NCBI GenBank assembly: GCA_947491985.1
Contig: CANLLR010000005.1
Location: 39,763-103,762 of the forward strand
Source of the DNA: Flavobacteriaceae bacterium
GTDB lineage: Bacteria > Bacteroidota > Bacteroidia > Flavobacteriales > Flavobacteriaceae
Direction of reading: 5' to 3'
Length of the DNA: 64,000 bases
Shown: piece by piece, positions 1-64,000 of the stretch
Layout of the letters: every line of letters begins with the position of its first letter
Position numbering within the stretch: position 1 is the stretch's first letter
Program-made: the position numbers and the translations under genes
Notes under the pieces: model-generated
Seen by the model: only the letters and a program-made list of their open reading frames with translations
The model's database searches: none
Told to the model about the DNA's origin: nothing

Positions 1-125
1 ATTATATTTATTCTAGTGCTTCAAACTATGTTGATGCTATGGGAATTATTGAAATTACTAAAGTTGACAATCCGGTGATTGATGTTTTAAAACCAATGTC
101 GATTAGAAGTATTTATAAATGGTAG
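1..125 (+). CDS. C-terminal end of an unidentified protein (partial)
   Basis: An open frame enters from the left edge and stops at TAG 123-125, giving about 40 visible residues ending in SIRSIYKW. The frame runs without stops from base 3, has normal flavobacterial codon use, and is followed five bases later by a good hairpin terminator, so it is a real gene end. The visible part is too short for me to assign a family. The aromatic last residue would fit an outer-membrane beta strand, but that is only a guess. Confidence 0.6.
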   Translation, partial: YIYSSASNYVDAMGIIEITKVDNPVIDVLKPMSIRSIYKW

Positions 126-129
126 TTTT

Positions 130-147
130 AAAGGTCATTAGACCTTT
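130..147 (+). terminator. Rho-independent terminator
   Basis: AAAGGTC and GACCTTT flank a four-base loop and are followed by a short T run, immediately after the stop codon of the partial gene. Confidence 0.65.
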
Positions 148-156
148 TTACACATT

Positions 157-177
157 CGCGAAGTCAGAGACTTCGCG
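157..177. repeat. Perfect GC-rich hairpin CGCGAAGTC/GACTTCGCG
   Basis: Nine-base perfect inverted repeat with a three-base loop (AGA), more GC-rich than its surroundings, lying between the terminator and the cupin gene. It lacks a T run, so it is more like a small REP-type hairpin or a protein-binding palindrome than a terminator. Confidence 0.5.
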
Positions 178-195
178 GAGCAAACTTTGTAATTG

Positions 196-549
196 ATGAA
201 AGCAATACGGTTACTTAATGACGAAAACGGGAATTCTTATTTTGAAATAGGAACACTTCCCGAGTATTTTACTATCGATGCGTTGTATTTTAACATACAA
301 ACCAAAGTTGAATCGTATCAACAGCTCCAACATAAAGCTCCACGATATCAGTATGTGGTTACATTAAAAGGAAAATTAGAATTTACTACCTCTGATGGAA
401 AGCAGTTTTTAATTGAGCCAGGAATACTTCTTGTGGCCAAAGATACTGAAGGGAAAGGCCATTCCTGGAAGATTATTGAAGGTGAAAACTGGGAACGTAT
501 TTATATTGTACCGAATCAAAATGCACCAGATTATTTTCAGAAAGATTAA
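196..549 (+). CDS. Small cupin-domain protein
   Basis: This 117-residue protein is essentially a single cupin barrel. The strand pattern YQYVVTLKGKLEFTTSDGKQFLIEPG matches the conserved cupin core (a turn, then an acid/glycine-rich hairpin, then PG). The usual metal-binding histidines are not obvious, so it may bind a ligand without catalysis. The ORF track begins at a TTG at 193 directly before an ATG at 196; I prefer the ATG. It ends six bases from the stop of the convergent MFS gene. The substrate is unknown; the fold call is moderately secure. Confidence 0.7.
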   Translation: MKAIRLLNDENGNSYFEIGTLPEYFTIDALYFNIQTKVESYQQLQHKAPRYQYVVTLKGKLEFTTSDGKQFLIEPGILLVAKDTEGKGHSWKIIEGENWERIYIVPNQNAPDYFQKD

Positions 550-554
550 ATTTT

Positions 555-1781
555 TTACTTCCTGAATACTTTCAAATTATGCGTGAGTAAAGAAATAAAA
601 ATTCCAAAAACCCCAATAAAGGCAAACGAATAACGCAGGTTAATTATCTCGGCGATGTATCCAATAATAGGCGGACCCATCAAAAAACCTAAAAACCCAA
701 TACTCGAAACAATCGTTAACGCATTGCTTGTCGTCACTTTTGTACTTTTTCCAGCGGCATTAAATACAATCGGAATCACATTAGAAACTCCAAATCCTAC
801 CAACATAAATGCCAAAGTGCAAACAATCAAATTCGGAAATAAAACCGCTGTGTAGAATCCGGTTGAAATTACGATTCCACTTACTATAAGTGCTTTTCTC
901 GGACCATATTTACTTACAAGTGCGTCGCTCAAAAAGCGTCCAAACGCCATCGTAATCATAAACGAAGTATAACCTAAAACTACTAATGAACTTGGCGCTT
1001 TAACAATATCTTTAAAGTAAATACCGCTCCAATCAAACATAATTCCTTCGCTAGCCATACAGAAAAAACTGATGACACCAAACCAGATTAGTGTGGTGTC
1101 TTGAATTTTAAAAAAGGAAACCGCTGATTTTTTTTCAATTTTTTCGATTGAAGTTTTTACTACATATTTATAATTAAATGTAAGCAATACAAGTATAAAA
1201 ACTAAAACCAACAGAAAATGATATAAAGGTTGCAATTGAAAGTAAATGGCCATCAACGCGAATAAAGCTCCTGTAAATCCTGCCAAACTCCAATAACCAT
1301 GAAATGAACCCATTATGGGTTTAGCGAACAATTGCTGCGTATGCACACCAAGAGTGTTAATAGCAATATCGCTAAAATTTCCAAAAAAACCAAAAAGAAA
1401 CAATCCCAGTCCGAGATGCCAACCTTGAGTAGGTAATCCGAGTAAAGTCATACAAATAGCATAAACAACCATACCAATTATGGCAATTTTCTGACCTCCG
1501 TAAGCCGTGACCACTTTTCCCGACAAGGGCATCGCAACCAATTGTCCAAAAGGTAAGGCAAATAAAAGCGTACCGAGTTCTGATTCACTTAAATGCAGCT
1601 GTAGTTTTAAATCGGGAATCCGGCTTGCCCAAGTAGCAAAACAAATTCCCTTTCCAAAGAAAAATAATGACGTTGCCAATCGCACCCGATTTAAGTAGGA
1701 TTTTCTTGCGTTTTTAAACGATTTTTTATTCGTTGCTTTGGGTAAAATGGTGTCCAAAAAACTATAATCCATCAAAGGCAT
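555..1781 (-). CDS. MFS transporter, YbjJ-like
   Basis: A 408-residue integral membrane protein of the major facilitator superfamily with about 12 hydrophobic segments. After a short basic N-terminus comes ATWASRIPDLKLQLHLSESELG, which resembles the first helix and loop of the YbjJ-type carriers of enterobacteria; GRFLSDALVSKYGPRK near residue 285 is the family loop motif. An alternative start is the ATG three codons in (MDYSFL). Substrate unknown. It is convergent with the cupin gene and separated from the ABC-F gene by about 250 bases that contain an A/T-rich promoter region and a heptad repeat array. Confidence 0.85.
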   Translation of the reverse strand: MPLMDYSFLDTILPKATNKKSFKNARKSYLNRVRLATSLFFFGKGICFATWASRIPDLKLQLHLSESELGTLLFALPFGQLVAMPLSGKVVTAYGGQKIAIIGMVVYAICMTLLGLPTQGWHLGLGLFLFGFFGNFSDIAINTLGVHTQQLFAKPIMGSFHGYWSLAGFTGALFALMAIYFQLQPLYHFLLVLVFILVLLTFNYKYVVKTSIEKIEKKSAVSFFKIQDTTLIWFGVISFFCMASEGIMFDWSGIYFKDIVKAPSSLVVLGYTSFMITMAFGRFLSDALVSKYGPRKALIVSGIVISTGFYTAVLFPNLIVCTLAFMLVGFGVSNVIPIVFNAAGKSTKVTTSNALTIVSSIGFLGFLMGPPIIGYIAEIINLRYSFAFIGVFGIFISLLTHNLKVFRK

Positions 1782-1989
1782 TGGCTCGCATATTTACTGC
1801 GAAATTAATGCAATATCTTTTTAAACAGCATTTTTTAACTCCAAAACTTTCTCTTTTATGCAAACTGTATAAAATTCGCTTTCTCAATGCTATATCAATC
1901 AAAATAGGCAGTTTTTTTTCACAATTCCAAATTGTCTAATTCCCTAATTAAGCTATCTTAGCACCTTTAAAAAATAAGCAGGTTGAAGT

Positions 1990-2024
1990 CTTCCAACTTC
2001 TATCTACCAACTTCCAACTTTATA
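1990..2024 (+). repeat. Heptad repeat array, CTTCCAA type
   Basis: Five abutting 7-mers in exact phase: CTTCCAA, CTTCTAT, CTACCAA, CTTCCAA, CTTTATA. The array ends four bases before the ATG of the ABC-F gene. It is one of several loci in this window with the same 7-nt period but different 7-mer sequence. Confidence 0.8.
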
Positions 2025-2028
2025 AAAG

Positions 2029-3663
2029 ATGATTACAGTCAACGATATCTCCGTTAATTTCGGTGGAACTACTTTATTTAGCGACGTTTCTTTTGCCATT
2101 AATGAAAACGATAAAATTGCCTTAATGGGTAAAAATGGAGCAGGAAAATCGACGCTTTTAAAGATAATTGCAGGTGAAGCGAAACCGTCGGGCGGGAACA
2201 TATCGGCTCCAAAAGACGCAGTGATTGCCTATTTGCCGCAGCATTTATTAACTTCCGATAATGCGACTGTAATGGAAGAAGCATCGAAAGCTTTTGGTGA
2301 AATCTTCAAAATGAAAGCCGAAATCGATGAAATCAACGAGCAATTGACCATTCGCACCGATTATGAAAGCGACGACTACATGAAATTGATAGAACGTGTT
2401 TCTGATTTGAGTGAGAAATTTTATGCTATTGAAGAAATCAATTACGAAGCCGAAGTAGAGAAAATATTGGTAGGTTTAGGCTTTGAAAGAAACGATTTTT
2501 CGCGTCAAACCTCAGAGTTTTCGGGTGGTTGGAGAATGCGGATTGAACTGGCAAAAATTCTTTTAAAGAAACCCGATCTGATTTTATTGGATGAGCCAAC
2601 CAATCACATGGACATTGAAAGTATCCAATGGTTGGAGGATTTTTTGATCAATTCGGCCAAAGCTGTGGTGGTCATTTCTCACGATAGAGCCTTTGTAGAC
2701 AACATCACCAATCGTACTATTGAAGTCACAATGGGACGCATTTACGACTACAAAGCCAAGTATTCGCACTATTTAGAATTGCGAAAAGACCGACGCATTC
2801 ACCAGCAAAAAGCCTATGATGAACAACAAAAAATGATTGCCGAAAACCAAGAATTTATTGACCGTTTTAAAGGTACTTTCTCTAAAACGTTGTCGGTACA
2901 ATCGCGTGTAAAAATGTTGGAAAAAATTGTTCCGGTTGAAATTGATGAAATTGACACATCGGCATTAAAATTGAAATTTCCGCCAGCGATTCGATCAGGA
3001 CAATATCCGGTAATTGTGAAAGATTTAGAAAAATCGTATGGCGATCATTTGATTTTTGCAGCTGCTAATATTGTTATCGAACGTGGCGATAAAGTCGCTT
3101 TTGTCGGAAAAAACGGCGAAGGAAAATCGACTATGATTAAAGCGATTATGAAAGAAATAGAAATCAACGGTGGAAGTGTTGAAATAGGACACAACGCCAA
3201 AATTGGCTATTTTGCTCAAAATCAAGCCTCGTTGTTGGATGAAAATGGAACTATTTTTTCAACTATTGATGATATTGCTGTGGGCGAAGTGCGAACAAAA
3301 ATAAAAGATATTTTGGGCGCTTTTATGTTTCATGGTGATGATGTAACCAAAAAAGTAAAGGTGCTTTCAGGTGGCGAAAAAACCCGTTTGGCTATGATAA
3401 AATTATTGTTAGAACCTGTGAATTTGTTAATTTTGGATGAGCCTTCCAATCACCTTGACATGAAAACCAAAGACATTATTAAAGATGCGTTGCGTGATTT
3501 TGACGGGACATTGATTTTGGTTTCGCACGACAGGGATTTTCTTGACGGATTGGCGACAAAAGTGTTTGAATTTGGCAACAAGCGTGTTAAAGAACATTTT
3601 GAAGATATTAAAGGGTTTTTGGCTCATAAAAAAATGGAAAGTTTGCGTGAGATTGAGAAGTAA
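2029..3663 (+). CDS. ABC-F family ATPase
   Basis: A 544-residue soluble protein with two ABC ATPase domains and no membrane segments, the layout of the ABC-F translation factors (EttA, YbiT, Uup, YdiF). Walker A motifs are GKNGAGKST near residue 34 and GKNGEGKST near residue 360; signature motifs are FSGGWRMR and LSGGEKTR; both Walker B motifs read LILLDEPTNH or LLILDEPSNH. The basic helical linker between the domains (about residues 240-320) is the part that enters the ribosomal E/P site in characterised members. Family members rescue or tune stalled ribosomes and some give ribosome protection. The overall pattern is closest to the YbiT-like group; exact role unknown. Confidence 0.9.
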   Translation: MITVNDISVNFGGTTLFSDVSFAINENDKIALMGKNGAGKSTLLKIIAGEAKPSGGNISAPKDAVIAYLPQHLLTSDNATVMEEASKAFGEIFKMKAEIDEINEQLTIRTDYESDDYMKLIERVSDLSEKFYAIEEINYEAEVEKILVGLGFERNDFSRQTSEFSGGWRMRIELAKILLKKPDLILLDEPTNHMDIESIQWLEDFLINSAKAVVVISHDRAFVDNITNRTIEVTMGRIYDYKAKYSHYLELRKDRRIHQQKAYDEQQKMIAENQEFIDRFKGTFSKTLSVQSRVKMLEKIVPVEIDEIDTSALKLKFPPAIRSGQYPVIVKDLEKSYGDHLIFAAANIVIERGDKVAFVGKNGEGKSTMIKAIMKEIEINGGSVEIGHNAKIGYFAQNQASLLDENGTIFSTIDDIAVGEVRTKIKDILGAFMFHGDDVTKKVKVLSGGEKTRLAMIKLLLEPVNLLILDEPSNHLDMKTKDIIKDALRDFDGTLILVSHDRDFLDGLATKVFEFGNKRVKEHFEDIKGFLAHKKMESLREIEK

Positions 3664-3685
3664 TTTCTTCCATCACAAAAAAATA

Positions 3686-3718
3686 AAAACCGACAAATTC
3701 CAAGAACTTGTCGGTTTT
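3686..3718. terminator. Bidirectional terminator between convergent genes
   Basis: AAAACCGACAA and TTGTCGGTTTT form an 11-bp stem with an 11-base loop, flanked by A and T runs, so it can serve both the ABC-F gene (+) and the vWA gene (-). Confidence 0.85.
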
Positions 3719-3752
3719 CGCATTCAACAAACTATTTAACCTAACATTTAAC

Positions 3753-5951
3753 TTACAATTTTGCTATCACTTTAGCACCTTCAATCAAACGAATAAATTC
3801 CGCTTTGTATCCTTCTGTATCCTTCGCCAAACCTTCTTTGGCTTGCTTTTTAATATCCTCTGTTTTACTGTTTGATATCAATTTAGAATCTTTTAATTTT
3901 AATCCGAACCACGCTACAGCCGAACAAAATTTGAAATCGGCACTTGCATTTTCGGGACGTATTGCTTTGTTGGCGATAACGTTGACCATTTCAATGCTTT
4001 TGTCTCCGTCTGGCTTTTTGTAACGGAATTTTATAGTCGCCAATTCGTTGCTAAATTGTGTTCCTGTCGCAGCTACTTTAGAGTATTTCAAATCGATTGG
4101 CTCGGAGTTGGTATCGCTTTTGCTACCAACAGCAATGATTTCATACAAAGCAGTTACGGTGTGACCGCTTCCCAATTCGCCAGCATCAATGGTATCATTT
4201 ACAAAATCTTCAGGACGCAATTTTCTGTTTTCATAACCAATTAAACGGTAGGCTTGTACATTGGCTGGGTTGAATTCGATTTGGATTTTTACATCTTTTG
4301 CAATAGCATACATCGAACCTTTGAACTCTTTCACCAAAAAGCGGTTGGCTTCTTGAATCGAATCGATATAGGCATAATTTCCGTTGCCTTTGTCGGCCAA
4401 AGTTTCTAGTTTACTGTCTTTATAATTCCCCATTCCGTAACCTAAACACGTTAAAAACACACCCGATTTTCTTTTGTCTTCGATCAATGTTTGCATGTCC
4501 GAATCGGATGAAGCGCCCACATTAAAATCGCCATCTGTAGCTAAAATCACTCGATTGTTTCCTCCTTTTATGAAATGTTCTTCGGCCGTTTTGTAGGCCA
4601 ATTGAATACCAGCGCCACCAGCTGTGCTTCCGCCAGAATTCAATTTATCTAATGCATTGACGATGGTTTGTTTATCACTTCCTGAGGTAGATGGCAATAC
4701 CAATCCAGCTGCTCCAGCATACACCACAATCGCTATTTTGTCTTCGTCGCGTAATTGAGCCACTAAGGCTTTTAACGATTCTTTTACCAAAGGCAATTTG
4801 TTCATATCACTCATTGAACCGGATACATCTATTAAGAAAACCAGGTTCGACGCAGGTAAACTTTCAGACGGAATGTTTTTTCCTTGCAGTCCAATGCGCA
4901 CCAATTTATTGTTGGGATTCCACGGACATTCACTGTATTCGGTAGTAATTGAAAACGGATGTTCGCTCTGAGGTTGAGGGTATTGGTATTTGAAGAAATT
5001 CATCATTTCTTCGACACGAACGGCATCTTTCGGAACCGTTTGTCCATTATTGATAAAACGACGGATGTTGGTATACGACGCATTGTCAACATCGATTGAA
5101 AACGTAGAAAGAGGGGTTATTTTCGGACTCTCGAACGCATTTTCAACGAATGAGTCATAATCTTCTTGAGTCGGTTCTTCGTGTGCTAATTTATCTTCGT
5201 GTTTTTCGATTTCCTTAAGTTTTTTATTGATTTCCTTTTGGGTTAAATTTTGGAGTATGCCATTTTTGGTTGTGATGACAATTACACCATTAGAACCTCT
5301 GTTTCCGTAAATGGAACTTGCTGAGGCATCTTTTAAAACGTTTACTGATTCGAGTTCGTTAGGGTTTAGATTTTTGAAATCAGCACTTTTTACAGGAACA
5401 CCATTTACAACATATAGTGGGTCATTATTGGTGCTTGTTGTGCCAAGCCCACGAATGACAACATCTGTTTTGTTTGTGCCTGGCTGCCCTGAAGACATGG
5501 CAATATTGGCACCTGCTAACTGACCTTGTAAGGACTGAAACGTATTGACATTGGCTCTTCCTTGAATAGTTTGTGAAGAAACGGTTTGCGTAGCTCCCAT
5601 GGTTTTAGCTTTGGTTTTGGTATAGCCATAGCCTTCCACAACTACTTCAGATAATTTAAGACTACTGGCATTTAATTTTACATTAATTACATTTTGCTGT
5701 CCCACTTTTTTGGACTGATCCTCCAATCCGATGAAACTGTAAACCAATGTTTCTCCAACGCTAGCTTGAATGGCGTATTTGCCATCGAAATTCGTTTGAA
5801 CACCTCGTGTTGTTCCTTTGACTACTACATTGGCTCCAGGTAATGGCCCGGAATTGTCAGATACGATACCGGTAATTGTTTTTTGCTGTGCCATTGTTAC
5901 GAAACATAAAAGCATAGTAAGGGCTGATGAAATAAGTTTTGCACTTTTCAT
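3753..5951 (-). CDS. Secreted/outer-envelope fusion: carboxypeptidase-regulatory domain, TonB plug, vWA (YfbK-type)
   Basis: A 732-residue exported protein (signal peptide 1-21). Residues about 25-97 are a carboxypeptidase-regulatory-like beta sandwich and about 105-230 a TonB-receptor plug with the SusC hallmark DPLYVVNGVPV, then LESVNVLKDASASSIYG and GVIVITTKNG. A charged linker follows, then a YfbK-type N-terminal region (about 280-340), a vWA domain with the MIDAS motif DVSGSMS at 375-381, and a DUF3520-like C-terminus. There is no beta barrel, so it cannot be a transporter. It is third in an operon after an ECF sigma factor and a membrane protein that shares the plug-like tail. Function unknown; the vWA domain suggests metal-dependent protein binding at the cell surface or in the periplasm. 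Confidence 0.85.
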   Translation of the reverse strand: MKSAKLISSALTMLLCFVTMAQQKTITGIVSDNSGPLPGANVVVKGTTRGVQTNFDGKYAIQASVGETLVYSFIGLEDQSKKVGQQNVINVKLNASSLKLSEVVVEGYGYTKTKAKTMGATQTVSSQTIQGRANVNTFQSLQGQLAGANIAMSSGQPGTNKTDVVIRGLGTTSTNNDPLYVVNGVPVKSADFKNLNPNELESVNVLKDASASSIYGNRGSNGVIVITTKNGILQNLTQKEINKKLKEIEKHEDKLAHEEPTQEDYDSFVENAFESPKITPLSTFSIDVDNASYTNIRRFINNGQTVPKDAVRVEEMMNFFKYQYPQPQSEHPFSITTEYSECPWNPNNKLVRIGLQGKNIPSESLPASNLVFLIDVSGSMSDMNKLPLVKESLKALVAQLRDEDKIAIVVYAGAAGLVLPSTSGSDKQTIVNALDKLNSGGSTAGGAGIQLAYKTAEEHFIKGGNNRVILATDGDFNVGASSDSDMQTLIEDKRKSGVFLTCLGYGMGNYKDSKLETLADKGNGNYAYIDSIQEANRFLVKEFKGSMYAIAKDVKIQIEFNPANVQAYRLIGYENRKLRPEDFVNDTIDAGELGSGHTVTALYEIIAVGSKSDTNSEPIDLKYSKVAATGTQFSNELATIKFRYKKPDGDKSIEMVNVIANKAIRPENASADFKFCSAVAWFGLKLKDSKLISNSKTEDIKKQAKEGLAKDTEGYKAEFIRLIEGAKVIAKL

Positions 5952-5981
5952 AATTTTAAAATTTAAAGGTTAGATAATTTT

Positions 5982-6902
5982 TTACGGCTTCTTAAACGAA
6001 GGTTTTCCGGTTTTAGTGGTGATGATGACAACGCCTTTTTTACCTTTTTCACCGTAAATAGCTGTTGCCTTTTCGCCTTGTAATATGGATATGGTGTGAA
6101 TTTCTAATTGTGATAGGGGCACATACGGACTCGTAGGTTTGGGTCCGAATACTTCTTGTTCTGTATAATACACACCATTGATAATATACAGCGGATCTGT
6201 GAGTACTTCTACTGTTTCAAAATCGTCATTTTCTGCATCAGAGTAGTCGGCTTTATTTTTAACTTGGTTGTCAATGACTACTAATGGTTCTAGTTTTTTA
6301 GCGACGTTTTGACTTTCTTTTTTTAGTTCTTCACTTGTTTCTGCGGTTTCGACTTCTTTGTAAACGACACCTCGTGCTTCAAAAAAACGGTTGGGCGTCA
6401 TCATGGTTTTTGATTGATAGCCTATAGCATTTTTGTTTTGTTGGGTAAAAATAGCAGAATCGGTTATGATAACATTTTTATCTTTCTCACTTGTAATGTT
6501 GTAATTGTTGTTGATGATGATTTGACTGGGAGCCGTTGCTTTTTGTATTGTTGCTGTATTATTTTCTTGAATTGGATTGGAAATAGCATCGGTACCTACA
6601 ATTTGTTGATCGATAATTTTTTGCGATTGTAAGGACTTGGTCGTATCGATTGTTACGGTTTCATTTTTTGGAGTTACTACATCGTTTGTTGGTGTTAAAT
6701 AGTGATATGCTATTGAAATAATTAGGAGTAGAATAGCTGCCACTGCAATTTTTTTCCAAAGCGAGTTTTCTTTTTTCAATATTTTTTTATCGAGTTTGTT
6801 TTCTACTCGTGACCAAACGTTTTCCATCGACGGAAAGTCTTTGGTTTCTGCATTTTCAGCAGCAGTTTTGATTTGATCAAATAATTTATCTTTATTTTCC
6901 AT
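5982..6902 (-). CDS. Membrane-anchored anti-sigma-like protein with plug-like C-terminus
   Basis: 306 residues: a charged N-terminal region of about 48 residues, one membrane helix at about 50-68 (KIAVAAILLLIISIAYHYL), a long periplasmic linker rich in N, Q and T, and a C-terminal segment (about 238-300) containing DPLYIINGVYYTE, ILQGEKATAIYG and KGVVIITTK. That segment mirrors the last part of a SusC-type plug and the same stretch in the next gene. Position directly after an ECF sigma factor gene (two-base gap) and the single-pass topology fit an anti-sigma factor, although no known zinc anti-sigma motif is visible. The anti-sigma role is inference from context. Confidence 0.7.
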   Translation of the reverse strand: MENKDKLFDQIKTAAENAETKDFPSMENVWSRVENKLDKKILKKENSLWKKIAVAAILLLIISIAYHYLTPTNDVVTPKNETVTIDTTKSLQSQKIIDQQIVGTDAISNPIQENNTATIQKATAPSQIIINNNYNITSEKDKNVIITDSAIFTQQNKNAIGYQSKTMMTPNRFFEARGVVYKEVETAETSEELKKESQNVAKKLEPLVVIDNQVKNKADYSDAENDDFETVEVLTDPLYIINGVYYTEQEVFGPKPTSPYVPLSQLEIHTISILQGEKATAIYGEKGKKGVVIITTKTGKPSFKKP

Positions 6903-6904
6903 TG

Positions 6905-7441
6905 CTATTTTGCATTTTGGTAATACTGATTGTTGACCAAGTCCTTTAATTTGGTTTTGGCTACATTCAATTGTGATTTGGAGGTGCCTTCTGATATTTT
7001 TAGCATTTCGGCTATTTCTTTGTGACCGTAGCCTTCAATAACGAAAAGGTTGAAAATGGTTTTACATCCTTCTGGAATAAAGTTGAGCAAATTGAGCAAA
7101 TCTTCTTCTTCTAAATGCGTGTCAACAGCAGTTTCAGGTTGCAAATAAGTTTTAGTATCCTCCAAATAAATATTAAAATTCACATTTCGTTTCAATTGAT
7201 GCAAACAATTATTCACTGTTATTTTTCGCGCCCAAGCTTCAAAAGCACCGAGTTCTTTTAGCTGATCCATTTTGGTAAAAATAGTGTAGAACGTATCGGC
7301 AAGTACTTCTTCTATTTCTTCCTCTTTTTTTAAGTAGCGTTTGCACGTGCGATACAGCTTTGGCGATAAATGTTCATACACTTGCCTTTGCGCTTCTCGC
7401 TGCATTTTTTTACACGCTATTAAAATGGTTTCGTTTATCAC
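6905..7441 (-). CDS. ECF-type RNA polymerase sigma factor
   Basis: 178 residues with the two ECF regions: sigma-2 at about 20-85 (LYRTCKRYLKKEEEIEEVLADTFYTIF, then FEAWARKITVNNCLHQLKR) and sigma-4 at about 118-168 (a helix-turn-helix GHKEIAEMLKISEGTSKSQLNVAKTKL). It starts at GTG 7441. It heads a three-gene operon with the predicted anti-sigma and the vWA fusion, with gaps of 2 and 30 bases. Typical of the many cell-surface-signalling sigma factors of Bacteroidota; the signal is unknown. Upstream, on the minus strand, CCCAACCTTT (7481-7490) is a candidate part of an autoregulated promoter. Confidence 0.9.
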   Translation of the reverse strand: MINETILIACKKMQREAQRQVYEHLSPKLYRTCKRYLKKEEEIEEVLADTFYTIFTKMDQLKELGAFEAWARKITVNNCLHQLKRNVNFNIYLEDTKTYLQPETAVDTHLEEEDLLNLLNFIPEGCKTIFNLFVIEGYGHKEIAEMLKISEGTSKSQLNVAKTKLKDLVNNQYYQNAK

Positions 7442-7514
7442 AATGATTGCCTTTAAAACTAAAGAGGGTTTATTTTATAAAAAGGTTGGGAACGAAGTAA
7501 AAATAAAACTAAAA

Positions 7515-7541
7515 AAAAGCTTATCCTATCGATAAGCTTTT
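7515..7541 (-). terminator. Terminator after the LamG gene
   Basis: AAAAGCTTATC and GATAAGCTTTT form a perfect 11-bp stem with a five-base loop; in the minus direction it lies just after the LamG gene and before the sigma-factor promoter region. Confidence 0.8.
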
Positions 7542-7563
7542 AAAAATCAATTATAAAGGTATA

Positions 7564-8565
7564 TTATTTTTTTATAAATTTTATTTTTTGAGTGTCATTT
7601 ATAATGGCTACATAGATTCCCGATTGTAATTCAGCCACATCCATAGTCACCTCATTAGTACCATTTATTAGTTTGTTTAAAACTGTTCTTCCTGAGATTT
7701 CTATTATTTTAATAGCATTGATTTCAGAATATCCACTAAAATATAAAATTCCAGAAGTTGGGTTTGGATATACATAATTTGCATTGCTTCCAAAATCAGT
7801 AGTATTTAAAATAGTGCCACCCCAATTGGATGTAGTTCCTGTCATTGCAAAATTTGTTGCTGTACCATTATTGGTTGCTTTTTCATCGATAAGTGTTGTT
7901 ACGCCAACATTATTGCCATAAGCACTTCCTTGATCGAACTTGTAGTACAGTTTCAAATTGGTTTCGCTAGCAGGATTTGCAATTACGCCACTGTTGGAAA
8001 CAATCGCACTAATTTCTGTCGGAGAAAGCGCTTTGTTCCATAAGCTAGCTTCATCAATATAGCCTTTATGGTACCAATTATAAGTTTGAAATGGGATGAG
8101 TCCAATTTTTAAAGTAGCAGTATTGGATACTGGAGCAGAACCCGAGGCCGCTACCGAACCCACTTCTGTGGTGCCGTTATACAATTTTAGGGTGCTTCCA
8201 TTGTAAACCAAAAACAATTGATTCCATTGGTTGAGCGTCATTCCGTTGTAGGTAATGCTATAGGCAGTTCCTGCCGAATTTCTAAAACGGGCTTCGACTT
8301 GATTGCCTCCCAATTGGATGATGTAAAAATCAAAGTTGGTTTCGTTTCGATAGCCCATAATTCCGTTAAAAGCCGGAAAACCTGCCGTGTTGCTTTTAGG
8401 GTAGACCTTGCATATCATAGAAATCGCATTGGCGTTGGCCACTGCATTTCCTGAGTTCGGAATGTCGACATAGTCATTGATTCCGTCAAAATCTAAATAG
8501 TTGCCTTGGGCACTAATCATTGAGAACGTTAAAATAGTTAGTGATACGAGTAGTTTTTTAATCAT
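7564..8565 (-). CDS. LamG-domain protein with T9SS sorting domain
   Basis: 333 residues. Signal peptide about 1-19, then a concanavalin-like LamG domain (about 22-200) with LDFDGINDYVDIPNS at its start and GYIDEASLWNKALSPTEIS near its end, typical of secreted sugar-binding modules. The C-terminus is a type A T9SS sorting domain: VYPNPTSGILYFSG, then a central strand and GIYVAIINDTQKIKFIKK. It should cross the outer membrane by the type IX system and be attached to the surface or released. No catalytic domain is present, so adhesion or ligand binding is most likely. It is a single gene with its own terminator. Confidence 0.9.
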   Translation of the reverse strand: MIKKLLVSLTILTFSMISAQGNYLDFDGINDYVDIPNSGNAVANANAISMICKVYPKSNTAGFPAFNGIMGYRNETNFDFYIIQLGGNQVEARFRNSAGTAYSITYNGMTLNQWNQLFLVYNGSTLKLYNGTTEVGSVAASGSAPVSNTATLKIGLIPFQTYNWYHKGYIDEASLWNKALSPTEISAIVSNSGVIANPASETNLKLYYKFDQGSAYGNNVGVTTLIDEKATNNGTATNFAMTGTTSNWGGTILNTTDFGSNANYVYPNPTSGILYFSGYSEINAIKIIEISGRTVLNKLINGTNEVTMDVAELQSGIYVAIINDTQKIKFIKK

Positions 8566-8708
8566 AATACTGTGGATTAGTTTTGTTTAATCCAAATTTA
8601 CAGTATTTGCATAAATGTAACGCAGTAAAGTGATTTAATTTTTCAAACTTTAATTCTAAATAAATAGTATTTAAAAATTATAATAAAGTCTTGATAAATT
8701 GTTATTTT

Positions 8709-9545
8709 TTAATTCAATTGCAGCTTTAATGTATAAATAGCCGACTCTAAAACTCCGGTATCATTGTCTTCACACAATAAAAATTCGATTTCTGTTATCG
8801 ATTTTTTAAAAAGAGTAATTCCTTCAAATTTATATGTATCGGTAATTTGTTTGGTAAAATCGATTTTCATGGTTTTTACATCGATGCGTCCTACAAGACT
8901 TCCGAGTACTTCGCCGTCATTATACGTTGAATCAGTGTCTTCTGCAGTGGCTAGAAAATAAATTTTATTGTCGACCAAAATGGCATCAGTAAAACTGGCA
9001 CGAACGCCTTTTATTTTTGGAAGTTTGTAGTTGTTGGAAACAATTCTGAATTCGTTAGTAAGATTGGCGCCATCAATGGTAAAAACCACATTTTTGTTGG
9101 CTTTTCCATTTCCGCGGTTGAATAAAAACCAACTTTCGCCATTATAAATAGCACCTTCGATATTAAAATCGTCCGATTTTATTTCACCAAACGATTGCAT
9201 TCCGAGATATAAATCAGACAAATCGGTGGTGGCAATAACTTGTTTGGTTATGGCATCGACTTGCACCATTGTATTGCGGTTTTCGGTTGAACCGGAGCCA
9301 AACAAAAATAAATTATTTTCATATTGGGTAATCGCTTCAAAGTCGGGTTTTAATTTTTTTAAAATATTTTCTTGTGGATGTTTCAACAAGGGATGACGAT
9401 TTAATTGTTGCGTATCCATTCGGTATTCGTACAAAAACGAACTGTTATCGCCAATGGCTAATAGTGAATTGTTTTGGTAAATTAATCCCGATGCCGAGCC
9501 AAGACCAATAATTTTAAAAAGTAGGGTAAGTTGCAATTTTTCCAT
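8709..9545 (-). CDS. Conserved flavobacterial protein, predicted beta-propeller-like
   Basis: I place the start at ATG 9545 (MEKLQLTLLF), giving 278 residues. The longer ORF in the track reads through a repeat element and overlaps the divergent PPK2 gene, with low-complexity sequence that does not look coded. The protein has repeated short blocks such as GLIYQNNSLLAIGDNSSFLYEY, NNLFLFGSGSTENRNTMVQV and IYNGESWFLFNRGNG that look like blades of a propeller, and a FEGITLF segment near the end. It resembles flavobacterial proteins annotated as DUF6929; I am not certain of the number. No signal peptide is clear. Function unknown. Confidence 0.6.
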   Translation of the reverse strand: MEKLQLTLLFKIIGLGSASGLIYQNNSLLAIGDNSSFLYEYRMDTQQLNRHPLLKHPQENILKKLKPDFEAITQYENNLFLFGSGSTENRNTMVQVDAITKQVIATTDLSDLYLGMQSFGEIKSDDFNIEGAIYNGESWFLFNRGNGKANKNVVFTIDGANLTNEFRIVSNNYKLPKIKGVRASFTDAILVDNKIYFLATAEDTDSTYNDGEVLGSLVGRIDVKTMKIDFTKQITDTYKFEGITLFKKSITEIEFLLCEDNDTGVLESAIYTLKLQLN

Positions 9546-9560
9546 AAGTTTGCTAATAAG

Positions 9561-9645
9561 TCTAGCCCAGATAGCAGTGAAAATCCTTTTGTTTTTTTCT
9601 TTAGAAAAACAAAAGATTGTAACGGATAGCTGGAAATAGCTTTTC
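9561..9645 (+). repeat. Structured intergenic element, copy A (possible Flavo-1 RNA)
   Basis: Conserved left end TCTAGCCCAGATAGCAGTG, a perfect hairpin CTTTTGTTTTT/AAAAACAAAAG (9586-9596 and 9605-9615), and conserved right end GATTGTAACGGATAGCTGGA. The same ends occur at 22083-22156 and, inverted, at 32488-32628. It fills the space between the divergent propeller-like gene and the PPK2 gene. It may be the Flavo-1 RNA motif known from Flavobacteria; that identity is from memory. Confidence 0.6.
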
Positions 9646-9674
9646 AAAAATAATACAATTAATTGAAATAGGAT

Positions 9675-10550
9675 ATGAACTCGATCAACACCGACGATTT
9701 TAAAGTAACAAGCAAAATAAACTTGTCTAAAACGCCCACCAAACTTGACATAGATACCGATAAAGAGCAAGAGGAATTGGCTTTAGATAAAGTGCAAATC
9801 AAGCTCAGCAAGAAGCAAGATACGATGTATGCGCACAACAAATATGCGTTTTTGATTTGTTTGCAAGGGATGGATACGAGTGGGAAAGACAGTTTAATAC
9901 GCGAAGTTTTTAAGGAATTTAATTCGCGTGGCGTGGTGGTGCATAGTTTTAAAACACCTAATTTGAACGAGTTAGAGCACGATTTTTTATGGCGTCATTA
10001 TTTGGCATTGCCTGAAAAAGGAAAGTTTACGGTTTTTAATCGCACGCATTATGAAAATGTGTTGGTGACGCGCGTGCATCCGGAATATATTTTGTTTGAG
10101 AATTTACCCGGAATTAGTTCGGTAGCCGATATTACGCCAAAATTTTAGGAGCGACGAATGAAGCAAATTAATAATTTTGAAAAGCACATAGATCAAAACG
10201 GAACAAAAATCTTGAAGTTTTATTTGCACATGAGCAAAGAAGAGCAAGCCTTGCGTTTGTTGAAACGATTGGATAATGGCGAAGACAATTGGAAGTTTTC
10301 GACAGGCGATTTGAAAGAACGCGAACTTTGGGACGCGTACATGGCCTGTTATGAGGAAGCGATAAATAAAACGTCTTCTAAACATGCGCCTTGGTTTGTG
10401 GTGCCAGCTGACGATAAAGGCGTAGCACGTTATATTGTGGCAAAAATTATTTGGGAAGAGTTGGAAAAACTCACTGATATAGTTGCGCCTGAATTGGATG
10501 AAAAGGTGAAAGCGAATATTGCGATGTATCGAGAACAGTTAAAAAAATAA
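9675..10550 (+). pseudogene. Polyphosphate kinase 2 (PPK2), interrupted by an in-frame amber codon
   Basis: The two track ORFs 9675-10148 and 10158-10550 lie in the same frame and together make one PPK2 of about 291 codons, the usual length. The first half has the Walker A motif GMDTSGKDS (65-73) and the Walker B region FNRTHYENVL; the second half has the lid region (STGDLKERELWDAY) and FVVPADDK. PPK2 enzymes transfer phosphate between polyphosphate and nucleotides. The break is a single TAG at 10146-10148 inside F-stop-ERR, where relatives normally read FWERR or similar, so a TGG to TAG change is the simplest explanation. It could be a true nonsense mutation or a base error. If real, neither half would be active alone. 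Confidence 0.85.
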
Positions 10551-10562
10551 AGCAACGCAGAG

Positions 10563-10606
10563 TATAGAAATTTAAAAAATCGTCAGGTATTTTTTAAATT
10601 TCTATA
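10563..10606. terminator. Long AT-rich hairpin downstream of PPK2
   Basis: TATAGAAATTTAAAAAAT (10563-10580) and its exact complement (10589-10606) form an 18-bp stem with an eight-base loop. The outer flanks (ACGCAGAG / ATCTGTGT) nearly extend the stem. It may terminate the PPK2 transcript, although it lacks a normal T tail and may be a repeat element. Confidence 0.55.
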
Positions 10607-10624
10607 ATCTGTGTTTCATTCTAT

Positions 10625-10632
10625 TATCTTTG
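10625..10632 (+). promoter_or_regulatory. TAnnTTTG -7 box upstream of the MATE gene
   Basis: TATCTTTG matches the Bacteroidota -7 consensus and lies about 47 bases before the GTG start of the MATE gene. A -33 TTTG is not clear. Confidence 0.4.
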
Positions 10633-10678
10633 CGCTTGCAAATGCCTGTTCGCTTGTGTTCAGGTCAAATAAAAAACT

Positions 10679-12082
10679 GTGAATCTCTCTCAATACACTA
10701 AAGAATTTCGTTATAACTTACAATTGGCTTATCCCGTTATCATTGGGATGCTGGGTCATACTTTAATAGGAATCGTCGATAATATCATGGTTGGAAAATT
10801 AGGTTCGACCGAACTAGCTGCGGTTTCTTTGGGCAACAGCATGATTTTTATTGCGATGTCAATAGGTATTGGATTTTCGACCGCCTTAACTCCGATTGTA
10901 GCCGAAGCCGATTCAGAAAACGATACTACTACGATGCGTGCTGCTTTTCAACACGGTTTGTTTTTGTGTACGATTTTGGGTATTTTGCTTTTCGGATTGG
11001 TAGTGTTGTGTGAGCCAATAATGGAATTGCTGCACCAACCTAAAGATGTGATTGTGTTGGCAAAACCGTATTTGAATTGGGTGGCATTTTCGCTTGTTCC
11101 GTTGATTATGTATCAAGGTTATAAGCAATTTGCCGACGGACTTTCGATGACTAAATATTCGATGTACGCTATTGTTATGGCCAACATCATACATGTCGTA
11201 ATAAATTACTGGTTAATTTATGGGATTTGGATTTTTCCAAAAATGGGCATTATTGGCGCTGCTTTGGGTACGGTGATTTCGAGAATTTTGATGGTGACTT
11301 TTATGCATTTTATATTGTTGAAACAAGACAAATTAAAGCACTATTTTAAGGGTTTCACGTTTGATTCTTTGAAAAAAAGTATGTTAGTAAAGATTATCAA
11401 TTTAGGATTTCCTTCTGCCATGCAAATGTTGTTCGAAGTCGTACTTTTTACAGCCGCGATTTGGTTGTGTGGGAACATTGGAAAAACCAGTCAAGCAGCC
11501 AATCAAATTGCGTTGAGTTTGGCGTCGATGACCTTTATGTTTGCTATGGGATTGAGTGTGGTTTCGATGATTCGGGTGAGCAATCAAAGGGGTTTACAAG
11601 ATTATAAAAGTTTAGTTGTTGTAGCGCGATCGATTTTTTTACTGGCCATATTGATAGAAATTGTTTTTGCTATCTTGTTTGTGGCTTTGCATCAATTTTT
11701 ACCGCCACTCTTTTTAGATATGAATGATCCTATGCAACTTTTAGACAATCAAGAAGTGGTGACTATTGCCGCTAAATTATTATTGGTTGCCGCTGTTTTT
11801 CAAATTTCAGATGGAATTCAAGTCGTAGTTTTGGGTGCTTTACGTGGATTGCAAGATGTGAAAATTCCGATGTACATTACTTTCGTGGCGTATTGGGTAA
11901 TTGGCTTCCCAATTTCGTATTATTTGGGAGAATATACGTCATTAAAAGCAGTGGGAGTATGGATAGGTTTGTTAGCAGGTTTGTCAACTGCAGCAATTTT
12001 TTTGTATATTCGTTTTCATTTAATTACAAAAAGATTAATTTTGGGTAACAATAAAATAATACATAATGATTCAATTTTATAG
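10679..12082 (+). CDS. MATE-family multidrug efflux transporter
   Basis: A 467-residue membrane protein with about 12 helices in two related halves; VIIGMLGHTLIGIVDNIMVGKLGSTELAAVSLG at the N-terminus is the MATE signature region. These carriers export cationic or aromatic drugs with Na+ or H+. The start is GTG at 10679 (MNLSQYTKEF). The 3' end overlaps the start of the HNH-like gene by 17 bases in another frame, suggesting that the two are co-transcribed. Substrate unknown. Confidence 0.9.
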   Translation: MNLSQYTKEFRYNLQLAYPVIIGMLGHTLIGIVDNIMVGKLGSTELAAVSLGNSMIFIAMSIGIGFSTALTPIVAEADSENDTTTMRAAFQHGLFLCTILGILLFGLVVLCEPIMELLHQPKDVIVLAKPYLNWVAFSLVPLIMYQGYKQFADGLSMTKYSMYAIVMANIIHVVINYWLIYGIWIFPKMGIIGAALGTVISRILMVTFMHFILLKQDKLKHYFKGFTFDSLKKSMLVKIINLGFPSAMQMLFEVVLFTAAIWLCGNIGKTSQAANQIALSLASMTFMFAMGLSVVSMIRVSNQRGLQDYKSLVVVARSIFLLAILIEIVFAILFVALHQFLPPLFLDMNDPMQLLDNQEVVTIAAKLLLVAAVFQISDGIQVVVLGALRGLQDVKIPMYITFVAYWVIGFPISYYLGEYTSLKAVGVWIGLLAGLSTAAIFLYIRFHLITKRLILGNNKIIHNDSIL

Positions 12083-12647
12083 AGGAGAAGAATTTAAAGA
12101 AATCAAATTGAATGTTAAAAAAAAGTTACGGTATGCCATTTCTAATCAAGGACGTATTATTAGTTTTAGTGATGAGATAAAAAATGGTCGTGAACTTAAA
12201 GGGGGTGTTCTCGAGGGTTATAAAATATTTGCATATACTTTCCCACTAGGAAATGGCAAAAGAAAGCACAGAACACTTTTTTTATACCGATTAGTTGCTG
12301 AATATTTTCTCCCAAAAGGGGATGAAAACCAAACCTTTGTTTTGCATTTGGATTTTGACAAACAAAACGATCGCGTGGAAAACTTACGATGGGCCAATCA
12401 AGCCGAATTGACATCACACCACATGGTAAATCCAGCGGTTATTTTAGGAAAAGCGAAAACTCTCGCGCACAATATCAAAGCCGATGGACGTAAATTAACC
12501 TCGACACAAGTCATTCGAATAAAAAAAATGTTACAACGTCAAGACAATAAGACCCGTTTGGTAATGATAGCCAAACAATTCAATATAACTACCATGCAAT
12601 TGTATCGCATTCGAACGGGCGAAAATTGGGGACATATAAAAGTTTAA
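12066..12647 (+). CDS. HNH-endonuclease-like protein (NUMOD4/HNH_3 type)
   Basis: 193 residues. An N-terminal segment YAISNQGRIISFSDEIKNGRELKG matches the NUMOD4 pattern of homing-endonuclease DNA-binding regions. The middle RLVAEYFLPKGDENQTFVLHLDFDKQNDRVENLRWA matches HNH_3 (usual form VNHIDGNKTNNRVENLEWV); the histidine and both asparagine-type positions are partly changed (LHLDFDK). The C-terminus (STQVIRIKKMLQRQ, MIAKQFNITTMQLYRIRTGENW) is a helix-turn-helix like those that follow HNH in such proteins. It overlaps the MATE gene, so it is not a free-standing intron endonuclease. It may be a domesticated DNA-binding protein. Confidence 0.75.
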   Translation: MIQFYRGEEFKEIKLNVKKKLRYAISNQGRIISFSDEIKNGRELKGGVLEGYKIFAYTFPLGNGKRKHRTLFLYRLVAEYFLPKGDENQTFVLHLDFDKQNDRVENLRWANQAELTSHHMVNPAVILGKAKTLAHNIKADGRKLTSTQVIRIKKMLQRQDNKTRLVMIAKQFNITTMQLYRIRTGENWGHIKV

Positions 12648-12660
12648 AAGAAAATTCGTG

Positions 12661-12698
12661 AATTTGGTTATTTGACAATTCGAACGAATAACCAAATT
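12661..12698. terminator. Hairpin after the HNH-like gene
   Basis: AATTTGGTTATT and AATAACCAAATT form a 12-bp stem with a 14-base loop, ending in TTTTC, starting 14 bases after the stop codon. Confidence 0.5.
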
Positions 12699-12723
12699 TT
12701 CAAACCTATAAATCCACATAAAA

Positions 12724-12951
12724 ATGCAATTACCAAAATTCGTTTTAGCCGACAACTCTGATTTTCCAGATGATATTTTTATCATTCACCTAGATTTCCC
12801 TCGTTTTATTATCAATTTAAAAGACGATGAAGTCGAATTTATTGAAGACTTAGAAGGTGAAGATGAAAAAGAATTGGAAAGCGAAATGGAGTATTTAATT
12901 ACACTTGCTGGGGAATTCTATGATAAAGAAATGGAAGCCTACGACGAGTAA
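12724..12951 (+). CDS. Small acidic conserved protein
   Basis: A 75-residue, strongly acidic protein (DDEVEFIEDLEGEDEKELESEMEYL) with an N-terminal strand-rich part (DDIFIIHLDFPRFIINL). Its codon use is that of the neighbouring genes, and its stop codon directly abuts the stop of convergent meaB with no spacer. I recognise it as a type common among flavobacterial hypothetical proteins but know of no function. The length and ATG start (MQLPKF) are well supported by the downstream boundary. Confidence 0.7.
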   Translation: MQLPKFVLADNSDFPDDIFIIHLDFPRFIINLKDDEVEFIEDLEGEDEKELESEMEYLITLAGEFYDKEMEAYDE

Positions 12952-14034
12952 TTATTCAAAATATTTTTTCAATAACAATTGTGCTGCAGCAAAAGGTGAT
13001 AGCTCATCATTTACCACAGCCATTTTATTTTTTTCTAAAAGTTGTATAATTTCTGGATGGTTATAAAAATGCGATTGCAACTGCTCGTTAATCGTTTCCA
13101 TCATCCAAAACTGATTTTGATCTTTGCGTTTATCGTCAAAATAGTGATTCTCTTTAGCCAATTTTACATAGTCAGTAATGGTTCTCCAAACCCCATCGAT
13201 GCCTTCTTTGGTAATCGAACTACAAGTGGAAGCCGTCGGAATCCAACCCGATTTTTTTGCAGGAAATAAATGCAACGCTCGATTGAATTCGGCTTTGGCT
13301 AACTTTGCTTTGTTAATATTATCGCCATCGGCTTTGTTGATCACTATTGCATCCGCCATTTCCATAATGCCGCGTTTGATGCCTTGTAATTCGTCACCAG
13401 CTCCCGAAATCTTAAGTAATAAAAAGAAATCAACCATACTGTGCACTGCCGTTTCACTTTGTCCAACACCAACGGTTTCAATAATAATCGTGTCAAAACC
13501 AGCCGCTTCACAAAGTAATATGGTTTCTCGTGTTTTTCGTGCCACGCCACCTAACGTTTCTCCTGAAGCACTCGGTCGGATGTAAGCGTTGGTATCTTTC
13601 ACTAATTCTTCCATCCTTGTTTTATCTCCCAAAATACTTCCGTGCGATATCGTGCTGCTCGGATCAACAGCCAAAACGGCGACTTTTTTTCCTATCAAAG
13701 TCAAATGTTTTCCAAACGCTTCAATAAAAGTACTTTTTCCAACGCCAGGAACACCAGTTATTCCGATGCGTATCGATTGATTTGCCTTTGGTAAACACCC
13801 TTGAATAATTGTATTGGCTTTTTCTAAATGAGTTGTATTCGTGCTTTCAACAAGTGTAATCGCCCGACTCAAAGCTGTAATATCACCTTTCAAAATGCCC
13901 TCAATTAATACCGTTGCTGCAGGTTGTTTTCGGCGCATTTGCTGAATTGTTTCTACTGATGTTACACTCAATACTTGTGGAGGTTCGATACCTACTTTTT
14001 CTGTTAAAGCAGATTTTTTACTGGGTTGTTTCAA
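12952..14034 (-). CDS. meaB: Methylmalonyl-CoA mutase-associated GTPase MeaB
   Basis: 360 residues of the G3E-like MeaB/ArgK GTPase family. The P-loop GVPGVGKST lies at 94-102, followed by DPSSTISHGSILGDKTRM and the switch region ETVGVGQSETAV; NKADGDN is the guanine-specificity motif. MeaB protects and reloads adenosylcobalamin in methylmalonyl-CoA mutase. The mutase genes are not in the window, but the cobalamin adenosyltransferase and an acyl-CoA carboxylase operon are, which supports a propionate route. The gene starts about 220 bases from a divergent MFS gene; the intervening DNA has short CAGAG/CTCTG-type repeats. Confidence 0.95.
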   Translation of the reverse strand: MKQPSKKSALTEKVGIEPPQVLSVTSVETIQQMRRKQPAATVLIEGILKGDITALSRAITLVESTNTTHLEKANTIIQGCLPKANQSIRIGITGVPGVGKSTFIEAFGKHLTLIGKKVAVLAVDPSSTISHGSILGDKTRMEELVKDTNAYIRPSASGETLGGVARKTRETILLCEAAGFDTIIIETVGVGQSETAVHSMVDFFLLLKISGAGDELQGIKRGIMEMADAIVINKADGDNINKAKLAKAEFNRALHLFPAKKSGWIPTASTCSSITKEGIDGVWRTITDYVKLAKENHYFDDKRKDQNQFWMMETINEQLQSHFYNHPEIIQLLEKNKMAVVNDELSPFAAAQLLLKKYFE

Positions 14035-14073
14035 GTTGCGAATCTTTATAATTACAAACTTACATAAAAATTG

Positions 14074-14171
14074 TTACACAGAGTCATACAGAAATTGCAC
14101 AGAGGTTGACAAAGATTTTACAAAGACGTAAAGTATTTTTACACATCTGTGCTAATCTGTTACATCTGCGG
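14074..14171. repeat. Pair of inverted ACAGA / TCTGT short-repeat arrays
   Basis: A left group (ACACAGAG, ATACAGAA, GCACAGAG; 14076-14105) and a right group (ACATCTGTG, TAATCTGTT, ACATCTGCG; 14141-14171) are imperfect units of about 10-11 nt in opposite sense. They fill the meaB/MFS divergent space. A related array is at 15621-15663. Confidence 0.55.
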
Positions 14172-14206
14172 TAAAATAATCCCATTGCTAACTTTGCGAT
14201 AAAACT

Positions 14207-14237
14207 TTGTTCCTTTGAGGTTAAAAAAGTAACTTTG
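14207..14237 (+). promoter_or_regulatory. Bacteroidota promoter for the Fsr-like gene
   Basis: TTTG (14207-14210), a 19-base spacer, and TAACTTTG (14230-14237) match the TTTG-N19-TAnnTTTG consensus. The GTG start is 19 bases downstream. Confidence 0.6.
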
Positions 14238-14256
14238 CACAACAAAAATCACAATT

Positions 14257-15477
14257 GTGGCATCAGAAAAATTGACTTCAGACAACGACCAACTCCTTCA
14301 TAAAACGGTTTTCTCTATTCTTTTTTCCATCAGTTTTGCCCATTTAATCAACGATTTGATTCAGGCGTTGATTCCGTCTATCTATCCCATTTTAAAAGAA
14401 AGTTATAATTTCTCTTTCACGCAAATTGGTTTGATTACGTTTGCTTTTCAATTGTCAGCCTCAATTTTTCAGCCTTTTGTAGGCTATTACACTGATAAAC
14501 ATCCAAAGCCTTTTTCACAAATTTACGGTATGTTGTTTTCCATGTTTGGTATCGTATCGATTGCTTTTGCCAACAATTTTTATTGGATTATTGCTTCGGT
14601 AATGCTAATCGGAATTGGTTCTTCCATCTTTCACCCAGAAGCATCACGAATCTCCAATCTGGCTTCGGGCGGAAAACGCGGTTTGGCACAATCTATTTTT
14701 CAAGTAGGCGGTAACTTTGGTACGGCACTTGGACCTTTATTAGTCGCACTTATCGTCGTTCCGAACTCACAAAAATACTTGTTGTGGTTTGTCATTGTGG
14801 CGTTTATCGGATTGGCGATTTTAAGCAAAATTGCTTTTTGGTACCGCGATCATCTCATTCTTAAAAAAAACAAACCACTTGCGTTCATCGATTTTCATGA
14901 ACTTTCGAAGCGTAAAGTACAAATCGCCATTGGTATCTTATTGGTAGTTATTTTTTCTAAGTTTTTTTACTCGGCTAGTTTGTCTACCTATTACACTTTT
15001 TATCTTATGGATAAGTTTCAACTTTCCATACAACAGGCACAATACCATTTGTTTATGTTTTTGTTTGCTGCGGCCGTAGGAACTATTTTGGGAGGCCCTT
15101 TAGGTGATAAATTCGGACGAAAATATGTGATTTGGTTTTCGGTTTTTGGAGTCACTCCTTTTGCTTTATTGCTTCCGTATTTGAATTTATTTTGGACCGA
15201 TGTGTTCATTGTTATCATTGGGTTAATTATGTCGTCAGCATTTCCAGCTATCATCGTTTATGCACAAGAATTATTACCAAAAAAATTGGGTATGGTATCC
15301 GGACTTTTCTATGGCTTTGGGTTTGCGATGGGGGCTTTTGGTTCGGCTTTGTTAGGAATTCTTGCCGATCATACTTCGATTGGTTTTGTATACCATGTCT
15401 GTGCTTATCTACCCATAATTGGGGTGATCTGTTATTTCCTTCCCAACTTGAAGAAAGATAAAGTGAAGGTTCAGTAG
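14257..15477 (+). CDS. MFS transporter, fosmidomycin-resistance (Fsr) type
   Basis: A 406-residue MFS protein with about 12 membrane helices. The first helix and loop SISFAHLINDLIQALIPSIYPILKESYNFSFTQIG and the later FHPEASRISNLASGGKRGLAQS are characteristic of the Fsr-like subgroup, named for fosmidomycin export in E. coli. Whether this copy exports fosmidomycin is unknown. The start is GTG 14257 (MASEKLTSD); a well-formed promoter sits directly upstream. It is transcribed alone. Confidence 0.9.
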   Translation: MASEKLTSDNDQLLHKTVFSILFSISFAHLINDLIQALIPSIYPILKESYNFSFTQIGLITFAFQLSASIFQPFVGYYTDKHPKPFSQIYGMLFSMFGIVSIAFANNFYWIIASVMLIGIGSSIFHPEASRISNLASGGKRGLAQSIFQVGGNFGTALGPLLVALIVVPNSQKYLLWFVIVAFIGLAILSKIAFWYRDHLILKKNKPLAFIDFHELSKRKVQIAIGILLVVIFSKFFYSASLSTYYTFYLMDKFQLSIQQAQYHLFMFLFAAAVGTILGGPLGDKFGRKYVIWFSVFGVTPFALLLPYLNLFWTDVFIVIIGLIMSSAFPAIIVYAQELLPKKLGMVSGLFYGFGFAMGAFGSALLGILADHTSIGFVYHVCAYLPIIGVICYFLPNLKKDKVKVQ

Positions 15478-15620
15478 CGAAATCCCGAATCGTCGCGATT
15501 GGGCTATTTTTGTTATCCTTGTTCTCGCTTTTCGCTTTTGTATGACAACCGCATCAATCAGTCCCGAAGCTCCGGGATAGTTAGATTTTGTCTTTTGTAA
15601 AATCATTTTTTCATAAGAAA

Positions 15621-15663
15621 TCTCTGTGTATCTCTGTGCCATTCTTCGTGTATCTCTGTGTAA
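15621..15663 (+). repeat. Short tandem repeat, TCTCTGTGTA type
   Basis: Four imperfect units of 10-11 nt (TCTCTGTGTA, TCTCTGTGCCA, TTCTTCGTGTA, TCTCTGTGTAA) between the Fsr-like gene and the FAD oxidoreductase. The preceding 15480-15600 stretch has no gene; it holds an imperfect palindrome TCCCGAAGCTCCGGGA near 15571. Confidence 0.65.
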
Positions 15664-15715
15664 TTATTTTGCTAATCGCTCCAAAATAACTATTTTTACT
15701 CATCAATCCAAACAC

Positions 15716-17119
15716 ATGCAAATCACACCCGAATTACATCAAAAATTAACCGATTTACTTGGCGCAGCATACGTTTTTACCGACGAGGAAACACGCAATC
15801 ATTACGGTCACGACGAAACGGAGGATTATGTTTTTCCGCCAAGCGTTGTACTAAAACCAGCCAATGCTTTTGAAATTTCAGAGATTTTGAAATTGGCAAA
15901 CGAATATAAAATACCGGTCACACCCATCGGAGCCAGAACGGGTTTGAGTGGTGGTGCTTTGTGTATTTATAAAGGCATCGGACTTTCATTAGAACGCCTC
16001 AATTCTATTATTGAAATCGATGAACAAAACCTTCAAGTTACCACTGAGCCTGGAGTGATCACTCAAGTATTGCGCGAAGCCGTAGACGAAAAGGGATTGT
16101 TCTATCCGGTTGATCCGAGCAGTCAAGGCAGTTGTTGGATAGGTGGGAATGTTGCCGAAAATGCGGGTGGAGCACGAGCTTTGAAATATGGCGTTACTAA
16201 AGATTATGTACTCAATTTGGAAGTCGTTTTGCCTACTGGTGATATTATTTGGACTGGAGCCAATACACTTAAGAACTCTACAGGTTATAATTTAACCCAA
16301 CTAATGGTAGGAAGTGAAGGTACGTTGGGCATCATCACTAAAGTTGTTTTGAAACTGTTACCACGAAATTCGCATAATGTATTATTGTTAGTGCCTTTTT
16401 ACAAAGCAAGTCAAGCGTGCGAAGCGGTATCTGCCATTTTTAGAGCTGGAATTACGCCGAGTGCCTTAGAGTTTATGGAACGCGATGCTATTGATTGGAC
16501 CTGCCGTTATGTTGATGGAATAAGTGTTGTGATAAAAGACGGAGTTGAAGCGCATTTGCTTATTGAAGTCGATGGTAATTATCCTGAAATTTTGCTTTTA
16601 GAAGCTGAAAAAATACTCTCTGTAGTCGAACAATTCCAAATTGATGACGTATTATTCGCCGATACAGTTGATGAAAAAAATGCCCTGTGGAAAATGCGAA
16701 GAGCAGTTGGCGAAGCGGTAAAATCGAATTCGGTATACAAAGAGGAAGATACGGTGGTGCCGCGATATGAATTACCTACATTGTTGGCTGGGATAAAATC
16801 GATTGGGGATAAATACGGATTCAAATCGGTGTGCTACGGTCACGCTGGTGATGGTAACTTGCACGTTAATATTATCAAATCAGATATGAGTGATGACAAT
16901 TGGCAAACGCAAGTCCCAGTTGGAATTCGTGAAATTTTCGAATTGACGGTTTCGTTAAAAGGCACGCTTTCTGGTGAACACGGTATTGGTTACGTACAAA
17001 AAAACTACATGGATATTGCTTTTTCAAAAACCCATTTGGAGTTGATGGAGCGCATAAAATTTGTATTTGACCCTAACAATGTTTTGAATCCAGGGAAGAT
17101 TTTTCCTGATGCTATGTAA
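15716..17119 (+). CDS. FAD-linked oxidoreductase, GlcD / D-lactate dehydrogenase type
   Basis: I use ATG 15716 (MQITPELHQKL), giving 467 residues; the longer track ORF reads through the upstream repeat. The N-terminal half is an FAD-binding PCMH domain (TPIGARTGLSGGA, DPSSQGSCWIGGNVAENAGG, GSEGTLGIITKV). The C-terminal half is the FAD-oxidase cap with CYGHAGDGNLHVNI and SGEHGIGYVQK. Such enzymes oxidise glycolate, D-lactate or other 2-hydroxy acids and pass electrons to the quinone pool or an Fe-S partner. No GlcE or GlcF partner is adjacent. Substrate not determined from sequence. Confidence 0.9.
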   Translation: MQITPELHQKLTDLLGAAYVFTDEETRNHYGHDETEDYVFPPSVVLKPANAFEISEILKLANEYKIPVTPIGARTGLSGGALCIYKGIGLSLERLNSIIEIDEQNLQVTTEPGVITQVLREAVDEKGLFYPVDPSSQGSCWIGGNVAENAGGARALKYGVTKDYVLNLEVVLPTGDIIWTGANTLKNSTGYNLTQLMVGSEGTLGIITKVVLKLLPRNSHNVLLLVPFYKASQACEAVSAIFRAGITPSALEFMERDAIDWTCRYVDGISVVIKDGVEAHLLIEVDGNYPEILLLEAEKILSVVEQFQIDDVLFADTVDEKNALWKMRRAVGEAVKSNSVYKEEDTVVPRYELPTLLAGIKSIGDKYGFKSVCYGHAGDGNLHVNIIKSDMSDDNWQTQVPVGIREIFELTVSLKGTLSGEHGIGYVQKNYMDIAFSKTHLELMERIKFVFDPNNVLNPGKIFPDAM

Positions 17120-17141
17120 TTAATAATAGCTACACTACGTT

Positions 17142-17198
17142 TTTCCCGCGCAGGTGGGAATCTAAGTACTAAAAATAGACTCCCACCTGCGCGGGAAA
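17142..17198. repeat. GC-rich REP-like hairpin element
   Basis: TTTCCCGCGCAGGTGGGA (17142-17159) and its exact complement (17181-17198) form an 18-bp stem around a 21-base loop. Flanking CGT/ACG and a G-T pair extend it to 22 bp. It is clearly richer in GC than its surroundings and carries no T tail. Confidence 0.7.
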
Positions 17199-17223
17199 GA
17201 CGCAATACCACATAGAAAAAAAT

Positions 17224-17257
17224 AATCCTCAAGGTTTAAAACTTGAGGATTTTTTTT
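17224..17257. terminator. Bidirectional terminator
   Basis: AATCCTCAAG and CTTGAGGATT form a 10-bp stem with an eight-base loop; a T run follows on the plus strand, and an A run precedes it, so it can end both the FAD oxidoreductase and the lysine-rich micro-ORF. Confidence 0.8.
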
Positions 17258-17366
17258 AGTCTCTTTTCGGAGTATTTTTTTTATCTCTTTTTTCAGCCTT
17301 CTTTTCCTTTGCAGTTTTTAGGGGCTCTTTTTTTACCGTTTTTTTTGCGTCTTGACTTTTTGCCAT
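17256..17366 (-). CDS. Lysine-rich 36-residue conserved micro-protein
   Basis: Too short for the ORF track. The minus frame from ATG 17366 to TAA 17256 encodes MAKSQDAKKTVKKEPLKTAK and a further basic tail ending TPKRD. It is very rich in lysine with interspersed E, A and T. I recall closely similar short proteins (MAKSQD-KKTVKKEP) being annotated in Flavobacterium genomes, which supports it as a real gene. It could be a nucleic-acid-binding or ribosome-associated peptide, but nothing is established. It shares its terminator with the convergent FAD oxidoreductase. Confidence 0.65.
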   Translation of the reverse strand: MAKSQDAKKTVKKEPLKTAKEKKAEKRDKKNTPKRD

Positions 17367-17452
17367 GATGGTTGTTTTTAATAGTTAACTTTCTTTTTAA
17401 CTATAGTAAAGATAGAAAATTAAATTAGAAGTTTTTTTAAAAATAAAAAAAT

Positions 17453-17475
17453 CCCCAATTGTTTTACAATTGAGG
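17453..17475 (-). terminator. secA terminator
   Basis: CCTCAATTG TAAAA CAATTGGGG (minus strand; one mismatch) followed by ATTTTTTTAT, located 55 bases after the secA stop codon. Confidence 0.75.
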
Positions 17476-17529
17476 TATATTTTTTTTGTGAATTCAGATG
17501 AATACTTTCAACTAAATATGAAGCGCTTT

Positions 17530-20500
17530 TTATTCATTCACCAAAACCCATTCGCCACTCGCAATAATGCTTTCGGCTTTTTTGTATTTCATACTTTCGG
17601 TTTTACCGCTCATTACATGTTTAACGGTTACCGTATCGTTACGGTTTATTTTTGGCATTTCACGTACTATTGTTTCAGTAACTTGACGTTGTTGCGTTTG
17701 ACCCACCTCGCGATTGGCTTCCTCGCTGCTTTGAATTTCGTCACGCGATTCGGTATAATTTTCCTTTTGACGGACTTGTTTTGCCTCTTGAATGTTGTTG
17801 TTTTGTTGTGGTAAATCGCCTTTAAACAAGAACGAAATCACTTCTTTATTCACACCATCTAACATGGCTCTAAACAATTTAAAGGCTTCAAATTTGTAAA
17901 TAAGCAACGGGTCTTTTTGTTCGTGAACCGCTAATTGCACCGATTGTTTCAATTCGTCCATTTTGCGCAAATGCTTTTTCCAAGCTTCATCGACTATAGC
18001 TAAAGTGATGTTTTTTTCAAAATCGGAAACCAATTGTTTTCCATTACTTTCAAAGGCTTTTTTCAAATTGGTTACCACATTGAGTGATTTTATTCCGTCA
18101 GAAAAAGGTACGATAATGCGTTCAAATTTATTGCCTTCTTTTTGATATACATCAGCTACAATTGGAAACGCTTCGCGAGCACTTCTTTCTGTTTTTTCGG
18201 TATAATACACCAAAGCTGCTTTGTACACTTTTCCGGTAAGTTCCATTTCAGAAAGTTTATCAAACTCGCTAGCAGTTACTGGTGATGTGATAGAAAAATA
18301 ACGAATCAATTCGAATTCAAAATTCTTAAAATCGTTAGATCCTTTATTTTCACCCACAATTACCTCGCAGGTGTCATACATCATGTTGGCGATATCGAGT
18401 TTCAAACGTTCTCCGTGCAGTGCATGGCGACGACGTTTGTAAACTACTTCACGTTGCGCGTTCATTACGTCATCGTATTCTAACAATCGTTTACGCGTAC
18501 CAAAGTTATTTTCTTCGACTTTTTTCTGCGCTCTTTCTATCGATTTGGTCATCATCGAATGCTGAATCACTTCCCCTTCTTTCAATCCCATTCGGTCCAT
18601 GATTTTAGCCACTCTATCCGAACCAAACAATCGCATCAAGTTATCTTCTAACGACACATAGAATTGCGAACTTCCAGGATCTCCTTGACGACCTGCGCGA
18701 CCACGCAACTGACGGTCAACACGACGTGAATCGTGACGTTCAGTACCAATAATTGCTAATCCACCAGCCGCTTTCACTTCTGGAGATAATTTGATATCGG
18801 TTCCACGACCTGCCATATTGGTAGCGATGGTTACCACGCCCGATTTTCCGGCTTCTTCTACAATTTGAGCTTCTTGCTTGTGCATTTTAGCATTCAAAAC
18901 GTTGTGCGCAACACCTCTAATTTTAAGCATTCGACTTAATAATTCAGAGATTTCTACCGAAGTGGTACCAATTAAAACAGGTCTTCCTGCTTGGGATAAT
19001 TGGGTTACATCTTCAATAACCGCATTGAATTTTTCACGTACCGAACGGTAAATCAAATCTTCTTTATCTACTCTTGACATTGGACGGTTCGTTGGAATTT
19101 CAACAACATCCAATTTGTAAATTTGCCAAAGTTCGCCTGCTTCAGTCACGGCTGTTCCAGTCATACCCGCCAACTTGCTGTACATTCTGAAGTAGTTTTG
19201 AAGTGTAATGGTGGCAAAGGTTTGTGTTGCCGCTTCAATGGTTACTTGTTCTTTGGCTTCAATCGCTTGGTGCAATCCGTCAGAATAACGACGACCGTCC
19301 ATGATACGACCAGTTTGTTCATCAACAATCAAAATTTTATTGTCCATGATAACGTATTCTACATCTTTTTCAAAAAGGGTATAGGCTTTTAAAAGTTGTG
19401 TAAGCGTGTGAATTCGTTCGCTTTTTACACCGAAATCTTGGAACAATTTTTCTTTTGCTTCGGCTTCGGCATCTTTTTCCAAGTTTTGTTTTTCGATAGC
19501 CGCGATTTCGGTCCCAATATCTGGAAGGATAAAGAAATTTTCGTCGGTGTCTTGCGATAAGAATTTGATTCCGTTATCGGTCAATTCTACTTGATTGTTC
19601 TTTTCTTCAATGACAAAATACATCGCTTGATCCACTTCTGGCATTTTGCGGTTGTTGTCTTGCATGTATTCGTTTTCGGTTTTTTGCAAAAGTGCTTTTA
19701 CACCTTCTTCACTTAAAAACTTGATTAACGCTTTGTTTTTTGGTAACGAACGGTAGGCACGTAACAATTGAAATCCACCGTCTTTCGTGTTGCCTTCTTT
19801 GATTAATTTTTTTGCTTCTGCCAAGAAACCATTCGCCAATTGACGTTGCAAATTGAATAAGTTTTCTACTTTAGGCTTCAATTCGGTGAATTCGTGACGG
19901 TCGCCATCCGGAACCGGACCAGAAATAATCAGCGGTGTTCTGGCATCGTCAATCAAAACCGAATCGACCTCATCGACGATGGCAAAATTGTGCTTGCGTT
20001 GTACCAAATCTTCTGGAGCATGCGCCATGTTATCTCTAAGGTAATCGAAACCAAATTCGTTGTTCGTTCCGTAGGTAATATCGGCTTCGTAGGCTTTTCT
20101 ACGCGCATCTGAATTGGGTTGGTGGTTGTCGATACAATCAACAGTCAATCCGTGGAATTCAAATAAAGGCGCTTTCCAAGTACTATCACGTTTGGCCAAA
20201 TAATCATTCACGGTTACCAAATGCACTCCATTTCCGGTTAAGGCATTCAAATAGAGTGGAAGAGTAGCTACTAAGGTTTTTCCTTCTCCTGTTTGCATTT
20301 CCGAAATTTTACCTTCGTGAAGCACTATACCACCAATTAATTGTACATCGTAATGCACCATGTCCCAAGTGATTTGTTTTCCGGCAGCATTCCAAGAATT
20401 TGACCAAGTAGACGTATCACCATCTAAAGTGATATATGGTTTTGTAGACGATAATTCGCGGTCTTTTGGAGTTGCTGTAACAGTAATTGAAGTATTCTCT

Positions 20501-20871
20501 TTAAAACGTTTGGCAGTTTCTTTAATCACAGCAAAAGCTTCAGGAAGAATTTCTTTTAAAACTTTTTCAGATATTTCGTAGGCTTCTTTTTCAAGGGCAT
20601 CAATAGCGTTGTAGATGTCTTCTCTTTGATCGATATCTTCTGTAGCTTCTGCTTCTGCTTTTTTAGTTGCGATTTCTGCATCTTGTGCCGCACGAGCTTG
20701 TTTTATTTTTTCTTTAAAAGCAGCAGTTTTGGCCCGCAATTCATCGTGTGAAATGGAGCTTAACGTAGGCTCAATAGCTTTTATTTTCGTAATATAATGT
20801 TGGGTAGCTTGAACGTCTTTTTGCGACTTATCGCCTACAAAAGCTTTGATAATGCTATTAATAAAACTCAT
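17530..20871 (-). CDS. secA: Preprotein translocase ATPase SecA
   Basis: I start at ATG 20871 (MSFINSIIKAF), giving 1113 residues. SecA drives unfolded proteins through SecYEG. Visible motifs: MQTGEGKT (Walker A), VDEVDSVLIDDARTPLIISG (DEAD box), TNMAGRGTDIKL and RQLRGRAGRQGDPG (motifs V-VI), and LGMTGTAVTEA-type helicase context. It is longer than the roughly 900-residue proteobacterial form through insertions in the preprotein-binding half, as is usual in Bacteroidota, and the C-terminus (SGEWVLVNE) lacks the zinc-binding SEC-C motif. The upstream -7 box TAAATTTG lies on the minus strand at 20896-20903. Confidence 0.98.
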   Translation of the reverse strand: MSFINSIIKAFVGDKSQKDVQATQHYITKIKAIEPTLSSISHDELRAKTAAFKEKIKQARAAQDAEIATKKAEAEATEDIDQREDIYNAIDALEKEAYEISEKVLKEILPEAFAVIKETAKRFKENTSITVTATPKDRELSSTKPYITLDGDTSTWSNSWNAAGKQITWDMVHYDVQLIGGIVLHEGKISEMQTGEGKTLVATLPLYLNALTGNGVHLVTVNDYLAKRDSTWKAPLFEFHGLTVDCIDNHQPNSDARRKAYEADITYGTNNEFGFDYLRDNMAHAPEDLVQRKHNFAIVDEVDSVLIDDARTPLIISGPVPDGDRHEFTELKPKVENLFNLQRQLANGFLAEAKKLIKEGNTKDGGFQLLRAYRSLPKNKALIKFLSEEGVKALLQKTENEYMQDNNRKMPEVDQAMYFVIEEKNNQVELTDNGIKFLSQDTDENFFILPDIGTEIAAIEKQNLEKDAEAEAKEKLFQDFGVKSERIHTLTQLLKAYTLFEKDVEYVIMDNKILIVDEQTGRIMDGRRYSDGLHQAIEAKEQVTIEAATQTFATITLQNYFRMYSKLAGMTGTAVTEAGELWQIYKLDVVEIPTNRPMSRVDKEDLIYRSVREKFNAVIEDVTQLSQAGRPVLIGTTSVEISELLSRMLKIRGVAHNVLNAKMHKQEAQIVEEAGKSGVVTIATNMAGRGTDIKLSPEVKAAGGLAIIGTERHDSRRVDRQLRGRAGRQGDPGSSQFYVSLEDNLMRLFGSDRVAKIMDRMGLKEGEVIQHSMMTKSIERAQKKVEENNFGTRKRLLEYDDVMNAQREVVYKRRRHALHGERLKLDIANMMYDTCEVIVGENKGSNDFKNFEFELIRYFSITSPVTASEFDKLSEMELTGKVYKAALVYYTEKTERSAREAFPIVADVYQKEGNKFERIIVPFSDGIKSLNVVTNLKKAFESNGKQLVSDFEKNITLAIVDEAWKKHLRKMDELKQSVQLAVHEQKDPLLIYKFEAFKLFRAMLDGVNKEVISFLFKGDLPQQNNNIQEAKQVRQKENYTESRDEIQSSEEANREVGQTQQRQVTETIVREMPKINRNDTVTVKHVMSGKTESMKYKKAESIIASGEWVLVNE

Positions 20872-20895
20872 AATGGTTTTTAATTTAAAGGTGTG

Positions 20896-20903
20896 CAAAT
20901 TTA
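20896..20903 (-). promoter_or_regulatory. TAnnTTTG box upstream of secA
   Basis: On the minus strand TAAATTTG is 25 bases before the chosen ATG; it also argues against the longer ORF start at 20898, which would lie inside the box. Confidence 0.5.
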
Positions 20904-20958
20904 AACAAAAAAAAAGCCCCTAAGGAGACTTTCTTTCTTTGTAATTGTTTATTTCTTG

Positions 20959-21180
20959 TTAATATTCATCCTCGTTCCAAAGATAATCTTCGTCGGTTGG
21001 ATAATCTGGCCATATTTCTTCCATTGATTCGTATATTTCGCCTTCATCTTCAATTGATTGAAGATTTTCTACCACTTCTAACGGAGCTCCTGCTCTGATA
21101 GCGTAGTCAATAAGCTCATCTTTGGTTGCTGGCCATGGTGCATCGCTTAAATAAGATGCTAATTCTAATGTCCAATACAT
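20959..21180 (-). CDS. DUF2795-family small protein
   Basis: A 73-residue acidic protein: MYWTLELASYLSDAPWPATKDELIDYAIRAGAPLEVVENLQ matches the DUF2795 fold (a small helical domain), followed by an acidic tail ending DEDYLWNEDEY. It is widespread in Bacteroidota, where it sits near housekeeping genes. It is encoded just before secA on the same strand, but a secA promoter lies in the 87-base gap, so they may be separate units. Function is not known. Confidence 0.85.
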   Translation of the reverse strand: MYWTLELASYLSDAPWPATKDELIDYAIRAGAPLEVVENLQSIEDEGEIYESMEEIWPDYPTDEDYLWNEDEY

Positions 21181-21280
21181 CTGCTTCGATTTTATAATTT
21201 ATGCAAAAATAAATTTATTACTGAAAAAGTCAAGTAAAAAATGATTTATTTTATAGTTAAAGTTAAGAACGTCTTTATTA

Positions 21281-21419
21281 GTATTCAGTTTTCAGTGTTC
21301 AGTATTCAGTTTTATATTGTTTGTAAAACATAAATTTTCTAAAAATGAACTCTGAAAAAGCAGTATTTGATACGTTACGTTTTTACTGGCGACTGATCAC
21401 TGCCAACTGATCACTATTT
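21281..21419. repeat. Two opposed heptad arrays, GTNTTCA and ACTGNNN types
   Basis: Four 7-mers GTATTCA, GTTTTCA, GTGTTCA, GTATTCA at 21281-21308, and five 7-mers ACTGGCG, ACTGATC, ACTGCCA, ACTGATC, ACTATTT at 21385-21419. The second array is roughly the complement of the first. The stop codon of the cobalamin adenosyltransferase (21414-21416) lies inside the last 7-mer. Confidence 0.8.
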
Positions 21420-21983
21420 CCTCGGAATCCATTTTACTTCGTCTGCGTTCAGGTCTAAAGTCAACTTCCGTGCCAAGACAAAAAGGTAGTCAGAAAGTCG
21501 GTTGAGGTACTTAATAACCATTTCGTCTGTTGGCTCTATGTCATTTAAATGTACTGCTAAACGTTCGGCACGTCGACACACACAGCGTGCAATATGACAA
21601 TATGACACAGTAGTATGACCACCAGGCAAAACAAAGTGGGTCATCGGAGGCAATTGGGTTTCCATGGTATCGATTTCATTTTCTAAAAATAGAATATCGC
21701 TTTCCTGAATGCCTAGGTTTTGCAAGCGTTTTTCGCCATTTTTGAGGGTTTCTTTTTCGGGAGGCGTGGCAAGTATGGCGCCGACGGTAAATAGGCGGTC
21801 TTGGACTTCGATCAAAACGTTTTTATACAAAACGTTTATTTCTTGGTCGCGAATGAGTCCGATGTGCGAATTTAATTCATCTACCGTACCGTAACTTTCA
21901 ATGCGAATGTGGTGTTTAGAAACGCGTGTGCCTCCGAAAAGTGCGGTAGTTCCGGTGTCGCCGGTTTTGGTGTATACTTTCAT
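21414..21983 (-). CDS. Cob(I)yrinic acid a,c-diamide adenosyltransferase, PduO type
   Basis: I start at ATG 21983 (MKVYTKTGDTGTTALFGG), giving 189 residues; the track ORF is extended upstream through an intergenic element. The N-terminal TKTGDTGTTALFGGTRVSK is the ATP-binding signature of PduO-type ATP:corrinoid adenosyltransferases, and CRRAERLAVHL plus YLNRLSDYLFVLAR are the helical-core motifs. It makes adenosylcobalamin. With MeaB in the same window it fits supply of the coenzyme to methylmalonyl-CoA mutase. The region directly upstream (21991-22019) has near-heptad repeats of AATCTAA (minus strand). Confidence 0.93.
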   Translation of the reverse strand: MKVYTKTGDTGTTALFGGTRVSKHHIRIESYGTVDELNSHIGLIRDQEINVLYKNVLIEVQDRLFTVGAILATPPEKETLKNGEKRLQNLGIQESDILFLENEIDTMETQLPPMTHFVLPGGHTTVSYCHIARCVCRRAERLAVHLNDIEPTDEMVIKYLNRLSDYLFVLARKLTLDLNADEVKWIPRK

Positions 21984-22082
21984 GCAAATTTTATATTTTA
22001 GATTTTTAGATTTTAGATTCGCATCTAACTCCATAAATTGAATTTGATTTTCAAAGGTAACAAAAATTAGAATGGATTGTTG

Positions 22083-22156
22083 TCTAGCCCTGATGGAGCG
22101 GTTATCCTTTGTGAAGTATGAACAAAGATAATAGTGACAGCAGGAATAACGCTCAC
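22083..22156 (+). repeat. Structured intergenic element, copy B (possible Flavo-1 RNA)
   Basis: Left end TCTAGCCCTGATGGAGCGG, hairpin CTTTGT/ACAAAG (22107-22112 and 22122-22127), right end ATAGTGACAGCAGGAATAACG. It corresponds to copy A (9561-9645) end to end, with a shorter core. It lies in the 203-base gap between the ABC ATPase and the adenosyltransferase, in antisense to both. Confidence 0.55.
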
Positions 22157-22186
22157 TGATAAAGCCCAAGCCTTTTGCTACAAATT

Positions 22187-22885
22187 TTATAAATGATTTG
22201 CGTTGAGCGTATCGCTTTCAATCTTTCCGTCTCGCAAACGGATTACTCGATGGGCATATTGGGCGATGTCTTCTTCGTGCGTCACCAAAATTACGGTGTT
22301 GCCATTTTTGTGAATGTCGTTGAACAAATTCATGATTTCGACCGAAGTTTTACTGTCGAGATTACCGGTTGGCTCATCGGCCAAAATGATGGATGGATTG
22401 TTGACTAAAGCTCTGGCAATGGCGACTCTTTGTCGCTGACCACCAGATAATTGGTTGGGTTGGTGGTCCATTCGATCGGCGAGATTCACTTGAGTCAATA
22501 CTTCGGTAGCTCTTTTATTGCGTTCGGATTTGGAATAGCCTGCGTACACCATGGGTAATGCCACATTGTCTAAAGCCGTGGTTCGTGGCAAAAGGTTGAA
22601 GGTTTGAAAAACAAATCCGATTTCTTTGTTGCGAATTTCGGCTAAATCGTCGTCGTGCATCTGACTCACGTCTTTTCCGTTCAGTATATACGTTCCAGAA
22701 GTGGGCGTGTCTAAGCAACCTAAAAGGTTCATTAAAGTCGATTTTCCGGAACCTGACGGACCCATTAAAGCGACATATTCGCCTTTGTTGATTTGCAAAT
22801 CGATGCCTTTTAGTACGTTGATGATTTCGCTACCCAGAACGAAATCTCGTTTTATATTGGTTATGTTTATTAATGGTTGCGCCAT
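22187..22885 (-). CDS. ABC transporter ATPase, LolD/MacB type
   Basis: 232 residues, a single ABC domain: Walker [10 protein letters not shown] (about 41-49), Q-loop [10 protein letters not shown], signature [15 protein letters not shown], Walker [12 protein letters not shown] and H-loop [32 protein letters not shown] is typical of the LolD/MacB/FtsE-like group that powers lipoprotein release or efflux. No partner permease (FtsX/MacB-like) is adjacent, so the partner is elsewhere. The start ATG 22885 is bounded by a heptad array directly upstream. Confidence 0.92.
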
Positions 22886-22893
22886 TATGGAGT

Positions 22894-22921
22894 ACGAATT
22901 AAAAATTAGGAATTACGAATT
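22894..22921. repeat. Heptad repeat array, ANNAATT type
   Basis: Four abutting 7-mers: ACGAATT, AAAAATT, AGGAATT, ACGAATT. The array ends eight bases from the start codon of the LolD-like gene on the minus strand. Confidence 0.75.
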
Positions 22922-22947
22922 TTGTTTGTAAAAATATAAAAATATGA

Positions 22948-23076
22948 TTAATTGACGTGCTGTAACCATTGTCCGAATGCATATCCGGCTTTGGCGATGG
23001 TGATGATTCCCAAAATTACAACAAATGGCAACAAAAAATGAAATTCTTTTGACTTTAAGAAATTAGATTTTTCCAT
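22948..23076 (-). CDS. 42-residue single-pass membrane micro-protein
   Basis: Not in the ORF track because of its length. The minus frame from ATG 23076 to TAA 22948 encodes MEKSNFLKSKEFHFLLPFVV, then ILGIITIAKAGYAFGQWLQHVN. It has a basic N-terminus, one predicted membrane helix of about 19 residues (about 14-32) and a short polar end. The open frame exactly fills the space between the methyltransferase and the LolD-like gene, and its ends are in keeping with a real gene. Function unknown; comparison with other flavobacteria would test it. Confidence 0.55.
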   Translation of the reverse strand: MEKSNFLKSKEFHFLLPFVVILGIITIAKAGYAFGQWLQHVN

Positions 23077-23127
23077 ACCGATTGATTTATCGTAATAAGT
23101 AGTTTGAAACTTGAATTTGTTACAACT

Positions 23128-23907
23128 TCAAACACGAATGGTAAAATGCTCTTTTTTTTGTTCGGTTCTAAAGAAAACAAATCCCCATTGAAACGTATCA
23201 ATCGCCACAGTCACTTTGGGATGGTTTTGGATGAATTTCCATGCGTCTTCCATGTCTGAACTCCAATGAATGTCGTCGAAAATCCAAACGGTTTCGTTGC
23301 TAATCGATGGAAGTAAAGCGTTGAAATAAGCTATGGTAGCTTGTTTTGAATGGTTGCCGTCGAAATAAATAAGTTGGCAGCGTTCAGTATTAAGTTGGCA
23401 GTTATTTAAATAGTGCATAAATTCGCCAGTTACAAATTCAATGTTCTGTAAATCTTGCAATTGACATTGCTTTTTTGCAATTGCGATGGTATTCGGACAT
23501 CCTTCTAACGTGGTGATTTTTGCTTTTGAATTTCCCAAGGCTAATGCCGATGTTGCCAATCCCAAAGAAGTTCCAATTTCTAAAATGGTTGTTGGTTGAA
23601 AATATTGAACGATTCGGAACAACAATTCGGCTCTTTTAGACGAAATACCAGCGTTTTTTGCAATTTGATTTATGACGCGCGTGTTGCTTTTGAAAACTTT
23701 CGAACCTGCACCGAAATCGGTGACTTCGATGGTGTTTTTGTTTTGTAAAAGTTGGTTTCGGTAGTCTTTTAAAAGTAAATATTCGGGATGTTTTTGTTTG
23801 TCGTAAAAACACTTCATTACCAAATCAAACACAAAAGGCGAATGAACTCCGTGTTGATTTTTGGAGTGCCAGAGGTAGGATATGTAAGTTTGTATTTGAA
23901 ATACCAT
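23128..23907 (-). CDS. Class I SAM-dependent methyltransferase (O-methyltransferase-like)
   Basis: 259 residues. The N-terminus YISYLWHSKNQHGVHSPFVFDLV is a flavobacterial leader common to this group. The Rossmann motif I is TILEIGTSLGLATSALAL (about 109-126), followed by the acidic residue of motif II (KITTLEGCPNT) and a later strand LIYFDGNH that resembles the metal/substrate site of catechol-type O-methyltransferases. Substrate unknown. It follows the Uup-like gene on the same strand, separated by a double heptad array that starts seven bases from its start codon. Confidence 0.8.
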   Translation of the reverse strand: MVFQIQTYISYLWHSKNQHGVHSPFVFDLVMKCFYDKQKHPEYLLLKDYRNQLLQNKNTIEVTDFGAGSKVFKSNTRVINQIAKNAGISSKRAELLFRIVQYFQPTTILEIGTSLGLATSALALGNSKAKITTLEGCPNTIAIAKKQCQLQDLQNIEFVTGEFMHYLNNCQLNTERCQLIYFDGNHSKQATIAYFNALLPSISNETVWIFDDIHWSSDMEDAWKFIQNHPKVTVAIDTFQWGFVFFRTEQKKEHFTIRV

Positions 23908-23914
23908 TTTTAAA

Positions 23915-23979
23915 GTGTTCAGTGTTCAGTGTTCAGTGTTCAGAACTGTCAACTGAGCACTGAGCACTGCCAACTCATT
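23915..23979. repeat. Inverted pair of heptad arrays, GTGTTCA and ACTGAGC types
   Basis: Four perfect copies of GTGTTCA (23915-23942), then ACTGTCA, ACTGAGC, ACTGAGC, ACTGCCA, ACTCATT (23945-23979). The second set complements the first with G-T pairs, so the RNA could fold into a long hairpin. The pair fills the whole space between a start codon (methyltransferase) and a stop codon (Uup-like gene). Confidence 0.85.
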
Positions 23980-25839
23980 TCATTCCATTTTTGACGAAAG
24001 TTCAAACCAACGTTCTTCTTTAACTTCCATAGCTTGAATCACTTTTTGTAATTCGTTGGCTTTGGTTTCGATTTCCGTATCGGTTACTTTTCCATCTGAA
24101 AAAAGTTGTTCAATTTGTTTCTTCTCGTATTCTAAATCCTTGATTTCTTTTTCTAATTTGTTGAATTCTTTTTGCTCGTTGAACGACAATCCCGCCGAAA
24201 TGGTTTTCACTTGCTTCCAATTGTTTTTTTCTTTCGAATCGTCTTTTGATACAGGTTCAGCCGAATCTTCATATGCTCTGAAATCGGAGTAATTTCCTGG
24301 AAAGTTTTCTACAATTCCATTGCCACGAAACACAAACAAATCGTCGACAATCTTATCCATAAAATAACGGTCGTGCGAAACCACCAACAAACAACCCGGA
24401 AAATCCAATAAAAAGCTTTCCAATACATTAAGTGTAATAATATCCAAATCATTGGTAGGCTCATCCAAAATTAAGAAATTCGGATTCTGAATCAAAACCG
24501 TACACAAATACAACCGCTTCAATTCGCCACCACTCAATTTCTCAACAAAATCGTATTGCTTTTTGCTATCAAATAAAAACCTTTCGAGCAATTGTGAGGC
24601 AGAAATAATTTTTCCTTTGGTAAGCGGAATGTATTCGCCGTATTCTTTAATAATATCAATGACGCGTTGGCCTGGTTTTGGATTGATACCGCTTTGCGTG
24701 TAATACCCAATTTTGATGGTGTCTCCCGTAATTACTTTGCCGCCATCCACCGAAATGGTTTTGGTCAACATGTTTAAAAACGTCGATTTTCCAGTTCCGT
24801 TTTTGCCTATGATTCCGATTCGAGCGCCACGTTGAAAATCGTAACTGAAATTTTCTAAAATCACTTTGTCGCCAAAGCGTTTCGAAATTTTGTGCAGTTC
24901 GATAATTTTACTTCCCAAACGCTCCATGTTGATTTCGAGTTCGACTACATTTTCCTTGCGTCGGCTTTCGGCTTTTTCTTTAATCACATAAAAATCATCT
25001 TGTCGCGATTTCGATTTGGTCGTTCTTGCTTTGGGTTGACGACGCATCCAAGCCAATTCTTTTACAAAAAGGTTTTGTGCTTTGTCGATACTCGCATTTT
25101 CAGAAGCCAAACGTTCGTCTTTTTTCTCTAAATAATACGAATAATTGCCTTTGTATTGGAATAATTTTCCGTTATCCAATTCGATGATTTCGTTGCAAAC
25201 GCGCTCTAAAAAGAAACGGTCGTGCGTGACCATAAACAACGTAATATTTTCTTTAGCAAAATAACTTTCTAACCATTCAATCATCTCCAAATCGAGGTGA
25301 TTCGTAGGTTCATCCAAGATTAATAAGTCGGGACGGTTGATTAAAATAATCGCCAAAGACAATCGTTTTTTTTGCCCACCCGAAAGGTTTTTGACTTTCA
25401 ACTTAAAATCTTCCAACTTTAATTTGAACAAAATTTGCTTGAATTGTGTTTCAAAATCCCAGGCATTATGACGGTCCATATCGTCAAATGCTTTTTCGTA
25501 CGCATCAGTGTCATCTGGGTTTTCGAGTGCTTTTTCGTACCGCTCAATGACGTGTAGAATTTCGTTATCCGAAGCGAAAATACTTTCTTCAATCGTGAGT
25601 TCATCTTGTAAATTGGCTGTTTGCGATAAAAACGCCATTTTAATTTCCTTACGAATCACCACTTGCCCTGTATCGGGTTGGTCGTCACCATTTAGGATTT
25701 TCATGATGCACGTTTTTCCAGAACCATTTTTGGCGATAAAGGCAATTTTTTGGTCTTTGTTAATGCCAAAAGAAAGGTCTTTGAACAAAGTTCTTTCGCC
25801 AAATGATTTGGATATATTTTCTACAGAAAGGTAATTCAT
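23980..25839 (-). CDS. ABC-F family ATPase, Uup-like
   Basis: 619 residues with two ABC domains and no membrane helices. Walker A motifs are AKNGSGKTC (N-terminal; the final serine/threonine position is shifted from the usual GKST) and GKNGTGKST; signatures are LSGGQKKRLSLA and LSGGELKRLYLC. A C-terminal coiled coil (about 545-615; NKLEKEIKDLEYEKKQIEQLF) is the mark of Uup, which binds DNA or ribosomes and affects transposon excision and ribosome function in E. coli. It differs from the first ABC-F in this window by this tail. A minus-strand TACTTTTG box lies at 25890-25897. Confidence 0.92.
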   Translation of the reverse strand: MNYLSVENISKSFGERTLFKDLSFGINKDQKIAFIAKNGSGKTCIMKILNGDDQPDTGQVVIRKEIKMAFLSQTANLQDELTIEESIFASDNEILHVIERYEKALENPDDTDAYEKAFDDMDRHNAWDFETQFKQILFKLKLEDFKLKVKNLSGGQKKRLSLAIILINRPDLLILDEPTNHLDLEMIEWLESYFAKENITLFMVTHDRFFLERVCNEIIELDNGKLFQYKGNYSYYLEKKDERLASENASIDKAQNLFVKELAWMRRQPKARTTKSKSRQDDFYVIKEKAESRRKENVVELEINMERLGSKIIELHKISKRFGDKVILENFSYDFQRGARIGIIGKNGTGKSTFLNMLTKTISVDGGKVITGDTIKIGYYTQSGINPKPGQRVIDIIKEYGEYIPLTKGKIISASQLLERFLFDSKKQYDFVEKLSGGELKRLYLCTVLIQNPNFLILDEPTNDLDIITLNVLESFLLDFPGCLLVVSHDRYFMDKIVDDLFVFRGNGIVENFPGNYSDFRAYEDSAEPVSKDDSKEKNNWKQVKTISAGLSFNEQKEFNKLEKEIKDLEYEKKQIEQLFSDGKVTDTEIETKANELQKVIQAMEVKEERWFELSSKME

Positions 25840-25889
25840 GAAATTAATTTGAAAATTTGAAAATGTATCAATTTAAAATTGATAGTGTG

Positions 25890-25897
25890 CAAAAGTA
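25890..25897 (-). promoter_or_regulatory. TAnnTTTG box for the Uup-like gene
   Basis: Minus-strand TACTTTTG, 51 bases before the ATG. Between them are period-8 TTTGAAAA repeats and a small TATCAATT/AATTGATA hairpin. Confidence 0.5.
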
Positions 25898-25960
25898 CTA
25901 TTTTAAAATGTTTCCCCCATTTCCAAATCTACAAATCTTTAAATTTTAAAATTTTAAAAT

Positions 25961-25968
25961 TATCTTTG
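25961..25968 (+). promoter_or_regulatory. TAnnTTTG box almost touching the glycosyltransferase start
   Basis: TATCTTTG ends five bases before the ATG at 25973, so a transcript from this box would have almost no 5' leader. Confidence 0.4.
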
Positions 25969-25972
25969 CCCC

Positions 25973-27106
25973 ATGCAATTATCCGTCATCATTCTTAACT
26001 TCAACGTGCGCTATTTTTTAGAGCAATGTGTTTTAAGTGTTCAAAAAGCACTTGAAGGTATTGAAGGTGAAATTATTATTGTTGATAACAACTCGTCTGA
26101 CGATAGTTGTGCGATGATGCACGAGCGTTTTCCTCAAATAAAACTACTACAAAATAAAGAAAATGTTGGTTTCCCAAAAGGGAATAATATCGGAGTGGCA
26201 CAAGCAAAAGGCGAGTATATTTGTATTTTAAATCCCGATACGGTCGTTGCAGAAGATACGTTTACAAAAGTATTAGCCTTTGCCAAAACCAAAGCCAATT
26301 TAGGCATCGTTGGGTGTAAATTAATTGACGGCACCGGGAATTTTTTACCCGAAAGCAAACGCGGAATTCCAACACCTTGGGTGGCGTTTACAAAAATTTT
26401 CGGATTGTATAAGGTCTTTCCGAAAAACAAATGGTTCAACCAATATTATGCGCAACATATTTCAGAAAATGAAACGGGAAAAGTCGAAATTCTCGTTGGT
26501 GCGTTTATGGTCATGCAACGAAATTTGTACAACGAAATTGGCGGTTTTGACGAAAATTGTTTTATGTATTCCGACGATATCGACTTAAGTTATATGGTGC
26601 TAAAAAAGGGTAAATCGAATTATTATTTGCATGAAACCACAGTGATTCATTACAAAGGTGAAAGCACCATTCGTGACGGAAAGTACATGAAGCGTTTTCA
26701 AGAAGCTATGAATTTCTTTTATAAAAAGCATTTCAACAAATCGGTTATTTTTGATATTTTTATGAAAATGGGAAGTGTCGTTTTTTTATTCTTTAAAAAA
26801 CAGCAACAGAAAAACAGCACAAGAGTTATTGACAAGTATGTTTTTTTTACTAAAGAAAAAACTAATTTAAACCTATCGAAACCCTTAGATTACTATGCTG
26901 ATTTTAATTCATTTTATGATAGTTCAACTGTAAATTATGAAATTATTTTCGATGCAAAATCATTCAAAAACAAAGAGATAATAGGTTTTATGTCAACATT
27001 TAAATCGAAAAATATCACTTTTAAAAATTATATTGATGGTACTAATTTTTTAGTTGGAAGCAATAACGCAAACGATATAGGTCAAATAATAATTTGTGAA
27101 AATTAG
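25973..27106 (+). CDS. Family 2 glycosyltransferase (rhamnosyltransferase-like)
   Basis: 377 residues. A GT-A fold starts at once: LSVIILNFNVRYFLEQCVLSV, then IIIVDNNSSDDSC, the NPDTVV acidic motif that binds the metal/nucleotide (about 84-89), and FDENCFMYSDDIDLSYMVLKKG near residue 200. This pattern is typical of the WbbL/RfbF-type rhamnosyl or similar transferases of polysaccharide assembly. The last 100 or so residues after FMKMGSVVFLFFK (a possible membrane-associated helix) are a lineage-specific tail. It stands alone, not in a polysaccharide cluster. Donor sugar not known. Confidence 0.88.
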   Translation: MQLSVIILNFNVRYFLEQCVLSVQKALEGIEGEIIIVDNNSSDDSCAMMHERFPQIKLLQNKENVGFPKGNNIGVAQAKGEYICILNPDTVVAEDTFTKVLAFAKTKANLGIVGCKLIDGTGNFLPESKRGIPTPWVAFTKIFGLYKVFPKNKWFNQYYAQHISENETGKVEILVGAFMVMQRNLYNEIGGFDENCFMYSDDIDLSYMVLKKGKSNYYLHETTVIHYKGESTIRDGKYMKRFQEAMNFFYKKHFNKSVIFDIFMKMGSVVFLFFKKQQQKNSTRVIDKYVFFTKEKTNLNLSKPLDYYADFNSFYDSSTVNYEIIFDAKSFKNKEIIGFMSTFKSKNITFKNYIDGTNFLVGSNNANDIGQIIICEN

Positions 27107-27181
27107 TGCAATTCGTGTTTTCTTTTACTAATTTTGCATTCTGAAACTACGGAACAAATAACACACAACTTTAGTTACACT

Positions 27182-28489
27182 ATGGCAAAGTTTGAATTGA
27201 AATTACCCAAAATGGGCGAAAGTGTTGCGGAAGCAACCATTACCAATTGGCTTAAAAATGTTGGTGAAGCTATTGCTGCCGACGAAGCGGTACTAGAAAT
27301 TGCTACCGATAAGGTCGACAGTGAAGTGCCAAGCGAAGTATCTGGAACATTAACTGAGATTTTATTTCAAGTCAATGATGTTGTTAAAGTCGGACAAACC
27401 ATAGCTATAATTGAAACAGTAGGAGGAAGTGTTGAAGCACCTAAGGTTTCTGAAGTTGCTGCTCCAGTAGTTGCTGCTGTAGAAAGAACAGTAGAAATAG
27501 CGAAAGAAGCTACTGCGCCAGCTGATTTTTCAAGTTCAGATAAATTTTTCTCACCCTTAGTAAAAAATATCGCTAAAGAAGAAGGTGTTTCTATACCCGA
27601 ATTAGAAAGCATTTCTGGTTCAGGAAAAGACCAACGTGTTACTAAAGAAGACATTTTAAATTACATAAAAACCAAAGGAAGTCAACCAGTAGTTGTTGCT
27701 CAACCTACAATACAAAATAGTCAACCTACACCCGACAACTCAAAACCATCAACTCAAACAATTCCTGTTTCTGTCAATGGTGGAGACGAAATCATAGAAA
27801 TGGACCGCATGCGTAAGCTCATTTCAGGTTACATGGTTGCTTCGGTACAAACATCAGCTCACGTTCAATCGTTTATTGAAGTCGACGTAACCAATATTGT
27901 AAAATGGCGTGAAAGAGTAAAAGGTGCATTTGAAAAACGCGAAGGCGAGAAACTGACATTTACTCCTATTATGATGGAAGCGGTGGCAAAAGCGTTGAAA
28001 GACTTTCCGGGAATGAATATCTCTGTGGATGGAGATTATATTATTAAAAAGAAAAATATCAACCTCGGAATGGCGGCTGCGTTACCTAACGGTAATTTAA
28101 TTGTTCCGGTAATTAAAAATGCCGATGAATTGAATCTGGTTGGAATGGCAAAGGCGGTAAACGATTTAGGTAACCGTGCTAAAGCTGGAAAATTAAAACC
28201 AGATGATACACAAGGCGGAACCTATACTGTGACGAACGTTGGAACCTTTGGTTCGGTTTTCGGAACACCAATTATCAACCAACCACAAGTCGGAATTTTA
28301 GCGTTGGGTGCCATCCGAAAAGTGCCAGCTGTTATCGAAACTCCTGAAGGTGATTTTATCGGAATTCGTCAAAAAATGTTCTTGTCGCACAGTTACGATC
28401 ATCGTGTTGTTGATGGTGCTTTAGGTGGAAGTTTTGTGAAACGAGTAGCTGATTATTTAGAAGCATTTGATGTAAACAGAGAGTATTAA
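27182..28489 (+). CDS. 2-oxo acid dehydrogenase E2 component (dihydrolipoyl acyltransferase)
   Basis: I start at ATG 27182 (MAKFELKLPKMGES), giving 435 residues. Domains: a lipoyl domain (1-76) with the lipoylation site DKV at Lys44, an acidic/alanine-proline linker, a peripheral subunit-binding domain (about 118-155; FFSPLVKNIAKEEGVSIPELESISGSG), a second linker, and the catalytic acyltransferase domain ending with SHSYDHRVVDGALGG. It transfers acyl groups in a branched-chain or pyruvate-type dehydrogenase complex. E1 and E3 genes are not here. A TAATTTTG -7 box is at 27129-27136; the short ORF extension to 27134 overlaps this and is rejected. Confidence 0.95.
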   Translation: MAKFELKLPKMGESVAEATITNWLKNVGEAIAADEAVLEIATDKVDSEVPSEVSGTLTEILFQVNDVVKVGQTIAIIETVGGSVEAPKVSEVAAPVVAAVERTVEIAKEATAPADFSSSDKFFSPLVKNIAKEEGVSIPELESISGSGKDQRVTKEDILNYIKTKGSQPVVVAQPTIQNSQPTPDNSKPSTQTIPVSVNGGDEIIEMDRMRKLISGYMVASVQTSAHVQSFIEVDVTNIVKWRERVKGAFEKREGEKLTFTPIMMEAVAKALKDFPGMNISVDGDYIIKKKNINLGMAAALPNGNLIVPVIKNADELNLVGMAKAVNDLGNRAKAGKLKPDDTQGGTYTVTNVGTFGSVFGTPIINQPQVGILALGAIRKVPAVIETPEGDFIGIRQKMFLSHSYDHRVVDGALGGSFVKRVADYLEAFDVNREY

Positions 28490-28509
28490 ATTCTAATTTT
28501 CTATAAATC

Positions 28510-28533
28510 AACCCTTTCGGATTCGAGAGGGTT
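28510..28533 (+). terminator. Terminator after the E2 gene
   Basis: AACCCTTTCG and CGAGAGGGTT form a 10-bp stem (one G-T pair) with a four-base loop and a following T run. Confidence 0.85.
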
Positions 28534-28618
28534 TTTTTATGTTAAAAAGGAAAACTTTCTATTAAAATCGACAAACGGTAACGACAAAATTTTATATTTG
28601 TCTCAATAATATTTTATA

Positions 28619-29389
28619 ATGGAATTAAAACTAAACCGTCCTATTTGCTTTTTCGATCTTGAAACTACAGGTATTGATGTTGCAAGAGATAGAATCGTAG
28701 AAATTGCCATTTTCAAAGTGTTTCCCAACGGAAATAAAGAAAGCAAAACATGGTTAGTAAATCCAACAATTCCGATTCCACCTCAAGTTACCGCTATTCA
28801 TGGTATCAGTAATGAAAAAGTAGCAAACGAGCCAACTTTCAACGAATTAGCATCTCAAATTCACAACATGATTAAAGATTCTGATTTGGCTGGATTCAAT
28901 TCGGATCGTTTTGATATTCCACTATTAGCCGAAGAATTGCTTCGTGCGGAAGTCGATTTTGATATGAAAAACCGTGTTTCGGTTGATATACAAACCATCT
29001 TCCACAAAAAAGAAGAGCGAACGTTAAGTGCAGCCTATAAATTTTATTGCAACCAAAGTCTCGAAAATGCGCACAGTGCTGAAGCAGATACCATGGCAAC
29101 CTATGAAATTTTAAAAGCGCAATTGGACCGTTATGACGATTTGGAAAACGATATGAAAGCGTTGGCGACTTTTACCACTCGTAAAAAATCGGTCGATTTT
29201 GCCGGTTTTATCGCTTTGAATGAAGAGGGAAAAGAAATTTTTACGTTTGGAAAAAACAAAGGGCAATTGGTAGAAGATATTTTAGACAAAGAACCTGGTT
29301 ATTATGGTTGGATTCAAGGCGCCGATTTTCCGTTGTATACCAAGAAGGTGTTAACCGGAATTAAATTAAGAAAATTAAACACTAAATAA
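28619..29389 (+). CDS. 3'-5' exonuclease, DnaQ-like (Pol III epsilon type)
   Basis: 256 residues. Exo I motif FFDLETTGID at about 12-21, Exo II around AGFNSDRFDIPLL, and Exo III HSAEADTMATYEIL give the DEDDh catalytic set (D, E, D, H, D). The C-terminal part (TFGKNKGQLVEDILDKEPGYYGWIQGADFP) is a small module frequent in such bacterial exonucleases. It probably acts in DNA repair or RNA processing rather than as the replicase subunit. A TATATTTG box lies 19 bases before the ATG. It begins a tight group with the FAH and HPt genes (gaps of 16 and 3 bases), likely an operon. Confidence 0.9.
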   Translation: MELKLNRPICFFDLETTGIDVARDRIVEIAIFKVFPNGNKESKTWLVNPTIPIPPQVTAIHGISNEKVANEPTFNELASQIHNMIKDSDLAGFNSDRFDIPLLAEELLRAEVDFDMKNRVSVDIQTIFHKKEERTLSAAYKFYCNQSLENAHSAEADTMATYEILKAQLDRYDDLENDMKALATFTTRKKSVDFAGFIALNEEGKEIFTFGKNKGQLVEDILDKEPGYYGWIQGADFPLYTKKVLTGIKLRKLNTK

Positions 29390-29405
29390 ACTCAGGCACT
29401 TTAAA

Positions 29406-30017
29406 ATGAAAATCATCTGCATCGGACGAAATTACACCAAACATATCGAAGAACTTCAAAACGAACGTCCTGAAGAGCCTGTGGTGTTTATGAAGCCTGA
29501 TAGCGCTGTTTTGTTGAAACAACATCCGTTTGTTATTCCAGAATTTTCAGACGACATTCACCACGAAGTAGAAATTTTAGTCAAAATCAATAAAGTTGGA
29601 AAGTATATCGAACCAAAATTTGCCCATAACTATTACGATGAAATAGGTTTAGGAATCGATTTTACAGCGCGCGACTTACAAAGTAAATTGAAAGAAAAAG
29701 GTTTGCCATGGGAAAAAGCAAAAAGTTTCGACGGTTCAGCGGTGATTGGTGACTTTTTACCAAAAAAACTTTTTAGTTCATTAGAAAACATTAATTTTGA
29801 GTTAAAAAATAACAACACAACGGTTCAAAAAGGAAATACAAAATACATGTTGTGGAAAATAGACGATTTAATCGCTCATATTTCGCAATATTTTACCCTT
29901 AAAATTGGAGATGTTGTTTTTACTGGAACTCCCGAAGGCGTTGCAAAAGTAAGACCAAATGATGTTTTAGAAGGATTTATTGAAGAAAAAACAATGTTTA
30001 AAATACAAGTAAAATAA
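29406..30017 (+). CDS. Fumarylacetoacetate hydrolase family protein
   Basis: 203 residues, the short FAH-fold form: MKIICIGRNYTKHIEEL, the metal-binding HHEVEILVKI (His-Glu x Glu type), then TARDLQSKLKEKGLPWEKAKSFDGSAV and VFTGTPEGV. Family enzymes split C-C bonds or decarboxylate/hydrate small acids (for example acylpyruvate hydrolases, oxaloacetate decarboxylases), using Mg2+ or Mn2+. The short length fits the acylpyruvase/oxaloacetate tautomerase-like class. It is between the exonuclease and HPt genes in the same operon; that context says little about substrate. Confidence 0.9.
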   Translation: MKIICIGRNYTKHIEELQNERPEEPVVFMKPDSAVLLKQHPFVIPEFSDDIHHEVEILVKINKVGKYIEPKFAHNYYDEIGLGIDFTARDLQSKLKEKGLPWEKAKSFDGSAVIGDFLPKKLFSSLENINFELKNNNTTVQKGNTKYMLWKIDDLIAHISQYFTLKIGDVVFTGTPEGVAKVRPNDVLEGFIEEKTMFKIQVK

Positions 30018-30020
30018 AAA

Positions 30021-30365
30021 ATGGCATTAAACTACAACTTATCAAAAGTATACGCACTTTCAGACAATGATCCTGAATTCGTAATGCAAATCATTTCTCT
30101 TTTTGTAACCGAAGTTCCGCAAGATTTGAAGCAAATCGATTTAGGAATAAAGAATAAAGATCACAAGCTAGCTTATTCGTATGCTCACAAAATAAAACCA
30201 ACTCTTGATTTGTTGGGAATGACAATGGCGTATGAGGAAATTCTTCAAGTGGAAGCTTGGACCAAAGTCGAAGGTAAGAAAAAAGAAATCGAAGCGACTT
30301 TTGAAAGTATTCAACAACAAGTCGATAAAGCCATAAAAGAAATCAAAAAGGATTTCGAAGTATAA
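30021..30365 (+). CDS. Histidine phosphotransfer (HPt) domain protein
   Basis: A 114-residue all-helical protein. SYAHKIKPTLDLLGM carries the presumed phosphorylated histidine in the HPt motif (AHxLKxxxxxLG). HPt proteins relay phosphate between response-regulator receiver domains. No hybrid kinase is adjacent, so the partners are elsewhere. It starts three bases after the FAH gene stop, so the two are almost certainly co-transcribed, a curious grouping with no clear logic. Confidence 0.85.
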   Translation: MALNYNLSKVYALSDNDPEFVMQIISLFVTEVPQDLKQIDLGIKNKDHKLAYSYAHKIKPTLDLLGMTMAYEEILQVEAWTKVEGKKKEIEATFESIQQQVDKAIKEIKKDFEV

Positions 30366-30462
30366 AAATTAGTGGCCTTTTGTAGAACAGGAGGCCATTT
30401 TTTATTTTTGCAAGAGGCAAAAGCCTTGCTCAGTTCTCAGAAAATTAGCAACTTATAAAGCA

Positions 30463-31713
30463 ATGAAAGCAACCATAGTAACCATTGGTGACGAAATTCT
30501 TATCGGACAAATTGTCGATACCAACTCGGGTTTTATTGCTAAATCATTAGATAAAATCGGAATACAAATTACTGAAATGCTTTCCATATCCGATGATAAA
30601 AAGCATATTTTAGACACGTTTGCATCCCTGCAAAATAAAGTAGATTTGGTGATTATAACGGGCGGACTCGGACCTACAAAAGACGACATTACCAAGCATA
30701 CTTTTTGCCAATATTTTGAGGATACTTTGGTTGAAAACGAAGCCGTTTTGGCACACGTTATTGAATTAATTGAAGGTTTTTACAAACGTCCTATTACCAA
30801 AATGAACCGCGATCAAGCGTTGGTGCCATCCAAATGCCAGGTGTTGTTTAACAAAGCAGGAACAGCGCCGGGAATGTGGATGAAAAAAGAAAATACGGTT
30901 TACATTTCACTTCCAGGTGTTCCGTATGAAATGAAATACTTGGTGCAAGAAGTCATAATCCCAAAAATAATACAAGAATACGATCGACCCTATATCATTC
31001 ACAAAACGATTCTTACTTACGGAGAAGGCGAAAGTCGTATAGCCGAACGCATTGAAGACTGGGAAAACAGTTTGCCTCAATTTATCAAATTAGCCTATTT
31101 GCCAGCGCCGGGAAGAGTACGATTGCGACTCTCAGCACGAGGTACCAATAAAGAACTGCTCGAAAATGCGATTGATCATAACGTACAATCACTAACCAAA
31201 ATTATTGGTGATATTATCGTCGGATTTGATGAAGATGAAACAATAGAAGTTGTTATAGGACGAATGTTAACCCAACAAAATAAAACCATTGCAACAGCCG
31301 AAAGTTGTACGGGAGGAAAGTTAGCAGTACGTTTATCATCAGTTGCAGGCGCTTCTGCTTATTTCAGAGGAAGTGTCGTGAGTTATGCTACCGATACGAA
31401 AGTGACTGTTTTGGGAGTAAACCAACAAATTATTGAAGAAAATTCGATAGTGAGCAGTCAAGTAGCATCTGAAATGGCTCTCAGAATCCAAAAAATAATG
31501 AAAGCCGATTATGCGATTGCAACTACAGGAAATGCCGGACCAACAAAAGAAAGAGGTATCGCTGAAGTCGGAACTGTTTTTATAGCTGTAGCAACTCCAA
31601 ATAACCTTCTAGTGGAAGAATTTAATTTCGGACAACCTCGTGAAAAAGTGATAGATAGAGCAGTAAATAAAGCTTTCGAAATGCTAATGAAAGAAATTTT
31701 AAAATTTGTGTGA
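30463..31713 (+). CDS. cinA: CinA-family protein (NMN deamidase related)
   Basis: 416 residues with both CinA parts: an N-terminal MoCF-like domain ([21 protein letters not shown], then [15 protein letters not shown] and SLPGVPYEM) and a C-terminal NMN amidohydrolase domain (about 255-410; [34 protein letters not shown], with TGNAGP). It removes the amide from nicotinamide mononucleotide to salvage NAD precursors; some homologues are competence-induced. It is followed by the rpmB promoter, which begins directly after its stop codon. Confidence 0.95.
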
Positions 31714-31720
31714 TAATTTT

Positions 31721-31752
31721 TTTGTTACAACAATTTATTTTCCGTAAGTTTG
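31721..31752 (+). promoter_or_regulatory. Promoter of the rpmB-rpmG operon
   Basis: TTTG (31721-31724), 20-base spacer, TAAGTTTG (31745-31752): the closest match to the Bacteroidota consensus in this window. The rpmB ATG is at 31789. Confidence 0.7.
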
Positions 31753-31788
31753 CACCCTTATTTAGAATAACGATAAAAGAAAAGTATA

Positions 31789-32025
31789 ATGTCTAGAGTT
31801 TGTGACCTTACTGGTAAAAGAGCGATGGTAGGAAATAATGTTTCCCACGCAATGAATAAAACTAAGAGAAAATTTTCTGTGAACTTAGTTAAAAAACGTT
31901 TCTATCTTGCTGAAGAAGACAGATGGATTACTCTTAGAGTAGCTGCATCTACAATTAAAACAATCAATAAAAATGGATTGGCTGCTGTATTAAAAACAGC
32001 TAAAGCTAACGGATTTATTAAATAA
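31789..32025 (+). CDS. rpmB: 50S ribosomal protein L28
   Basis: 78 residues with [21 protein letters not shown] at the start and [19 protein letters not shown] near the end, the typical L28 sequence. It is a small basic protein of the large ribosomal subunit near the exit region. It is first in the rpmB-rpmG-DUF4295 group, with a strong promoter upstream and a terminator after the third gene. The length is standard for Bacteroidota. Confidence 0.98.
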
Positions 32026-32050
32026 TCTATCCTAAAAAAAATAAAGCAAG

Positions 32051-32233
32051 ATGGCAAAGAAAGGTAATAGAATTCAGGTAATTTTAGAGTGTACAGAACA
32101 CAAAACCACAGGTGTGGCAGGAACGTCTCGTTACATTACAACTAAAAACAAAAAAAATACTCCAGATAGATTAGAGATTAAGAAATTTAATCCAATCTTA
32201 AAGAGAATGACTGTTCACAAAGAGATCAAATAA
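32051..32233 (+). CDS. rpmG: 50S ribosomal protein L33
   Basis: 60 residues: [18 protein letters not shown], then [23 protein letters not shown] and the tail HKEIK. It is the L33 form with only one cysteine (CTEHK), so it lacks the four-cysteine zinc site of C+ forms. It starts 25 bases after rpmB and is co-transcribed with it. Confidence 0.98.
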
Positions 32234-32269
32234 TTAGAAATTTTTACAATTTCATAATAGCAATATACC

Positions 32270-32422
32270 ATGGCAAAGAAAACCGTAGCAACATTACAGA
32301 CCGCTTCTAAAAGATTAACCAAAGCAATTAAAATGGTGAAATCTCCAAAAACTGGTGCTTACACTTTTGTAGAAAGCATCATGTCTCCAGAAGAAGTAGA
32401 TACGTTCTTGAAAAAGAAATAA
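32270..32422 (+). CDS. DUF4295 protein (ribosome-associated small protein)
   Basis: Missed by the ORF track because of its 50-residue length. ATG 32270 to TAA 32422 encodes MAKKTVATLQTASKRLTKAI, then KMVKSPKTGAYTFVESIMSP and a short KKK end. In Bacteroidota this DUF4295 gene lies after rpmG almost without exception, and it is considered a lineage-specific ribosomal or ribosome-associated protein. Here it lies 36 bases after rpmG and before the operon terminator. Confidence 0.93.
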   Translation: MAKKTVATLQTASKRLTKAIKMVKSPKTGAYTFVESIMSPEEVDTFLKKK

Positions 32423-32443
32423 TTCTAAACACACTATATAGTT

Positions 32444-32469
32444 AAGCTACTTTCTTACGGAAGTAGCTT
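32444..32469 (+). terminator. Terminator of the rpmB operon
   Basis: AAGCTACTTTC and GGAAGTAGCTT form an 11-bp stem (one G-T pair) with a TTAC loop, followed by TTTTTATTTTTA. Confidence 0.85.
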
Positions 32470-32487
32470 TTTTATTTTTATATTTGT

Positions 32488-32628
32488 GCAGCCAATCCGG
32501 CTATTCGCTGCAAGTCCTCGTCTTTCAGGCAGTTTTTGTAAAAAGTTCGATAGCTTCCTTCGGTCGCCACGCACATTTTCAAAAACTAAGCCTTCAAAAC
32601 TCCGGGCTTTACGCTACTATCCAGGCTG
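32488..32628 (-). repeat. Structured intergenic element, copy C (possible Flavo-1 RNA)
   Basis: On the minus strand it begins CAGCCTGGATAGTAGCG and ends CAGCGAATAGCCGGATTGGC, matching copies A and B. The core is longer and more GC-rich, with the AGTTTTTG/CAAAAACT pairing (32531-32538 and 32580-32587). It fills most of the 308-base gap between DUF4295 and ftsY, which has no gene. Confidence 0.55.
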
Positions 32629-32646
32629 TTAATTTGAAAATTTGGT

Positions 32647-32711
32647 AATTTGAAAATTTGAAAATGCATGCATCTTCAAGTTTTGGGTTCCAATTTTCAA
32701 ATTTTCAAATT
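32647..32711. repeat. 19-bp perfect inverted repeat upstream of ftsY
   Basis: AATTTGAAAATTTGAAAAT (32647-32665) and its exact complement (32693-32711) with a 27-base loop. The arms are made of TTTGAAAA period-8 units. The ftsY ATG is 20 bases downstream. The same unit occurs before the Uup-like gene. Confidence 0.75.
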
Positions 32712-32730
32712 ATTTAATAATTTAATTACT

Positions 32731-33711
32731 ATGTCATTTTTTAAAAAACTATTTTCCTCCGACAAAAAGGAACCGCAAATAACTGAAGAGGCCAAAGAAA
32801 CCCTCGACAGAGGATTAGAAAAAACAAAAACATCGTTCTTTTCTAAACTCACCAAAGCCGTTGCCGGGAAATCAAAAGTCGATGATGATGTACTCGATAA
32901 CCTAGAAGAAATTCTGGTGTCGTCTGATGTTGGAGTCAATACTACCCTTAAAATCATCAAACGCATTGAAGCACGAGTTGCTAGTGATAAGTATTTAGGT
33001 ACTGATGAACTCAACAGCATATTACGTGATGAAATCGCCGGACTCTTATCAGAAACCAAATCAGGTGAGGATACGGAGTTCAATGTTCCTGCCAATAAAA
33101 AGCCTTATGTCATTATGGTAGTGGGTGTGAATGGAGTAGGAAAAACAACCACCATCGGAAAGTTAGCCTACCACTTTAAAAAAGCAGGTTACAATGTAGT
33201 TCTTGGAGCTGCTGATACGTTTCGTGCTGCCGCTATTGATCAGCTGCAAATTTGGGCTGATAGAGTTGGTATTCCAATCGTAAAACAACAAATGGGTAGT
33301 GACCCAGCCTCTGTAGCTTTTGACACGTTACAGAGTGCGGTCAGTCAAAATGCCGACGTCGTGATTATTGATACTGCGGGACGTTTGCACAACAAAGTAG
33401 GGTTGATGAGCGAACTCACAAAAATAAAACGCGTCATGGAAAAAGTCGTAAGCGATGCACCTCATGATGTACTCTTGGTTTTGGATGGTTCAACAGGTCA
33501 AAATGCTTTTGAACAAGCGACTCAATTTACCGCTGCCACCGAAGTGACTTGTTTGGCAGTAACCAAATTAGATGGAACTGCCAAGGGCGGAGTAGTTATT
33601 GGAATTTCGGACCAGTTTCAAATTCCAGTTAAATACATTGGAGTAGGTGAAGGACTTGAAGACCTTCAAGTATTTAATAAATATGAATTCGTAGATAGTT
33701 TCTTTAAATAA
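32731..33711 (+). CDS. ftsY: Signal recognition particle receptor FtsY
   Basis: I start at ATG 32731 (MSFFKKLFSSDKKE), giving 326 residues; the track ORF reads through the upstream inverted repeat. A short charged N region and helical N domain precede the G domain: GVNGVGKTTTIGKLA, DTFRAAAIDQL, DTAGRLHNK, TKLDGTAKGGV and GVGEGLEDLQ. It docks SRP-ribosome complexes at the membrane for SecYEG insertion. The rpmB-rpmG-DUF4295-ftsY order is the usual one in Bacteroidota. Confidence 0.98.
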   Translation: MSFFKKLFSSDKKEPQITEEAKETLDRGLEKTKTSFFSKLTKAVAGKSKVDDDVLDNLEEILVSSDVGVNTTLKIIKRIEARVASDKYLGTDELNSILRDEIAGLLSETKSGEDTEFNVPANKKPYVIMVVGVNGVGKTTTIGKLAYHFKKAGYNVVLGAADTFRAAAIDQLQIWADRVGIPIVKQQMGSDPASVAFDTLQSAVSQNADVVIIDTAGRLHNKVGLMSELTKIKRVMEKVVSDAPHDVLLVLDGSTGQNAFEQATQFTAATEVTCLAVTKLDGTAKGGVVIGISDQFQIPVKYIGVGEGLEDLQVFNKYEFVDSFFK

Positions 33712-33717
33712 AAACCA

Positions 33718-33903
33718 ATGAAATTTTTATCTTTTTTTAAACAAGCTTCTCCCATTATACTCCTAGTGATATGTGTTATAATTGGAATTGTTGCCAAACT
33801 AATTGAAGGTTATTTTCCGAGTATTGCAATGGGGTTGCAAACCATTACATTTATATTGTTTGTGTATACTTTTATCAAATTCTTTGATTCTAAGTTGAAA
33901 TAA
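33718..33903 (+). CDS. Small two-helix membrane protein
   Basis: 61 residues with two hydrophobic helices (about 10-29, SPIILLVICVIIGIVAKLIE; about 34-53, IAMGLQTITFILFVYTFI) and a positively charged end KFFDSKLK. It starts only six bases after ftsY, so it is probably translated from the same mRNA. It has no domain I recognise. A role near the membrane in protein insertion is possible from context but unsupported. Confidence 0.65.
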   Translation: MKFLSFFKQASPIILLVICVIIGIVAKLIEGYFPSIAMGLQTITFILFVYTFIKFFDSKLK

Positions 33904-33972
33904 AAATAGACTGAAGTATACCAATCTATAGACATGTTACTTCGCTCGATTTTTTAAAAAAGCAGGTTGTTT

Positions 33973-35343
33973 TTACTGATATAACGCATTAATTTTCCCC
34001 CACAATTCATCGTCAAAACCAGATAATCCAAACGTTGGATTACTCGGATTGGCAACATCGCCCATTCGAATTATAACCATTTTTTTGCTCGGTACTACAT
34101 ATATCTTTTGATCGTTTTTTCCTAAAGCACAAAACATATCACTTGGAGCATTCGGAATCAATGTCCCCGGAAATTGCAACTGACTTGTTGGTAAATGGAA
34201 ACTCGTTTTTCCATTCAACCACCACATGTAACCATATGCTTGATTAATGTTTTGTGAAGTGTTTGTCGCTTCATTAAAATAAACTTCATTTACAATTATA
34301 GAACCATTCCATTTTCCTTTATTCAATGAAAGCAAACCAAAACGCGCCATGTTTCGCGATGTACTCCAGTAAACGCTCAATCCGTCGCCGCTTTGAATCC
34401 ATGAGCCGCCCGTCATTCCAATTCTGTCTCTTAATTTAGTGTTGAAATAATTGGTCCATGTTTGTCCACTTACCTGCGCCACGACGTCTTGTAATTTTAC
34501 ATACACGTTATGGTATGCCCAACGAGTACCTGCATCGGCAACATATTGTAAATTGGCAGGAGAAACATCATCTCCTAATGCATCGTTTAAACCCGAATTC
34601 ATTGATAAAAGATTTTTACACGTAATTAAATTTTCTTTTGCCAACGGTGCACTAGTCCAACCTGTACCCAAATAATCAGAGACTTTATTATTGATGTTTA
34701 AAAGATTTTCATCTTGAGCAATTCCGGTCACCGAAGTAGTTAGCGTTTTACCTGCACTTGCCCAATACCATGGAGAGGTAGCAGTATGTCCATTGAAATA
34801 ATTTTCCATAACAATACGACCATTAACAAGTATAATGAAAGATTTTGTGTTTTTGGATTGTAAATAATCAAGCAGAGGTTGAACGGCACTTTGATTCCAA
34901 CTTAAACTTACAATAGTTTTGATGTCCCAAGTTTGACTTCCATCCGATGGAGGAAAATACATGGTTTCTTCTGTAACAAAACTTATTTCATTACCATAAG
35001 CAGTTCCATTATTATTGGTGGCATAAGCTCGAAGGTAGTAGGTTGTATTGGGAATCAAACTACTTAAGTTCGCAGTAAACGATCCTATTCCTGTGCCATT
35101 TGAAGTCTTAAAATTTAATAGTGTAGGATTTGGATTGGTATTCCAACAAACACCTCTACTTGTTATTGCTAATCCACCATCACTTGAAATAGCACCACCA
35201 CTAATAGCAGTTGTTGTGGTAATTGAAGTCACAGCGCCAGTTGCGAGCGTTGGTATCGTTTGTATTGTAAGGGATGTTTCTTCAGTGTTACTGCAACTTA
35301 AAATAAACAACAATAAGAATGTAAGTACGATCCATTTTTTCAT
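33973..35343 (-). CDS. Lipoprotein serine hydrolase (class C beta-lactamase fold)
   Basis: 456 residues. A lipoprotein signal peptide ends FLLLFILSCSN, with Cys17 as the anchor. Residues about 30-135 form a fibronectin-like domain (VTSITTTTAISGGAISSDGGLAITSRGVCW, then YYLRAYATNNNGTAYGNEISFVT). The C-terminal two thirds are a class C beta-lactamase-like hydrolase: YWASAGKTLTTS gives the S-x-x-K catalytic pair, YHN (AYHNVYVKLQDVV) the Y-x-N motif. Such proteins hydrolyse esters or D-peptides; real beta-lactam activity is not implied. It is on the outer or inner membrane in the periplasm. Confidence 0.85.
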   Translation of the reverse strand: MKKWIVLTFLLLFILSCSNTEETSLTIQTIPTLATGAVTSITTTTAISGGAISSDGGLAITSRGVCWNTNPNPTLLNFKTSNGTGIGSFTANLSSLIPNTTYYLRAYATNNNGTAYGNEISFVTEETMYFPPSDGSQTWDIKTIVSLSWNQSAVQPLLDYLQSKNTKSFIILVNGRIVMENYFNGHTATSPWYWASAGKTLTTSVTGIAQDENLLNINNKVSDYLGTGWTSAPLAKENLITCKNLLSMNSGLNDALGDDVSPANLQYVADAGTRWAYHNVYVKLQDVVAQVSGQTWTNYFNTKLRDRIGMTGGSWIQSGDGLSVYWSTSRNMARFGLLSLNKGKWNGSIIVNEVYFNEATNTSQNINQAYGYMWWLNGKTSFHLPTSQLQFPGTLIPNAPSDMFCALGKNDQKIYVVPSKKMVIIRMGDVANPSNPTFGLSGFDDELWGKINALYQ

Positions 35344-35443
35344 AACTATAATTTTTATCTTTTGACTTTATTAAATCAAAAAGGTTTAATCAAAAATACT
35401 TTTTATTGCTTTAAAAATTGTAATTTTATACTTTATTTTACTC

Positions 35444-35863
35444 ATGAAAAAATTTATATTTCTATTCTTTTTTGGAACACTTTTGATGTCTTGCAAACAA
35501 GAAATTAATGATTCTGATCTTACTAAAATGAATGGCTATTGGGAAATTGAAAAGGTAATTTTGAAAGACGGGAAAAAGAAAGATTATAAAGTAAATCCTA
35601 CTATCGATTACTTTGAGATAAAGGATAAAAAAGGTTTTCGTCAAAAAGTAATGCCTCAATTCAACGGTACTTTTGCAACAAATACTATAAAAGAAATACT
35701 TGTAGTTTCAGAAAAAAAGGGTGATTTTTTTATTCATTACACTACCGATTACGAAAAGTGGAAAGAAGAAATTATTGTTATACAAGATTCTATTTTAGTA
35801 TTTAAAAACAAAGATGGTATAGAGTATCATTATAAGAAATACCTTCCATTTTCTCTTAAATAA
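35444..35863 (+). CDS. Conserved small lipoprotein of unknown function
   Basis: 139 residues with a lipoprotein signal peptide (MKKFIFLFFFGTLLMSC, Cys17). The mature part is a small beta-rich domain: MNGYWEIEKVILKDGKKKDYKVNPTIDYFEIKDKKGFRQKVMPQFNGTF, then a charged end. It is similar in layout to lipocalin-like small domains. Its stop codon overlaps the start of the next gene by one base (TAATG), so the pair with DUF721 is translationally coupled. No function known. Confidence 0.75.
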   Translation: MKKFIFLFFFGTLLMSCKQEINDSDLTKMNGYWEIEKVILKDGKKKDYKVNPTIDYFEIKDKKGFRQKVMPQFNGTFATNTIKEILVVSEKKGDFFIHYTTDYEKWKEEIIVIQDSILVFKNKDGIEYHYKKYLPFSLK

Positions 35864-36159
35864 TGGCAAAAAGACAAAGCAATGAAAGTCCGATAAGTGA
35901 CGTCTTAAAACAGTTTATCCAAGTCAATAAGCTTGAAGCGGGTATGAACAAAATTGATGTAGAGCAAGCTTGGGCATCTCTAATGGGAAATGGTGTAAAC
36001 AGTTATACTCAAGAGGTGATTTTAAAAGGAAGTACTTTATATGTAAAATTAACTTCTGCCGTTTTACGAGAAGAATTGAGTTATGGGAAACAAAAAATTA
36101 TAATGATGATTAATGAAGAACTTCGAAAGGAAATAGTTAAAGAAATTATTTTGAGATAA
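35863..36159 (+). CDS. DUF721-family protein
   Basis: 98 residues. ISDVLKQFIQVNKLEAGMNKIDVEQAWASLMGNGVNSYTQEVILKGSTLYVKLTSAVLREELSYGKQKIIMMINEELRKEIV matches DUF721 (also called the DciA-like C-terminal fold), a KH-like domain. DciA helps load the replicative helicase in many bacteria, but the distance here is too great to claim that. The gene overlaps the preceding lipoprotein gene by one base and ends before a strong bidirectional terminator. Confidence 0.85.
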   Translation: MAKRQSNESPISDVLKQFIQVNKLEAGMNKIDVEQAWASLMGNGVNSYTQEVILKGSTLYVKLTSAVLREELSYGKQKIIMMINEELRKEIVKEIILR

Positions 36160-36179
36160 ACTTATAAAGTAAGTAAAAA

Positions 36180-36211
36180 AAAAGCCCATTCTAAATTTAG
36201 AATGGGCTTTT
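36180..36211. terminator. Bidirectional terminator between convergent genes
   Basis: AAAGCCCATTCT and AGAATGGGCTTT form a perfect 12-bp stem with a six-base loop and A/T ends; it serves DUF721 (+) and the metalloprotease (-). Confidence 0.9.
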
Positions 36212-36229
36212 AGGTTTTTACTAATACTA

Positions 36230-39200
36230 TTATTTCACAATAATTTTTTTAGTAGTTTGATTAATTCCATCGCTAACATTCACCAAATAAATACCAGCTT
36301 GCACATTGTCCAATTGAATAATCTCTTCAAATGAGTTGGTTGGAGCATAAGCTTTTTGTAAAATTGAGCGACCTCTACTATCAAAAACAGTAACATTGAT
36401 AGTTTCAGAAGATTCAGAGTTTATTTTTATTGTAAATGTTCCGTTATTTGGATTAGGGAAAATTGAAAAAGCACTAAATTCATTTTGATTTACTGACAGT
36501 AAAGTTCCTTGAGCACAAAGTGTAATAGAAAGACTGTTAATTGTACCTCCATCTAAATTGGCTGTATCAGCTACACGTATGGTCCAATTCCCACCAGACA
36601 ATTCACCATTTAACAAAGATAAGTTTCCTTCAGGAATAAATGATCCTGTAAATGGAGCTGCGCCAGCAGTAACAAGAGTAGTAGCTTGCTGATCAAAAAT
36701 GGTATTGGTGTAATTGTCACCCTGACCACCATTACCTGAAGATAAATCGATAATTGTTCCAGCGGGACTAATTAATGAAATATTTAAATCCGAATCCCAT
36801 GTATGCGTAATGTTTACATTTACATTTACATCGGTAATTACTAAATTGGATGGAACATTAATAATTGAATTGTAAACGCCAGTAGCTCCTACTGCACTGA
36901 TAGCAACTGGAGTATTAGTAGCTACAAAAGTACCACAACTTATATTAGCGGTTGTAAAGCTAAAAACAGTAGAATAAGGCGCTGTTAAACAAGTGTTTGA
37001 AGCTCTGACTCTCCAATAAAAAGTAGTATTAGTTGCTAATGTTGCACTGTAACTGTTTGTAGTAACAGTACCAGAACTTACAATAGTTGCAAATCCATTA
37101 TCTGTAGCTACTTCAACTAAATAATTTTGGGCATTTGTATCTGCATTCCAAGTAAAATTAACTGCAGCACCAACATTGGTAGCTCCGTCTGCTGGTGTAG
37201 CAAGATTTGCAGCAACAAGTGTATTGTTGTACACTGTTAATGTTACTCCAACAGTTTTTACAATTGCACCCGAAGTTCCAACTAAATTAAAATTGTAAGT
37301 TCCTGGGGCTAGGCTACCCGTATTAGAAACTGTTGCTGTAACGGCAGTTCCGTCTGTAACGGCAGTTGCTGGGCTAAAAGCAATAGTTGCTCCACCAGGT
37401 AAACCTGTTGCTGAGAATGTTGTTGTTCCTGTAAATCCTAAAAAGGTATTGTATGTAAAATTGTATACAGCGTTGCTGCCTGCACAAACATTTGCAGTTG
37501 TAACGGGTACATTTAATACAAATTCTGATCCTTGAATACTGAAATTAGTTGAATTTACAGCATAAAAAATATTACCATTTCCTTCAACAATGATTCTAGC
37601 TTGTGTAGAATCTCCGCCAATTACAGGAACAGTTATAGTTTGTGATCCATCATTTGGTACGTTAGTGGCTAATGTGAATGGGAAAGTTAAGCCACCGTTT
37701 GTAGATAATAAGATGTTTACATTTGGCGTATTAACCGGTGCAATATCTGTTCCCGCAACATTCCATGTTATGGTTTGTGATGTTCCAACATTCCACAATA
37801 CACTTGTGTTTTGAGAGGTAACAGTAAATGGTCCAGCAGTTCCGTTAACTGTTACTAACATAGTGTCATAACTAGTTTGAGGTGACTGGCCAGTTCCGTT
37901 AGCTTCTGATCTATCTCTAACAGTCAAGGCAAAGTTTAAAGTTCTAGCCACATTAGAAACCGTTTCCCAAGAACTATTATCAACAGTAATTGTTGGATTT
38001 GTCTGAGTCAATTGACCTGCCAATACACGTGAAAATTGTGGCATGTATCTATTAGGAGTAGTCACAGGTGGTCTTGATCTCCATACCGGCCCAGCTGTAT
38101 TATTTGGTCCAAAAGTAGTATTAGTTGTCACACCGCTGTCAATTTGTTCCCAACAATAGGTTAGTATATCATTAACATTAGGGTCTGTAGCTGAACCTTT
38201 TAATATAAAAGCTGTTCCTATTGGTATAATGAAATCCGGACCAGCATTTGCTACTGGAGGGTTATTAGTAATTGGTGTACTTGTCCAACATGTACGAACC
38301 ACCATATTGTTAAGAATTTGGCGGATACTGTGGTAATGCCAATACGCATCACTATGATTTTGAACGTCATTTCCTCCAGTAATACCGGCATAACCCATAA
38401 TAGTTGTTCCACTACCAGGTTCAGAGTTTACTCCAGCACCTTCATTCCCAGTTGCAAAGGTATGGTTGGCTCCCATTTGGTGTCCTATTTCATGAGGCAC
38501 ATAATCAATATCAAAGAAGTCAGACATATAAGGTCCGCCATCATTATCTAAAAAAGTGTGCGCAGAAAACCCACTTCCTTTTTGATTGTTTACGCAAACA
38601 CAACCAATACAACCAGCATTTCCATTGTTACCAGCATAAACAAATAAGTGACCAATATCATAATTTGCCTCACCTACTACAGAGGTCAAGGTAGCTTGTA
38701 ATTGTGCATTATAAGTTCCTGTGTACGGATCAGATGCAGCTGTTGGATATATAATGTTAATTCCAGATACCAATTGAAAAGTAATCGCCATATCCACTTC
38801 AAAAATTTCATTAGTTCTATTTAAAGTAGAAACTACTTGCGCCAAAGCATCTGCTTGTGCATTACCGTTTCCAGCATTACCATCATTCCAAAAATTAGTA
38901 TACTCACCAGTTGTCGAAATGGCAATTCGTAGTCGTCTTAAAAGTTGATCGTTTGCATCACGGTTTGCATTTGTTGTTGTACCGTCGTTTTTAATTACTT
39001 CATTTGGAGTTGAACATTCAAATTCTTTAACAAGATTTGCTCTACTTTGTTTATTGTAAGCAATATATTGATTATTACCATTTCTGTTTAATGGAACCAA
39101 AAAAGTATTTGCTTTATCAACAGAAGTAACCATTGATTGAACCCCTTGTGGGGTAATAGAAAAACGAACTCTAGTTCCTGGATTTTCAATACTAAATCCT

Positions 39201-39541
39201 ACATAGGTTTTAATATTTGGGAATTGTAGGGCTAATTCTGGTGACAATAAAGGTGCTTCGAATACTTTAAATTGTTCAAGATTTCCGCTTTCATTAGGAA
39301 AAGATACTATTGTTTGATTCGAGCTTGCGGCAGCTGTCCCTCTTTCAACAACACCTGTCAATTGCGATTTAAAGCCTTCTAAATTCAATTGATACGTTTC
39401 ATAATGGTCTTTGTTAAGACTACTCAAACGTGTAGCTCTGTCAAGTTGCGAAGGAGTGATTTTCTGCCAAACTGAATTTTGGCCAAAAGACAAACTCGTC
39501 AACAAAACTAGAACTAAAGGATAAAATAAATTTTTCTTCAT
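36230..39541 (-). CDS. Large secreted reprolysin-type metalloprotease with T9SS sorting domain
   Basis: 1103 residues. Signal peptide 1-20. The zinc motif HEIGHQMGANHTF near residue 350 (HExxHxxGxxH, metzincin type) with a later methionine turn (IMGYAG) marks a reprolysin-like protease; it is preceded by a propeptide-like region. After it come PKD/Ig-like and fibronectin-like modules, a P/Homo B proprotein-convertase-like domain (about 880-1010; HTWDSDLNISLISPAGT), and a T9SS sorting domain (IFPNPNNGTFTIKIN ... GIYLVNVSDGINQTTKKIIVK). It should be a surface or extracellular protease for protein breakdown. It is not clustered with related genes. Confidence 0.92.
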   Translation of the reverse strand: MKKNLFYPLVLVLLTSLSFGQNSVWQKITPSQLDRATRLSSLNKDHYETYQLNLEGFKSQLTGVVERGTAAASSNQTIVSFPNESGNLEQFKVFEAPLLSPELALQFPNIKTYVGFSIENPGTRVRFSITPQGVQSMVTSVDKANTFLVPLNRNGNNQYIAYNKQSRANLVKEFECSTPNEVIKNDGTTTNANRDANDQLLRRLRIAISTTGEYTNFWNDGNAGNGNAQADALAQVVSTLNRTNEIFEVDMAITFQLVSGINIIYPTAASDPYTGTYNAQLQATLTSVVGEANYDIGHLFVYAGNNGNAGCIGCVCVNNQKGSGFSAHTFLDNDGGPYMSDFFDIDYVPHEIGHQMGANHTFATGNEGAGVNSEPGSGTTIMGYAGITGGNDVQNHSDAYWHYHSIRQILNNMVVRTCWTSTPITNNPPVANAGPDFIIPIGTAFILKGSATDPNVNDILTYCWEQIDSGVTTNTTFGPNNTAGPVWRSRPPVTTPNRYMPQFSRVLAGQLTQTNPTITVDNSSWETVSNVARTLNFALTVRDRSEANGTGQSPQTSYDTMLVTVNGTAGPFTVTSQNTSVLWNVGTSQTITWNVAGTDIAPVNTPNVNILLSTNGGLTFPFTLATNVPNDGSQTITVPVIGGDSTQARIIVEGNGNIFYAVNSTNFSIQGSEFVLNVPVTTANVCAGSNAVYNFTYNTFLGFTGTTTFSATGLPGGATIAFSPATAVTDGTAVTATVSNTGSLAPGTYNFNLVGTSGAIVKTVGVTLTVYNNTLVAANLATPADGATNVGAAVNFTWNADTNAQNYLVEVATDNGFATIVSSGTVTTNSYSATLATNTTFYWRVRASNTCLTAPYSTVFSFTTANISCGTFVATNTPVAISAVGATGVYNSIINVPSNLVITDVNVNVNITHTWDSDLNISLISPAGTIIDLSSGNGGQGDNYTNTIFDQQATTLVTAGAAPFTGSFIPEGNLSLLNGELSGGNWTIRVADTANLDGGTINSLSITLCAQGTLLSVNQNEFSAFSIFPNPNNGTFTIKINSESSETINVTVFDSRGRSILQKAYAPTNSFEEIIQLDNVQAGIYLVNVSDGINQTTKKIIVK

Positions 39542-39662
39542 TTTCAGTATAGTTTTTATTTAGTAACAAGAGTCAAATATAATAAAAAAATCATCTTTTA
39601 TTGATATTGGAAACGCTAATATTTTATTTTAACATTTTAATCGCCTGTCGTAAATAAAAAAA

Positions 39663-39686
39663 ATCCCACTTAGATATAAGTGGGAT
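39663..39686 (-). terminator. ndk terminator
   Basis: In the minus direction ATCCCACTT ATATCT AAGTGGGAT is followed by a T run; it is 80 bases after the ndk stop codon. The upstream 39690-39765 holds no gene. Confidence 0.75.
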
Positions 39687-39765
39687 AAATAGTTTGTATT
39701 CAAAATCATTATGCAGCATTTTTTAAAAAAGAATACTAAAAAAAAGTTTTTTACGTATTATTTCT

Positions 39766-40185
39766 TTAAAATTGCTCTCTTCCAGAAAAATGGAAAGCAC
39801 TTTCAATAGCTGCATTTTCATCAGAATCTGAACCATGAACTGCGTTTTCACCAATAGAAGTTGCATATTTTTTACGGATTGTACCTTCAGCTGCATCTGC
39901 AGGGTTGGTTGCCCCGATTAAAGTTCTGAATGCTTCAACTGCGTTATCTTTCTCTAAAATTGCAGCAACAATTGGACCTCTTGTCATGAATTCTACTAAT
40001 TCACCAAAAAAAGGTCTTGCCGAATGTACAGCGTAAAAGGCTTGTGCATCTGCAACTGTTAGTTGTGTTAATTTTAAAGAAACAATTTTAAAACCACCTT
40101 CTGTGATCATGTTTAAAATTCCACCAATGTGTCCGTTTTCAACAGCATCGGGTTTAATCATTGTAAATGTTCTATTTGTAGCCAT
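39766..40185 (-). CDS. ndk: Nucleoside-diphosphate kinase
   Basis: 139 residues, the full NDK fold. [17 protein letters not shown] at the start and the catalytic site [12 protein letters not shown] (phosphohistidine in HGSDS) are both present. It transfers phosphate between nucleoside di- and triphosphates. A minus-strand TACTTTTG box lies at 40211-40218, 26 bases before the ATG. Single gene, between the metalloprotease and bshC. Confidence 0.97.
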
Positions 40186-40210
40186 TTTTTTTTGTTTTTT
40201 TATTCGGGTG

Positions 40211-40218
40211 CAAAAGTA
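40211..40218 (-). promoter_or_regulatory. TAnnTTTG box for ndk
   Basis: Minus-strand TACTTTTG, 26 bases before the ndk start codon. Confidence 0.5.
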
Positions 40219-40251
40219 CTATATTTTTTATAAAATAAAAGTATATAACGA

Positions 40252-41841
40252 TTATAAAGTGATACAATTAAATTCGTTTTCAAGAGGTTTCAACTCGCGA
40301 ATTAGTTGGCTTATAAAATCATTTCCAAATTCAAGATACAGTTCAGAAAAATTCATTTTGCGTTCTTGTAAACTTTGATTGGGAAATAACTCATTTTGAA
40401 GCAATACAATTCGTTCTAATTTATCTGCATGAATTTTTTTCTCTGCTTTTAATAGGCGCTTTTCTAAGTTTTCTAAACCTTTAATTTGCTTGGCTTCCTG
40501 AGCATTTACAGCTCCAGAAAACGAAATATTAGTTTGACTTGCCATCTGATTTAAAATAGCAAATTGTTTTTTTAAATGTTCTTTTTGTTCTGTAAAATCA
40601 ATAGTAAATTGCGAAAATTCTTTTGTTTTTTTATTAAATAAATCTTGTTGACTTGAAAATAAATCACCCCACGTCAAAGCCAATGCATTCATTTTTTTAA
40701 CCTGTTTTGATGTGGCAAACACTACGGAATTTCGAAGTAATAGCATGGGAAAAGGGATCTTGTTAGCATCGAAATTCGATTTCAATTCTAACCAATACGC
40801 AATTTCGCCACCACCACCAATATAAACTAAATTGGGTAAAATCACTTCTTGATACAACGGTCGTAAAATTACATTCGGACTAAATTTTTCGGGATGTTTT
40901 TCTAATAAGGATAGGATTTCGGCTTCCGTAAACTCCATTTTGGTACCATTGATTTTGTACCTTCCGTCTCCCAAAATAATGCGTTCTCGCAAGTTGTCTT
41001 CTAAATAAAATAAGTTTATTTCCCTTGGATTGACTTGAATTTTGTATTCGTTTAAGAGAATGTTGGTTTCATTAACTTTTTGAAAAGATGTTTGTTGCAC
41101 CAATTCTTTCTTTGCATACGGAACAAACAACTTTTTTAAAGCAACCGAGTCGCCATCCACAATAACTAATCCTTCATTCTTAAACAATTCATTGGCTAAA
41201 AAACGCGTGGCATCGGCTAAATTGCCATGTTCGATATAAGATTTGTGAAATAAAGATAAAAGATATTCGGCATTTTCCCCTTTTCCAATACCATCCGAAA
41301 ATTGTTTTAAAACTTCATCCAAACCTGATGTTGAAAGTCGACCCACTGGGCCAAAACTTTCCCTATTCCATTTTATTTTTGAGTTTTTAAAATTGAAAAA
41401 ATTGATTTCTTCAAAATCATGGTCTTCTGTTGCCATCCAATAAACTGGTACAAAATCATATTCGGGATAATTTTCTTTTAATTGTTTACAGAGATTGATA
41501 GCAGAAATTATTTTATATAAAAAATACAGCGGACCTGTAAATAAATTCAATTGATGACCTGTCGTAATGGAAAAAGTAGTTTTCTTTTTTAACAGTTGAA
41601 TGTGGTTGGATGTTGCGTCGGAAACTTCAAAATTGCGGTATTGTTTTAATAATTCATCGACTAAAATGTGTCGGTTCTCAGGGCTAAAATTCGAACTCTT
41701 TTCTTCAATTTGCTCTTTGAAATTTTCAATGCTTGGATAACGATGGTATAGTTTTTCTAGCTCAGGTTTTTGGTCCAAATAGTCAACAATGAGTTTGGAA
41801 AAATATCCTGAGTTTTGATACGTCATACAATCGTTTGGCAT
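40252..41841 (-). CDS. bshC: Bacillithiol biosynthesis cysteine-adding enzyme BshC
   Basis: 529 residues. TGHQLNLFTGPLYFLYKIISAI, then VPVYWMATEDHDFEEINFF and LRPLYQEVILPNLVYIGGGGEIAYWLELK are the hallmark segments of BshC, and the C-terminal coiled coil (about 420-490; AKQIKGLENLEKRLLKAEKKIHADKLERI) completes the family layout. BshC joins cysteine to GlcN-malate in the last step of bacillithiol synthesis, the main low-molecular-weight thiol of many Bacteroidota. BshA and BshB are not in the window. The ATG at 41841 (MPNDCMTYQ) is used. Confidence 0.95.
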   Translation of the reverse strand: MPNDCMTYQNSGYFSKLIVDYLDQKPELEKLYHRYPSIENFKEQIEEKSSNFSPENRHILVDELLKQYRNFEVSDATSNHIQLLKKKTTFSITTGHQLNLFTGPLYFLYKIISAINLCKQLKENYPEYDFVPVYWMATEDHDFEEINFFNFKNSKIKWNRESFGPVGRLSTSGLDEVLKQFSDGIGKGENAEYLLSLFHKSYIEHGNLADATRFLANELFKNEGLVIVDGDSVALKKLFVPYAKKELVQQTSFQKVNETNILLNEYKIQVNPREINLFYLEDNLRERIILGDGRYKINGTKMEFTEAEILSLLEKHPEKFSPNVILRPLYQEVILPNLVYIGGGGEIAYWLELKSNFDANKIPFPMLLLRNSVVFATSKQVKKMNALALTWGDLFSSQQDLFNKKTKEFSQFTIDFTEQKEHLKKQFAILNQMASQTNISFSGAVNAQEAKQIKGLENLEKRLLKAEKKIHADKLERIVLLQNELFPNQSLQERKMNFSELYLEFGNDFISQLIRELKPLENEFNCITL

Positions 41842-41895
41842 AAACTAATTTTTTTGTAAAAGTATAACTTTTTTCAGTACTTAAATTCTAAAATT

Positions 41896-42864
41896 ATGTT
41901 AGAAAAAAATAACTTGATTCCATATTTGAATTACTTTTACAAAGCAAACCAAAACAAAATGAATACAACATTTTTGACTACTTTCTGGAAAAGAAACCAA
42001 CCAAATTTCCAAATGGATATTGCCACTTGGGCCGATGAATTGGCTTTTCTTTACAAATCAGGAATTAGTTTAGAGGCAGCTTTAAATTATTTGCACCTTC
42101 ACAAGCCAAGTATAGAAGAATTTGAAAAATGGATTCAGGAAAATGCGTTAGTTATTTCCAATGGTTCCGAAATTTTAGTAGATACTTTAACACTTGAAGA
42201 CCTTGAATTTTGGAATCAAAACGGGTATATAGTTTTGAAAAATGCCATTTCAAAATCCGATTGTGAACAAACAAGGACAGCCATTTGGAATTTTTTAGAT
42301 AAGAGTCCTGATGACGTTGCTTCATGGTATACGCAACATCCTGAGCAAAAAGGGTTAATGGTTAATTTTTCTAATCATCCCACACTGAACAAAAACAGGA
42401 TGGCTTCCAAAATAAAAAAAGCATTCGAACAATTGTATCAAACCGATACAATTTACAAAACCATCGATAAAATCAGTTTTAATCCACCCGTTTCAGACAA
42501 TTATTCTTTTATGGGAAGCGGACTGCATTGGGATGTGAGTCTCAAATTACCCATTCCGTTTCGATTACAAGGATTGATTTATCTTTCCGATTGTGGTGCC
42601 AATGATGGGGCATTTCATTGTGTGCCAGGTTTTCACAATCACATTGAAAATTGGATGAAAAGTTTACCCAAAAATTCCAATCCAAGAGAAGTGGCATTGC
42701 AAACGCTTAAACCAATTCCGATAACGGGAGAAGCGGGCGATATGGTAATTTGGCATCAAGCACTTCCACACTGTGCTACACCTAATCAAGGAAAAATGCC
42801 CCGAATGGTGCAGTATTTAAGTTATTTTCCAGAAGAGTATACAGAAGCTGAAGAATGGATTTAA
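41896..42864 (+). CDS. Phytanoyl-CoA dioxygenase (PhyH) family protein
   Basis: 322 residues with about 110 residues of helical N-terminal extension before the PhyH domain. LTLEDLEFWNQNGYIVLKNAISKSDC starts the domain; SGLHWDVSL provides the H-x-D part of the iron site, and GDMVIWHQALPHCATPNQGKMPRMVQY the distal histidine and the arginine that binds 2-oxoglutarate. It should be a non-haem Fe(II)/2-oxoglutarate oxygenase that hydroxylates or otherwise oxidises an unknown compound. A second possible start is ATG 41959 (MNTTFLTTFW). The next gene, a radical SAM protein, begins 54 bases on, so a pathway pair is likely. Confidence 0.88.
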   Translation: MLEKNNLIPYLNYFYKANQNKMNTTFLTTFWKRNQPNFQMDIATWADELAFLYKSGISLEAALNYLHLHKPSIEEFEKWIQENALVISNGSEILVDTLTLEDLEFWNQNGYIVLKNAISKSDCEQTRTAIWNFLDKSPDDVASWYTQHPEQKGLMVNFSNHPTLNKNRMASKIKKAFEQLYQTDTIYKTIDKISFNPPVSDNYSFMGSGLHWDVSLKLPIPFRLQGLIYLSDCGANDGAFHCVPGFHNHIENWMKSLPKNSNPREVALQTLKPIPITGEAGDMVIWHQALPHCATPNQGKMPRMVQYLSYFPEEYTEAEEWI

Positions 42865-42918
42865 TGAAATGTAATTAAAAAATTTATTTTCGCTTACTTT
42901 TGCAAAAACCATTTTCCT

Positions 42919-45111
42919 TTGAAAGACCTTCTTATCATAACGCCTCCTTTTACCCAACTCAATACGCCTTATCCGGCAACGGCGTATTTGAAAGGTTTTC
43001 TGAATACCAAAAACATTTCATCTTTTCAAATGGATTTGGGTATGGAAGTGATTTTAGATTTGTTTTCCAAGAATGGATTAATTAAAATCTTCACTTCTTC
43101 GAGCTCCTATCTTCCATCTTCCAATTCGCAACGAATTAGTTCTCTTCAAAACGACTACATCAAAACCATCGATGCTGTTATGGCTTTCCTTCAAGGAAAA
43201 AATCCAACCTTAGCGCGACAAATTTGTTCCGGAAATTTTCTTCCCGAGGCATCGCGTTTTGATCAACTAGACGATATGGAATGGGCTTTTGGTTCGATGG
43301 GAATGCAAGACAAAGCCAAACATTTCGCTACTTTGTATCTCGAAGATATCTCCGATTTTATTATCGAATGTATCGATGAAAATTTTGGTTTTAGTCGCTA
43401 CGCCGAACGTTTGGGACGAAGTGCAAATTCTTTTGACGAACTGTATACACATCTCAAAAAAGAACCAACTTATATTGACTCCATTACGTTGCGGATTTTA
43501 AAAAGCAGCATCGAAAAAAACCAACCCAAATTAGTTTGTTTTTCGGTTCCTTTTCCAGGGAATTTATACAGTGCTTTTCGATGTGCGCAATTTATAAAAG
43601 AACATTTCCCTGAAATAAAAATTGCAATGGGCGGCGGATTTCCCAACACCGAATTAAGGGAATTAAAAGACCCACGCGTGTTCGAATTTTTCGATTTCAT
43701 TACTTTGGATGATGGCGAATTGCCAATCGAATTGTTACACGCTTATTGTCATGCTGATAAAGGAAATAACTCAACTACAGAATTCAAACGCACCTTCCTA
43801 GTTGAGAACAGTCACGTTACCTACAAAAACAATTCCCAAAAACACGATTACAAACAAAGTGAAGTAGGAACTCCTGATTATTCCGATTTACTTTTAGACA
43901 AATACATTTCGGTAATCGAAATTGCCAACCCAATGCACAGTTTGTGGAGCGATGGTCGTTGGAACAAACTTACCATGGCACATGGTTGCTACTGGGGGAA
44001 ATGTACTTTTTGCGACATTTCGCTGGATTACATCAAACTATACGAACCTGTAGCTGCCAAACTTTTGGTCGACCGAATGGAGGAACTCATTGCCCAAACG
44101 GGTGAAAACGGATTCCATTTTGTAGACGAAGCTGCGCCACCCGCATTGATGCGCGAGGTAGCGTTGGAAATCATCAAACGAAAATTAGTGGTGAGTTGGT
44201 GGACCAACATCCGTTTTGAGAAAAGTTTTACTGCCGATTTGTGTGTCGTGTTAAAAGCTTCGGGTTGTATTGCTGTTTCAGGTGGATTGGAAGTGGCATC
44301 GGACCGACTCTTAGCATTGATAAAAAAAGGGGTTACGGTCGAACAAGTGGCACAAGTCACAAGCAACTTCACTGAAAGTGGCATTATGGTGCACGCCTAT
44401 TTGATGTACGGATATCCCACACAAACCATTCAAGAAACTGTCGATAGTTTGGAAATGGTACGCCAATTGTTTGAAGTCGGAATTTTGCAAAGTGGTTTTT
44501 GGCATCAATTTGCGATGACGGCACATTCGCCCGTAGGCATGTTTCCAGAGGAATTTGGTGTTATACCCGAATTAAATGAAATTACTTTTGCTAACAACGA
44601 CATTGCATTTAAAGACAAAACTAATATTGATCACAACAAATTTAGTTTCGGACTAAAGAAATCGCTATTCAATTATATGCACGGCATTTGCTTAGATTTT
44701 GAATTGCAAGAATGGTTTGATTTTAAAATTCCGCGCACTAAAATCGATCCTGATTATATTGTTTCTTGTCTCGAAAAAGAAGCTGATTTCAACATAAAAC
44801 CATCGTCAAAAATTGTTTGGATAGGAGGAAATCCAATTTCGGAAGATTTTACCAAATCTAAAAAAGGCAGCACTTGGGAAATGATGAAATTGACGTTTCA
44901 TGATAAGTCGAAAACCTTTACCATTTCGTTAGAAAAAGACAAAGCCGAATGGTTGATTGCGACACTTGAAAAAGTGGCAATACAAAAAGATATCACTGTA
45001 CCTTTTGGAAAACTTAAAGAAAGTTTTGAAAATCAATTTGAAGACTTTGAACTCTTTTGGTATTCCAAACCGATTACTACGTTGAGGGAATTTGGGTTGT
45101 TGGTTTTATAA
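42919..45111 (+). CDS. B12-binding-domain radical SAM protein
   Basis: 730 residues starting at TTG 42919 (MKDLLIITPPFTQLN). The N-terminal third resembles the cobalamin-binding fold of such enzymes. The radical SAM cluster site reads HGCYWGKCTFCDIS, a C-x4-C-x2-C spacing instead of the usual C-x3-C-x2-C. IAVSGGLEVASDRLLALIKKGVT and GIMVHAYLMYGYPTQTIQETVDSLEMV are later radical SAM TIM-barrel motifs. Residues about 57-70 (SSSSYLPSSNSQR) are encoded by a heptad repeat. A TACTTTTG box is at 42895-42902. Probable partner of PhyH upstream. Substrate unknown; classes of this kind modify lipids or natural products. Confidence 0.85.
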   Translation: MKDLLIITPPFTQLNTPYPATAYLKGFLNTKNISSFQMDLGMEVILDLFSKNGLIKIFTSSSSYLPSSNSQRISSLQNDYIKTIDAVMAFLQGKNPTLARQICSGNFLPEASRFDQLDDMEWAFGSMGMQDKAKHFATLYLEDISDFIIECIDENFGFSRYAERLGRSANSFDELYTHLKKEPTYIDSITLRILKSSIEKNQPKLVCFSVPFPGNLYSAFRCAQFIKEHFPEIKIAMGGGFPNTELRELKDPRVFEFFDFITLDDGELPIELLHAYCHADKGNNSTTEFKRTFLVENSHVTYKNNSQKHDYKQSEVGTPDYSDLLLDKYISVIEIANPMHSLWSDGRWNKLTMAHGCYWGKCTFCDISLDYIKLYEPVAAKLLVDRMEELIAQTGENGFHFVDEAAPPALMREVALEIIKRKLVVSWWTNIRFEKSFTADLCVVLKASGCIAVSGGLEVASDRLLALIKKGVTVEQVAQVTSNFTESGIMVHAYLMYGYPTQTIQETVDSLEMVRQLFEVGILQSGFWHQFAMTAHSPVGMFPEEFGVIPELNEITFANNDIAFKDKTNIDHNKFSFGLKKSLFNYMHGICLDFELQEWFDFKIPRTKIDPDYIVSCLEKEADFNIKPSSKIVWIGGNPISEDFTKSKKGSTWEMMKLTFHDKSKTFTISLEKDKAEWLIATLEKVAIQKDITVPFGKLKESFENQFEDFELFWYSKPITTLREFGLLVL
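43104..43131 (+). repeat. Heptad repeat inside the radical SAM coding region
   Basis: 7-mers CTCCTAT, CTTCCAT, CTTCCAA, TTCGCAA in exact phase, the same family as the array upstream of the first ABC-F gene (1990-2024). They encode part of a serine-rich insertion. Confidence 0.6.
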
Positions 45112-45165
45112 AAAAAAGCGTAAATAAGTATTGACTTGCGTTTTAAAAACTAACTATCTAACCTA

Positions 45166-48100
45166 TTATTTTTTTACTATTTTTACTATTTTATTTCCTT
45201 TTTCGGTGGTTGTTTTTAAGAAGTAAATTCCGTTTTGTCGTGCCGACACATCTAAAGTTGCAGACGTACTATTTTCAAAACTTTTCTCTAAAATTCGTCC
45301 TTGAACATCATACAATTCGTAGGATTCAATCGTAAATTCACTTTCAATAGTAACAATTGAATTCGTTGGATTTGGAGCTATTTTAACACTGTTATCAAAT
45401 TCAACGATAGGATTGTTCAACAATTGAAAGGTTGTTTGTGCTATATTGGTTTCAATTGGCGCATTGTAATCGAAAAATATCTTCGCTGTTTTTTGTACAA
45501 AATCGTTGGCTACCAAGTTGTCTTTTGATTTAATTTTGAACAACACATTACCATGTCCGCCTACAGGTGGATTTCCAGCTGCCTCTGCCAAGTTGATGTT
45601 TTCGAAAACAAATTCTACTTTATTTCCGTTGATTCGTGTTGCCATGGCATGCGACGCGTAAAGTATTTGCAATGAGGTGATATCAAATTTTGACGTATCA
45701 ATTAATTCTTGAACGACTACATTTTCAGCATAGAAATTTCCAGTATTTTCAAAATTGATATTGTAATGAAGAAAATTGCCAATTTCGCTAGGTGAAAGGA
45801 TATCACCTTCTAAACATGTAATGTCGTTCGGATCGTAAGAACCAACAACGGTTTGGTTAAAAACAAAAGTATTATCAGACGGAATTTCATCGCCAACAAT
45901 TGGAGAAATTGAAGTCGTAAAATTCAATACATCATTAATGTTTACTGCTGGAGTTTCAACAGGAGAATTTACATTTAAAACAAGTCCGATGCTTCTGTTT
46001 TCAAAGGGTTGCAAATTGCTGTAAGTCCAATCAATACTGCCGCTTGCTTGAGAAGTTGGTGCAATTGTCGCTGAAACATACTCTAAAATAACTTCATTAT
46101 AATTGAAAGTCACCGTTCCGGATAATGTTTGATTTCCTTTATTTTTATATACGATTTCATATGTAGCATCAAATCCAGGTCTGGCTGGCGTAATCGGAGC
46201 CAAAACGACTTCTACATCAGGATGAGAGCCATTTGGTGTAATACAAATGTTTTGAATTATAGTTGAATTATTTATGGTGTTGCTATCAATATCTACAGCT
46301 GTTGTATTAAAATATGTTGGGTTTTCTAAATTAGCGGTTAATTGATAAATTCCAGGTAAATTTGAATATAAATTATAAATTCCAACGCCATTTGTAAACA
46401 CCGATGAATTTGTCGAAACGCCATTTATACTAACATTCAAGCCTAAATATGGCATAGTCACATCTGAAGTATCACAGCCATTATTATTTCCATCGACGGT
46501 TGTAGTTCCTGTTATGGAATTAAAATCGCCACCTGGTGTAAAAGAACAATAGGAATTTACAACTACATTTTCAAGTAAGGCAATATTTAATTGTAGAATT
46601 ACATTTTCAATTTCATTATCATCTGCACAAACGAACTGTAAATTAGGATTTATGGACAAGTTAAGTCCTTCTTCAATTCCACCATTTTTTAACGACAAAT
46701 AGGTCAATTGAGGATTTTGTGTAATTTCGACATAATTTAAAAAACTATTATTTGACAAATCTAAAGAAGTTAAATTTGTTTCAGTAACATAAAGATTTTG
46801 TAAAATTGTATTATTTAACAAATTGATTGAAGAGATAGTGTTTGTATAGAAATATAACGTTTGAAGGTTTAAACAATTAGTTACATCTAATGTACTAAGA
46901 TTATTATTGTTGCAATCGAGAAAAGACAGGTTAGGGTTTGAACTTACATCTAATGAAGCAATTAAATTTGACCCACAATCTAAAGATTGTAAATTAGCCG
47001 ATGTTGAAACATCAAGTGAAGGAATTTGATTTGATTTGCAATCAAAATTTACCAATGATGTAAGTCCTGAACCACTAAAATTAGATATAAGATTGGCAGC
47101 GCAAATAAGCGATTGTAATTGAGAACAACCAGCAACATTTAAATTTGTTAAACTATTATAACTACAGTCAACACTAATTAAATTTGTCAATCCCGATAAG
47201 TTTAAAGAAGTTAAACCATTATACGGACCTGATTTAAACGTTTGCAAATTTGCGAAAGATGTTAAATCTAAACTTCCATTTAAACTATTAGCACTTATGT
47301 CTAAATTCACAATACTTGGCGTTAAAGTTAATGAAGTTAAACCAGCATAATAGGCATTTAAATAGGTTAAACTAGTTAAATTAGAAACATCTAAATTATT
47401 TAATACAAGATTAAGTCTACAATCTAAATAGTTTAAATTGGTAAAGCTTGAGAGTCCAGTCATGTCTGCAATATTGCTTTGACTTACATCTAAATAGCTA
47501 ATATTTAATGCTTCAGAAAATTCTATTTCGCCATTAGAATTCGTATCGACAGAGGCAAAATTTCCTGACGCATCTTTTGCAATTGTATTACTTGAATTTG
47601 CAGAAAGGAGTTTGGTTTTAAAACTGTTATCTGGAATATAAACATAATCTGAATTTTGAACAATTAGAGTAAAAGAAATAAATTTAGAACAAATTAAACT
47701 TGGTTTGTCTATTCTAACCCAAATCTGTTGACCATTTGTTCCACTAAAGGAACTAGTATTTAAAATTGGGTTTGAGTTGGTTAGTGCATCTGCATTATTT
47801 GTAAAATAATTAATAGTTAAATCATTTTGTCCACTTTCAATGGTTGCAGTTTGAGTTGTTAAATCAAAATTAGCAATGCCATCGTACGGATTTTCAAAAA
47901 TTATCAAATTCGCAGGTTGAACGATAGTAGGCGTTGGGTTAACTGTAATGGTAATTTCTTCCACTGAATTCAATAGATTACAAGACAAATTAAAAAAACT
48001 TTCAATACTATTTATGCTTATAACCGATGTGTTTTGTATGTCATTTAAAACAATTTCTGAAGTATTTGAGTTTGTTGTAAAAACCGTTTCAATATAATCA

Positions 48101-48585
48101 CCATTGTTGTAAACCACTATTCTACTATATGGTTCTGTATTTATTGTAATAGTTACAGATGAACCTTGACAAACAGATTGATTGGCAGTTGCAAAATTAG
48201 TATTCAATCTAGTTTCAATAAGCAATGGAAAACTTGTTGTAGTATAGTTAGTTGGATTTGCAATTTCCGAAACTCTGCAAAAAATAGTTGGACCGCTTAC
48301 ACTGGAAAAAAGATTAAAAAAAGCAATACTGTTTGTATTAGAATCTGCATCTAATTGTGAATAAAAAAAGGCAACTTCATAATCTTACAGATTCAAACTT
48401 CCTAAAATTTCAGGAATTTTACTGCCTAATGGAAAAACAGCAATTCCATCAAAATTGTCATCACATCCAATTAATACTGTTGGAGTGTTAATTGGTGGCT
48501 GTGCATAGGCAATACCAGCAAATAGTAATAATAAAAACAGTAACTTTTTCAAAACAATTTTTTTTATGTTTATTATTGTTTTCAT
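45166..48585 (-). pseudogene. Leucine-rich-repeat T9SS surface protein, broken by an in-frame stop
   Basis: The track gives two ORFs, 48385-48585 (66 codons, signal peptide LFLLLLFAGIAYAQ and start of the mature region) and 45166-48225. Both lie in one frame, and the frame between them is open, reading DYEVAFFYSQLDADSNTNSI and on, from a single TAA at 48385-48387. Joined, the protein is about 1138 residues: an N-terminal LGSLN-DYEV type domain, Ig-like regions, about 15 leucine-rich repeats (LDCSYNSLTNLNVAGCSQLQSL pattern, residues about 330-620 of the joined protein), DUF11-like regions and a T9SS sorting domain. A TCA or TTA to TAA change would explain the stop. Residual expression from an internal start would lack the signal peptide. 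Surface adhesion is the likely original role. Confidence 0.85.
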
Positions 48586-48632
48586 AACTTTTTTATTTAA
48601 AAAGGTAAATGTAATTATTTTTTATTCTATAG

Positions 48633-49262
48633 TTATAATGCTTTTATCAATTCTTGTAATTTTTTCCTATTACTTTATGCGATTGGAATGTTCGTATTAT
48701 CAGCCATAATCACACAACCTCCATCACTTTTAATGTACGATTTCAAAAACGATAGATTAATCAAATGCGATTGGTGTATGCGTTCACATCCGTGTTCGGT
48801 TAATAATTCTTCATACTCTTTTAAGGTTTTTGAGAGCAATAATGGTTTGTGATTTTTGATAAAAAACTCGATGTAATTTCCTTTTGCATCACAGCGAATG
48901 ATGTACGAAACTTCAAACGGCAATCGCATTACTTTAGAAAATTTAGACAAATATTTTAAAGCAGAATCGGTGCCGTTTTGAACGATAAAACTCGAAATCG
49001 ATCCCAAACAATCGAAAACAAAATGTGGATTCATTTGCAAATGCAGGGCTTTTTGTTCGTATTCGGCGCCTTCTTTTTGCAAGGTCAAACGGCCTTTGAC
49101 TTTATCGGCTATTACATTGTAAAGTGGTACTTTAGACGTATCAATTTTAGTCACTTTTAACACTCGTTTTAAACTATCAATTGCTGCTTGTTGTCCGAAA
49201 CAATTCAAGCAAAAAAGAACGAGACTAGTACTAACTAATATGTTGAGTTTGTTTTTTATCAT
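48633..49262 (-). pseudogene. Collapsed LytS-type kinase / LytTR regulator relic
   Basis: The track ORF (48675-49262, 195 codons) is a mosaic: a signal peptide and the first repeat of a TPR sensor (SLKRVLKVTKIDTSKVPLYNVIADK), then a LytS-type kinase core (QKALHLQMNPHFVFDCLGSISSFIVQ), then without any receiver domain a LytTR DNA-binding domain (IIRCDAKGNYIEFFIKN, SKTLKEYEELLTEHG, RIHQSHLINLSF). The normal TPR block, membrane helix, ATP-binding domain and receiver are missing, so two internal deletions in frame are inferred. After the TAA at 48675-48677 the frame runs on with SNRKKLQELIKAL to a second TAA at 48633, the normal LytTR end. Function as a sensor or regulator is unlikely. Confidence 0.75.
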
Positions 49263-49321
49263 GGTTGTTCTAACTTACAGTCACAAATATAACCCAAGTT
49301 TTTAGTTTACTTTGGCCCAAC

Positions 49322-49360
49322 TAGTATTCTGTAGGTTTGATTTAGTATTCTATAGGTTTA
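49322..49360. promoter_or_regulatory. 21-base-spaced direct repeat, possible LytTR operator
   Basis: TAGTATTCTGTAGGTTT and TAGTATTCTATAGGTTT start 21 bases apart (49322 and 49343), between the LytTR relic and the carboxylase operon. LytTR regulators bind direct repeats of about 9 bp spaced about 21 bp apart, so this could be the site once used by the adjacent regulator. Confidence 0.45.
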
Positions 49361-49453
49361 AGCGATTTCTATATCAATTTACCAATTTTAATTAAAATAA
49401 TCGGTTGCGAAAACGTTTTCTTTATTAAATTTACTACCACAAAATAATCCCAT

Positions 49454-49939
49454 ATGAGTAACGCTTACAAAGTAACTGTAAATCATGGAAATCCCATTGA
49501 TGCTGCAGAAAGTGATCTTAAAAATCTAGATGCAATTCCTATAGGAACTTCTAAATTTCATGTGCTGAAAAATAACAAATCTTTCCAAGCCGAAATCATT
49601 TCTTCCGATTTTATCGCTAAAAAGTACTCGGTTAAAGTCAACAACACCACTTATGAAGTAGCCATATCCGATGCTTTGGATATTTTAATTCAAAGTATGG
49701 GAATTGAACGCGGTCGTACCAAAGTAATCAATGCCATTAAAGCTCCAATGCCTGGTTTGATACTTGAAATTAGTGTTTCAATCGGTCAAGAAGTGAAAGA
49801 AAATGATCCGCTATTAATTCTCGAAGCCATGAAAATGGAAAATAGTTTCCTGTCTCCTCGCGATGGTGTGATCAAGTCGATTGCAGTTGAAAAAGGCAAC
49901 GCCGTCGATAAAGGACAATTGTTAATCGAATTTGAATAA
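49454..49939 (+). CDS. Biotin carboxyl carrier protein of an acyl-CoA carboxylase
   Basis: 161 residues. The C-terminal 75 residues are a biotinyl domain with the attachment motif EAMKMEN (lysine biotinylated) and the preceding PMPGLILEISVSIGQEVKENDPLLI. The N-terminal half is the strand-rich region common to carriers of acetyl- or propionyl-CoA carboxylases of Bacteroidota. It is first in an operon with the biotin carboxylase (16 bases downstream) and the carboxyltransferase. Together they give a three-subunit carboxylase. Confidence 0.93.
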   Translation: MSNAYKVTVNHGNPIDAAESDLKNLDAIPIGTSKFHVLKNNKSFQAEIISSDFIAKKYSVKVNNTTYEVAISDALDILIQSMGIERGRTKVINAIKAPMPGLILEISVSIGQEVKENDPLLILEAMKMENSFLSPRDGVIKSIAVEKGNAVDKGQLLIEFE

Positions 49940-49940
49940 A

Positions 49941-49961
49941 CCTGAAACCTGAAACGTGAAA
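49941..49961 (+). repeat. Heptad repeat containing the biotin carboxylase start codon
   Basis: CCTGAAA, CCTGAAA, CGTGAAA in exact phase. The GTG start codon of the carboxylase gene is in the third copy (49956-49958). Confidence 0.8.
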
Positions 49962-51416
49962 CAAATTAAAAAGATACTAGTTGCCAACCGCGGTGAAATT
50001 GCCATTCGTGTCATGAAAACCGCCAAAAAAATGGGCATCAAAACAGTTGCAGTGTATTCTGCTGCCGACCGGAATGCTTTGCATGTAAAATATGCCGATG
50101 AAGCCGTTTGCATTGGTGAAGCAGCCTCGAGTCAGTCGTACTTGCTTGGCGATAAAATAATCGAAGTGTGTTTGTCACTTGGCGTGGATGCTGTGCATCC
50201 TGGTTACGGGTTTTTGAGTGAAAATGCCGCTTTTGCAGAAGCCTGCGAAAAAAACAACATTATTTTTATCGGACCAAAATCGAAAGCCATCGAAATGATG
50301 GGAAGTAAATTAGCCGCTAAAGAGGCTGTGAAAGCGTACAATATTCCGATGGTTCCCGGAACCGAAGAAGCAATTACCGATATTGAAGAGGCTAAAAAAA
50401 TCGCTACTACTATTGGTTTTCCCATCTTAATCAAAGCCTCTGCAGGTGGCGGTGGAAAAGGAATGCGTGTGGTAGAAAAAGAAGCCGATTTTGTATCGCA
50501 AATGAATCGTGCCATCAGTGAAGCGGTTTCTGCTTTTGGAGATGGTTCGGTATTTATCGAAAAATACGTCACCAAACCGCGTCACATCGAAATACAAATT
50601 ATGGCCGACAGTCATGGCAATGTACTGTATGTTTTTGAAAGAGAATGCAGCATCCAACGACGTCACCAAAAAGTAGTCGAAGAAGCACCATCGTGTATTT
50701 TAACTCCAGAAAAGCGAAAAGAAATGGGTGAAGCTGCCGTAAAAGTAGCGCGAGCCTGCGACTATTTGGGAGCCGGAACCGTCGAATTTTTAATGGACGA
50801 CCAACTTAATTTTTACTTTCTCGAAATGAATACGCGTTTGCAAGTGGAGCATCCTGTTTCTGAAATGATTTCAGGGTTGGATTTGGTCGAATTGCAAATT
50901 CGTGTCGCTCGTGGCGAAGCTTTACCGATGCAACAAGACGATTTGAAAATTACAGGTCATGCTATGGAACTCCGTGTGTATGCTGAAGATACGTTGAATG
51001 ATTTTTTGCCGAATGTCGGATTTTTAAGTACCTATAAATTGCCAGAAGGCGACGGAATTCGTGTCGACAACGGCATCGAGCAAGGAATGGACGTACCCAT
51101 TTATTACGATCCGATGTTATCCAAATTGGTGACGTATGGCAAAACACGTGAAGAAGCCATCGAACTTATGATTAAAGCCATCGCTGACTATCATATCGAA
51201 GGTGTGGCCACCACATTGCCTTTTGGGAAATTTGTGATGGAACATGAAGCCTTTCGTTCGGGCGATTTTGACACCGGTTTTGTAAAAGCCTTTTACGATG
51301 CTGATAAATTAAAGTCGGCGCTTGAAACCGAAGCTGACATTGCCGCTTTAATAGCATTGCGTCAGTATGTTGAGGATAAGAAGATAGTTCGATTACCGAA
51401 TTTAGAAAATAGATAA
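49956..51416 (+). CDS. Biotin carboxylase subunit of acyl-CoA carboxylase
   Basis: 486 residues with an ATP-grasp fold. KILVANRGEIAIRVMKTAKKMGI (N-terminal), VHPGYGFLSENAAFAEAC, KASAGGGGKGMRVV (ATP loop), RHIEIQIMADSHGNVLYVFERECSIQRRHQKVVEEAPS and FLEMNTRLQVEHPVSEMISGLDLVE are the full motif set. It carboxylates biotin on the carrier. The start is GTG 49956, inside a heptad repeat, and the last three codons (EN R) are also made by a heptad array (GAAAATA GATAATA). In the operon with BCCP and the carboxyltransferase; probably propionyl- or acetyl-CoA specific, to be settled by the beta subunit. Confidence 0.95.
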   Translation: MKQIKKILVANRGEIAIRVMKTAKKMGIKTVAVYSAADRNALHVKYADEAVCIGEAASSQSYLLGDKIIEVCLSLGVDAVHPGYGFLSENAAFAEACEKNNIIFIGPKSKAIEMMGSKLAAKEAVKAYNIPMVPGTEEAITDIEEAKKIATTIGFPILIKASAGGGGKGMRVVEKEADFVSQMNRAISEAVSAFGDGSVFIEKYVTKPRHIEIQIMADSHGNVLYVFERECSIQRRHQKVVEEAPSCILTPEKRKEMGEAAVKVARACDYLGAGTVEFLMDDQLNFYFLEMNTRLQVEHPVSEMISGLDLVELQIRVARGEALPMQQDDLKITGHAMELRVYAEDTLNDFLPNVGFLSTYKLPEGDGIRVDNGIEQGMDVPIYYDPMLSKLVTYGKTREEAIELMIKAIADYHIEGVATTLPFGKFVMEHEAFRSGDFDTGFVKAFYDADKLKSALETEADIAALIALRQYVEDKKIVRLPNLENR

Positions 51417-51567
51417 TAGAAAATAGATATATAGAGAAAAGATAATAGAGAAAAGATAATAGGGAAAAGATAATAGAGAAAAGATAATAGAGAAAAGATG
51501 TTTGAAAATAGATATTTGTTTTTTAGATAGATGAGTGTCTATTATCTATCATCTATTTTCTCTTCTC
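51405..51567. repeat. Long heptad arrays in inverted arrangement (GATAATA / TATTATC)
   Basis: Left array 51405-51524: sixteen or so 7-mers, mostly GATAATA alternating with GAGAAAA or GAAAATA (one extra base at 51433). Right array 51540-51567: TATTATC, TATCATC, TATTTTC, TCTTCTC, complementary to the first 7-mers. It starts within the last codons of the carboxylase gene and fills the gap to the next gene. Confidence 0.85.
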
Positions 51568-51580
51568 TCAAAAGAAAAAT

Positions 51581-53122
51581 ATGAAAGACAAGATACAGCA
51601 GTTAAACGATAAAATCGCCCTAGCTCAAGCAGGAGGAGGAGAAAAGCGCATTGCCAAACACCACGCTAGTAAAAAATTAACCGCTCGTGAGCGCGTCATG
51701 TATTTACTTGATGAAGGTTCGTTTGAAGAAATTGGAATGTTGGTAACGCACCGTACCACCGACTTCGGAATGGAAAAAGAAATTTATTATGGCGACGGTG
51801 TTATTACAGGTTACGGAACTATCAATAACCGTTTGGTGTATGTTTTCGCTCAAGATTTTACCATTTTTGGTGGTTCTTTGTCAGAAACACATGCTGAAAA
51901 AATCTGCAAAGTCATGGATATGGCGTTGCGAAGTGGCGCACCAATGATTGGACTCAACGATTCGGGTGGTGCTCGAATTCAAGAAGGCGTTCGTTCACTC
52001 GGCGGTTATGCTGATATTTTTTATAGAAATGTGCAATCGAGTGGGGTGATCCCGCAAATATCAGCTATCATGGGACCTTGTGCTGGTGGTGCCGTGTATT
52101 CTCCGGCGATGACCGATTTTACAATGATGGTCGAAGGAAGCAGTTATATGTTTGTCACAGGTCCGAATGTGGTGAAAACCGTGACCAACGAAGAAGTAAC
52201 ATCAGAGGCATTGGGTGGCGCAAGTACGCATGCAACCAAATCGGGTGTGGCACACATTACTTCACCAAATGGAGTAGAATGTTTGGAAGATATTAAGAAG
52301 TTGTTGAGTTACCTGCCTCAAAATAATCGTGAAACGACTCCAAAATTACCTTATGAATTGGGCGATGAAGTGCGCGAAAGGTTGGATACTATTGTACCCG
52401 AAAATGCCAACAAACCGTATGACATGCATGAGGTGATACGCGGAATAATAGATGAAGATTCGTTTTTTGAAATTCACGCTGCTTTTGCAGAAAATATTGT
52501 AGTAGGTTTTGCCCGTCTGGGCGGAAGAAGTATCGGAATCGTCGCCAACAATCCCAAGTATTTAGCAGGCTGCTTGGATGTAAAAAGTTCAATTAAAGGC
52601 GCGCGTTTTGTTCGTTTTTGCGATTGCTTTAATATTCCGTTATTGGTTTTAGAAGATGTACCCGGATTTTTACCAGGTACCGATCAAGAGTGGAACGGAA
52701 TCATTGTTCACGGTGCGAAGTTATTGTACGCATTTAGTGAAGCCACAGTGCCAAGAGTTACCGTGATTACACGTAAAGCCTATGGTGGCGCTTACGATGT
52801 AATGAACTCCAAACACATTGGAGCCGATATGAATTTTGCTTGGCCAACTGCCGAAATTGCAGTAATGGGAGCCAAAGGTGCTTCTGAAATTATCTTTAAG
52901 AAAGAAATTAGCGAAGCCGCCGATCCTGCCGCTAAATTGTTAGAAAAAGAAGCCGAATATGCTGAACTGTTTGCTAATCCGTATACAGCGGCACAACGTG
53001 GTTTTATAGATGAGGTAATTTTACCACACGATACCCGAAGAAAATTACTCAAAGCGTTTAGTATGCTTGAAAATAAAGTGGTCGATACACCGAAACGAAA
53101 ACATGGCAATATTCCGTTGTAA
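51581..53122 (+). CDS. Acyl-CoA carboxylase carboxyltransferase (propionyl-CoA type)
   Basis: 513 residues, a fused alpha/beta carboxyltransferase of the PccB type. [41 protein letters not shown] and [16 protein letters not shown] form the first crotonase-like half; [50 protein letters not shown] is the second, with the acyl-CoA and biotin oxyanion sites. The overall length fits propionyl- or broad acyl-CoA carboxylases rather than separate AccA/AccD. With MeaB and the cobalamin adenosyltransferase it suggests propionyl-CoA to succinyl-CoA flux. The cyclophilin start overlaps its end. Confidence 0.94.
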
Positions 53123-53756
53123 ATCGCTTAATTGTACTGTCTTTTTGATGACTTTTTCTGTTGTGTTGTCTTCTTTTTTAATGAGTTGTAAAAAAATTGA
53201 TTTTAAAAAAGAATGGACCAAAGAAAAATCGCCCAATACATTTTCAGCCCGATTTGAAACGACAAGAGGCGACTTTGAAATTAAAGTCAATCGCTCTTGG
53301 TCGCCACACGCTGCCGACCGACTTTATCAACTAATCGCGCATGGCTATTATGATAATGCTATTTTTTATCGAGTGGTTCCCGGATTTGTAGCGCAATTTG
53401 GCAATACCAATACCATTGTGATGAATCAATGGAAGTCGGTTGTGATTCCGGATGAGAAAGTACTTCAAAGTAACAAACGTGGCACGATTGCTTTTGCTCG
53501 TTTTGGAAAAGACTCTCGCGACGTTGAGGTTTTTATCAATGTAGTTGATAATGCTGTTATAGATACACTAGGTTTCGAAGGCGTTAAAGGATTTCCTATT
53601 TTAGGTATCGTTACAAAAGGTATGGAAACTGTCGACCAATTGTATTCGGGTTATGGCGAAAAAACAATGACGGATTCCGGTTTATATACCAATCGCGCTC
53701 TATTTTATCAAACGTATCCGAAATTGGATGTGATAAAAAAGGCGTATTTACTATAA
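53103..53756 (+). CDS. Cyclophilin-type peptidylprolyl isomerase lipoprotein
   Basis: I prefer ATG 53103 ([10 protein letters not shown]), overlapping the carboxyltransferase by 20 bases and giving a positive n-region plus hydrophobic stretch to the lipobox FLMSC. An alternative is ATG 53148. The mature protein is a cyclophilin domain: [48 protein letters not shown], then [25 protein letters not shown], and a modified ending ([22 protein letters not shown]). It should catalyse proline isomerisation in the periplasm as a lipid-anchored folding helper. Family details such as active-site arginine (FYRV) are present. Confidence 0.9.
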
Positions 53757-53915
53757 AAATAAACTTTTAAAAGCATGATTCTAATGGTTTAAAAACCATT
53801 TACTTACCTTTTCAAATTTTAAAATAAAGTTAAAGCTTCCAACAAAAAAGGCAATTTTTGCTACCTTGCGGCGTTTTAAAAGCTACACTTATTGTAGCTC
53901 AAATGTTTATTTCCC

Positions 53916-55055
53916 ATGAAAATATATTCTTTTTTTATAGCGTTATTCCTCTTTTTTTCGGCTCCTGTTTTGGGGCAAAAAGTCATCAAACACAAAGTAA
54001 AGTCGGGTGAGTCGATTTATGCTTTGGCTAAAAAATACGATATAACCGAAAAGGAAATCTACGAATTGAATCCGAAACTTAAGGGTGCAGTTTTGGGTTT
54101 GAAAGAAGAAGTAAAGATTCCTAATAAAAAATACAAACCCGAAGTTAAAAGAGAAAAACCTGTTAAATCTGAGGTTTTTTCAGATAGTGAGTCGTCTACC
54201 ACGCATTTGGTGCTAGCCAAAGAAACGTTGTATAGTATTTCGAAAAAATACGGTATTAGTATGGAGGCGATTTGTGAGATGAATCCGGAATTAAAAACGG
54301 GCAATTTAAAAAAAGGAATGACTTTGAAACTGTCCAATGCTGCTTTACAAACGCAATCTGTTGCGACAGAACCAGCCACTTTGAACTCAACAATATTGGC
54401 CGAACCAAAAACGATTACTACCATTTCTAATGAAACGCTAATTCACAAAGTGCAGCCCAAAGAAACGTTTTTTCGTATTGCAAAAAAATACCGAGTATCG
54501 GTTGCCGATTTGCAACAATTAAATCCTACAATTACATCGGGACTTCCGGTAGGTTATGATTTGATAATTAAGAAAGGTAAAGAGAAAAAAGTTGTTGAAG
54601 TAACAAACGAACCAATTACAACAGAAACTACTGTTGTAGTAGTGAAACCTCTTTCGATGGAGAATTTATCAAAAGCTGACTTTTTGATTGCGAAAGCCTC
54701 TGAAAATTTAGGCACACGTTACCGAAGTGGCGGCACTACTAATGCTGGTTTTGATTGTTCAGGATTGATGCATACAACATTTAAAAACATCGACATGACG
54801 TTGCCAAGATCATCATATGATATGGCAAAATACGGTCAACGTATTGATAAATCGCAGGCACAAAAAGGCGATTTGATATTTTTTGCGACATTCGGAAGAG
54901 GCCGTGTAAGTCATGTGGGTATGGTTACTGAAGTGCTGGATGATGAAATTAAATTCATCCATTCGTCGACCCAATCGGGTGTAATGGTATCATCAACCAA
55001 AGAGCCATACTACGCTCGAAGTTTTGTTCAGGTGAATCGTGTGTTGTTAGAGTAA
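53916..55055 (+). CDS. LysM and NlpC/P60 peptidoglycan hydrolase
   Basis: 379 residues. Signal peptide 1-20. Three LysM repeats (VKSGESIYALAKKYDITEKEIYELNP; LAKETLYSISKKYGISMEAICEMNP; VQPKETFFRIAKKYRVSVADLQQLNP) bind glycan. The C-terminal NlpC/P60 domain (about 250-379) has the catalytic set NAGFDCSGLMHTTF (Cys), RVSHVGMV (His) and FIHSST (second His). It should cut peptide bonds in the cell wall for remodelling or division. The gene is followed by a convergent response-regulator gene. A weak AATGGTTT/AAACCATT hairpin lies upstream in the 159-base gap. Confidence 0.93.
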   Translation: MKIYSFFIALFLFFSAPVLGQKVIKHKVKSGESIYALAKKYDITEKEIYELNPKLKGAVLGLKEEVKIPNKKYKPEVKREKPVKSEVFSDSESSTTHLVLAKETLYSISKKYGISMEAICEMNPELKTGNLKKGMTLKLSNAALQTQSVATEPATLNSTILAEPKTITTISNETLIHKVQPKETFFRIAKKYRVSVADLQQLNPTITSGLPVGYDLIIKKGKEKKVVEVTNEPITTETTVVVVKPLSMENLSKADFLIAKASENLGTRYRSGGTTNAGFDCSGLMHTTFKNIDMTLPRSSYDMAKYGQRIDKSQAQKGDLIFFATFGRGRVSHVGMVTEVLDDEIKFIHSSTQSGVMVSSTKEPYYARSFVQVNRVLLE

Positions 55056-55056
55056 C

Positions 55057-55740
55057 TTATTCAACAGTAAATTTAAAACCGATTCCGTGTAAGTTTTCGA
55101 TGGCAATTCCTTTTTCGTTGGCCAAAATTTTGCGCAAACGCGATATAAATACGTCCAAACTTCGTCCCATAAAATAATCGTCATTTCCCCAAAGTGATTT
55201 TAAAATTTCTTCGCGTTTCATCACAGTATTTTTATTGTCTATAAAAAGTTTTAGCAATTCGGCTTCGCGTTGGGTTAGATTTATTTTTTCGGTGTCGGTA
55301 AAAACCAAGTAATTTTTAGTGTCAAATTGGTATTTACCAATGGTGTACATGGTTTTATCTGAAAGGGTATTTTTTTGCGAGCGTTTCAAAAATATTTCAA
55401 TTTTTAGCATTAATTCTTCAATGCTAAACGGTTTTACCAAATAATCGTCGGCACCCAATCGCAAGCCTTTGATGCGATCTTCTTTCAATGTTTTGGCAGA
55501 AAGAAAAATGATTGGTACATCGGCGTTGTGTTTTCTGATGGCTTCCGCCAATTCAAAACCGTCTTTTTTTGGCATCATGATATCCAAAATGCAAATGTCG
55601 AATTCGTTGTTTTTAAAAGCGTCTAAAGCCATTTCGCCATCGGTACAATGAAGAACTTCATAGTAAAGCTCGAGATTGTCTTTGGTAAGATAAGCAAGGG
55701 TTTCGTCATCTTCTGCGTACAGGATTTTATATTTTGCCAT
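55057..55740 (-). CDS. OmpR/PhoB-family response regulator
   Basis: 227 residues. Receiver domain (1-118) with ILYAEDDETLAYL, the phosphoacceptor DICILDIMMPKKDGFEL and the switch/lysine region SAKTLKEDRIKGLRLGADDYLVKPF. The C-terminal winged helix (about 130-227) has QREAELLKLFIDNKNTVMKREEILKSLWGNDDYFMGRSLDVFISRLRKIL. It follows the kinase gene on the same strand by 139 bases. A set of TTAACA boxes upstream of the kinase at 57185-57222 may be its own binding site. Confidence 0.96.
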   Translation of the reverse strand: MAKYKILYAEDDETLAYLTKDNLELYYEVLHCTDGEMALDAFKNNEFDICILDIMMPKKDGFELAEAIRKHNADVPIIFLSAKTLKEDRIKGLRLGADDYLVKPFSIEELMLKIEIFLKRSQKNTLSDKTMYTIGKYQFDTKNYLVFTDTEKINLTQREAELLKLFIDNKNTVMKREEILKSLWGNDDYFMGRSLDVFISRLRKILANEKGIAIENLHGIGFKFTVE

Positions 55741-55879
55741 GGTTTTTACTTATTTTGTGGTCGCAAAGAGCGTTTAAAATTATGCTTTTTATGCATTTCA
55801 AAAAAGCTTCTTTAACTAATTTTTTATTGCATATTCTTAGTTAAAAATATAAAATCTGTGAATCTGTGGCGAAAAAAAA

Positions 55880-57133
55880 TCACTTCGGAATTACAATCGA
55901 AATCGTAATTCCTTTATCTATATTATTACTTGCAAAAATTTTCCAATGGTGTTGCGTACATATTTTTTTTACGTAATACAATCCGAGGCCGAAACCATTT
56001 ACTTCATTGCTTTTTTCATTCGGAATTCGGTAAAATTTATCAAATATAAAGTTTAATTTTTTAGTTGCAGCACCAATCCCGTTATCAATAAAATCGAGTT
56101 TAATCTGATTTTTGTCGTCTGTTATTTGGATGTTTATAATAGGGTTTACATCGCAATATTTAACCGAATTATCTAGTAAATTATAAATAATATTTGTAAA
56201 ATGAAATTCGTCGGCAGCAATAGTAAGAGTTTCATCGGCATCAATAGCAACACTCAATTTGGGATGCTTTAACTGCATGTTTTCTATAACATCTCTAAGA
56301 ATCTGAACCACTTTAACTTCGGTTTTGTGCATTTCCATTGGCGCATTATCCGATTTGGCAATGTTCAAAATTTGTTCGATATGGCTGTTTAATTTTTTAC
56401 TTTGATTGATGATGATTTCGGTGTATTTTTCGAGTTTATCGTCTTTTTTAATCACATCTTGTTTGTTCAAATAATTAGAAGCGAGTAGTATAGAAGACAA
56501 TGGCGTTTTGAATTCATGCGTCATGTTATTGATAAAATCCCGTTGTAATTCGGAATATTTTTTTTGTTGAATGATGGTATAAATCGAATAGACGTAGACC
56601 AATAAAATGACAATTAACGCAAAAGAAAGTACAAACCAAAACCGCAGCGAACTAAACAAATACGAAGTTTCATTTGGAAAACGTATCGCAAAATAATAGA
56701 CTAAATTTTTATGTTTTGGAAAATACACCGTTTTTTTATCGGGTGTTTTATTCGAAAAAGATACGTAATTTCCGTAAACCATTTCGTCACTTTGACAGTT
56801 GTACATGGCATATTCAAAGTCGGTCGTGATGTTGAATTTGGCAAACTCCGATTTTAAATAGTATTCTAAAATATCCGGTTGAAAATCGTTTTCTACATTA
56901 ACGATGTAGTAGTCGCTTGATACTTTTTTAATGGGATTTTCTGCTGGTAATTCACTCGAAGTGCCTTCGTATAACTTTTTAACTACTTCGAGTAACGCAA
57001 TATGGGTTTTTTGAGAGAATTTTTTTTCTTCTAGATTAAAGGATTCTTTTGTCCATAGTAATTGTGCGATCAATATACCTATTGTTGCGACGAGTCCGAG
57101 TACGATTATTATATTTAATTTTTTAGTTTTCAC
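55880..57133 (-). CDS. Membrane sensor histidine kinase
   Basis: 417 residues: TM1 at about 7-27, a periplasmic sensing domain of about 140 residues, TM2 at about 165-190, then the DHp domain with the phosphorylated His in FINNMTHEFKTPLSSILLASNYL and the catalytic domain with an N-box IIYNLLDNSVKYCD, G1 IDNGIGA and G2 GFGLGLYYVKKI. It pairs with the response regulator downstream. The sensing domain has no obvious known fold. Divergent from the DUF1573 gene, with operator-like repeats in the shared upstream region. Confidence 0.95.
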   Translation of the reverse strand: MKTKKLNIIIVLGLVATIGILIAQLLWTKESFNLEEKKFSQKTHIALLEVVKKLYEGTSSELPAENPIKKVSSDYYIVNVENDFQPDILEYYLKSEFAKFNITTDFEYAMYNCQSDEMVYGNYVSFSNKTPDKKTVYFPKHKNLVYYFAIRFPNETSYLFSSLRFWFVLSFALIVILLVYVYSIYTIIQQKKYSELQRDFINNMTHEFKTPLSSILLASNYLNKQDVIKKDDKLEKYTEIIINQSKKLNSHIEQILNIAKSDNAPMEMHKTEVKVVQILRDVIENMQLKHPKLSVAIDADETLTIAADEFHFTNIIYNLLDNSVKYCDVNPIINIQITDDKNQIKLDFIDNGIGAATKKLNFIFDKFYRIPNEKSNEVNGFGLGLYYVKKICTQHHWKIFASNNIDKGITISIVIPK

Positions 57134-57184
57134 TTTTTAGTTTAGAAATGTAATATTACTAAAAAAATCCTTTAAAATTGCCTC

Positions 57185-57222
57185 TTAACATGTCGTTAAC
57201 AAACATTTGGAACTGCTTAACA
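57185..57222. promoter_or_regulatory. Three TTAACA boxes, possible OmpR-type operator
   Basis: TTAACA begins at 57185, 57196 and 57217, with spacings of 11 and 21 bases, close to one and two helical turns, as in the direct repeats bound by OmpR/PhoB regulators. It lies in the kinase/DUF1573 divergent gap. Confidence 0.45.
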
Positions 57223-57353
57223 GCGGTGCATGTTGTATTGGAATACTTTTGAATTGTTCTAGCCGGTGAACATAATTTGATCGATATATGCCATCAGCTT
57301 TTGTTCAAAAAACTTTCAAAAAACAAATAGTATTATTTTTAAATTTTTAAAAA

Positions 57354-57770
57354 ATGAAACACACAATTAAAATTTCGATATTGGCATTAACACTTGGTTT
57401 AATGTCATTTTCAGTGGCTCCTATCGTTAAAAATGCAACTCAAAAAGCAACTGAAACAGCACCAATTACTTGGAAAGCTAGCATTATTGATGTGGGAGAA
57501 ATTCCACAAGGAACACCAAAATTAATTCAGTATGAATTCACAAACACTGGGAAATCGACTGTGATTATTACGAAAGTACAAGGTTCATGTGGTTGTACTG
57601 CCACCGATTATACTAAAGAACCAATTGCTCCTGGAAAAACAGCGGTAATTAAAGCAACATACAATGCTTCTAACGTTGGTGCTTTTACTAAAACGGTAAC
57701 GGTAACTACCAATGTAGATACTACTCCAACGGTTTTAACTTTTAAAGGAACAGTTTTAGGGAAAGCATAA
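57354..57770 (+). CDS. DUF1573 secreted protein
   Basis: 138 residues with a signal peptide (about 1-23; ILALTLGLMSFSVAPIVKNA). Then a DUF1573/ASPM-like immunoglobulin fold: WKASIIDVGEIPQGTPKLIQYEFTNTGKSTVIITKVQGSCGCTATDYTKEPIAPGKTAVIKATYNASNVGAFTKTVTV, including the conserved SCGCT with two cysteines. DUF1573 proteins are common in Bacteroidota and often co-occur with redox or T9SS genes; no activity is known. It ends before a strong terminator shared with the convergent gene. Confidence 0.88.
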   Translation: MKHTIKISILALTLGLMSFSVAPIVKNATQKATETAPITWKASIIDVGEIPQGTPKLIQYEFTNTGKSTVIITKVQGSCGCTATDYTKEPIAPGKTAVIKATYNASNVGAFTKTVTVTTNVDTTPTVLTFKGTVLGKA

Positions 57771-57791
57771 ATACAATTAGATTAATAACGG

Positions 57792-57823
57792 AAAAACTCC
57801 TAAGCTTACGTTTAGGAGTTTTT
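57792..57823. terminator. Bidirectional terminator after DUF1573
   Basis: AAAAACTCCTAA and TTAGGAGTTTTT form a 12-bp stem with an eight-base loop; A and T runs on both sides. Confidence 0.9.
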
Positions 57824-57842
57824 TTTGTACTGTATTTTGGAA

Positions 57843-58304
57843 CTATTTTTTTCTACTCTTTTTGTTTAAATCCTCTTTCAAAGCTAAAAACTTTTCAATT
57901 TGTTCTTTTGTAAGAAAGGATTTAATTTTTATGTCAACTGTTTCAGAATGACCTTTTAATGCTTTTAGTTTCTCTTCATCGCTTTCTTCTTTCTTCAATA
58001 TAATACCTTCAATTCGGACACTTTCTTCTAGTATTTGTTTGACTGCAATTTCTTGAAGCGCATCCAATTCTAAATCGGCTTTCAGTTTTGCAATCGAGCG
58101 TTCAATGCTTTTTTCTTTTTCCTTTTCCATTTCCGCTTTTCGTCTGCTATTTTGAAATTCGGTACTGTTCGAAGTCGCAGCTCCATTTCCCATCATGTTT
58201 CCGTTTCTATTTCCATTCATTCCCATGCCCATATTGTTTTGAGCAGAAACTGTGAATGAAAGCAATATGATGCTTACGCTGAAAATTAATTTTACATTTT
58301 TCAT
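57843..58304 (-). CDS. Periplasmic Spy/CpxP-like or metal-sensor-like small protein
   Basis: I start at ATG 58304 (MKNVKLIFSVSIILLSF), giving 153 residues with a signal peptide ending VSAQ. The longer track ORF overlaps the rimO gene and adds non-signal sequence. The mature part starts with a low-complexity stretch of M, G and N (NNMGMGMNGNRNGNMMGNG), then a charged helical region (REAEMEKEKEKSIERS-type) and a segment with LDALQEIAVKQILEESVRIEG and LTKEQIEKFLALKEDL, resembling the LTxxQ helices of Spy/CpxP proteins. The exact family is uncertain. It lies seven bases after rimO. Confidence 0.65.
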   Translation of the reverse strand: MKNVKLIFSVSIILLSFTVSAQNNMGMGMNGNRNGNMMGNGAATSNSTEFQNSRRKAEMEKEKEKSIERSIAKLKADLELDALQEIAVKQILEESVRIEGIILKKEESDEEKLKALKGHSETVDIKIKSFLTKEQIEKFLALKEDLNKKSRKK

Positions 58305-58311
58305 AAGTAAC

Positions 58312-59616
58312 TTAACTAATTGGTTCACCATACAAATCAAATTCGGTAGCGTCAAGTATTTTGACGTTTACAAATTCGCCTGTTTTTACATAAAATTTTG
58401 AAGCATCAATAAGTACTTCGTTGTCGACATCTGGACTATCAAATTCGGTTCTGCCGACAAAGTATTGACCTTCTTTTCGGTCGATAATGCATTTAAACGT
58501 TTGTCCTATTTTCTCTTGATTCAAATCCCATGATATTTGCGATTGAATTTCCATGATTTCAGTAACACGTTCTTGTTTTACTTCTTCAGGAACATTATCT
58601 TCCAATAAATACGCATGTGTATTTTCTTCATGTGAATAGGTAAAACATCCCAAACGTTCAAATTTCATTTCTTGTACCCAATCGCGCATCGTTTCAAAAT
58701 CTTCTTGAGTTTCTCCGGGATAACCTACGATAAGCGTCGTTCGAATCGTCATTCCTGGAACAGCCTCACGAAAATCTTTTAACAATTTAGTCGTTTTTTC
58801 TTTGGTAGTTCCCCGACGCATCGATTTTAAAATATTGTCTGAAATGTGTTGTAGCGGAATGTCGATGTAATTACAAATCTTTGGTTCGCGTTGCATCAAA
58901 TCCAATACATCCATTGGAAAACCTGTTGGGAAAGCATAATGCAAACGAATCCATTCGATGCCCTCTACTTTAATTAAGTTTTCGAGCAACTCGGCAAGAT
59001 TGCGTTTTTTGTACAAATCCAAACCATAATAAGTTAAATCTTGTGCAATTAAGATCAATTCTTTTGCACCATTTTTAGCTAGGCCTTCAGCTTCTTTAAC
59101 CAATTTTTCAATTGATTGAGAAACGTGTTTACCACGCATTAAAGGAATGGCGCAAAAACTACATGGACGATCACAACCTTCAGCAATTTTTAAGTAAGCA
59201 TAATTTTTAGGCGTAGTTGTTAATCGTTCGCCTAATAATTCGTGTTTATAATCAGCACCCAATGCTTTTAACAGTAAAGGTAATTCGGTGGTGCCAAAAT
59301 ATTGGTCTACATTCGGAATCTCTTTCTCTAAATCGGGACGATAGCGTTCGGATAAACATCCGGTTACGAATACTTTATCGACTATGCCTTTAGATTTTTT
59401 GTCGGCATATTCTAAAATGGTATTCACCGATTCGGCTTTGGCATTATCTATAAATCCACACGTATTAATGACTACAATATTGCCTTCTTGTTCATGAACA
59501 ACGTCTTTTCCACTAGCTTTCAATTGTCCCATCAATACCTCACTGTCGTAAGTGTTTTTAGAACATCCTAGCGTGATGACATTAATTTTGTTTTTTTTTA
59601 CCGATTTGGTTCTCAT
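58312..59616 (-). CDS. rimO: Ribosomal protein S12 methylthiotransferase RimO
   Basis: 434 residues. The N-terminal UPF0004 domain holds NVITLGCSKNTYDSEVLMGQL, NTCGFIDNAKAESVNTI and VTGCLSERY (three cysteines for the second iron-sulfur cluster). The radical SAM domain has EGCDRPCSFCAIPLMRGKH (CxxxCxxC). A C-terminal TRAM domain follows. RimO adds a methylthio group to Asp89 of ribosomal protein S12. The small periplasmic gene follows on the same strand. Confidence 0.97.
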   Translation of the reverse strand: MRTKSVKKNKINVITLGCSKNTYDSEVLMGQLKASGKDVVHEQEGNIVVINTCGFIDNAKAESVNTILEYADKKSKGIVDKVFVTGCLSERYRPDLEKEIPNVDQYFGTTELPLLLKALGADYKHELLGERLTTTPKNYAYLKIAEGCDRPCSFCAIPLMRGKHVSQSIEKLVKEAEGLAKNGAKELILIAQDLTYYGLDLYKKRNLAELLENLIKVEGIEWIRLHYAFPTGFPMDVLDLMQREPKICNYIDIPLQHISDNILKSMRRGTTKEKTTKLLKDFREAVPGMTIRTTLIVGYPGETQEDFETMRDWVQEMKFERLGCFTYSHEENTHAYLLEDNVPEEVKQERVTEIMEIQSQISWDLNQEKIGQTFKCIIDRKEGQYFVGRTEFDSPDVDNEVLIDASKFYVKTGEFVNVKILDATEFDLYGEPIS

Positions 59617-59800
59617 ACACTTATATCCTTATTATTCAGGAAGTTTGCAAATTTACGTTATTTATTTTTTAGAAGCGAAATATTCGTGCATTTTTGGTTT
59701 GCTTGACTGCTTGGTGGTAGGCAGGTTTCAGCTTTTCATTGCGCCAGACTCCTGTCGAGATTCATTACAATAGCAGTTATTCATCAACTTTGAAACACAA

Positions 59801-59831
59801 AAAAACCATCCATTACAAACAGATGGTTTTT
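59801..59831 (-). terminator. Terminator after the FadL-like gene
   Basis: AAAAACCATC and GATGGTTTTT pair over an 11-base loop, 18 bases after the minus-strand stop. The rest of 59617-59800 has no gene that I can support; it holds CTGC/GCAG-flanked hairpin-like sequence near 59710 but nothing recognisable. Confidence 0.75.
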
Positions 59832-59848
59832 AAATGCGTAGTATTTTT

Positions 59849-61387
59849 TTATAATTCGAACAACATCGTAACCGTGACATTGTTATTTTTTGAATTGATT
59901 GTAGCCGGATCGGTTAGCCCTTGTGTAAAAAAGCCTTGTTGGCTTTCTCTTTCCCAATAAGAATAGGCTAAGTCTAATTTTATCGAACCAAAATTATATC
60001 CCAAACCACCAGAATATCCGGTTAAGTCGCCAACCGTTTTACCATCTTTGTACGGGCTTTCTTCAAAGCGATAACCACCACGAAGACTGATTTTTTTTAT
60101 TTTATATTCAGCACCCAATCTAATTTCGTTGGCTACGTCTAAAACATTTGCCATTTGCAAATTAGTTCCGGTAAATTCTCGGCTTGGTTTGAATTGTGTT
60201 TTGCTGTAATCTTTAACGGCATAATCTAAGCTTATTAATCCTTTTTTGCCAAATACATAGGCAAAACTTCCCGTCCATTTGCTAGGAGTTTGTAAGCGAT
60301 AAGTCTCATAAATCAAAATTACCCCTGGATTATAAGAGCTATTTCCATACACTGTTGTATCAGGTGTAGCTTGTAATCCAAAGCCAGATGTGGCAATTGT
60401 TTGGGTCGTTTCATCATTTAGTTGGTACCATGTAGGTGATTCGTAAGCCAAACCGATTCGAACTTCTTTTACAGGTTTAAAAATCGTTCCCAATTGAAAC
60501 GAGAGACCGGTTCCGTAAGTATATAATTCATTATTAAATCGCAATCGGTCAACCGTTCGTTGCGGATTGGCGTTTTGTGGATTGCTATTTCTTTCGAGGA
60601 AACTAGTATTTTGTGTATAATCTGTAAAATAGGAGTTGATGTTTAATCCAAATAAAAATTTTTCTTTGTACTCGGCTGAGGCGTTTAACGTTAGTTTACC
60701 ATTATAACCTGAAGATACAAAGGTGTTTTCTTGATAATAATTCCCACCACCAGGTATGTTGGAGAAGTAAACTGCGTTGGTAGGGTCGGCTGCATTTACT
60801 GGATCAATAACAAAGGTATTATAGCCTAATAGCGCTTGTTGATCTTCAAAAGTTAATTCATCAAAGAAAGAGTTTTGTAAAACGCTTAGTGGAATTCCAG
60901 ACCAATTGGCATTGGCATTCGCGTAGTATAAAAAATACTTATCGATAGAATTAGTAGGATTGGTACCTGCACTAAAAATTGAATTATCAAAATTACGAGC
61001 ATTATCGTAATTAATAGCAATAGCAAATTTTTTCCAGTTGGTTTTTTCATTCAAGTTGTTAAAAACAAAAACACCTCCGGCTTGGTTGACATCAAATGTA
61101 GTATCATTTTCCGAAGTTGAATTTCCGAAATACTTGGAACTATTTAATTTGTTGTAATTGCCTAAAGATAAACCAACCTGATTATTGGCAAAAACCACTG
61201 AACCCGCAGGATTAACACTTAATGAAGAAAAATCACCACCTAAGGCGCCAAAAGCGCCACTCATAGCTCTAAAACGAGCTGTACCGTTAAGGTCTTCTTG
61301 AGCGTAACGTAATGCATCATTTATATTCTGCGAATGTAATGTGCTTATAGTTAATACAATAATTAATAATAAAATTATCTTTTTCAT
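59849..61387 (-). CDS. FadL/TodX-type outer membrane transport protein
   Basis: 512 residues with a signal peptide (about 1-19; LLLIIVLTISTLHSQ). The N-terminal NDALRYAQEDLNGTARFRAMSGAFGALGGDFSSLSVNPAGSVVFANNQVGLSLG is typical of the OMPP1/FadL/TodX barrel family, where the hatch region carries a substrate gate. The rest is alternating beta strands, ending with a strand NNVTVTMLFEL with terminal aromatic-hydrophobic residues. It should take up hydrophobic molecules through the outer membrane. No fatty-acid metabolism gene is next to it. Confidence 0.87.
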   Translation of the reverse strand: MKKIILLLIIVLTISTLHSQNINDALRYAQEDLNGTARFRAMSGAFGALGGDFSSLSVNPAGSVVFANNQVGLSLGNYNKLNSSKYFGNSTSENDTTFDVNQAGGVFVFNNLNEKTNWKKFAIAINYDNARNFDNSIFSAGTNPTNSIDKYFLYYANANANWSGIPLSVLQNSFFDELTFEDQQALLGYNTFVIDPVNAADPTNAVYFSNIPGGGNYYQENTFVSSGYNGKLTLNASAEYKEKFLFGLNINSYFTDYTQNTSFLERNSNPQNANPQRTVDRLRFNNELYTYGTGLSFQLGTIFKPVKEVRIGLAYESPTWYQLNDETTQTIATSGFGLQATPDTTVYGNSSYNPGVILIYETYRLQTPSKWTGSFAYVFGKKGLISLDYAVKDYSKTQFKPSREFTGTNLQMANVLDVANEIRLGAEYKIKKISLRGGYRFEESPYKDGKTVGDLTGYSGGLGYNFGSIKLDLAYSYWERESQQGFFTQGLTDPATINSKNNNVTVTMLFEL

Positions 61388-61439
61388 AGGATATTTTAGC
61401 TAATTTTTTAATGAATAAAATGAATTAAGGATAGAGAAA

Positions 61440-62405
61440 TTATCTTCTTCCACCACCACCGCCTGATGAACGACCACCGCCACTACCGCCACCGCCAAAT
61501 GAACGTCCGCCGCCACCAGAGCTTGGAGAGTAGGATCGTGTCGGTTCGCTTTTAGTAGGAGTAAAGTCTCTACTATTTGTAGCTGGTGTTGTATTGGTGT
61601 TGTTTCTAGAAGGCGTGTTCGTGTTTGGTCTAGCTCCTGAATTATTATAATTTCTCGAAGGAGAGGTGTTTGGTCTTGCGCTTGTATTAGATCTAGGTCG
61701 ACTGGTACTATTATAATCTCTAGAAGTATTTTGATTACTTCTTGATGTTGGAGTGTTGTAACGCGTTGGTGTTACTGTACTTTGATTTCTCGCGCCCGTG
61801 TTGCGATTAACTCCCTCATATCGATTGTTATTTGCAGTATATCGGGTGTCTCTTCTACCATTTGCAAAAGCATAATTAGTATAATAACCATTATTCCAAC
61901 CCCAATTGTTCCATCCTGGACCATACCAATTGTTCCAACCCCAACCCCAACTGTTCCAACCCCAATTATTCCATCCTGGTCCATACCAATTATTCCAACT
62001 CCATCCCCAATTGTTCCAACCCCATCCCCAATTATTCCATCCCCAATTATTTCCGTAAAAATTATCATAGACAATTACGGTTGTGTTAGATGGGTTTGAA
62101 CCCCAACCATTGTTACCGGTGTTTTCGGATGCATTTCTATTTATAGAATCATTTGGAGTGGTATAATTATCCACATCAGTAAAAATTTCTTGATTTTCTT
62201 GATTTAACGAACTAAAGTATTCTTTATATTTGTTATTAGAGGCCATATCGCTACTTTGAGCGGGTTTTGAAGTACTTCCATAAATACCGTCATTATCGTA
62301 ATAAGAAGTATTTTGAGTGGTTCCACAAGATGCTAATAGCACAAGGCTTAATCCAAATAGCGTATAAATGGATAATTTTTTGGAGGAAAAATAAATTGTT
62401 TTCAT
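61440..62405 (-). CDS. Lipoprotein with tryptophan/glycine/asparagine-rich repeats and Gly-Arg-rich tail
   Basis: I start at ATG 62405 (MKTIYFSSKKLSIY), giving 321 residues with a lipoprotein signal (LVLLASCGTT). The middle (about 115-180) is built from GWNNWGW and NNWYGPGWNNWGW units repeated several times, extremely rich in W, N and G. After a strand of R, N, T and S comes a C-terminal tail of G, S and R (SFGGGGSGGGRSSGGGGGRR). I recognise it as a known type in flavobacteria, but no function is established. The low-complexity repeats suggest a flexible extracellular or binding region. Confidence 0.8.
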   Translation of the reverse strand: MKTIYFSSKKLSIYTLFGLSLVLLASCGTTQNTSYYDNDGIYGSTSKPAQSSDMASNNKYKEYFSSLNQENQEIFTDVDNYTTPNDSINRNASENTGNNGWGSNPSNTTVIVYDNFYGNNWGWNNWGWGWNNWGWSWNNWYGPGWNNWGWNSWGWGWNNWYGPGWNNWGWNNGYYTNYAFANGRRDTRYTANNNRYEGVNRNTGARNQSTVTPTRYNTPTSRSNQNTSRDYNSTSRPRSNTSARPNTSPSRNYNNSGARPNTNTPSRNNTNTTPATNSRDFTPTKSEPTRSYSPSSGGGGRSFGGGGSGGGRSSGGGGGRR

Positions 62406-62434
62406 ATCTATAGCTTTTTTATTGTTGGTCAATA

Positions 62435-62452
62435 CAAAAATAGTTAGTTTTG
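62435..62452. promoter_or_regulatory. Overlapping divergent TAnnTTTG boxes
   Basis: Minus TATTTTTG (62435-62442) for the W-rich lipoprotein and plus TAGTTTTG (62445-62452) for proS are only two bases apart, so transcription of the two genes may interfere. A TTG at 62422 lies at suitable distance from the plus box. Confidence 0.45.
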
Positions 62453-62505
62453 TCGAACTATTTAGTTAAAATAAGTTAAACAATTTTAATGCCAAACTAT
62501 TCATT

Positions 62506-63984
62506 ATGAGTAAGAACTTAACAACGCGAAATGAGGATTATTCCAAATGGTACAACGAACTCGTAGTCAAAGCTGATTTAGCCGAAAACTCTGGAGTTAG
62601 AGGTTGTATGGTAATCAAACCATATGGCTATGCTATTTGGGAAAAAATGCAAGCAGAACTAGACCGTATGTTTAAAGAAACCGGTCACAGCAATGCTTAT
62701 TTTCCGTTGTTTGTTCCCAAAAGCATGTTTGAGGCTGAAGAAAAAAACGCGGAAGGTTTTGCCAAAGAATGTGCTATTGTTACGCATTACCGATTGAAAA
62801 ATGATCCGGATAAGCCAGGTAAATTAATGGTCGATCCGAATGCAAAACTAGAGGAAGAACTTATTGTTCGTCCTACTAGCGAAGCTATTATTTGGAGTAC
62901 TTATAAAAATTGGGTGCAGTCTTATAGAGATTTACCGCTATTGATTAATCAATGGGCTAATGTGGTGCGTTGGGAAATGAGAACACGTTTGTTTTTGAGA
63001 ACCGCTGAGTTTTTATGGCAAGAGGGACATACCGCTCATGCTACAAAAGCAGAAGCTATTGAAGAGTCAGAAAAAATGATGCATGTATATGCTGAATTTG
63101 CTGAAAATTTTATGGCAATTCCAGTTATAAAAGGATTAAAAACAGAAACTGAACGATTTGCTGGCGCTGAAGAAACCTACTGTATTGAGGCATTAATGCA
63201 AGATGGTAAAGCTTTACAAGCGGGAACTTCTCACTTTTTAGGACAAAATTTTGCCAAAGCTTTTGATGTAAAATTTGCCAATCAAGAAGGGAAGCAAGAA
63301 CACGTTTGGGGAACATCGTGGGGTGTTTCTACGCGATTGATGGGAGCTTTGGTAATGACGCATTCCGATGATAACGGATTGGTATTACCGCCAAATTTAG
63401 CACCTATTCAAGTGGTTATTATTCCGATATTTAAAACAGAAGATGAGTTTATTGCAATATCAAAAGTTGTAGGCGATTTAGTTTCGGAATTTAAAAAATT
63501 AATAATAGCAGTTAAATACGATGATAGAACAACACAAAAACCTGGTTTCAAATTTGCTGAATGGGAATTGAAAGGAGTGCCTGTTCGAATTGCTGTTGGA
63601 CCAAAAGATTTGGAGAACGGTACTTTTGAAATAGCTCGACGTGATACGTTATCGAAAGAAGTTGTTGCAAAAGAAGGAGTTGTGATGCATGTGAGTGCTT
63701 TATTAGAAACCATTCAAAACGATTTATTTACTAAAGCGTTGCTTTACAGAAACGAGCACGTTACTCAAGTTAATTCTTTTGAAGAGTTTAAAGAAGTGCT
63801 TGAAAATAAAACCGGATTTATAGCTGCACATTGGGATGGAACACCTGAAACAGAAGAAAAAATAAAGGAAATGACCAAGGCAACCATTCGTTGTATCCCA
63901 TTAGATAGAGAAAATGAAGAGGGAACTTGTATTTTTTCAGGGGCTAAATCTGCTGGAAGAGTGTTGTTTGCGAAAGCATATTAA
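62506..63984 (+). CDS. proS: Proline--tRNA ligase (ProS, archaeal/eukaryotic-like short form)
   Basis: 492 residues of class II prolyl-tRNA synthetase, with no editing insert: [44 protein letters not shown] (motif 1), [57 protein letters not shown] (motif 2) and [28 protein letters not shown] (motif 3). A C-terminal zinc-binding-like extension ends in [32 protein letters not shown]. It charges tRNA-Pro. The window ends 16 bases after the stop in an A run. Confidence 0.97.
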
Positions 63985-64000
63985 AAAAAAAACAAAAAAA

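Follow-up and report, generated by a model that had tools for sequence, protein, structure and literature searches.

Intergenic heptanucleotide arrays, many of them convergent palindromes, in Flavobacteriaceae

The window analysed here, 64,000 nucleotides of contig CANLLR010000005.1 of a Flavobacteriaceae bacterium (GCA_947491985.1), was described in a preliminary account as carrying short arrays with an exact 7-nt period at six intergenic places and one coding place, which raises the question of what these arrays are and what process produces them. Each place was scored for period 7 (+1 for a match, -1 for a mismatch), with Markov-shuffled non-coding DNA of the window (8.8 kb) as the null, in which 0.34 segments are expected at a score of at least 12, 0.14 at at least 13 and 0.02 at at least 16. 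The scores were 12 for 1990-2020, 19 for 21280-21313, 13 for 22886-22921, 31 for 23914-23969 (left and right arms together), 10 for 43097-43123, 16 for 49938-49962 and 35 for 51398-51569. Periods 5, 6, 8, 9 and 10 scored 0-8 at each of the seven places, and at 1990-2020 the other periods scored 0. The features in the intergenic places are the following:

1990-2020, minus strand: CTTCCAA array of 4.4 imperfect copies (TRF score 41), located in the 5' leader of the ABC-F gene and close before its start at 2029; the minus strand is the one rich in G (TTGGAAG).
21280-21313, plus strand: left arm, an AGTNTTC array (score 19) with the cobalamin adenosyltransferase gene on one side and the start region of a small minus-strand ORF on the other.
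21385-21410, minus strand: right arm, ACTGATCACTGCCAACTGA, inverted partner of 21280-21313 (local complementarity, p = 0.01).
22886-22921, plus strand: a weak array of ANNAATT that precedes the ABC transporter gene at 22187-22885 (score 13, 0.14 expected per window), with no inverted partner.
23914-23943, plus strand: left arm, perfect (AGTGTTC)x4.3 (TRF 100% matches), in a 72-nt gap between two minus-strand genes.
23952-23969, minus strand: right arm, (ACTGAGC)x2.6, inverted partner of 23914-23943 (p = 0.0015).
49938-49962, plus strand: AAACCTG array (TRF score 43) that occupies the whole accB-accC gap, with the GTG start codon of accC inside it.
51398-51514, plus strand: left arm, a 14-nt double heptad AGAGAAA-AGATAAT (score 150 at period 14, 96 at period 7) that contains the last codons and the stop of accC.
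51538-51569, minus strand: right arm, TCTATTATCTATCATCTATTTTCTCTTCTCTC, ending 12 nt ahead of where the carboxyltransferase gene starts and forming the inverted partner of 51398-51514 (p = 0.0005, 22 of 24 bases paired).

The intergenic loci at 21280, 23914, 49938 and 51398 are solid, and those at 1990 and 22886 are modest by score alone. The array at 1990 gains support because genomes G013 and G012 carry phased arrays in the orthologous 5' leader (CTTCCAACTTCCAACTT in the former, ACTTTTT arrays in the latter). The coding place at 43104 is one of five segments of such a score in the coding DNA of the window; it resembles background and was dropped. The period of 7 was thus retained but not its exactness, since the copies are imperfect, the unit at 51403 is a double one of 14 nt and the window also contains period-8 arrays (25924-25961 and 32631-32726). 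The units are contiguous 7-mers without spacers, in agreement with the earlier statement that the arrays are not CRISPR. The only Rfam matches were Flavo-1 RNAs, which do not overlap the arrays, and a literature search with the array words gave one chance match, in an article about rice microsatellites.

Chance in AT-rich DNA, or an artefact of counting, could account for some of the listed loci (43104 and 22886 are near background), but for the whole set it is refuted and its probability is practically nil. The intergenic DNA examined, 389 kb from the genome of the window and other Flavobacteriaceae, contained 94 period-7 arrays against 3.6 expected from Markov-1 shuffles, a 25-fold excess replicated in six genomes, of each of which about 400 kb were covered. 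Periods 5, 9, 10 and 12 were near expectation in the same DNA, and milder excesses were found for period 8 (22 vs 3.6), period 11 (14 vs 3.4) and period 6 (11 vs 3). The identical method found zero period-7 arrays in an E. coli control. Also the density per base was far higher in non-coding DNA (seven arrays in 33 kb) than in coding DNA (five in 431 kb). The comparison of period 7 with periods 6, 8 and 9 that had been proposed as a check therefore came out clearly for period 7, and the genome-wide process suggested earlier is borne out both genome-wide and genus-wide. The arrays are intergenic heptanucleotide simple-sequence arrays, and many of them are convergent palindromes.

The reported contact with start and stop codons is real: for 58% of the arrays a gene edge is no more than 10 nt away, compared with 29% when they are placed randomly in the same gap (p 0.001), and both the start and the stop of accC lie inside arrays. 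The array at 51398 includes the final accC codons (LENR) together with the stop, whereas accC of several close relatives ends earlier, at LPN. The accB-accC gap measures only 1-6 nt in several relatives. Gap lengths indicate insertion, as array-bearing gaps have a median of 88 nt against 57 nt (p 0.035) and several near-empty sites of 1-6 nt were found. Divergent, promoter-bearing gaps hold few arrays (8 of 94). The G-rich strand points outward from the nearest ORF in 67 of 88 arrays, and the same outward orientation prevails among unpaired arrays (35 vs 13). A practical consequence is that the arrays shift inferred start and stop codons, here those of accC, and the intergenic length within operons.

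The position of the arrays at stop and start codons would suit selected RNA hairpins, that is, 3' or 5' structures of mRNAs at operon junctions, and the plus strand of the segment 23914-23969 gives a good fold (z -4.9). The genes next to this segment, however, lie on the opposite strand, and the minus-strand fold is weaker (z -2.0). Over 51 co-directional gaps the sense strand was the more stable in 22 (p 0.15), and array gaps were no more structured than control gaps (p 0.15). The folding check thus gave the hairpins no support, which makes this explanation very unlikely, and an origin at the DNA level is favoured because sense hairpins are no more stable than antisense ones.

An inverted partner was present in 32 of 83 gaps, compared with 5 of 83 in a reversed-sequence control. 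In the window the three partners that had been claimed were all recovered, at 51403, 23914 and 21280, and none was found at 1990 or 22894. The convergent pairs have the G-richer arm first in 28 of 32 cases, with 28 against 2 for the order of the G arm. Right arms at six loci of genome G021, and right arms in other species, share a non-heptad module, CAGCGNAGCGGTCTT, and two gaps of genome G007 have in common a 31-nt array segment whose variants follow one another in an identical order. A self-BLAST of the gaps found shared heptad words but not shared loops.

Orthologous gaps of related species often hold different, unrelated words; for instance, the gaps orthologous to the 21280 locus in G013, G012 and G007 contain other phased words. 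Conservation of array position applies to very close species, among which arrays in the accC-accA gap persist (L120, L122, L123, L124 and L134), but not to the more distant species compared, where both members carried an array in only one of 31 array-bearing orthologous pairs. Palindromes were weakly concordant between species (odds ratio 2.3, p 0.03).

REP/BIME elements with RAYT transposases also form convergent pairs of intergenic palindromes at high copy number. Unlike these, the present arrays have no conserved element sequence within a genome and no obligatory RAYT. A mobile palindromic element of the REP or MITE type, with paired phased arms inserted as a unit and the word families as its diverged versions, would account for the one fixed handedness of the arm pairs, the recurring CAGCGNAGCGGTCTT module, the near-empty orthologous sites and the shared segment in G007. 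We nevertheless consider it unlikely. No target-site duplication was visible by eye at accB-accC and other filled and empty gaps, although the flanks there are start and stop codons. The loops are not shared between loci. Array-rich genomes such as G012 and G052 lack RAYT (Y1_Tnp) and reverse transcriptases, and no Y1 transposase is present in G012 and seven other array-rich genomes; the correlation of arrays with Y1_Tnp was only 0.30, uncorrected for genome size. One array was compared with each collection, and neither a plasmid match for the 23914 array nor a phage match for the 51403 array was found. RAYT transposases and reverse transcriptases are not needed as generators.

The variation among units is structured. 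Similarity is 0.84 between neighbouring units (lag 1) and declines to 0.74 at lag 5, and tandem duplication is indicated because adjacent copies are the most alike. Heptad columns are heterogeneous (p 2e-4), some, above all columns with G, being kept while others vary, with low mismatch rates at AGT, GTG, GAA and TGG centres. Words at spacing 7 with divergent spacers numbered 183 against 21 in the null, other spacings being near the null, and there are AGT-N4 arrays in which nearly all spacers differ. AGT as a universal core was rejected, as it is about twofold enriched (21 of 48 vs 10) but not universal. Most units have one or two isolated G, and GGG occurs in few words (e.g. GGGTTTT in G010).

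Such kept centres, divergent spacers and AGT-N4 arrays, as well as the scarcity of arrays in divergent, promoter-bearing gaps, are what would be seen if a protein recognised a short core at 7-nt intervals, on DNA or on single strands, and selection maintained this core while the other bases drifted. The earlier thought that 21 bp make two turns, so that a protein might read one face, is possible given the columns retained at 7-nt spacing. Selected binding arrays are still an improbable explanation, because core words vary between loci and genomes, positions are unconserved between species, no functional class is apparent among the genes neighbouring the window loci, and the similarity of adjacent copies reflects recent duplication.

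The best explanation, held with evenly balanced confidence, is slippage in 7-nt steps at the DNA level combined with fold-back copying of one of the arms, with the products tolerated only outside genes. One arm would arise by tandem duplication when strands slip while DNA is synthesised, template switching in a hairpin would copy that arm back into its inverted partner, and later slippage may homogenise each arm separately. The separate homogenisation is suggested because the arms at 23914 differ at one heptad position, with a consistent A/G difference in both copies. The insertions would survive only in small gaps between coding sequences, hence the ends of the arms at stop and start codons. 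The leading idea for the step itself is a 7-nt contact of the DNA polymerase, as proposed for other genomes; polymerase contact length has been put forward as the cause of long simple sequence repeats of the 5-11 nt class (Mrazek et al. 2007, as cited in PMC4679880 and PMC4692102).

In favour of slippage with fold-back copying we count the period-7 spectrum, the empty E. coli control, the partner counts, the insertion seen in gap lengths, the replacement of words at orthologous gaps and the many arrays in G012, where neither a Y1 transposase nor a reverse transcriptase was matched. Plain slippage predicts neither the outward G in unpaired arrays nor the kept columns amid varying ones, and it does not explain the CAGCGNAGCGGTCTT module shared among right arms across loci and species; these count against it. 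Instead of mere slippage of an existing heptamer, a dedicated and widespread process might create palindromes de novo in which a constant core returns at 7-nt intervals and the bases in between are almost unconstrained, as in AGT-N4 and like patterns; it would operate in Bacteroidetes, Xanthomonas and Cyanobacteria and be linked to gene boundaries, although we regard this as quite unlikely.

The preliminary description found no repeat class for the arrays, but heptanucleotide repeats are a published one (PMC4679880, PMC4692102). In the majority of prokaryote genomes that are rich in repeats, the class reported as most abundant is that of long simple-sequence repeats built of 7-nt units (Mrazek 2007, as summarised in PMC4679880). 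Such repeats are defined as runs longer than statistically expected, and the passages citing them give no rule of arm pairing or orientation. Like the 5-11 nt class, the present arrays are 7-nt tandem runs beyond chance and mostly non-coding. Several tandem heptanucleotide words in one genome, as here, are known from the STRR of Calothrix (Mazel 1990, as cited in PMC4692102).

Arrays of the heptamer TAACTGA have been reported from Bacteroidetes, where further heptamer arrays share the gap with them and relatives have shorter gaps that lack obvious repeats (MacGregor 2015, PMC4679880). They too lie just upstream of start codons, and TAACTGA is the reverse complement of an AGT-N4 unit, though as an array word it is absent among the window arrays. 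In Beggiatoaceae, unlike here, this is a single word in two to six copies, mainly upstream of starts and with one indirect repeat only (PMC4679880).

The closest layout is that of the heptamers GGGAATC in Xanthomonas and GGGGAYT in Nostoc, which are intergenic, near ORF ends and few in divergent gaps, with convergent pairs in Xanthomonas and only a few in Nostoc (Rehm 2015, PMC4692102). Common to both systems are the 7-nt unit, imperfect copies with some positions fixed, the intergenic location near ORF ends, the G-rich strand directed away from the nearest ORF, the occurrence mostly in co-directional and rarely in divergent gaps, and length variation between relatives. The arm order and outward orientation counted above thus follow that layout, but G-tracts of the G-quadruplex kind were not found: in the published heptamers one G-quadruplex-capable, G-rich word dominates the genome and most sites are shared by related species, whereas in Flavobacterium many AT-rich words with short G runs coexist and sites turn over between species. 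Heptamer arrays have so far been reported piecemeal, one word per genus and without explanation. The Flavobacteriaceae, with many words, one layout and replacement at the same gap between related species, offer a natural experiment that bears on the birth of arrays, on the 7-nt step and on why the G-rich arm faces away from genes. The multi-word, AT-rich arrays of Flavobacterium are a new variant of the published heptamer repeats.

The preliminary description had listed seven places in the window with an exact 7-nt period, and period 7 was the top-scoring period at all seven. The arrays at 21280, 23914, 49938 and 51398 are beyond doubt and those at 1990 and 22886 modest, while the coding place at 43104 was like other coding segments of the window. 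Inverted partners were found at three of the places, as described. The window's genome is a 2.65-Mb draft of 82 contigs (the window being contig 5, 39763-103762), and its closest named relatives by accC are Flavobacterium species, for example F. celericrescens, F. aquatile and F. cheniae (88-89% amino-acid identity). Two public MAG records among the compared loci, L121 and L156, are labelled Bifidobacterium breve; at the protein level their accC regions are 89 and 80% identical to Flavobacterium, and the names look wrong.

A 464-kb sample of the genome that holds the window contained seven non-coding period-7 arrays, against 0.1 in Markov-1 shuffles. In a wider sample of this genome and five others (76 loci; period counts summed over table rows), intergenic arrays of period 7 numbered 94, with 3.6 expected. 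Other periods were well behind: period 8 gave 22 arrays (3.6 expected), period 11 gave 14 (3.4), period 6 gave 11 (3.0), and periods 5, 9, 10 and 12 were near expectation. Identical code detected no arrays of periods 4-12 in the 28 kb of gaps within 250 kb of E. coli K-12. Given the excess over shuffles, the weaker other periods and the empty E. coli sample, the period-7 signal is real and strongly 7-specific. Period 8 is clearly a second period in the window's genome, and the window also includes two Flavo-1 RNAs and a repetitive coding region:

9560-9640, Flavo-1 RNA (RF01705), 81 bits
22082-22151, Flavo-1 RNA (RF01705), 47 bits, inside the 5' portion of ORF 21414-22169, which starts with TTG
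25924-25961, 32631-32665 and 32688-32726, period-8 arrays of AATTTGAA and its reverse complement, with inverted partner, in gaps 25840-25972 and 31714-32667
61440-62432, minus strand, ORF of a repetitive protein with coding repeats (units of 15, 21, 33 and 60 nt)

The coding repeats are unrelated to the intergenic arrays. Because the second Flavo-1 RNA lies within the 5' part of its ORF, translation of the cobalamin adenosyltransferase probably begins at a codon downstream of the TTG.

The suggested contact with start and stop codons held in the wider sample, as 58% of the arrays lie within 10 nt of a gene edge compared to 29% by random placement within the same gaps (p 0.001); in the window, both the start and the stop codon of accC are inside arrays. 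Co-directional gaps hold 72 of the 94 arrays and divergent gaps only eight, despite containing a quarter of the intergenic bases. Of 88 arrays, 67 have their G-richer strand leading outward, 5' to 3', from the closest gene (odds ratio 10, p 1e-6). Among those within 10 nt of a gene edge the count is 44 of 51, and unpaired arrays lean the same way (35 vs 13). At start-codon edges the bias partly reflects sense strands that are in general poor in G ahead of starts, array-free gaps having there an outward G/C of 1.45. The corresponding ratio at stop-codon edges is 0.92, showing no such bias, and the outward G at these edges is therefore specific to arrays. Directly upstream of the 1990 array, a sequence kept in four species (TATCTTAG / TATCTTTG, window 1945-1990) resembles the Bacteroidetes TAnnTTTG promoter element, which would place the array inside the ABC-F gene's 5' leader.

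Unit similarity falls from 0.84 between neighbouring copies to 0.74 between copies five apart, the mark of tandem duplication. A significant inverted partner was present in 32 of 83 array-bearing gaps (five in a control with reversed, uncomplemented arrays), the G-rich arm being first in 28 of the 32. The arms at 23914 differ consistently at one heptad position in each copy (AGTGTTC vs AGTGCTC), so each arm was homogenised on its own. At another locus, L273, the two arms are exact inverted copies, variant-unit order included. Heptad arms flank a terminator-like hairpin at loci L218, L221, G007 L088 17721-17955 and G010 L117 19106-19364 (G numbers denote compared Flavobacteriaceae genomes), and the short module CAGCGNAGCGGTCTT lies inside pyrimidine-rich right arms at L199, L200, L203, L204, L210 and L212-L215.

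Variation is uneven across the seven columns (13 arrays, combined p 2e-4). In G-rich orientation, mismatching cells make up 7.5% of G columns, about 11% of A or T and 22% of C, a comparison somewhat biased since orientation was set by G over C. Fourfold repeats of a word at spacing 7, with spacers that diverge, numbered 183 against 21 expected; spacing 6 gave a twofold excess (30 vs 15), and spacings 5, 8, 9, 10 and 11 ranged from below expectation to less than twofold. Part of the excess comes from choosing, in a decayed array, the column that scores best; it thus suggests a selected core but does not prove one. AGT, the frequent core with the strongest over-representation (21 of 48 units vs 10), occurs at spacing 7 in the whole genomes of 59 of 61 Flavobacterium and across the phylum, and in the window's genome in 78 places against 24 at spacing 8. 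The listed matches include arrays in which almost every N4 differs.

Turnover between species was clearest in the accB-accC and accC-accA gaps of about 90 genomes. These comprise a few bases in many species and, in others, insertions of about 40-170 nt between the codons of adjoining genes, with differing words (among them AGAAGCA, AAACCTG, AGAATAT, AGAGAAA-AGATAAT, AAAGGCA and CACAAAG). Orthologues of gap 20899-21413 have different phased words in G013, G012 and G007 between the same conserved flanks, and less regular sequence in G010. The gap before ...ATGAAAAT is 16 nt long in the window's genome and has convergent arms in G010, G012 and G013 (types GGGTTTT, GGTGAAA and TCTTCCA). G007 and G010 have similar terminator-like hairpins at the centre of one convergent gap, but differ in the words of the arms on either side. 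Close species share arrays, but in the statistical comparison strict arrays were present in both members of only one of 31 orthologous gap pairs. Phased CACAAAG / CTTTGTG palindromes, spaced about 8-11 nt, occur in the accB-accC gaps of L119, L135, L140 and L173 and in the G012 and G013 orthologues of 23908-23979, gaps that carry heptad arrays in other species. Also G013 L238, orthologous to G007 L091 6301-6363, has a palindrome (TGTCATTTCGACGAAGGAGAAATC ... GATTTCTCCTTCGTCGAAATGACA) in a gap holding heptad arms in G007 and G010.

In 51 co-directional gaps the sense strand was no more stable than the antisense, so RNA structure does not stand out as the target. The simplest explanation is a process acting on DNA, in which slippage in 7-nt steps, a step that may come from the polymerase, would build one arm, fold-back copying might produce its inverted partner, further slippage would homogenise the arms, and selection would remove gene-breaking insertions. 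Slippage leaves unexplained the outward G of single arrays, the retention of cores and the sharing of CAGCGNAGCGGTCTT; a mobile palindrome or a binding array thus remains a candidate. Within the AGAAGCA word family the CAGCGNAGCGGTCTT module recurs in right arms, at six loci of the genome G021 and in other species, and it is the best evidence that some arms at least are copied between loci. It contains GCGNAGC, a sequence expected to form an exceptionally stable DNA mini-hairpin. Array-rich genomes, G012 and G052 among them, lacked RAYT-like Y1 transposases and reverse transcriptases, and the copy numbers of candidate maker genes and arrays correlated weakly (0.30, genome size uncontrolled) or not at all.

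The arrays had been considered outside any known repeat class, which no longer stands. Rehm 2015 (PMC4692102) described intergenic arrays near ORFs, GGGAATC in Xanthomonas and GGGGAYT in Nostoc, whose G-rich strand lies on the coding side past stop codons and on the non-coding side ahead of start codons. In that study arrays were scarce between divergent ORFs, and Xanthomonas had 70-75 convergent pairs per genome. MacGregor 2015 (PMC4679880) reported that TAACTGA arrays occur in Bacteroidetes, that their gaps also hold other heptamers, and that relatives have shorter gaps without obvious repeats. As cited by both papers, Mrazek 2007 found 7-nt units abundant and put forward the polymerase idea. 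The Flavobacteriaceae layout is the same as that in Xanthomonas and Nostoc, and the arrays thus belong to a known but unexplained kind, of which they form a variant in which each genome has numerous AT-rich words, G-quadruplexes are not needed and arrays replace one another quickly at the same site.

Follow-up and report, generated by a model that had tools for sequence, protein, structure and literature searches.

A reading frame of 195 codons in the window (the whole stretch of 64,000 nucleotides that was analysed) is very probably a young pseudogene of a LytS-LytTR sensor/regulator pair, made by internal deletions, and it does not represent a novel type of regulator. The marks of a pseudogene are its deletions and stop codons, the synteny with an intact pair in a relative, the relaxed constraint found on the branch of the remnant only and the lack of such a fused gene in the relatives scanned. 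The decaying relic proposed in the first-pass annotation is thus supported by the intact syntenic pair, two mapped deletions and a nonsense codon, as well as by the last two lines of evidence. The genome is a draft of 2.65 Mb in 82 contigs with 93.8% completeness, and its nearest named relatives belong to Flavobacterium.

The features of the locus are listed in Table 1. A Pfam search placed a His_kinase match at residues 69-116 of the frame (model positions 2-49 of 81, E 3e-10) and a truncated LytTR domain (PF04397) at residues 117-194 (model positions 7-85 of 98, E 1e-7), both above the curated cut-offs, and the N-terminal part of about 54 residues aligned with the start of the intact F. aquatile kinase, comprising its signal peptide and first segment. 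The union of LytS and LytTR parts in one frame, described earlier from the sequence, was confirmed in this way, but the kinase core attributed to it is not a full one, since only part of the His_kinase model is covered. Likewise, the extracytoplasmic piece does contain the signal peptide and leader, but not the first TPR-like segment that had been assigned to it, as no TPR is recognisable in the piece that was kept. The membrane, ATPase and receiver parts are indeed missing: no match to HATPase_c or Response_reg was obtained with Pfam in the remnant, both domains being present in F. aquatile, and the hydrophobic transmembrane segment of the F. aquatile kinase is absent, with only the signal peptide left. 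The H-box reads QMNPHFVFD, compared with QMNPHFxFN, so that the conserved histidine is kept and the invariant final asparagine is changed to aspartate.

Table 1. Features of the remnant locus, with positions in the window.
Feature	Position	Strand	Basis
Remnant reading frame of 195 aa uniting LytS leader, H-box piece and LytTR domain	48675..49262	-	ORF list, Pfam, alignment
Segment 1, aa 1-54: LytS-type kinase signal peptide and N-terminal leader	49101..49262	-	Alignment to F. aquatile (L038)
Segment 2, aa 55-114: His_kinase piece with the H-box and its His	48921..49100	-	Pfam, conserved-residue comparison
Segment 3, aa 116-195: LytTR DNA-binding domain	48678..48917	-	Pfam, conserved-residue comparison
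Deletion junction 1, K54/V55: loss of ~1101-1110 bp present in relatives (TPR array and only TM helix)	49098..49103 (join ~49100/49101)	-	Alignment to relatives
Deletion junction 2, P115-E117: ~953-1040 bp of relatives missing (kinase remainder, HATPase_c, spacer, receiver)	48912..48920	-	Alignment to relatives
Premature TAA, CAA in intact F. aquatile	48675..48677	-	Alignment to F. aquatile
LytTR tail still readable (SNRKKLQELIKAL) and native stop	48633..48674	-	Alignment to F. aquatile
accB-type biotin carrier gene, intact, divergent from remnant	49454..49939	+	ORF list, synteny with F. aquatile
accC-type gene, anchoring synteny to F. aquatile with the accB-type gene	49956-51416		Synteny
Downstream gene: signal peptide, LRR, DUF7619, T9SS Por_Secre_tail; otherwise open, ~1139 codons	45166..48585	-	ORF list, domain search
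Single in-frame TAA, codon 67 of downstream gene	48385..48387	-	ORF list, reading frame

An intact counterpart is present in F. aquatile LMG 4008 (L038, also L066), in which a kinase of about 640 aa (TPR-TM-His_kinase-HATPase_c) and a regulator of 253 aa (Response_reg-LytTR) are encoded by separate genes, followed by the gene of a long secreted LRR protein. This pair is divergent from accB/accC in an arrangement identical to that of the window, and the non-coding DNA upstream of it also aligns with the window, which indicates that it is the same locus as the remnant and not a paralogue. The leader, the H-box segment and the locus of the remnant are orthologous to those of this LytS/YehU-type kinase (PF06580 plus HATPase_c with TPR input, in Flavobacterium), whereas the TPRs, the TM helix, the second half of His_kinase and HATPase_c have been deleted. 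Its LytTR domain is orthologous to that of the LytTR response regulator (PF00072 plus PF04397), with 86% identity to F. aquatile over residues 116-195, but it has no receiver, its last 14 residues are cut off by a stop and it is fused behind a signal peptide.

Counterparts were scanned for in 60 genomes of relatives, 400 genomes of the genus and GTDB contigs. In the readable relatives kinase (mostly 640-716 aa) and regulator (about 253 aa) are separate intact genes, and in the 400 congeners the match to the H-box part and the match to the LytTR part lie at different places, with about 1 kb between them. Conservation of the same short gene in many species, which the first-pass annotation named as refuting its proposal, was searched for and not found, the fused architecture being absent among the approximately 400 sampled congeners and the best 80 of 548 GTDB loci. 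No close sister genome for dating was found, the best accB/accC match among the 400 congeners being only 79% identical. A search by family and by place found no second copy of the kinase/regulator pair in this genome, and the one further His_kinase gene that it has (C19) belongs to another type. F. aquatile has a second, eno-linked lytS/lytTR/LRR copy (L039); the interval after eno in the present genome (L157 2534-2782, G000:C3) contains no lytS/lytTR/LRR genes. A citrate-synthase-like gene is located directly after eno in this genome.

Mapping against the intact F. aquatile locus bore out the earlier proposal of at least two in-frame deletions in a kinase/regulator pair. At junction 1 the leader (LADKFKETNPDS in F. 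aquatile) is joined to residues adjacent to the inner face of the membrane (in relatives, NRRQVKRRLTLQKE-like), and at junction 2 the kinase sequence SKFSKLMRLTLE is joined to the regulator sequence LFEVSDIIRCEAKGNY. Both deletions keep the frame, an outcome with a chance of about 1 in 9 if unselected. The short direct repeats that had been suggested for the deletion points were absent beyond 2-6 bp as judged from relatives, junction 1 showing about 2 bp and junction 2 an imperfect 6 bp, TT[G/T]GAA. The remnant resembles bacterial pseudogenes formed by short-homology (illegitimate) deletion and nonsense mutation: homology at its two internal deletions is imperfect and spans 2-6 bp at most, and it has a nonsense codon, relaxed constraint and intact syntenic orthologs. 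It differs from them by its surviving frame, which leaves a readable chimera.

Past the premature TAA the frame continues as SNRKKLQELIKAL and then a stop, compared with QSKKEKLQELIKAL and a stop in F. aquatile. That this tail is still readable and ends at the native position 48633 indicates that the TAA is recent. Position 48633 is the exact end of the native LytTR frame, which agrees with the stop just before the normal LytTR end reported in the first-pass annotation.

Selection on the remnant branch was analysed by fitting a codon model to the 136 codons that were retained, with 12 relatives included. Omega was 0.069 on this branch versus 0.026 in the background (2ΔlnL 5.1, nominal p ~0.024), a difference of modest significance with dS saturated (~1.7 on the remnant branch), and nine other tips under the same test gave 2ΔlnL values of 2.0 or lower. 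An omega of 1 on the remnant branch was rejected (dlnL ~17); the whole-branch value far below 1 is expected if the decay is recent, and a shortened, still useful gene would look alike. In a two-phase model, the neutral phase at the end of the branch amounted to 0.075 substitutions per codon (profile ~0.01-0.16), versus about 1.7 substitutions per codon on the whole branch under the two-omega model. Of 80 near-invariant positions defined from 78 relatives, 8 were changed in the remnant, including N to D after the H-box, D to Y, F to C and Y to C, compared with a mean of 0.5 in the relatives, among which more than two changes were found only in two distant Chryseobacterium sequences (10 in L118 and 4 in L136). 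These substitutions suggest a picture in which the pair was held by selection until recently and then released.

Of 74 related loci, 69 have a gene for a DUF7619 protein directly downstream of lytTR, whereas such a protein is encoded by 16 of the 621 other frames there; among the five exceptions, four run into a contig end and the fifth is a short broken frame. A conserved three-gene unit is observed in Flavobacterium and relatives, formed by a TPR-LytS kinase, a LytTR regulator and a T9SS-exported LRR-DUF7619 protein. DUF7619 is among the domains predicted to form intramolecular isopeptide bonds (PMC12617251). In a literature search no paper was found on the LytTR-DUF7619 neighbourhood, nor anything relevant on pseudogenes and two-component systems in Flavobacterium. 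Adjacency suggests that the pair may regulate the LRR gene, and in the window, where this gene carries an in-frame stop (Table 1), the whole sensor-regulator-surface-protein unit seems to be decaying. In a related locus (L083) the lytS/lytTR pair is intact and the LRR gene that follows it, from 5313, gives only a 180-aa frame, so that the output gene may be interrupted independently elsewhere. Four other DUF7619 proteins are encoded elsewhere in this genome (L160, L161, L163, L164), in which no intact such pair remains.

As to the order of events, we infer that an ancestral TPR-TM LytS-type histidine kinase and receiver-LytTR regulator, encoded upstream of a T9SS-exported LRR-DUF7619 surface protein, were hit by two illegitimate deletions, each removing about 1 kb between sites that share little or no homology, and by a nonsense mutation close to the C-terminus of LytTR. 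Each deletion happens to be in frame, so that the reading frame survived. If a product were made, it would be unable to transfer phosphate, having neither ATPase nor receiver, and it would be exported by the kept signal peptide away from DNA, since with the membrane helix lost the LytTR domain would end up outside the cytoplasm. Whatever control the pair had over the downstream surface protein would consequently be lost as well.

The frame that stays open through both joins and the low whole-branch omega count against a pseudogene. The open frame is also an argument for a domesticated mini-regulator, a small DNA-binding LytTR protein that phosphorylation no longer controls and that perhaps has an internal start which keeps it cytoplasmic. 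The high identity of the LytTR part to F. aquatile, with a score above the Pfam cut-off, and the low whole-branch omega would fit such a protein, but its LytTR C-terminus is cut by a stop beyond which the old sequence is still recognisable, near-invariant LytTR positions are changed, no relative among those scanned (the 400 congeners and the best 80 GTDB loci) has such a gene and the adjoining likely target gene is interrupted too. This explanation is very improbable. A minimal DNA-binding protein, the less favoured reading of the first-pass annotation, is disfavoured because the signal peptide is kept and the transmembrane anchor lost; judged from the sequence, a DNA-binding fragment would be cytoplasmic only through an internal start and would be devoid of its last 14 residues, an equally improbable outcome. 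That the chimera is expressed and serves either as an internally started mini-LytTR regulator independent of phosphorylation or in some new role as an exported protein is slightly less credible still.

It is unlikely, if less so than the preceding alternatives, that the pseudogene arose in a single complex rearrangement or by recombining with another lytS/lytTR locus instead of through two separate deletions. The two junctions are close together, and the H-box piece is 85% identical over 158 bp to the eno-linked copy of F. aquatile versus 82% over 203 bp to the accB-linked one; however, the order of the segments is that of the syntenic pair, the accB-linked copy is the best match of the LytTR segment and of the leader together with the DNA upstream of it, and no second copy is left in this genome. 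Given the many contigs and incomplete state of the draft, a contig that joins non-adjacent pieces, the organism having an intact pair, was also considered, but misassembly does not usually produce two clean in-frame joins without repeats together with relaxed substitutions and two nonsense codons within one sensor-regulator-surface-protein unit, and the missing kinase piece was not found elsewhere in the assembly, which contains only the different His_kinase gene mentioned above. An assembly artefact is accordingly among the least probable of the explanations considered.

As a young pseudogene, the remnant represents ordinary gene decay, and its recognition mainly guards against its annotation as a LytTR-domain protein or as a new one-component regulator. 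The unit to which it belonged is of possible interest, as the TPR-LytS/LytTR pair of Flavobacterium nearly always precedes an LRR-DUF7619 surface protein exported by T9SS, and this species has interruptions in all three members of the unit, sensor, regulator and surface protein alike.
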